A DNA stretch of 23,739 nucleotides from contig JAJPZL010000160.1 of assembly GCA_021204375.1 (NCBI GenBank), forward strand, positions 1-23,739, given 5' to 3'. Origin of the DNA: Bacteroides sp. (GTDB lineage Bacteria > Bacteroidota > Bacteroidia > Bacteroidales > Bacteroidaceae). The notes beneath the pieces are model-generated. The model was not told where the DNA came from. It searched no databases and was given only the letters and a program-made list of their open reading frames with translations. Below, piece by piece: positions 1 to 23,739 of this stretch (position 1 is the first letter of the stretch; each line of letters starts with the position of its first letter). The translations under genes were made by a program, and so were the position numbers.

Positions 1-6
1 TCTACT

Positions 7-1247
7 ATGAGTATAAAGTATAGATTGATCATCATGAATTTCCTCCAGTTCTTTATCTGGGGATCGTGGCTTATTTCGCTGGGAGCCTATATGGGTGGTA
101 AACTGGACTTTACCGGTATCCAGATTGCCAGTATCTTTGGTACGATGGGTATTGTTTCGCTATTTATGCCCGGTATCCTGGGTATTGTAGCCGACCGCTG
201 GATCAATGCGGTTGTGGGTATCTGCCATCTCCTTGGGGCAGGTCTGCTTTTTATGGCTTCCCGCTACACTACGTATGAGATGATCTATCCGATCATGCTA
301 CTCAATATGATGGTCTATATGCCTACCCTGGCACTGGCCAATACCGTTTCCTATAACTCCATGGATGTCTATAAAATGGATATTGTCAAGGACTTCCCAC
401 CCATCCGGGTATGGGGTACCGTTGGTTTTATTGTAGCCATGTGGGTGGTAGACATTTGCGGGTGGGGACGTACCGAGAGCCAGCTCTATGTAGGAGCCCT
501 GGCTGCCTTGTGCCTGGGAGTCTATGTTTTACGCTTCCCCAATGTCCACCTTCGCGTAGTGCCGGAAAGAGATCGTTGGTTTCTGCTCTGGGGCTGGATG
601 CTTTTGTATTGTTTAAAGAACGGAAGATGCTGATCTTCTTTATCTTTGCGATGCTTTTGGGAGCTACCCTACAGATTACCAATACTTTCGGGGGAATATT
701 CCTAGATAGTTTTGCCGATACCTATAGCGATGCCTTTGCGGTGCAGTATCCTAACATCCTGCTCTCTGTTTCGCAGATGTCGGAAACCCTCTTTATCCTG
801 GTAATTCCTTTCTTCCTGAGGCGGTTTGGTATTAAAACAGTAATGCTGATCAGTATGCTGGCCTGGGTACTCCGCTTTGCTCTGTTTAGGATCGGGAACC
901 CCGGTAACGGATTTATCTTCCTGCTTCTCTCCATGATCGTCTACGGAATAGCATTTGATTTCTTCAATGTATCGGGTTCCATGTTTGTAGAGAAAGAGAC
1001 TAATCACTCTATACGGGCCAGTGCCCAGGGACTCTTTATGATCATGACCAACGGTCTGGGAGCCATTATCGGAAGTTACTCCAGCGGTTGGGTGGTGGAT
1101 TATTTCACCGCGGCCGACGGTACCCGTGACTGGCCTGCCATCTGGTTTGTCTTTGCTGGATATGCACTGGTAATAGCCGTTGTCTTTGCTCTTGTATTTA
1201 ACTATAAACACGATCCTGAAAAGATCAGAACTGTATCACATGCTTGA
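7..1247 (+). pseudogene. Nucleoside/H+ symporter, MFS (NupG/XapB type), frameshifted
   Basis: Inner-membrane major facilitator protein that would import nucleosides with protons. The reconstructed product is about 413 residues, the usual family length, with a run of hydrophobic helices from the first residues. The N-terminal half reads in frame 1 up to the VYVLRF region. The C-terminal half reads in frame 3, from a TLPQCPPSRSAGKRSL segment through ALGLDAFVLFKERKM and FAMLLGATLQITNTFGG, which are typical of the bacterial NupG-like family. The frames join cleanly if one base is missing in the T4 run at 527-530. The start at 7 matches the expected N-terminus (MSIKYRLIIMNFLQFFIWGSW). It overlaps the next gene by 8 bases. 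This is the only disrupted gene in the first 6 kb, so a sequencing or assembly error is a real alternative to a broken gene. Confidence 0.82.
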
Positions 1248-1809
1248 CAGAAAAATAGAACTTAAAGTATTGGAGGTTACTCAGAGTGACAGAGATGCCA
1301 GTGCTTTTGCTATGATACTGGGAGAGGTGTCGGGTCACCGGCAGCTTCCTGTTATTATCAGTGCGTTGGAGGCACAATCGATTCTGATCATGCTGCGCAA
1401 ACTCTCTGTTCCCCGCCCTTTTACCCACGATCTCTTTTTCAGTGTGGCAGGCAAGTTCGACTTTGATCTCAAAGAGGTATTTATTTACCGGGCAGACGAG
1501 GGGATTTTCTTTGCCTACACCTGTTTTGAAAAGGATGGGGAGGTATGCCGAATCGACTCCCGTACTTCGGATGCGGTGGCCCTGGCCCTGCGTTTCCGTT
1601 CTCCTATTTATATTTATGAGTCGGTGCTGGATTCGGAATCTGTCAGTGTAGGGAGGGAGGATACTACACCGGCGATCAAACCCGCCAACAATATAAAAAT
1701 ATTACGGAAAGCGTTGGAGAAGGCTATAAAGAATGAAAATTATGAGCTGGCGGCTATTCTGAGTGATCAGATCAAAAAAATAGAGAGTGAGAACTCTTCT
1801 TTTAACTAA
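1240..1809 (+). CDS. BFN-domain (DUF151, bifunctional nuclease family) protein with UVR motif
   Basis: Small cytoplasmic protein of 189 residues. The first roughly 135 residues are a BFN/DUF151 domain, with RQLPVIISALEAQSI and the signature SRTSDAVALALR. Residues about 155-182 form a UVR motif (ALEKAIKNENYELAAILSDQIKK), as found in UvrB and UvrC interaction helices. BFN proteins are named for a plant bifunctional nuclease. The role of the Bacteroidota members, which usually carry this UVR tail, is not settled; nucleic-acid or stress-related work is a guess from the domains. I chose the ATG at 1240, which overlaps the transporter stop, because MLDRKIELKVLEV matches the family N-terminus. An upstream in-frame ATG at 1180 lies inside the transporter and would add unrelated residues. 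Confidence 0.85.
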   Translation: MLDRKIELKVLEVTQSDRDASAFAMILGEVSGHRQLPVIISALEAQSILIMLRKLSVPRPFTHDLFFSVAGKFDFDLKEVFIYRADEGIFFAYTCFEKDGEVCRIDSRTSDAVALALRFRSPIYIYESVLDSESVSVGREDTTPAIKPANNIKILRKALEKAIKNENYELAAILSDQIKKIESENSSFN

Positions 1810-1817
1810 ACCAAAAT

Positions 1818-2516
1818 ATGCAGCTTTTTTATGTTCCGGAAATAGCGGTCAATCAGGAACTTCCTGAAGAGGAGTCCAGGCATTGTATTAAGGTTCTGCG
1901 CCTGCGTCAGGGAGATGAGATTCGGATCACGGATGGGCAAGGTTCCTTCTATGAATCTATGATTGCAGTGATCTCCGGTAAAAAATGCCGGGTAGAGATT
2001 AAAAATATCCAACGGCAACCTACTCTGTGGAAGGGAAATATTCATATTGCCATGGCTCCTACCAAAAATATGGATCGTACCGAATGGTTCGCCGAGAAGG
2101 CTACGGAGATTGGTTTGGACCAGCTTTCCTTCCTGAAATATGATTTCTCCGAACGAAAGGTTTTAAAAACAGACCGGGTATTGCGTATTTTGGTCTCTGT
2201 TATGAAGCAATCCCTGAAAGCTACTTTGCCACAACTTAATGAAATGGTCGGTTTCCGGGAATTCATTGCCGGAGATCTTCCCGGACAAAAATTCATTGCC
2301 CACTGCCATGAGGGAGAGAAATTCTCTTTGCATAAGGCTTATAGACCCGGAGAAGCCGCTGTCGTGCTCATTGGCCCGGAGGGAGATTTCAGTAAAGAGG
2401 AGGTAGAGGCGGCGGTAGCCAGAGGCTTTGTACCGGTTACCCTGGGAAATTTACGGTTACGTACCGAGACGACTGCATTGGTAGCCTGTCATACATTGAA
2501 CTTAATAAACCAATAA
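1818..2516 (+). CDS. rsmE: 16S rRNA (uracil-1498-N3)-methyltransferase RsmE
   Basis: SPOUT-family methyltransferase of 232 residues that methylates N3 of U1498 in 16S rRNA using S-adenosylmethionine. The N-terminal PUA-like part carries the family pattern ESRHCIKVLRLRQGDEI. The C-terminal trefoil-knot part has the diagnostic GPEGDF at about residues 186-191, followed by KEEVEAA, and ends with LGNLRLRTETTALVA, the SAM-binding knot. Length and motif order are normal and the frame is intact. The gap to the BFN gene is 8 bases and to the DUF4836 gene 10 bases, so it is probably co-transcribed with both. Confidence 0.95.
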   Translation: MQLFYVPEIAVNQELPEEESRHCIKVLRLRQGDEIRITDGQGSFYESMIAVISGKKCRVEIKNIQRQPTLWKGNIHIAMAPTKNMDRTEWFAEKATEIGLDQLSFLKYDFSERKVLKTDRVLRILVSVMKQSLKATLPQLNEMVGFREFIAGDLPGQKFIAHCHEGEKFSLHKAYRPGEAAVVLIGPEGDFSKEEVEAAVARGFVPVTLGNLRLRTETTALVACHTLNLINQ

Positions 2517-2526
2517 ATAAACGATT

Positions 2527-4080
2527 ATGAAACGTCTTACTTTTATTTGCAGGCAGTTGCTGGTAATATCGCTACTTGTTGCTGTGGCAGCCTGCTCTAA
2601 AAAAACAGCCGGTTATACCCAGGTTATTCCCGCAGATACCCCTTTGCTTTTTGCTTTTGATATAAATTCCCTGGTCAAGAAGAGTGGAGTGGATAGCAAT
2701 AGTCCGATGGTCAGGGAGGTGATGGGCGGCCTGGAAAGTGCACTGGGTGCGGAAGAGTTCTCACATATCAGCGAATTGATGCTGGATCCCTCTTCGGCCG
2801 GTATTTCACTCAGTGATCCGGTTTACATGTATATGGATATAGGGACCGAACAGGTTACGCTCGTCTTCCGGGTAACGGATGAGGGAAAAGTGAAGAGCCT
2901 CCTCCGGACCCTGGAATCCCGCGGTGATATAGAAGCACTTACCTCTTCGGGAGGGGTGAACTCCACCGTATTGGGCGGATCTTTGGTGTGTGCTTTTAAC
3001 GGAGAGGCCCTGGTACTCTCAGGAACCGGGAATCCCCGGGAGACGGAACGTATCCGGGAGGAGGTATTTACCAACATGAAGCAATCCGAATCTGGCAGTA
3101 TCCGTGGTAAAAAGGCCTTTGAAAAGATGAGTGCCCGTAAAGGAGATATGCGGATGATAATTGAGCTTCTTCCTTTGCTGAAACTTACCAATCCGGAAAT
3201 AGTGGATCTGTTGCCGGCGGGTACCCCGGCGGAGGCCATGACCGTATTGGGAAGTTGGGTCTTTGAAAAGGGGAGGATGCAGTTAACTGCCGAGACCTAC
3301 GTGAGCGATCCGGAGCTCCGGAAAATGTATGAGTCCCAGCAAAAAGGAATGGGTACTATCAAAAATACTCACCTGGAGAGATTCCCGCTCTCCTCCCTGT
3401 TCTATGTGAGTATGAACGTAAAGGGAAAAGAACTTTATAAACTGATGGCAGAGAATGAACAGAGCCGGGAGTATATGGAGATGTACGGCGGGGTAGCAGA
3501 TCTGGAGAATATCATCGGGTCGCTGGATGGAGATATCTCACTGGGTCTTACCGGACTCTCTATGATGAAAATGTCTCCGGAGATCCTGCTCCTAGCAGAG
3601 GTAAAGAACGATGCCATTCTGGAAGCTCTGTTGCAGCTCGAAGGGCTGATCGGTATGCAGCCGGGTATGGAGCTGCAACAGACAGGCGATCAGGCATATG
3701 TACTGAAGACACGCCAGGGTAATTTCCATTTCGGAATGGAGAAAAATACCCTCTACCTCACTACAGATGATAAATTGTTGAAGAATAAACCTTCCCAAAG
3801 CCTGAAAGAGGGTGCATGGGTCACTTCTGCCAAAAAAGGACCCGTCTTTGTGGTAGCCAATGTCGATAATGTGCTGGAACTACCGGCTTTACGCTTTGCT
3901 GCTTCCTTAGGTGGCGGCAGTGTGAAACAGATGTTTGAGCTGGCTTCCAAATTCTCGTATATAGAGCTCTATTCACCTTCACCGGAGATCGCAGAATTCA
4001 ATGTTTATCTGAACGATAAGGAGGAGAATTCCCTGAAGGTACTGGTGGATGCACTTTTTCTGATGGCAGATCATTTTTAA
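2527..4080 (+). CDS. DUF4836-family lipoprotein
   Basis: Predicted exported lipoprotein of 517 residues. The N-terminus is a signal peptide ending in a lipobox, VAAC, with the lipidated Cys at about residue 23, followed by SKK. The mature part starts with a YTQVIPADTPLLFAFDINSL stretch that I associate with the DUF4836 family of Bacteroidales. The rest is a long alpha/beta protein without recognisable catalytic motifs. The fold and function of the family are unknown to me. Gene order (rsmE, this gene, ABC ATPase, permease) suggests a shared transcript, but there is no sequence evidence of a functional link. The frame is intact throughout and codon use matches its neighbours. Confidence 0.75.
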   Translation: MKRLTFICRQLLVISLLVAVAACSKKTAGYTQVIPADTPLLFAFDINSLVKKSGVDSNSPMVREVMGGLESALGAEEFSHISELMLDPSSAGISLSDPVYMYMDIGTEQVTLVFRVTDEGKVKSLLRTLESRGDIEALTSSGGVNSTVLGGSLVCAFNGEALVLSGTGNPRETERIREEVFTNMKQSESGSIRGKKAFEKMSARKGDMRMIIELLPLLKLTNPEIVDLLPAGTPAEAMTVLGSWVFEKGRMQLTAETYVSDPELRKMYESQQKGMGTIKNTHLERFPLSSLFYVSMNVKGKELYKLMAENEQSREYMEMYGGVADLENIIGSLDGDISLGLTGLSMMKMSPEILLLAEVKNDAILEALLQLEGLIGMQPGMELQQTGDQAYVLKTRQGNFHFGMEKNTLYLTTDDKLLKNKPSQSLKEGAWVTSAKKGPVFVVANVDNVLELPALRFAASLGGGSVKQMFELASKFSYIELYSPSPEIAEFNVYLNDKEENSLKVLVDALFLMADHF

Positions 4081-4109
4081 CAGGGTCCCGTCCCGTTTGA
4101 AAAAATAGT

Positions 4110-4754
4110 ATGGAGAAGATCACCTTACAACATTCTTTGCCGGAAGTTTTTGCCGACCGTACCGCTGTCGTATCAGATATCTGGCATACGGAGTGTACCT
4201 TTGAGAAGGGAAAAAGTTACCTCATTGAAGCCGCTTCGGGTACAGGGAAATCTTCTCTTTGTAGTTTTATCTATGGATATCGCCGGGATTACCAGGGGAT
4301 GATCCTCTTTAATAGAACCAATATAAAATCGCTTTCCGTTAAGGAGTGGACAGCGGTCCGGCGATCCCATATCAGCCTAATGTTCCAGGAGCTGAGACTC
4401 TTTCCCGAACTTTCGGCGTATGAGAATATCCAGATAAAGAATCAGCTTACCGGCCATGTGTCGCGTAAGCAGATCCTTTCCTGGTTTGAAAGGCTGGATA
4501 TTCCCGATAAAGCCGGCCAATTGGTGGGAAAACTCTCTTTTGGTCAGCAGCAGCGGGTAGCCCTGGTCCGGGCACTTTGTCAACCGTTCGATTTTCTCTT
4601 CCTGGACGAACCGGTCAGCCACCTCGATCCGGAGAACGGGAAAAAGATGGCCGCCCTGGTAGAAGAAGAGATCAGGAAGCAGGGTGCAGGATTGTTGGTT
4701 ACCTCGATCGGTAAACACCTGGAATTATCTTACGATAAAGTATGGAGACTATGA
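4110..4754 (+). CDS. ABC transporter ATP-binding protein (LolD/FtsE-like)
   Basis: ATPase of 214 residues, the size of LolD, MacB-type or FtsE nucleotide-binding subunits. It shows a Walker A at about residues 41-49 (AASGTGKSS), a Q-loop in LMFQELRLFPELSAYENI, an ABC signature from about residue 142 (LSFGQQQRVALVRAL) and a Walker B with catalytic Glu at about 162-167 (FLFLDE). Two departures from consensus are visible: the first Gly of Walker A is Ala, and the H-loop His is replaced, since LLVTSIGKH stands where VTHD is expected. It overlaps its permease, so the two should form one exporter or lipoprotein-extraction complex. The substrate cannot be read from the sequence. Confidence 0.88.
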   Translation: MEKITLQHSLPEVFADRTAVVSDIWHTECTFEKGKSYLIEAASGTGKSSLCSFIYGYRRDYQGMILFNRTNIKSLSVKEWTAVRRSHISLMFQELRLFPELSAYENIQIKNQLTGHVSRKQILSWFERLDIPDKAGQLVGKLSFGQQQRVALVRALCQPFDFLFLDEPVSHLDPENGKKMAALVEEEIRKQGAGLLVTSIGKHLELSYDKVWRL

Positions 4755-5947
4755 GGCTGATCTGGAAATTACTGCGCAGGCATATCAGTGTGGGACAACT
4801 TACCGGCTATCTCCTGGCCAACCTCTTCGGGTTGGCCATTGTGCTGGCCGGGTTCCAGTTCTACCGGGATGTGATCCCGCTCTTCCGGGGTTCTGATACC
4901 TTGATGAAGAATGAATACCTGATCCTTAATAAACAGGTGGGAACCCTTGGCTCCGGAAAGAGCAATCTTTTCTCTGAACAGGAGATCAAAGAACTCCGCG
5001 ACCAGAGCTTTGTAGCGAGTGTAGGTAGTTTTACCGTCTCCCGATTTAAGGTCTCTGCCGGAGTGGGAGTAGCCGGCCGGAGTGCCGAACTCTATACGGA
5101 GATGTTCTTTGAGTCGGTGCCCGACGCCTATATTGATATCAACCTGGATAAATGGCACTTTGCAGTGGGAGATCAGACCATTCCTATCATTATTCCCCGT
5201 AATTACCTGAACCTATATAACTTCGGTTTTGCACAATCCAGAAGCCTGCCGAAACTTTCCGAAGGGGTGATCGGGCTGATCCAAATGGAGATCGATATCC
5301 GTGGGAACGGCAGAATAGAGACCTTCCGGGGAAAGATCGTGGGCTTTTCCAACCGGTTAAATACCATTCTGGTTCCCCAGGATTTTATGGATTGGGCCAA
5401 TGGAGAGTTTGCGGATGGAAAACCGGGAGAACCTTCCCGGCTGATCGTTGAGATCAAAGATACACCGGATGATGCGGTAGTAAAATACCTCCATACCAAA
5501 GGGTATGAAATAGAGGGAGAAAAATTAGATAGCGGTAAAATGGCCTATTTCCTGAAGTTGGTGGTCGGCATTGTCGTAGCTATCGGTCTACTGATCACGG
5601 TTCTCTCTTTCTATATCCTGATCCTGAGTATTTACCTCTTGTTACAAAAGAATGCTTCCAAGCTGGAAAACTTGCTTTTGATCGGATATAGCCCGGCTAA
5701 GGTGGCATTACCCTATCAGATCCTTACCTGCCTCCTTAATTTGTTTGTGCTGGCAGGCGCATTGGCCTTAGTGAGTTTAGGACGGAATTATTATCTCTCT
5801 TCGCTTTCATTGCTTTCGGGAGAATCTTCCGGGATCGTGGCTTTCTGGCCGGTGGTCGGTGTCGGGTTGTTGATCGCTGTAGCTGTAAGCATACTGAATA
5901 TAGTGATCATCCGCAGGAAGGTGACGGAGATCTATGGTAAAAAGTAA
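4751..5947 (+). CDS. ABC transporter permease, FtsX/MacB-like
   Basis: Membrane permease of about 398 residues with FtsX-like topology. There is one N-terminal transmembrane helix (YLLANLFGLAIVLAGFQFY), a large periplasmic domain of some 230 residues, then three helices near the C-terminus: VVGIVVAIGLLITVLSFYIL, ILTCLLNLFVLAGALALV and VVGVGLLIAVAVSILNIVII. I place the start at the ATG at 4751, which forms an ATGA overlap with the ATPase stop; an in-frame ATG at 4742 is also possible and adds three residues. It pairs with the preceding ATPase. It is the last gene before a 700-base non-coding stretch, so it probably ends the housekeeping transcript. The transported substrate is unknown. Confidence 0.87.
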   Translation: MRLIWKLLRRHISVGQLTGYLLANLFGLAIVLAGFQFYRDVIPLFRGSDTLMKNEYLILNKQVGTLGSGKSNLFSEQEIKELRDQSFVASVGSFTVSRFKVSAGVGVAGRSAELYTEMFFESVPDAYIDINLDKWHFAVGDQTIPIIIPRNYLNLYNFGFAQSRSLPKLSEGVIGLIQMEIDIRGNGRIETFRGKIVGFSNRLNTILVPQDFMDWANGEFADGKPGEPSRLIVEIKDTPDDAVVKYLHTKGYEIEGEKLDSGKMAYFLKLVVGIVVAIGLLITVLSFYILILSIYLLLQKNASKLENLLLIGYSPAKVALPYQILTCLLNLFVLAGALALVSLGRNYYLSSLSLLSGESSGIVAFWPVVGVGLLIAVAVSILNIVIIRRKVTEIYGKK

Positions 5948-6034
5948 AGGTTACCAGATAGTAAGTAGATTATAGCTGTTACCACCGGTTATGAAGTGTC
6001 TGTTGTAGGACTTCCTGGTTATTTTATGTTGTCG

Positions 6035-6050
6035 CCGGCTTCCCAGCCGG
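6035..6050. repeat. Palindrome, CCGGCT stem, TCCC loop
   Basis: Perfect 6-bp stem CCGGCT/AGCCGG with loop TCCC. It lies about 90 bases after the permease stop. No T-run follows, so a classic terminator is not supported. Confidence 0.75.
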
Positions 6051-6064
6051 TGACTCTTTACTTT

Positions 6065-6111
6065 GCGGCTTCATAGCCGCTTCTGTACCGTGTAGGGGGC
6101 TATGAAGCCCC
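6065..6111. repeat. Two oppositely oriented palindromes of one type
   Basis: GCGGCT-TCAT-AGCCGC (6065-6080) is followed 15 bases later by GGGGCT-ATGA-AGCCCC (6096-6111). The second is the first in reverse orientation with two stem positions changed; their loops, TCAT and ATGA, are reverse complements. Each can form a hairpin, and the two can also pair with each other. This arrangement is typical of REP-like elements. Confidence 0.75.
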
Positions 6112-6215
6112 TATAAAAATCCACCGTTTGTATCAACCCTCCTTCTTTTCCGGGAAGTAGCTGACTTATCCTTCGGTTTAACTCTACACCTCTCTTTTTT
6201 GCTACTATTTTCCGA

Positions 6216-6230
6216 AAGCCCAAAGGGCTT
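6216..6230. repeat. Palindrome, AAGCCC stem, AAA loop
   Basis: Perfect 6-bp stem AAGCCC/GGGCTT around AAA, immediately left of the larger inverted repeat unit at 6231-6278. Confidence 0.7.
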
Positions 6231-6278
6231 GAATATGAATAACCCCCAGTGAAGAGAGCGAAGCGAACGACTGGGGGT
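6231..6278. repeat. Inverted repeat unit, left copy
   Basis: This unit begins GAATATGAATA and then has arms ACCCCCAGT (6242-6250) and ACTGGGGGT (6270-6278) around a purine-rich loop containing GAAGCGAACG. The reverse complement of 6374-6411 reproduces the same order: ATATGAATAACCCC, AGTGAAG, a shortened loop, then ACTGGGGGT. The two copies are therefore members of one repeat family placed head to head. Confidence 0.75.
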
Positions 6279-6300
6279 AAAGCAGATACCTTTATTTTAT

Positions 6301-6330
6301 CAACGCCGAAGGTGTTGAATCTGTTTTTTT
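6301..6330 (+). terminator. Possible rho-independent terminator
   Basis: A 7-bp stem CAACGCC/GGTGTTG with one G-U pair and loop GAA (6301-6317) is followed by AATCTG and a run of seven T (6324-6330). The shape fits an intrinsic terminator for the upstream ABC operon, but it lies about 350 bases past the last gene and within repeat-like DNA, so it may simply be another palindrome. Confidence 0.35.
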
Positions 6331-6333
6331 ATC

Positions 6334-6356
6334 ATTCAACCCACTCCGGGTTGAAT
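6334..6356. repeat. Palindrome, ATTCAACCC stem
   Basis: Perfect 9-bp stem ATTCAACCC/GGGTTGAAT around ACTCC. It sits between the two copies of the larger inverted unit, roughly at the centre of the whole arrangement. Confidence 0.75.
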
Positions 6357-6373
6357 CAGAGAAAACGCCTTCC

Positions 6374-6411
6374 ACCCCCAGTCGCTACGCTTCACTAGGG
6401 GTTATTCATAT
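6374..6411. repeat. Inverted repeat unit, right copy
   Basis: Arms ACCCCCAGT (6374-6382) and ACTAGGGGT (6394-6402) flank CGCTACGCTTC, followed by TATTCATATT. This is the reverse complement of the unit at 6231-6278, with a shorter loop and one changed arm base. Confidence 0.75.
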
Positions 6412-6413
6412 TT

Positions 6414-6428
6414 AATCCCTCCGGGATT
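6414..6428. repeat. Palindrome, AATCCC stem
   Basis: Perfect 6-bp stem AATCCC/GGGATT around TCC. It is the mirror partner in position of the AAGCCC palindrome at 6216-6230, each lying just outside one copy of the larger unit. Confidence 0.65.
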
Positions 6429-6583
6429 TTCCTGGTACATTCCTAAAAAACAAGAGAACTTAACAGCCATGCGGCGATTGAACTGGGCTAAGATCTATAT
6501 CCCCAGTCTGGAGCAATTAAAATAATATGAATATCCTACCCTACCTGGCTGGAATCTCCAATCCTGAATTTCGTTTTCAGGTG

Positions 6584-6591
6584 TAAATTTG
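6584..6591 (+). promoter_or_regulatory. Candidate Bacteroidota -7 promoter element
   Basis: TAAATTTG fits the TAnnTTTG -7 consensus used by the Bacteroidota primary sigma factor and lies 73 bases upstream of the first operon ATG. A convincing TTTG -33 box at the right distance is not visible; only an imperfect TTTCG/TTTTC stretch lies 10-20 bases upstream. A small hairpin, CCTGAA/TTCAGG (6563-6581), overlaps that area. It would serve the whole downstream operon, because gaps between later genes are very short. Confidence 0.4.
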
Positions 6592-6663
6592 CCATTTTAA
6601 AGAAAAAATAGTGGGAATTAGAAAAAAAGTAGCAAGTTTGTAGGTTGAAAAACAATCCTCACA

Positions 6664-7365
6664 ATGCAAACTCGCAACATTCTTATATGTGTATGCAATT
6701 CGCACCCGGTCATAGATAAGGAAAAAGCCGCTTTCCTGGCCGCCGTCCTGCACGGGAAGGAAGAAAATGTACAGCTCTGTCCGGATCTGTTCCGCATTAT
6801 GGAACGGCGGGAGATGGTAAAAGAGCTGGAAGGAACCACTATCCTTGCCTGTTATCCACGGGCTATCCGTTCACTCTTTAAGCGGGTAGGAGCAGAGCCC
6901 GGCGAGATCCTGGATATCCGCAGCCATACCCGGGAAGAGATACTGGACCAACTTCATATTGCTTATCCTATAGAGATAGATACCACAGGATTTGTTCGGC
7001 AGATAGCTCACCTTCCTGCGAAACTAGGTACGGATGCCTGGTATCCTGTAATAGACAAAGAACGGTGCGGGGAGTGTGGAAAGTGCTACGACTTCTGCCT
7101 TTTTGGAGTGTATACCGTAGAAAAAGATCGTGTCAAGGTGACAAACCCGCAAAACTGCAAGAACAACTGTCCGGCCTGCGCCCGTATCTGTCCGGCAAAA
7201 GCTATCATATTTCCTAGATATGAAAGATCCCCGATCAACGGGGGAACGGAAGAGGAAGAACAGGCGATCTCCCTGGATACCCAAGCGGTATACAATGACG
7301 CTTTGCGCATGAGACTGAAACATCGCCGGAACAGTATATCCCTTTTGAAAAAAGATAAACTATGA
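6664..7365 (+). CDS. Two-[4Fe-4S] ferredoxin-like protein, first gene of the operon
   Basis: Cytoplasmic protein of 233 residues. The C-terminal half carries two [4Fe-4S] motifs: Cys135, 138, 141, 145 (CGECGKCYDFC) and Cys165, 169, 172, 176 (CKNNCPACARIC, spaced x3-x2-x3). The first 120 residues have four further Cys (about 9, 11, 39, 63) in a pattern that reminds me of heterodisulfide-reductase-like N-terminal domains (ICVCNSH, VQLCPDLF, ILACYPRA), but I cannot assign it to a named family. The likely role is electron transfer to the radical SAM enzyme or other operon partners. The ATG of the radical SAM gene overlaps its stop (ATGA). The frame is intact, unlike most of the following genes. 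Confidence 0.75.
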   Translation: MQTRNILICVCNSHPVIDKEKAAFLAAVLHGKEENVQLCPDLFRIMERREMVKELEGTTILACYPRAIRSLFKRVGAEPGEILDIRSHTREEILDQLHIAYPIEIDTTGFVRQIAHLPAKLGTDAWYPVIDKERCGECGKCYDFCLFGVYTVEKDRVKVTNPQNCKNNCPACARICPAKAIIFPRYERSPINGGTEEEEQAISLDTQAVYNDALRMRLKHRRNSISLLKKDKL

Positions 7366-8581
7366 GAACAAGCGAATATATAGCGACCTTTAAGGCTGCC
7401 TGGCGGGTTCTCCGGGAGTGTTCTCCCTGTCTTGTCTGGAATTTATGTATAACTTTGGCTGGCGCAACCTGCTTAACATTCACCGTTTTGAAAAACGGAT
7501 AGCCCGGGGAAAGCCTTTTTTCCCGCTTTTGTGATGATCTCTGTCACTGAAAGCTGTAATCTTACCTGTAGCGGATGCTGGATATCAGCAGGTGGAAAAC
7601 GATCGCTCTCCCTGACTCAGCTCGACGGGATCATCCGAAGCAGTAAACAGAAAGGCTCTTATTTCTTTGGTAATCAGGGGGGGGGGAGAACCCCTGATAT
7701 ACAAAAGCCTGTTGGATATACTGGAAAAACATGCTGATTGTTACTTTCAACTCTTTACCAACGGTATATTGCTGACCGATGAGGTCGCCATGCGTTTGCG
7801 GAGGATGGGAAACGTAACTCCGCTTATCAGTATTGAAGGGCTTAAAGAAGAGAGCGATGCCCGCCGCGGTAAGAACGATGTCTACGAAAGGACACTTCAG
7901 GGAGTACGTGTCTGCCGCAAGGCAAAACTTATAACCGGGGCAGCAGCCAGTATCTGCAAAAGCAACTACAACGACTTGGTGAACCGTGAATATATTGAAT
8001 TATTGGCCAAAGAGGGGGTACACTACCTTTGGTACTATATATACCGTCCTGTAGGTGCGGATCCGAACCCGGACAATGCGCTGGATAAAGAGCAGATCCG
8101 TTCCCTGCGTGAATTTGTGGTGGAGCAACGAAAAGATGCGCCTTTGCAGATCATAGATGTATACTGGGACGATAAAGGGAACGCCCTCTGCCCGGGAGCC
8201 ATCGGAATGAGTCACCACATATCCCCGTCCGGGGCTGTGGAGTTCTGTCCTCCCCTCCAAATGGCAAAAGAGTATATTAATGAAGAAGGCTTCAACCTGG
8301 CGGAGATATTTGAACAGTCGGATTTCCTGGCAGGGCTCCGTGAGTTGACTTCCGGGAGTTCCCGGGGCTGTATCCTGATGGAAGATCCGGAGAAACTGGT
8401 GCATTTCCTGGAAGAGCAGCGGGCAGGCGATACTACTTCGCGGGGGACCGTGCTGGAGGAGTACCGGAAGATGAGGCCGGTAGCAGGACACGATATGTCC
8501 GGAGAAGAGATACCGGAGAAAAACACCTTCTACAAACTACTGAAGAAAAAATACTTTTTCGGGTTCGGAGCCTATGGATAA
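7362..8581 (+). pseudogene. Radical SAM enzyme, three frameshifts
   Basis: Reconstructed protein of about 406 residues. The catalytic CxxxCxxC motif that binds the SAM-cleaving [4Fe-4S] cluster is seen as CNLTCSGC, its first Cys encoded at 7555-7557, followed by the GGEP motif and the barrel segments FQLFTNG and LISIEGL. The C-terminal third holds further Cys (LCPGAIG, EFCPPLQ, RGCILMED) that could bind an auxiliary cluster. The frame breaks near G3 at 7414-7416, T6 at 7516-7521 and the G10 run at 7677-7686, just before GGEP. The first two are single missing bases. The start at 7362 overlaps the ferredoxin gene. Next to isoprenoid genes, a lipid- or terpenoid-modifying role in the manner of HpnH is conceivable, but that is inference. 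Confidence 0.82.
7677..7686 (+). repeat. G10 homopolymer inside the radical SAM gene
   Basis: Ten consecutive G sit exactly where the family has two Gly before Glu-Pro. A run of 6 or 9 G would keep the frame (GGEP or GGGEP); 10 does not. It is the longest G run in the window. Confidence 0.9.
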
Positions 8582-8593
8582 AGAGAGAAATGC

Positions 8594-9256
8594 ATGGATA
8601 AGCAACAGATATATACCATACCCGCTTCTCCCGGGCAACGCAGGGATCTACGTACCTTGATCGATAGATCTGTTGCCGGGGAATCGTTGGCTCCTCCCTT
8701 ATCCATGGAAGAGTTAATGGAGGTCTCTGACCGGCTTATCCGGGGGAATAACCTGGATCCGGCCCTGCAGAGATGGATAATGGTCGAAATAAATAACGCG
8801 CTCTGGAAGGATACTGTGGCTTCCATTCCGGCGGAGAAGCGAATGTTGTTACTGCCCGGGTGTCTGAGCCATTCGGTCAGGTGTACCGCAGAAACAGACG
8901 AACTGGGGCTGCTTTGCCGGCAGTGTAGGAACTGCTCCATCGCTCCCCTGGAGGCAAAGGCAGAACAACTGGGTATTATGAGTATGGTAGCCGAGGGTTT
9001 CACTTCCGTGATCGGGCTGATAGAGAGCCAGGTAATAGATACCGTCATCGGAGTGGGCTGTCTGGAGTCACTCGAAAAAGTATTCCCCCTGCTGATCAAC
9101 CAGGCTGTTCTCGGAATAGCCATTCCGCTCAATAAAGCGGGGTGCAGGGATACTTCGGTGGATACGGAGTATGTGGAGCAGATGCTTGCTCTGCAATCCG
9201 GGAAGAGAGCCAATCTACTGGATCATGAGCTGGTGAAGAACCAGGTAAAAGAGTAG
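8594..9256 (+). CDS. DUF116-domain protein (probably the N-terminal part of a fusion with the next entry)
   Basis: The 220 residues before the TAG include a DUF116 domain: LLLPGCLSHSVRC, then GLLCRQCRNCSIAPLEAKAEQLG and a final part around VIGVGCLESLEKVFPLL. DUF116 proteins carry conserved Cys likely to bind a metal or Fe-S centre; their reaction is not known to me. The TAG at 9254-9256 looks like an internal stop rather than a natural end: the same frame runs straight on through FKPENLAEML into the polyprenyl synthase, whose own N-terminal helix is otherwise missing. I read the two as one protein of about 517 residues with Trp or a similar residue at the TAG. As two separate genes, they would be 24 bases apart. 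Confidence 0.8.
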   Translation: MDKQQIYTIPASPGQRRDLRTLIDRSVAGESLAPPLSMEELMEVSDRLIRGNNLDPALQRWIMVEINNALWKDTVASIPAEKRMLLLPGCLSHSVRCTAETDELGLLCRQCRNCSIAPLEAKAEQLGIMSMVAEGFTSVIGLIESQVIDTVIGVGCLESLEKVFPLLINQAVLGIAIPLNKAGCRDTSVDTEYVEQMLALQSGKRANLLDHELVKNQVKE

Positions 9257-9280
9257 TTCAAACCGGAAAACCTGGCAGAG

Positions 9281-10146
9281 ATGCTGAGTGACGGAGATGA
9301 CCCTATCACCACTGTAGCCCGTAGCTGGATGGGTGGGGATGAAAAAAGATGGCGGCCTTACCTGCTGGCAGCTACCTGGATGGCAATTACCGGAAAGAAG
9401 GAGATACCTTTGGAGGTACGCCGGGCAGCCATAGCTGTAGAGTGTTTTCATAAAGCCTCTCTGGTACACGACGATATACAGGATAATGATATCTTGCGCT
9501 ATGGTAAAGAGACGGTTCACTCCCGGTACGGAGTACCTGTGGGGATTAATGTCGGTGATATTTTATTGGGTGAGGGATACCGGTTGCTGAGCCTGTGCAA
9601 TAACATCCATCTTATGCAGGAGGCTTCGGTTGCCCATATTGCTCTTTGCAAGGGGCAGGGAATGGAACTACAATGGAGCCTGGAACCCCGGCCGCTGACT
9701 ATGGAGACCGTACTGGAAATATTCTGTACTAAGACCGTACCGGCTTTTGAGGTCTCGTTGATCCTGGGGGTGATCCTTGCAGGGGGGGCGATCCCTCTTT
9801 GCAGGAGGCTCTTCATACCTACGCACGTGCGCTGGGAATAGCTTACCAGTTACAGGACGACGTTACTGATTATGAAACAGCAGAAAAAATAGCGTTGCGT
9901 CCCTCTACTGTTTTAGCGATTATCTGCCGAAAATACCCTGAAGAGTTCTCTGCCCTGTTGAACTGTGGGGATATAAAAGCGTATTTGTTTCATCCGGAAC
10001 GTGCTCCTCTGTTAAAGGTAGCTATAGAAGAGGTATAGAAAATGGCGGAAGCATATCATCAGGAGGCCATTGCTTCCTTGAGGGCGATAAAGAACCCGGA
10101 ATTAAAACGTCTCTTATTCTGGGTCACTAAAAAGATATTAACATGA
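9281..10146 (+). pseudogene. Polyprenyl diphosphate synthase, frameshift and internal TAG
   Basis: All-alpha trans-isoprenyl diphosphate synthase. It shows a variant of the GGKRxRP substrate-binding motif (GGDEKRWRP), the first Asp-rich motif in SLVHDDIQDND and the second in YQLQDDVTDYE, so both Mg2+-binding sites are present. It would condense isopentenyl diphosphate with an allylic diphosphate; chain length cannot be judged safely. The frame breaks in the G7 run at 9782-9788 (one G missing) between LILGVILAGG and DPSLQEAL. A TAG at 10036-10038 interrupts the last stretch, which then continues KMAEAYHQEAIASL to a TGA at 10144-10146, overlapping the next ATG. The segment from the ATG at 9281 lacks the usual N-terminal helix, supporting fusion to DUF116. 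It presumably supplies substrate to the adjacent cyclase-fold proteins. Confidence 0.85.
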
Positions 10147-11018
10147 AACGGACCCTATCCATACAACTCCTGGAGATCCTCCGGAACGGGATCGGGCAAC
10201 TGGGTAAGGAAGCACTGGACCGGGTAAAGGAGTATGTGGTCTCTTCTCAGACCTCTGGCGGTGCCTTCACCGATAAAAGCGGGAAAGAAGATCTCTACTA
10301 CACTCTTTTTGGGTTGATGCTGGCCTACCTGACGGGGCTTCCGGTTGATAGCCGCAGAACAGCACAATACCTGGACAGCGTAGATACCGAAGCACTGGAT
10401 CTTATTCACTATGCCGCATGGATTCGTTGCCGGAACCTGCTTACCCTGATCCGAAGGGGAAAAGCCGGGGCCTTGCTGACACTGTTCCGTAAAGTAGAGA
10501 TACCCCCGTTAAGATCTTTTAAAATGCTACTCAACGGAGATCCCTTTTCGCCCTATACCCGGTTTATCTGGTACTCTTTACTGGAAGATACTCGCCACTC
10601 TGTAGGAAGATCAGCCACCTGGCTGCAGGATCTTCAACCTTACCGGGTATCCACAGGAGGATATGCCAACCGTAAAGGAGCAGGAACCGCGACTGTCAAT
10701 GCAACAGCGGCTGCACTGTCGGTAACCGGGCAGCTGACAGGATATAAATCCAATAACGATATTGTTTATCTGCGTGAGATACAGGATCCTTCGGGAGGTT
10801 ATAAGGCCACTCCCCATACCCCTGTGCCCGATCTTTTATCGACTGCAACCGCGCTGTTCACCCTGCGTAACTATAATATGGAACCGGCTGTGGTTCCCCT
10901 TGATTTTATAGAGGCCCACTGGCTGGACAGCGGAGGATTTGCTCCTACATTACTGGAAAATAGCAGTGATATGGAATATACTTTTTATGGATTATTAGCT
11001 TTAGGAGCATGCAGCTGA
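10143..11018 (+). CDS. Prenyltransferase/squalene-oxidase-repeat protein
   Basis: Intact protein of 291 residues built from alpha/alpha-barrel repeats of the prenyltransferase beta-subunit and terpene-cyclase superfamily. Repeats are recognisable around SGGAFTDKSGKEDLYYTLFG, STGGYANRKGAGTATVNAT, DPSGGYKATPHTPVPDLLST and DSGGFAPTLLENSSDMEYT. It is about half the size of a squalene-hopene cyclase and lacks a clear DxDD acid motif, so it resembles the single-barrel proteins rather than a full cyclase. I do not see the Asp-Cys-His zinc site of protein prenyltransferases with certainty. It begins inside the end of the polyprenyl synthase gene (ATGA) and overlaps the cyclase-like gene by 10 bases, suggesting coupled translation and a joint role on the same isoprenoid. 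Confidence 0.72.
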   Translation: MKRTLSIQLLEILRNGIGQLGKEALDRVKEYVVSSQTSGGAFTDKSGKEDLYYTLFGLMLAYLTGLPVDSRRTAQYLDSVDTEALDLIHYAAWIRCRNLLTLIRRGKAGALLTLFRKVEIPPLRSFKMLLNGDPFSPYTRFIWYSLLEDTRHSVGRSATWLQDLQPYRVSTGGYANRKGAGTATVNATAAALSVTGQLTGYKSNNDIVYLREIQDPSGGYKATPHTPVPDLLSTATALFTLRNYNMEPAVVPLDFIEAHWLDSGGFAPTLLENSSDMEYTFYGLLALGACS

Positions 11019-12731
11019 ATGAAAAGATAGAACAAATGGCAGAGGCTTTATGCCGGGAGCTGAAGCAGCGGTGTACCCCGGGAAAGATCTAGCGGGGAAA
11101 ACTCTCCTCGAGTGCCATTTCCACCTCTGTATCCGTTTTTGCTCTGCATACGATTGACCGGGAGAAATATGCCGGTCATATCCGGAAAGGGAAAGGGTGG
11201 CTTCTCTCTACGATGAGAGAGGATGGTTCCTGGGGAGATACTACCGAAAGCCCCTCCAATATGACGGCTACCCTCCTATCCTATGCCTCTCTCTATGCAC
11301 TGCAGGCAGCCCCTGAAAAAACAAAGAGTACCTCAGGGAGAAGTTCGGGGGAACAACGGATCAGCATATTATAAGCGGAGTACTGGCCTATTACGGAAAA
11401 GACCTCACTTTTTCTGCTCCCATTTTGGTTATGTGTGCCCTTGCGGGAGTTATTGATAGCTGGAACCGGATACCCCGCCTTCCTTTCGAACTCTCCGTAT
11501 TGTCGCAACGGTTGTTCCGTTTCCTGAACTTACCTGTAGTAAGCTATGCTATTCCCGCACTGATCGCCGTGGGTATAGTGCGACACAGGAAAGGAGATAA
11601 AACGATCCTGCATCCTTTGCGGGAAGTATTTATCGGTTCCTCGCTCCGTGTACTGGGAAAATTACAGCCACCAAACGGGGGATACCTTGAGGCTGCCCCC
11701 TCACTGCGTTTGTTTCTATGTGTATGAGTGAGGCGGGATTCCGGGACCATGTAACTACCAGGCGGGCTGCACACTTCCTGGCTTCTACGGTACGGGAAGA
11801 TGGATCGTGGCCCATAGATACCGACCTTGCCGGCTGGGTAACTGCCCTGAGCGTACGTGCCCTGGGCAACGATATCCCCGACAAGGAACAACTGGCACAG
11901 ATGATCCGCGGAAATGCATTTAACTACCGGCATCCCTTTACCGGTGCCCAGGAGGGGGGCTGGGGCTGGACAGACCTGAGCGGATCGGTACCGGATGCGG
12001 ATGATACTTCGGGTACACTGGTCGCCCTTCATACTTTACAGGAGGGAGCCTATACGCCGGAAATAGGAAAAGGAATAGAGTGGCTACTGGCCTTACAGAA
12101 TAACGATGGAGGTATGCCCACCTTTTGTAAAGGGTGGGGAAAGCTACCTTTTGACAGGAGCAGTGCCGATATATCCGCCCACGCTTTGCGGGCATTCCGG
12201 TTATGGTACCCTGTATTGCCTGAAGGCTTACAGAGAAAATGTCGCCGCAGTATGGCACAACTTCTTACCTAGATGGAGCGGGCGCAGGCAGCTGACGGAT
12301 CCTGGACCCCGCTCTGGTTCGGAGACCAGGATGCGGTTGACAAACGTTCCCCTGTCTACGGAACAGCAGTAGCGGTAGACTACCTCTCAGGCTTTAAGAA
12401 CCGGCTTGCCCAGCAAATGACAGAGAAAGGAGTTACTTTTCTGGTAAGTGTTCAGAATCCCGACGGAGGATGGGGGGGAAACAAAGGAGTACCCTCTAAA
12501 GCAACATTGACGGCACGGGCCCTGAGCGCCCTGGCAGCCGGAAGAGAAGCCTGGAAAGATCCGGTATCCGCAGGAGTAGAGTTCCTGTACAGCCGGTTCA
12601 CCGCAGGCCGGATGAACGATCCCGAACCTATCGGGCTCTACTTTGCCCGGTTGTGGTATTCGGAAGAGCTATACAACCTGACATTTACTCTTACAGCATT
12701 GAAGAACATACAAAAAAATTGCAATTTATAA
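11009..12731 (+). pseudogene. Squalene-hopene-cyclase-like class II terpene cyclase, interrupted
   Basis: The reconstructed 574 residues form a double-barrel cyclase, somewhat shorter than typical squalene-hopene cyclases (about 630). The N-terminal RGKLSSSAIS segment matches the conserved GELSSSALSTA region. Later come DGSWGDT, DGSWPIDTDLAGW, the catalytic acid motif DADD at 11994-12005 (PDADDTSG, the DxDD of class II cyclases) and C-terminal QW-type repeats (NDGGMP, QNPDGGWGG). Disruptions: TAG at 11090-11092 where the family has Trp, a lost base in A6 at 11316-11321, a lost base in C5 at 11696-11700, and TAG at 12270-12272. It would protonate and cyclise a polyprenyl chain. No squalene or phytoene synthase is visible, so the substrate is open. 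Confidence 0.83.
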
Positions 12732-12741
12732 AGATAGAACC

Positions 12742-13944
12742 ATGAAAAAAGTACTTGCCTCTTTTGTATTATTAACTACAGTTGTGTTATCCGCACAGAA
12801 TTCCATAGAGTGGCGTAACAACCGCAGCGGTATTTATAACGAGACCGGCCTGCTGAAAGAGTGGCCTGCCGAAGGCCCCCGGATGCTCTGGCATTACGAC
12901 GGACTGGGAGAAGGGCACTCCTCCGTAGCCATAGCCAACAATAAACTCTATGTAACGGGAATGACCGGTAATAAAGGATCCCTGTATGTTTTCGATAAGA
13001 ATGGTAAACTGCTCAATAAAAAAGAATACGGTGATGAGTGGGATGAGAGCTACAACGGATCGCGTGGTACGGTGAATGTTAGTGACGGAAATATATATAT
13101 CATTTCCGGAAGAGGCGACCTCGTCTGTATGGAAGAGAACAGCCTCAACACAGTCTGGAAGAAAAATTTGTTAAAGGAGTTCGATTCCAGCAACATTCAA
13201 TGGGGGATCAACGAAGTTCCCATGGTCATCGGTGATAAGGTCATTGCAACTCCCGGGGGGAAAAAGGATAATATTGTTGCCCTGAATAAAAAGACGGGTG
13301 ACCTTATCTGGAGTTGTGCCGGTGAGGGAGATCTCTCCGCCTATTGCTCTCCTTTGTATATCCGCGACCAGCAAGTACCGCTTATTGTAACGCACACTGC
13401 CAATCATGTGATCGGAGTGAATGCTGATACCGGAGAAAAACTGTGGTCTTACGAAATTAAGAACCGCCACTCGGTGCATGCCAATACTCCTGTCTATTCG
13501 GACGGCATGTTACTTTGTATCAGTGGTTACGGTAAAGGTTCAACAATGCTCAGACTCACCGACGGAGGGTGCAGCGTGGAAAAAGTGTGGGAGGCAACCG
13601 AACTGGATAACCGTATCGGAGGCATGGTGAAAGTAGGTGATCATGCATACGGGTCGGGCGACAGCAACCGCAACTGGTTCTGCGTGAACTGGAAGACAGG
13701 CGAAATTACCTACAGGGAGAAAGGACAGGCAATGGGCACTATCATTGCGGCCGACGGACTGCTGTATTGTTACACCGACAGAGGGAACCTGGTACTTGTA
13801 AAACCGGATCCGGAGAAATTTGATATTATCAGCCAGTTCCCTGTTACTATGGGGACGGACCAGCATTGGGCATATCCTGTCATTTACCAGGACACTATGT
13901 ATGTACGCCACGGTGATACCTTAATGGCCTATGAAATAAAATGA
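12742..13944 (+). CDS. Exported PQQ-type beta-propeller protein, copy A
   Basis: Intact 400-residue protein with a clean signal peptide (MKKVLASFVLLTTVVLSAQ), so periplasmic or otherwise exported. The mature part is made of repeated PQQ-like blades, each ending in motifs such as TGEKLWSYE, TGDLIWSCAGE and ENSLNTVWKKN. It starts with IEWRNNRSGIYNETGLLKEW and LGEGHSSVAIANNKLYV, typical of Bacteroidota PQQ-like proteins. Such propellers often work as scaffolds without binding PQQ, and no PQQ-synthesis gene is present here. It is a close tandem paralog of the next gene, which starts 23 bases after its stop. It is one of the few undamaged genes of the operon. Confidence 0.85.
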   Translation: MKKVLASFVLLTTVVLSAQNSIEWRNNRSGIYNETGLLKEWPAEGPRMLWHYDGLGEGHSSVAIANNKLYVTGMTGNKGSLYVFDKNGKLLNKKEYGDEWDESYNGSRGTVNVSDGNIYIISGRGDLVCMEENSLNTVWKKNLLKEFDSSNIQWGINEVPMVIGDKVIATPGGKKDNIVALNKKTGDLIWSCAGEGDLSAYCSPLYIRDQQVPLIVTHTANHVIGVNADTGEKLWSYEIKNRHSVHANTPVYSDGMLLCISGYGKGSTMLRLTDGGCSVEKVWEATELDNRIGGMVKVGDHAYGSGDSNRNWFCVNWKTGEITYREKGQAMGTIIAADGLLYCYTDRGNLVLVKPDPEKFDIISQFPVTMGTDQHWAYPVIYQDTMYVRHGDTLMAYEIK

Positions 13945-13967
13945 ACCACTCTTTTAATTCCTGAGGT

Positions 13968-15173
13968 ATGAACAAGCTGACAATTCTTTTGCTGGGTCTG
14001 TTGCCGCTCTCCCTGGCGGCACAACAAACTATCCAATGGAGAGGAACAGACCGTACAGGTATCTATAACGAGACCGGACTTTTGAAAGAGTGGCCGGCCG
14101 ACGGACCTGAGATGCTCTGGTACTACGACGGATTGGGAGAGGGACATTCGTCTGTTGCCATAGCGTCGGATAAAATATACATCACCGGAATGACTGATGG
14201 TGAAGGGTATTTGTATGTGTTGGATCTCAACGGTAAATTGCTTCATAAAAAAGAGTATGTTCCCGAATGGGATACCAGTTATAACGGATCACGGGGTACT
14301 CCTACCGTCAGTGACGTGATGATCTATCTGTACAGTGGAACGGGCGATCTCTATTACCTGAATGAACAAACGCTGGATATCGTGTGGAGTAAAAACATAG
14401 AGAGTGATTTCGGAGCCTCCAACATACGCTGGGGGGTAAATGAGTCTCCGTTTGTGATCGGGGAAAAGGTGGTGTTCACTCCCGGAGGGAAAGAGCACAA
14501 TATAGTAGCCCTGAACAAAAGAACGGGAGCTCTTATCTGGAGTTGTGCGGGAGAGGAGGATCTCTCTGCCTATTGCTCGGCCCTCTATCTGACAGACCAG
14601 GAGGTACTTATGGTCGTTACTATCACAGCTAACCATATAATCGGTATCGATGCCGGTACCGGGGAAAAGCTCTGGTCGCATCCTTACAAAAACCAGCGGA
14701 ACGTACATGCCAATACACCGGTGTACAGTAATAACAGGCTACTCTGTACTTTTGAGTATGGAAAGGGGTCTGTGATGTTACAGTTGAAGAACGGAGGCAA
14801 AAAGGTAGAACAGGTATGGGAGCAAAAAGAGATAGATTCGAAAACCGGAAGAATAGTTAAAGTAGGGGATCATGTATATGGTTCCGGAGATAACAATAAA
14901 TATTGGTATGCGGTGAACTGGCAGACCGGAGAGATAAGCTATAAAGACAATACCCTCCCCACCGGAGCCGTTATAGCAGCCGACGGAATGTTGTATTGCT
15001 ATTCCGACCGGGGAGATATAGCCCTGGTAAAGATAACACCGGAAAAGTTTGGGCTGATCAGCCGTTTCCCTGTCACCTTGGGTACCGACCAGCACTGGGC
15101 ACACCCGGTTATCTATCGGGGAACTCTCTATGTACGTCATGGTAATGCACTTATGGCCTATAAAATAAAATAG
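13968..15173 (+). CDS. Exported PQQ-type beta-propeller protein, copy B
   Basis: Intact 401-residue paralog of the preceding protein, alike along its whole length (RTGIYNETGLLKEWPADGP, LGEGHSSVAIASDKIYITG, YNGSRGTPTVSD, MGT/LGTDQHWA near the end). It has its own signal peptide, MNKLTILLLGLLPLSLAAQ. Blade ends include TGEKLWSH, TGALIWSCAGE and TGEISYKD. The pair arose by tandem duplication and diverged, with most differences on blade surfaces, as expected if the two bind different partners. It ends at TAG, and copy A ends with TGA at the equivalent codon, so here TAG is a genuine terminator. Confidence 0.85.
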   Translation: MNKLTILLLGLLPLSLAAQQTIQWRGTDRTGIYNETGLLKEWPADGPEMLWYYDGLGEGHSSVAIASDKIYITGMTDGEGYLYVLDLNGKLLHKKEYVPEWDTSYNGSRGTPTVSDVMIYLYSGTGDLYYLNEQTLDIVWSKNIESDFGASNIRWGVNESPFVIGEKVVFTPGGKEHNIVALNKRTGALIWSCAGEEDLSAYCSALYLTDQEVLMVVTITANHIIGIDAGTGEKLWSHPYKNQRNVHANTPVYSNNRLLCTFEYGKGSVMLQLKNGGKKVEQVWEQKEIDSKTGRIVKVGDHVYGSGDNNKYWYAVNWQTGEISYKDNTLPTGAVIAADGMLYCYSDRGDIALVKITPEKFGLISRFPVTLGTDQHWAHPVIYRGTLYVRHGNALMAYKIK

Positions 15174-15190
15174 CCGGTAACCCCTATAGG

Positions 15191-16621
15191 ATGGAACAAA
15201 AGAAAATAATTACATATACCACCGTTGCTGTGATATTGCTCTATATCGGTGTAATAGCCGGATGGCACATCTATACTCCGGAGCGGCATACGTTTTTGCT
15301 TCACGAACCCGGAGCCGATAATCGTCCCGAAGGAGTGACCCGTACTGTCGATGATGTAGTGATCGGTGAATATTTTATGCGTTATGCCGAAGCTGTTTCT
15401 CCGCTCTCTGGGCGGTGGAGTACCTTCCGGGGTGCAGAACGCAACAACATCCTTGTCACGGTCGAAAGCCTGCATACGGGGCCGGGTGAATTTCCGGTTG
15501 TCTGAAGTGTGGAGACGGGAGAAGGGCACGCAGCTCCGGTCATCTATAACGGAATAGCCTATTTCCTGGATTACGATGAAGCATTGAGTTCCGATGCCTT
15601 GCGTTGCTTCTCCCTGGAGACCGGTGAAGAGCTGTGGCGTCGTTGGTATCGGGTACCCATGAAGCGCAACCACAGTTTCTCCCGGACTGTACCTGTGGTC
15701 AGTGATGAGTATATTATAACTATCGGGCCGCAAGGCCATGTGATGTGCTGTGATCCCGTTACCGGGGAGCTGATATAGACATTGGACCTACAGAAACAAT
15801 ATACGACCGAGGTCCCTTTCTGGTATGCCGGGCAGTGCCCGCTGGTAGATAATGATGTGCTGGTACTGGCCCCTGCCGGCCCGGAAGTATTGATGATCGG
15901 GGTAGACTGCCTGACGGGTGAGATACTTTGGGAAACTCCCAACAGTGTGAACTATAAAATGTCCCACTCTTCTGTAATGCCCATGACACTCGGAGGAAAA
16001 AAGAGTTATGTGTATGCCGGAGTAGGAGGGGTGTGTGGCGTGTCTGCTGAAAAGGAAGATACCGGAAAACTTTTGTGGGATATATCCGGGTGGCAGTCCT
16101 CTGTGATAGCACCTTCCCCTTTACAACTCTCCGGGAACTCTATGTTCCTGGTGGCAGGTTACGGTACAGGAGGAGCTTTGCTGAGGGTAGAGCGTACCGG
16201 GAATACCTGGGTACCTGCTCTTGTAGAGCAGTATAAACCCAGTGAAGGGCTCGCCAGTGAGCAACAGACCACGATCCTTTACAAGGATATGATCATCAGT
16301 GTAATGCCTAAAGACGGAGGAGCCCTGCGGGGCAAACTGGTCTGCTACTCCTCGGGGGACCTTCATACTCCTGTATGGTCGTCGGCAGCCGACGAGCGAT
16401 TCGGATTAGGACCCTACCTGGTTATCAATGGTCATCTTTTTGTCTTTAAAGATGATGGAGAACTCTATTTGTACGAAGTGGGGAACAGGGAGATGAAATT
16501 TATCAAGAAGCAACAGGTCATAGAGGAGGGAGTGGATGCCTGGGGACCTTTGGCGTATGCGGACGGGTATCTGATCTTGAGGGATGCGCATACGGTGAAG
16601 TGTCTGAAAGTAACTATTTAG
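15191..16621 (+). pseudogene. Membrane-anchored PQQ-type beta-propeller protein, two in-frame stops
   Basis: Reconstructed 476-residue protein with an N-terminal anchor helix (YTTVAVILLYIGVIAGW) and a propeller facing the periplasm. Blade ends include TGEELWRRW, TGEILWETP and TGKLLWDIS. A TGA at 15503-15505 falls where VVW-SVETGEGHAAP expects Trp, and a TAG at 15776-15778 falls where a blade ends GELI-W. Both are one G-to-A change from TGG. No frameshift is present, so reading through both stops gives a continuous protein ending at 16621. It is more distant from copies A and B than they are from each other. Confidence 0.8.
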
Positions 16622-16661
16622 TATCTCTCAGTAGCTATTCTATGTATATATTGGAGTATAA

Positions 16662-17596
16662 ATGATAAAAATGAACAGGAGAATCAAATAAACAGGAGTG
16701 AACCTAGCCCTCTTTCTACTGGTAGGAGGGTTTGTCTGGTATATGGTCTCCGGTCTTAACAGACCGGAAATAAGCTATGCCGGAGAGGATTTGACTGCTG
16801 ACGAACCTTTCGTTTCTCCCTGGCAGGAGACAGGATCGTTGGAGGTGCCGGAGGAGATAAACCGCTTTGAACTGGCGGAAGAGAGTCTTTATATTTCGGC
16901 AGGTACCACTGTTTACAGGTACGGTATGGACGGAGAACTTCAACACCGGTTTGCTTCGGAAGAAGGCGTGCGAGATATAGCCCTCTGCAACGGTTCTGTT
17001 TACCTGTTGTATCCTACCCGTATAGAAGTATATACCCCGCAGGGAGAACTTGTTCATTAGTGAGAGGCTTGTAGCGACCTGTCGGATTACTGTTCCTTCA
17101 CATTAACGGAGCAATCTGACTATGTAACGGACGCAGCCAACAAGAACATTTGTAAATATACGCACGAGGGTAATTTTGTGACCTTTATACAGAGCCCCCG
17201 GGGTTTTATTATACCGAGCCACAACTTTGCCATTGAGAATCGGAACGATACGATTTACTGTGTGAACTCAGGCAGGCACCAGGTAGAGATGTATACCCCT
17301 GATGGGGAATTTATTGCCTCTTTCGGCGGACCGGTGGGGGAGAGACTGGCTTTTTTGCCGGATGTTGCAATCCTGCCTATATTGCTTTTACGGCCGAGGG
17401 AGACCTTATTACCTCCGAAAAGGGGAATCCCCTTATCAATACCTTTGAGCGTACCGGGAAACACAAAGAACTCTGGCTGACGGCCCGCCACCTGGGAGGA
17501 GGGAACAGACCCTACGAAGTAAAGACCCGGGGAGAGAAGCTATACGTAGCGGGTAAGAACAAAATAGCTATCTTTCAAAGAACAGATATCGGATGA
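16662..17596 (+). pseudogene. Membrane-anchored NHL-type propeller protein, stops and frameshift
   Basis: Reconstructed protein of about 311 residues. GGAG at 16653 precedes the ATG at 16662 (a second ATG lies at 16671), then MNRRIK, a TAA at 16689-16691, and TGVNLALFLLVGGFVWYMV, an N-terminal anchor helix. The extracytoplasmic part has NHL-like repeats (VYLLYPTRIEVYTPQGEL, NSGRHQVEMYTPDGEFIASF, GCCNPAYIAF, ITSEKGNPLI). Adjacent TAG and TGA at 17058-17063 align with Gln-Leu of the paralog that follows. A base is missing in T6 at 17351-17356; the other frame then restores GCCNP and runs to 17596. Its TGA overlaps the start of the paralog. The function is unknown; NHL propellers usually mediate protein contacts. 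Confidence 0.75.
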
Positions 17597-18675
17597 CGGA
17601 GGGGAGACCTGACCGGAACATCCAAAAATAGAAAAGAAATATTGAACCAGAAAAAGACCTGAAACATGTATCCCGCAGAAAGTTTTTCCAACTCTGTGGC
17701 TCCTTTCTCGCAGGAGGAAGTATCCTCCTGGTATCCGGCTTTTCCCTGCGCAGGATATTCCACTATTCCCGGGGAAATGCTTCCCTACAGGATACCATTA
17801 TAAAACCTGTGCAGGAGGAGGCGTATCGTTCCCCCTATAAACTTGTCTCCTCTTTCGGGACCGGGGAGAAGATAGAAGCCTTTGAGCTGGCTGCAGACAA
17901 ACTCTACATTGTAACCCCCAATGCCGTATCCATATACAACACTCAAAGTGTTTTACTCCATAACTTTGCCATACCCGGACCGGTAAGGGATATCCTGGTG
18001 AAGGAGCAGGATATCTATCTCCTGTATCCCTCCCGTATAGAGGTCTATACGATGCAGGGAGAACTACTCCGACAGTTGGATGCATGCAGTGAACGATCCA
18101 ATTACTGTTCCTTCACGCACACGGGTAACTCTGTGTATGTGACCGATGCGACGATGAAAAATATTTGCCAGTATACGGAGCAGGGAGCCTTTGTCCGCTT
18201 TATACAGAGTCCTAATGGATTTGTTATACCGAGCTATACCTTTAGTATAGAAGCCGTCGGGGATGTTATTTACTGTTCTAACTCCGGCAGGCACCTGGTA
18301 GAGAAGTATGCTCCGGATGGAACCTACCTCGGATCCTTCGGAGAGGCAGGCGGAGCACCGGGCCGGTTTACGGGATGTTGCAATCCGGTGTATCTTTCAC
18401 ATACCCCGGCAGGGAATATCATTACCTCTGAAAAGGGGAACCCCCGTGTCAGTTGCTACGGTAGTGACGGCCGGTTCCATACGCTTTTACTGGATAGCAA
18501 GGCATTGGGAGGAGGTGCGGCAGCTTATCATATAAGAGTGCAGGATGATAAAGTCTATGCGGCCGGGGACCAGGTGCTCTCGGTTTACCACTATGACCCG
18601 GTCCTGACAGGGCAGACTGCCTGTGCCGCCTACGAAGTGAATTGTCCTTTGCGTAAAGGAGTCAAGATCGGATAA
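17593..18675 (+). pseudogene. NHL-type propeller protein with RR-containing leader, early TAG
   Basis: Paralog of the preceding gene. I place the start at the ATG at 17593, because it overlaps the previous stop (ATGA) and is in frame: MTEGRPDRNIQK, then TAG at 17629-17631, then KRNIEPEKDL and a leader, SRRKFFQLCGSFLAGGSILL. The leader resembles that of the ferredoxin encoded next (ERRKFLKICGSVLAGGSIL) and suggests twin-arginine export or a membrane anchor. Without reading through the TAG there is no in-frame ATG before the leader. The propeller repeats match the paralog (IYLLYPSRIEVYTMQGELL, NSGRHLVEKYAPDGTYLGSF, GCCNPVYLSH, ITSEKGNPRVSCY). The full product would be 360 residues. Confidence 0.75.
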
Positions 18676-18678
18676 ATT

Positions 18679-19254
18679 ATGGAAGAGAAGAAACCCGTTA
18701 AAAATAACCCGATGGAACGCCGTAAGTTCCTGAAGATATGCGGTTCCGTACTGGCAGGCGGATCCATACTCGCCCTGGCCGGAGCGTTCGGGAGAAAAGG
18801 GATCAGTTCCGAAGCTACCTACTTCTGGCAGATCGATCCCGGGAAATGCACTCATTGCGGACGGTACGAAACGCACTGTGTATTGCCCCTGTCGGCTGTA
18901 AAATGTATCCATGCCAGCCGGGTGTGCGGTTACTGCGACCTTTGCGGCGGCTACTACCGCAGCAATGTGAAAGAGCTGAATACGGCAGCAGAGAATATGA
19001 TGTGTCCCACCGGAGCTATTGAACGGAAATTTGTAGAAGATCCCTACTTTGAATATACCATTAATGAAAACCTGTGTAACGGATGCGGGAAGTGTGTAAA
19101 AGGGTGTAACTCCTTCGGTAACGGTTCGCTCTACCTGCAGATCAAACAGGAATTATGTAAGAATTGTAACGAATGCCGGATCGCGACTGTCTGTCCGGCG
19201 GATGCTATCACCCGGGTACTCCGTGCCATGGCCTACCAATTGAAAGACGAATGA
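18679..19254 (+). CDS. Exported multi-cluster [4Fe-4S] ferredoxin with twin-arginine leader
   Basis: Intact 191-residue protein. Residues 14-19 (RRKFLK) followed by a hydrophobic stretch look like a twin-arginine signal, as used for folded Fe-S proteins. Cys are arranged in sets able to bind about four clusters: 57, 60, 67 and 76; 83, 86, 89 and 109; 133, 136, 139 and 143 (CNGCGKCVKGC); 160, 163, 166 and 172 (CKNCNECRIATVC). The architecture recalls NapG/NrfC-type electron carriers, and the next gene encodes a NapH-like partner, so the pair may pass electrons across or along the membrane. It starts 3 bases after the NHL gene and overlaps the NapH-like gene by ATGA. Confidence 0.82.
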   Translation: MEEKKPVKNNPMERRKFLKICGSVLAGGSILALAGAFGRKGISSEATYFWQIDPGKCTHCGRYETHCVLPLSAVKCIHASRVCGYCDLCGGYYRSNVKELNTAAENMMCPTGAIERKFVEDPYFEYTINENLCNGCGKCVKGCNSFGNGSLYLQIKQELCKNCNECRIATVCPADAITRVLRAMAYQLKDE

Positions 19255-20519
19255 AAAAAAGCTATCTACCCTGTTCTTGTTCCTTGCCGGCCGGGGATTG
19301 GCGGCACAGAACCGCTTTCCCAAACCCGATTTTGAATCGGGTTACACCTATCCTGACCACTCTTATCCGGTACCCAACGAAGCGCTCTGGACCACGTTGG
19401 ATATTCTTCTGCTGGTGGTGATGATGAGTATTGTAGCCTGGGCGGTGATCAAAAAACGGCAACGGAAACCCATTGTCTAGATCTCCATGCTTTCTGTAGC
19501 CTATTTCGGATTCTTCCGTTCTGGGTGTGTCTGCAGCATCGGAGCCATACAAAACGTCTCCCTGGTACTGGCCGATCCCGGCTATGTTATGCCCCTGAGC
19601 GTTCTCCTCTTTTTTATACTTCCTGTTCTGTTCGCCTTTCTTTTCGGGAGGGCGTTCTGTGCCGGCGTATGTCCGTTGGGCGCACTTCAGGAGATCGTGA
19701 ATGTTAAAATTACCGGTTATCCAAAGCTGTTACCGCTGTACTTGGTATGATCCCCTGGATCTACCTGATATTTGCTATCCTCTATGCCGTAACACGGAGC
19801 AGCTTTATTATCTGTCGCTTTGATCCTTTTATCGGGATATTCCGCCTGGGTGGAGATATCGGACTGATCACTTTTGGCATCCTGCTGTTAATATCGGCGG
19901 TATTTACCGGCCGTCCCTTCTGCCGTTTTATCTGTTCTTACGGAGCGTTACTCAGTCTTTTTTCCCGGGTATCTGTCTGGAAACCTGCCCTTACGCAAAA
20001 AAATGTATCAATTGTGAGCTCTGCCACAACGCCTGTCCGGTAGATACTATTATGCCGCCTTACGAGAACCGTGTTAAAGAGAGTCGTACCCGGGGAGTGC
20101 ACCGGATCCTTCTCTATCTGACAGTGCTTCCCCTGCTGGCAATAGCCGGAGCCCTGTTCATGAACCTGGCAAGCGATAGCCTGAGCCAGGGGAATAAAGA
20201 GATACGCCTCTATGGAATGGTTATGGAGCAGGAAATTAACTCGCAGGACAGGCTCTCGCCGGAGCTTGAAGCGTTTTACGGACAGGGAGGAACGATAGAA
20301 TCCCTCCGGGAAAAAGCAGAAAGAACAGCAAAAGATTTTAAGCTGTACGGAACCATAGTCGGTGCCCTGATCGGGCTTGTCGTCGGGCTCTCGCTGATCG
20401 GATTATCTGTTAAACGTACCCGGAGAACGTATGAAATTAACGGTACAGCCTGCGTAAGCTGTGCCCGTTGTTTTAGTTATTGTCCACAAAATCAGAAAGA
20501 CAAAAAACAAGATATATGA
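19251..20519 (+). pseudogene. NapH-like 4Fe-4S membrane protein, three frameshifts and one TAG
   Basis: The reconstructed 423-residue membrane protein has a signal-like N-terminus (LSTLFLFLAGRGLAAQ), several transmembrane helices and NapH/NosR-family Cys motifs: RSGCVCSIGAIQN, GRAFCAGVCPLGALQ and GRPFCRFICSYGALL. Two ferredoxin-type motifs follow, CINCELCHNACPVD and CVSCARCFSYCPQ. The second CxxxCP motif reads CS instead of CP. Breaks: A7 at 19254-19260 (one A short, right after the ATG), TAG at 19478-19480 where relatives have Trp before LS/ISxLSxxYFGF, a lost base at about 19706-19725, and A7 at 19997-20003. It would carry electrons between the quinone or cytoplasmic side and the exported ferredoxin. 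The start is set by the ATGA overlap. Confidence 0.82.
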
Positions 20520-22321
20520 GGAAAACAATACTAAGGAACATTATTGTGGTATCGGTCGTCTTCATTGTCACCTTTGCCATTATGCCGGTGACCAACTATT
20601 TTCAGGTAAAAGATGTCAATCCTTTACAGAGCGGTGTGGTAGAAACACTGAAAGAGATAAACGATGCCAATGCCGGTAACACTGTGTTACAGGAGCAGAT
20701 CCGGCAGATCGACCTGCTGGCCCGGCGGGCTTATTTCATCCGGATGGACCATCTGATGCACGGAGTCTATATCCTGTTGGGAATGGTTACTGTGTTTTTT
20801 ATTGCTCTACGTTTTTATTACGCCGAAACCAGGCATATACCCGATAAAGAGATTGATCCTATTGATGAATGGACTATCAAAACAGAGGCGCGCAAATACA
20901 TCCGTTGGGTAGTGGCGGGTGTGGCTGCTGTAGCCATCTTCTTCGTAGGGTTGACCTCTCCCTATCTGAGCACCCGACAGGAGAAGAAGCCTGTGGCGGA
21001 GGAACTGGTAGCCTATACGGAAGAGAGCCCGGCGGCTGAAGAGTATGCGGAAGAGCGGGAAGAAGAGGGAGCCGTTCCCGGAGAGGAAGGGGAAGGAGCA
21101 GAGCGGGCGGACGGAGAAGGGGAAGAGCCCCCTCTTACAGGAGCAACCACTCCGGTCGCTGAAGAGCCGGAGATCCCCAAAGTGACTCACCAGGCCTTCC
21201 GGGGGAACAATTCCAACGGATGGTCGGCTGCACGGGGCATTCCTATCAAATGGGATCTGAAGGCAGGAGAGAATATCGCCTGGCGTACCGAAGTACCCCG
21301 TAGCGGGTATAATTCGCCGGTGATCCACGGGAACCGCATTTACCTGACAGGAGCCGATGAGGAGATACGGGAACTTTACTGCTACGACCTTCGTACCGGA
21401 GAACAACTTTGGAAGCTGGCTACAACCGGTATACCGGGTTCACCCGCACAAATGCCCAAAACAACCGAAGATACCGGACTGGCTGCTTCTACGGTCGCTA
21501 CCAATGGCAAACAGGTCTGTGCTATCTTTGCTGCCGGAAATCTTATCTGTGCGGATAGCGAAGGAAAGCAACTCTGGGCCAAAAATCTCGGGGTACCGGA
21601 AAATCATTACGGCTATGCCTCTTCCCTGCTTATCCACAGGAACCTGCTGCTGGTACAGTACGACAACGCCAACTCGCCAAAAGTGGTAGCCCTGGATGTC
21701 AATACGGGAAGTGAGCGGTGGAGCAGGGACCGGACAGAAAAAGTGACCTGGAGTTCGCCCATTATAGCTTCCGTCAATAACTAGTCCCAACTTGTCCTGA
21801 TGGGTAATCCGGGCATAACCGCCTATAATCCCGCTAACGGAGAGCAACTCTGGCGGGTAGAGTGCCTTACAGGTAAAGTAGGAGCCAGTGCCTGTAGTGC
21901 AGCCGGTGTTATTTATGGGGCCAGTGAATATTCTAAACTGGTAGCGATCAATGGGGTAGACGGGACGATCCTGTGGGAATCGGATGAGTTCCTTCCCGAG
22001 GTAGCCAGCCCTGTAGCTACCCGGGAGTATGTATTTGTATCTACCAGTTATGGCGTGATCGCTGCTTTTGACGCTCAGAGCGGCGAAGTGACCACTGTTC
22101 AGGAACTGAATACCGAATTTTACTCATCCCCTATGTTGGTAGAGGGTAAGATATACCAGTTCAGCAACGAGGGTAAAATGTATATTTTTTCTGCCAACGG
22201 GGAACTCCCCCTGCTGGCCTCCTTTGATACCGGCGAGCGTACCTATGCCACTCCTGCCTTTACGGACGGGAGGATCATTGTACGAACAGAAAATAGTATT
22301 TATTGTGTAGCAACGAACTGA
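20516..22321 (+). pseudogene. Membrane-anchored PQQ-type propeller with Glu-rich linker, one in-frame TAG
   Basis: Reconstructed 601-residue protein. Residues 1-150 hold three transmembrane helices (IIVVSVVFIVTFAIM, GVYILLGMVTVFFIAL, VVAGVAAVAIFFVGL). A strongly acidic, low-complexity Glu/Ala/Gly linker of about 60 residues follows, then a PQQ-like propeller from QAFRGNNSNGWSAARGIPI to the end, with blade ends TGEQLWKL, TGSERWSRD and NGEQLWRVE. A TAG at 21782-21784 interrupts SVNN-SQLVLMGNPG; the frame is unchanged on both sides, so it is one gene. The start at 20516 makes an ATGA overlap with the NapH-like gene; an earlier in-frame codon exists but lies inside that gene. The membrane part probably docks onto the Fe-S partners. 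Confidence 0.8.
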
Positions 22322-22322
22322 T

Positions 22323-23739
22323 ATGAGTTGTCAATGTGAACATTCTGCTCCGGAAAGCCGGAAGGCACTGCTTGAAAAGGCCGATGCTATCATTGATCGT
22401 ACGGGGACCGGCCGGGAAATGATCATCCCTCTTTTGCAGGCTTTGCAAAGTGAATTCAACTACCTACCCGCGGAGGTCATTGAAAGAGTCTATGAACGCA
22501 CGGAGATAGACCGGGCGCAACTGATCAGCGTCTCCACTTTTTATTCCCAGTTCCGGCATATCCCGCTGGGAAAACACCTGATCAAGGTCTGTACGGGGAC
22601 CACCTGTCATGTAAAGGGAGCCGGAAATGTGTATGATGCTTTTGTCCGTGAGCTTGGTATTGAAGAGGGGAGTATCACCACAACCGATAAACAGTTCTCC
22701 ATTGAAAAAATAGCCTGTCTGGGGTGTTGTACACTGGCTCCGGTCGTGCAAATTGATGAAAAGATCTACGGACATATGTTGCCCGGAAGGGTGAATGAGG
22801 TAGTAGAGGATTTTCTGGCCGGGCAGCAGGAAAAAGCGAAAGAAGAGTCGGAACGGAAAAAACGGCACATAGCCGGTGAAATACGCCTGGGGATGGGATC
22901 GTGTTGCATGGCAAGTGGTTCAACCGATATTTACCGGGAACTGGAGAGAGCCTCTGAACAACTGGGTATTGATGTAACCATCAAATCGGTAGGCTGTGTC
23001 GGAGTGTGCAACAAAGTTCCCCTGATCGATGTAGTGACCTCCGGGTGGCTATCACCCGTTACTCCAATGTAAAGGCAGCCGAGATCAAAAAGATCCTGCA
23101 TCACCATTTTAAACCGGCATGGTATGTAAACCGGCTCAAGAACAACCTGCTTAACCAGATCGACATGTTCCATACGGATGTAACCTGGGACAATGTGATC
23201 TGGAAACCTGAAGAGGAGCGTACCGGAGTAATAGACAGCTTTCTGGCGGGACAAAAACACATCTCTACCGAAGGGTACGGATTCCTTACTCCTTTACACA
23301 TGGAGGAATACAGGGCCAACGGAGGGTTTGAAGGGCTCTCTAAAGTCCTTCATACCCAATTGCCTGCCCAGGTCATTGACACCATCCTGCGGAGCGGTAT
23401 CCGGGGCCGGGGAGGAGGAGGTTTCCCTACCGGAAAGAAATGGTAGATCGTAGCAGCATCCGGTAAAAAAGAAAAATATGTGATCTGTAACGGGGATGAA
23501 GGGGATCCCGGTGCATTTATGGACCGGATGATGCTGGAGTCTTATCCGTTCCGTGTGATAGAGGGGATGATCATAGCGGCTTATGCTGTAGGAGCCGACA
23601 AGGGGATCTTCTACATACGGGCCGAATACCCGCTTGCCGTGACACGGATACGTACGGCCCTTGAGCTGTGCAGGGAACACAACCTGCTGTTACTTTGTAG
23701 TAACAAAAACGGTGTGGGTACTTTCATCCCTACATTCGT
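22323..23739 (+). pseudogene. NuoE + thioredoxin-like ferredoxin + NuoF fusion (HydC/HydB or Hnd type), right end cut
   Basis: Flavin/Fe-S NAD(P)H dehydrogenase module. The first roughly 165 residues are NuoE-like with the [2Fe-2S] ligands in CTGTTC and CLGCC. A charged linker (QQEKAKEESERKKRH) leads without a stop into a second thioredoxin-like [2Fe-2S] domain (MGSCCMASG, VGCVGVCNKVP). A missing G in G3 at 23043-23045 shifts the frame; the other frame then gives ITRYSNVKAAEIKKIL and the NuoF domain, with GRGGGGFPTGKKW for NADH/FMN and [18 protein letters not shown] at 23444-23446 sits between those two motifs. Family members oxidise or reduce NAD(P)H, often in electron-bifurcating [FeFe]-hydrogenases; the catalytic partner may lie beyond 23739. 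The last 60 bases fit the family poorly in any frame. Confidence 0.83.

Follow-up and report, generated by a model that had tools for sequence, protein, structure and literature searches.

Whether genes for cyclising an isoprenoid and genes for moving electrons from NADH towards the periplasm form a single system is the question raised by a contig of Bacteroides sp., of which the whole stretch of 23,739 nucleotides was analyzed (hereafter the window). A sequence-only reading of this DNA had proposed that the first half of a long gene row makes or modifies a cyclic isoprenoid, perhaps a membrane redox carrier or hopanoid-like lipid, and that the second half couples NAD(P)H or ferredoxin oxidation to a membrane complex with large extracytoplasmic propellers. 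The row occupies the forward strand from 6664 to the contig end (23739), and the families listed in that reading are all present on this strand, with intergenic gaps of no more than 76 bp (Table 1).

Table 1. Genes of the row, in window positions, with their assignment and condition.
Feature	Position	Strand	Basis or condition
fd1, Fe-S protein with two [4Fe-4S] motifs, start of isoprenoid module, intact	6664..7365	+	Pfam Fer4
Radical SAM protein, broken	7362..8581	+	PF04055; in-frame stops and frame change
DUF116-polyprenyl diphosphate synthase fusion, broken	8594..10140	+	PF01976 and PF00348 above cut-off; two frames and stops
cycA, single alpha-alpha toroid, RabGGTase beta relative, intact	10143..11018	+	PF00432
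cycB, class II cyclase family with DxDD, in three frames with stops	11009..12731	+	PF13243, PF13249, DxDD
PQQ-type (BamB-like) propeller 1, signal-like N-terminus, intact	12742..13944	+	PF13360
PQQ-type propeller 2, signal-like N-terminus, intact	13968..15173	+	PF13360
PQQ-type propeller 3 (pqqC), N-terminal anchor, in-frame stop	15191..16621	+	PF13360; single tblastn frame, two ORFs within
NHL propeller 1, membrane-anchored type, broken	16698..17578	+	
NHL propeller 2, Tat-type signal and GCCNP motif	17641..18675	+	stop-free open frame; usual start codon not seen
Tat-type polyferredoxin, intact	18679..19254	+	17 Cys conserved across family
NapH/NosR-like membrane Fe-S protein, split over three frames	19244..20519	+	
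pqqMem, membrane-anchored PQQ-type propeller, one in-frame stop	20516..22321	+	
NuoE-NuoF fusion, frame-broken, truncated by contig end, resumes on C302	22323..23739	+	

The window copy is damaged, as eight of its 14 genes (those for the radical SAM protein, DUF116-synthase, cyclase, third propeller, first NHL propeller, NapH-like protein, membrane propeller, and NuoE/NuoF) are interrupted by frame changes or in-frame stops. Long ORFs (at least 250 aa) covered a fraction of 0.37 of the locus and 0.25 of its second half, compared with a mean of 0.67 over 20 further stretches of this assembly. One of the 20 consisted of N only and scored 1.00 (mean about 0.66 when it is left out), and four conserved genes from other stretches of the assembly each lay in a single frame. 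These frame breaks may have come from either decay or sequencing error. The transporter at the left end of the contig is likewise broken. Because of the broken frame, DUF116 and the polyprenyl synthase appear as two pieces in the window; the two families had been recognized correctly, whereas their description as separate genes did not hold, since relatives carry a single fused gene. The radical SAM protein is about 405 aa long in relatives. Nor does the row end at 23739: contig C302 of the same genome continues it, NuoE-NuoF leaving the window at residue 456 and being picked up on C302 at residue 459, followed by genes for a 2Fe-2S protein, a lipoprotein propeller, an ABC transporter, a glycosyltransferase, and another propeller and, further on, by a BioB-like radical SAM protein, a C_GCAxxG_C_C protein, and a broken CobW GTPase.

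Comparison with relatives revealed a conserved order in Bacteroidota: Fe-S protein, radical SAM protein, DUF116-polyprenyl synthase, toroid protein, and DxDD class II cyclase in the isoprenoid half, and PQQ/NHL propellers, Tat ferredoxin, NapH-like protein, membrane propeller, and NuoE-NuoF in the electron half. Among Bacteroidota loci followed by 8 kb or more of sequence, 27 of 30 had both halves (the exceptions being L034, L057, and L089), which bears out the proposal of one conserved system and runs counter to the situation named as its refutation, namely that the halves are never neighbours in intact relatives. The junction between them is tight. Among 47 loci examined, 36 had the cyclase and a labelled gene after it, four of which were set aside since a different labelled gene stood next to the cyclase; in the remaining 32, the cyclase gene overlapped that of the first propeller in 15 and lay within 50 bp of it in 12 more (27/32). 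In one intact relative (G059), 18 genes follow one another, the widest space between them measuring 45 bp, and fd1 was present in all Bacteroidota loci with enough upstream sequence (34/34). As far as sequence was fetched, the locus is unbroken in Mangrovibacterium marinum DSM 28823, Plebeiobacterium marinum D04, and several Parabacteroides isolates. A candidate promoter (TAnnTTTG at 6584-6591, ahead of fd1 at 6664) was rejected, as there were 17 such sites where 11.8 were expected and a count as high turned up in 8 of 100 shuffles; the two-box form of the promoter gave a single site, within the operon, and no Rfam match was obtained at gathering thresholds.

Regarding the isoprenoid half, the DUF116 domain (PF01976) scored 108-110 bits against a cut-off of 25, and the synthase domain (PF00348) kept both Asp-rich motifs of trans-polyprenyl diphosphate synthases. 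A small residue five places before the first Asp motif is the rule for a long-chain product; an A occupies this place in 46/46 rows, and the sequence thus suggests that a long chain is made. The claim of isoprenoid cyclisation is supported at the level of protein family, because DxDD, the class II cyclase motif, was found (as DADDT or DGDDT) in 14 of 15 cyclase alignment rows, the sole row lacking it being a fragment of the broken window gene. The suggestion of a hopanoid-like lipid was weakened, as cycB reached only 75.5 bits against the hopene cyclase cut-off of 431; Pfam scans of the row yielded no squalene synthesis genes, and the radical SAM protein scored 45.9 bits against 225 for HpnH, the adenosylhopane synthase. 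The solved cyclases nearest to cycB include prenyl-diphosphate class II enzymes, e.g., ent-copalyl diphosphate synthase and 7xq4, a drimenyl-type enzyme. The radical SAM protein is NirJ/Ahb-like, with heme/NirJ-type families nearest and scores far below their cut-offs, and fd1 has eight conserved Cys. By profile, cycA resembles RabGGTase beta (E 2e-10), and its PF00432 score was 25.4 in the window protein against a cut-off of 26.5, with a relative above it at 44. Protein prenyltransferase beta subunits bind zinc through Asp, Cys, and His; at the presumed ligand places of cycA the motifs read PD(L/M/I)LST in 30/35 rows and DxEY in 35/35, so that Cys and His seem to be absent there. In the predicted DUF116 model, helices are interspersed with four strands and the Cys-rich loop is of low confidence, and its fold look-up was filled with matches to the synthase part of the fusion.

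In the electron half, Tat motifs, membrane segments, and Cys sets are present. The NapH-like protein has paired Fe-S motifs and stayed well below the NapH (58.3 bits, cut-off 213) and NosR (62.3 bits, cut-off 1000) cut-offs, and the NuoE-NuoF fusion combines NuoE, NuoF, and ferredoxin domains, scoring 449 with the NuoF profile (cut-off 559). Pfam scans of the row detected no ion-pumping membrane arm of complex I or Rnf. The modelled NHL protein is an NHL propeller whose nearest folds are Brat/TRIM NHL domains. Family membership and predicted topology agree with the proposed coupling of NADH oxidation to a membrane complex that has exported propellers.

The reading that we tentatively prefer, although we place it somewhat below an even chance, is that this single Bacteroidota gene row provides a cyclic polyprenyl lipid dedicated to an electron chain that leads from NADH to the periplasm. 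What the sequences show directly is the order of the genes, their co-occurrence, their motifs, and their almost gapless spacing, from which we infer the following steps. The synthase part would lengthen a prenyl diphosphate to a long chain, the end of which would be cyclised by the DxDD enzyme through protonation. Redox chemistry by the radical SAM protein, fd1, and the DUF116 domain, which is rich in Cys, would then modify the lipid, the toroid cycA presumably holding the chain. NuoE-NuoF with its ferredoxin tail would pass NADH electrons to the NapH-like protein and on to the exported ferredoxin and propellers, and in this chain the lipid would serve as an anchor or as an electron shuttle, alongside menaquinone. 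Counting against this reading, Pfam scans of the row showed no gene for making a headgroup, such as a UbiA-type transferase; the damage to the window copy and the genomes that have one half alone (see below) also weigh against it. A simple replacement of menaquinone was rejected: MenA was about equally common in genomes with (13/19) and without (15/24) the isoprenoid half, so the lipid does not appear to replace menaquinone as far as MenA shows. The futalosine route to menaquinone uses other enzymes, and a missing MenA is therefore no proof that menaquinone is lacking.

It is also possible, though unlikely, that the product of the isoprenoid half is a structural lipid of the membrane, with a hopanoid-like role but made by another pathway, and that the electron half is merely co-regulated under the same stress. 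Propeller proteins are common parts of the envelope, and a LytTR two-component pair, found upstream of the row in 10 of the 25 Bacteroidota loci with enough sequence, could co-regulate unrelated functions. Many genomes also hold one half without the other. The isoprenoid half occurs in Verrucomicrobia, Planctomycetes, Acidobacteria, and others, with the electron half adjacent in 0/24; outside Bacteroidota, eight of 19 genomes that carry this half had no NapH match at E 1e-20, and 55 of the 70 sampled NapH-gene genomes had no fusion gene, implying that neither half needs the other everywhere. Against this explanation, the association within Bacteroidales is strong and one-sided: the fusion gene was found in 17 of 393 sampled genomes of the order, 15 of which had the NapH gene, compared with 55 of the 376 others (p = 1.5e-10, genomes being counted without regard to kinship), whereas in the control with non-fused DUF116 the NapH gene was present in 5/20 (p = 0.27). 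The two fusion genomes without the NapH gene were G202 (97% complete) and G199 (82%). Moreover, the NapH tree put the joined loci at two supported positions (L144 was labelled unjoined in it though it lies at a contig end); two separate joinings are most simply read from this tree, but a single early joining followed by repeated splits may also account for it. The frequent overlap of the junction genes also argues against a structural lipid, as does the content of the isoprenoid half itself, with its ferredoxin-type and radical SAM proteins and its Cys-rich DUF116 domain. As each half is found without the other, the lipid of the preferred electron-carrier reading would supplement an electron module that is separate from it. 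The two halves are thus separable modules that also live apart; neither this separation nor the damage to the window copy had been foreseen.

It is conceivable, if quite improbable, that all these genes together serve to handle a metal or metalloid, which the lipid would bind or carry and the NADH chain would reduce at the cell surface. A CobW-type GTPase scoring above 300 bits was detected in 8/19 genomes with the isoprenoid half and 0/24 controls, and in seven of the eight stretches read it adjoined a GlpF-like channel, several of the channels having a Cys tail; at L188 it lay near an ArsR-type regulator. CobW and a GcvH-like protein were each present in 12 of the 26 non-Bacteroidota loci with enough sequence. 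However, CobW at this score was missing from 11/19 genomes, glycerol also passes GlpF-like channels, and the arsenic genes close by were few, an ArsP-like gene appearing at a single locus and ArsC-like genes at five across all fetched stretches, too sparse for arsenic handling to be kept as the main model. The GcvH-like protein gave no signal as a dispersed partner in Bacteroidales, where scores of ordinary GcvH size were obtained in both groups (39/43 genomes). Least probable, and very unlikely, is an extra quinone-like or aromatic redox lipid whose headgroup the radical SAM protein and DUF116 build independently of the cyclase fold: the nearness of the former to heme/NirJ-type families and a known locus coupling prenyl-lipid synthesis with electron export (in the passages on it in PMC9888254) would suit it, whereas no UbiA-type prenyltransferase was found in Pfam scans of the row, and the conserved DxDD cyclase would not be needed for a plain quinone.

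A broader form of the electron-carrier reading, which must be considered doubtful, is that the membranes of Bacteroidota contain electron carriers of a dedicated class, in which a class II enzyme has cyclised a long polyprenyl chain and radical SAM/DUF116 proteins have modified it. This carrier would dock with an NADH-driven NapH-type conduit, whose exported Fe-S NHL and PQQ-like propellers would send electrons outside, the lipid pathway being common to Verrucomicrobia, Planctomycetes, Acidobacteria, and Armatimonadetes. If this is true, a lipid pathway spans several phyla with a product found nowhere named in the literature searches, and Bacteroidota of gut, rumen, and marine origin hold an undescribed NADH electron route out of the cytoplasm. 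The pairing would suggest that a membrane redox lipid of a new kind exists and would give a concrete setting to DUF116, a family without known function. Since isolates with an unbroken locus, as far as fetched, exist, the question can be tested at once.

As for known systems, the passages returned by literature searches contained no joined isoprenoid and electron-transfer cluster and gave no sign of the other situation named as a refutation, a gene set known as a pathway, and the DUF116-synthase fusion was the only part met in print. A fusion of the same kind was named in Pirellula staleyi, with a proposed role in electron transfer (PMC5898192); unlike the present row, the passage in question gives it without an operon, cyclase, or electron half. 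The hopanoid pathway shares a class II cyclase fold with DxDD in its squalene-hopene cyclase, while Pfam scans of the present row show a polyprenyl synthase in place of squalene synthase. NuoE-NuoF/HydB-type NADH modules likewise contain NuoE, NuoF, and ferredoxin domains; scans of the row lacked the complex I membrane arm and the hydrogenase catalytic subunit. The flavin-based extracellular electron transfer (FLEET) locus, which comprises Ndh2, EetA/B, DmkA/DmkB, PplA, and Fmn genes as given in the passages on it in PMC9888254, similarly brings an NADH dehydrogenase, outward electron proteins, and prenyl-lipid synthesis into one locus. FMN-binding, flavin-transferase, and UbiA-type families were not detected in Pfam scans of the present row, which instead has a NuoE-NuoF type enzyme, a NapH-like protein, a Tat ferredoxin, and a DxDD cyclase. 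As in NapGH and NosR systems, the NapH-like membrane Fe-S protein adjoins a Tat-type polyferredoxin; no nitrate or N2O reductase family was found in Pfam scans of the row, and here the pair is linked to NuoE-NuoF and propellers.

A scan of genome contigs for the fusion of DUF116 with a polyprenyl synthase returned at least 589 stretches, a relative being encoded in at least 561, and the best 80 of these (43 from Bacteroidota and 37 from other phyla) were used. Among these best 80, the Fe-S protein gene fd1 and the radical SAM gene were both present in all 34 Bacteroidota loci with enough upstream sequence. Both cyclase genes (cycA and cycB) were present in 33 of the 35 Bacteroidota loci that extend far enough downstream, and of the 30 with 8 kb on that side, 27 hold three or more of the six electron genes. 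The other three are L034, L089, and L057, whose contig ends after propeller genes alone. For the non-Bacteroidota loci of the same best 80, both upstream genes were found in at least 18 of 32 and both cyclase genes in at least 14 of 30, which are lower bounds because ORF calling is crude in GC-rich contigs; three or more electron genes stood beside the isoprenoid row in none of 24, and single propeller genes adjoin the row in L060, L063, L065, and L094.

DUF116 and the synthase share a single open frame in three genomes of the same genus (G023, truncated by a contig end, G029, and G035) and in two from other families (G059 and G052). The locus is patchy within the genus, since just 4 of the 37 genomes gave a DUF116 match above the cut-off. 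Intact relative G059 has a row of 18 genes separated by gaps of -17 to 45 bp. The junction of the two halves was examined in 47 loci, 36 of which had a cyclase gene followed by a labelled gene; L029, L039, L056, and G292, in which a different labelled gene came next, were left out. With start codons picked mechanically, the propeller gene begins before the cyclase gene has ended in 15 of the remaining 32 loci; in 12 more, no more than 50 bp separate the two.

The window is a complete contig (C194) of an assembly in 506 contigs that is 79% complete, and its relatives mark the genome as one of Bacteroidales. Intergenic gaps in its locus do not exceed 76 bp, and the gene families named in the sequence-only reading were borne out by Pfam. 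The reading frame is open in six of the 14 genes (fd1, cycA, two propellers, the Tat-type NHL protein, and the Tat ferredoxin). In the other eight it is disrupted by frame changes or in-frame stops, with decay and consensus error as the two candidate causes. Five ORFs before the locus look open, unlike the broken operon genes, and the left end of the contig holds a transporter ORF that falls into two frames. NuoE-NuoF, cut by the contig end, resumes from residue 459 on contig C302 of the same genome (G000; stretches L199 and L195), followed by a 2Fe-2S protein, a lipoprotein propeller, an ABC transporter pair, a glycosyltransferase, and a propeller, and further along by a BioB-like radical SAM protein, a C_GCAxxG_C_C protein, and a broken CobW GTPase.

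Coordinates of features in the window and in related loci
Feature	Stretch	Positions	Strand
Locus, all genes	window	6664-23739	+
Stretch holding the eight broken genes	window	7362-23739	+
Contig end within NuoE-NuoF	window	23739	+
Five ORFs that look open	window	1180-5947	
Split transporter ORF	window	7-1247	
GcvH-like protein, before isoprenoid row	L090	2337-2801	
Histidine kinase and LytTR regulator, upstream of isoprenoid half	L019	5394-7168	
Histidine kinase and LytTR regulator, upstream of isoprenoid half	L141	3501-5340	
Tat-type NHL protein	L014	4684-5730	
ArsP-like permease and ArsC-like phosphatase, adjoining fd1 on its upstream side	L137	803-2651	

The two halves behave as separable modules. 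Of the 393 genomes sampled across the order, 37 contained DUF116, and these were split by score and frame length into 17 of fused type and 20 non-fused; the cyclase occurred in 16 genomes, every one of fused type, and the NapH gene in 70. With kinship ignored, the NapH gene was present in 15 of the 17 fused-type genomes (all but G202 and G199) versus 55 of the 376 others (p = 1.5e-10), and in 5 of the 20 non-fused controls (p = 0.27). Where the electron module is unlinked, its order (propellers, NHL, Tat ferredoxin, NapH-like, membrane propeller, NuoE-NuoF, 2Fe-2S, lipoprotein propeller) is that of the joined loci in most stretches read, being partial or rearranged in L147 (G277), L144, and L148. 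The modules lie on separate contigs in G303 and G147; in G292 they adjoin, yet NapH groups with the unlinked set. Joining on two occasions is the simplest reading, and one early joining followed by repeated splits may be an alternative history. Of 19 genomes from other phyla that carry the isoprenoid half, 11 had a NapH-like match, nine of them of at least 360 bits.

Other genes recur nearby. Among the best 80 of at least 561, a GcvH-like protein and a CobW GTPase each precede the row in 12 of 26 non-Bacteroidota loci with enough sequence, and the lipoyl-lysine setting EGFKA of the former is kept in 8/8 aligned rows. Of 25 Bacteroidota loci in that set, 10 carry a LytTR two-component pair and 5 a GlpF-like channel and CobW. 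The upstream kinase/LytTR pair is also seen in L029, L030, L035-L039, L045, L055, and L059, and a similar pair follows the channel and CobW in L191 and L193. The channel adjoins CobW in L036, L038, L039, L055, L059, and L188-L194, several of these channels ending in a Cys-rich tail. Where the isoprenoid half is present, 8 of 19 genomes had CobW relatives above 300 bits, versus 0 of 24 where it is absent, the eight not being independent because three belong to one genus. In the locus of G292, which was probably joined separately, an ArsP-like permease and an ArsC-like phosphatase stand right in front of fd1 (L137, see table).

In the isoprenoid module, the synthase retains both Asp-rich motifs, the first preceded by KASL(V/I)H in 46/46 rows; the residue at the fifth place is a small one. 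A small residue there usually means a long product, which suggests a long-chain product here. CycB carries DADDT or DGDDT in 14/15 rows; its matches among solved structures are SHC and bacterial class II cyclases, but its score is far under the hopene cyclase cut-off. CycA consists of one toroid, has RabGGTase beta as a relative, and lacks DxDD in 34/35 rows. DUF116 has seven conserved Cys, and its structure model is of moderate to good confidence except in the Cys loop. In the electron module, NuoE-NuoF comprises NuoE, FMN, 4Fe-4S, and ferredoxin domains. Seven segments of the NapH-like protein are hydrophobic, and its Cys motifs are conserved; in the Tat-type ferredoxin, conservation extends to 17 Cys. 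The Tat-type NHL protein adjoining the isoprenoid half (L014 and relatives) has eight conserved Cys, and once five unlinked and two anchored forms are added to the alignment only the vicinal pair of GCCNP is kept; it may hold a bound cofactor. Six of the eight are not conserved in the aligned non-Tat forms. At family level, the PQQ-type propellers are similar to BamB and PQQ enzymes.

The analysis shows the order of the genes, their co-occurrence, and their motifs and signals, and from these we infer a lipid with a redox role, an acceptor, and the direction in which electrons would move. The isoprenoid half would make a cyclic polyprenyl lipid, and the most likely reading, a tentative one, is that this lipid serves an electron chain from NADH to the periplasm; counting against it, the modules live apart in many genomes. 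Replacement of menaquinone by the lipid is contradicted as far as MenA shows. Across the 43 genomes examined, MenA turned up in 4 of the 12 that carry just the electron half versus 11 of the 12 that lack both halves, and the low count may reflect another menaquinone route.

Among open-licence papers on the gene set or its parts, PMC5898192 was the only relevant one; it describes a DUF116-synthetase fusion in Pirellula staleyi, for which a role in electron transfer was proposed. The nearest working analogue is the flavin-based extracellular electron transfer (FLEET) locus (PMC9888254): its proteins differ beyond the polyprenyl-lipid step, but the idea is common to both loci.
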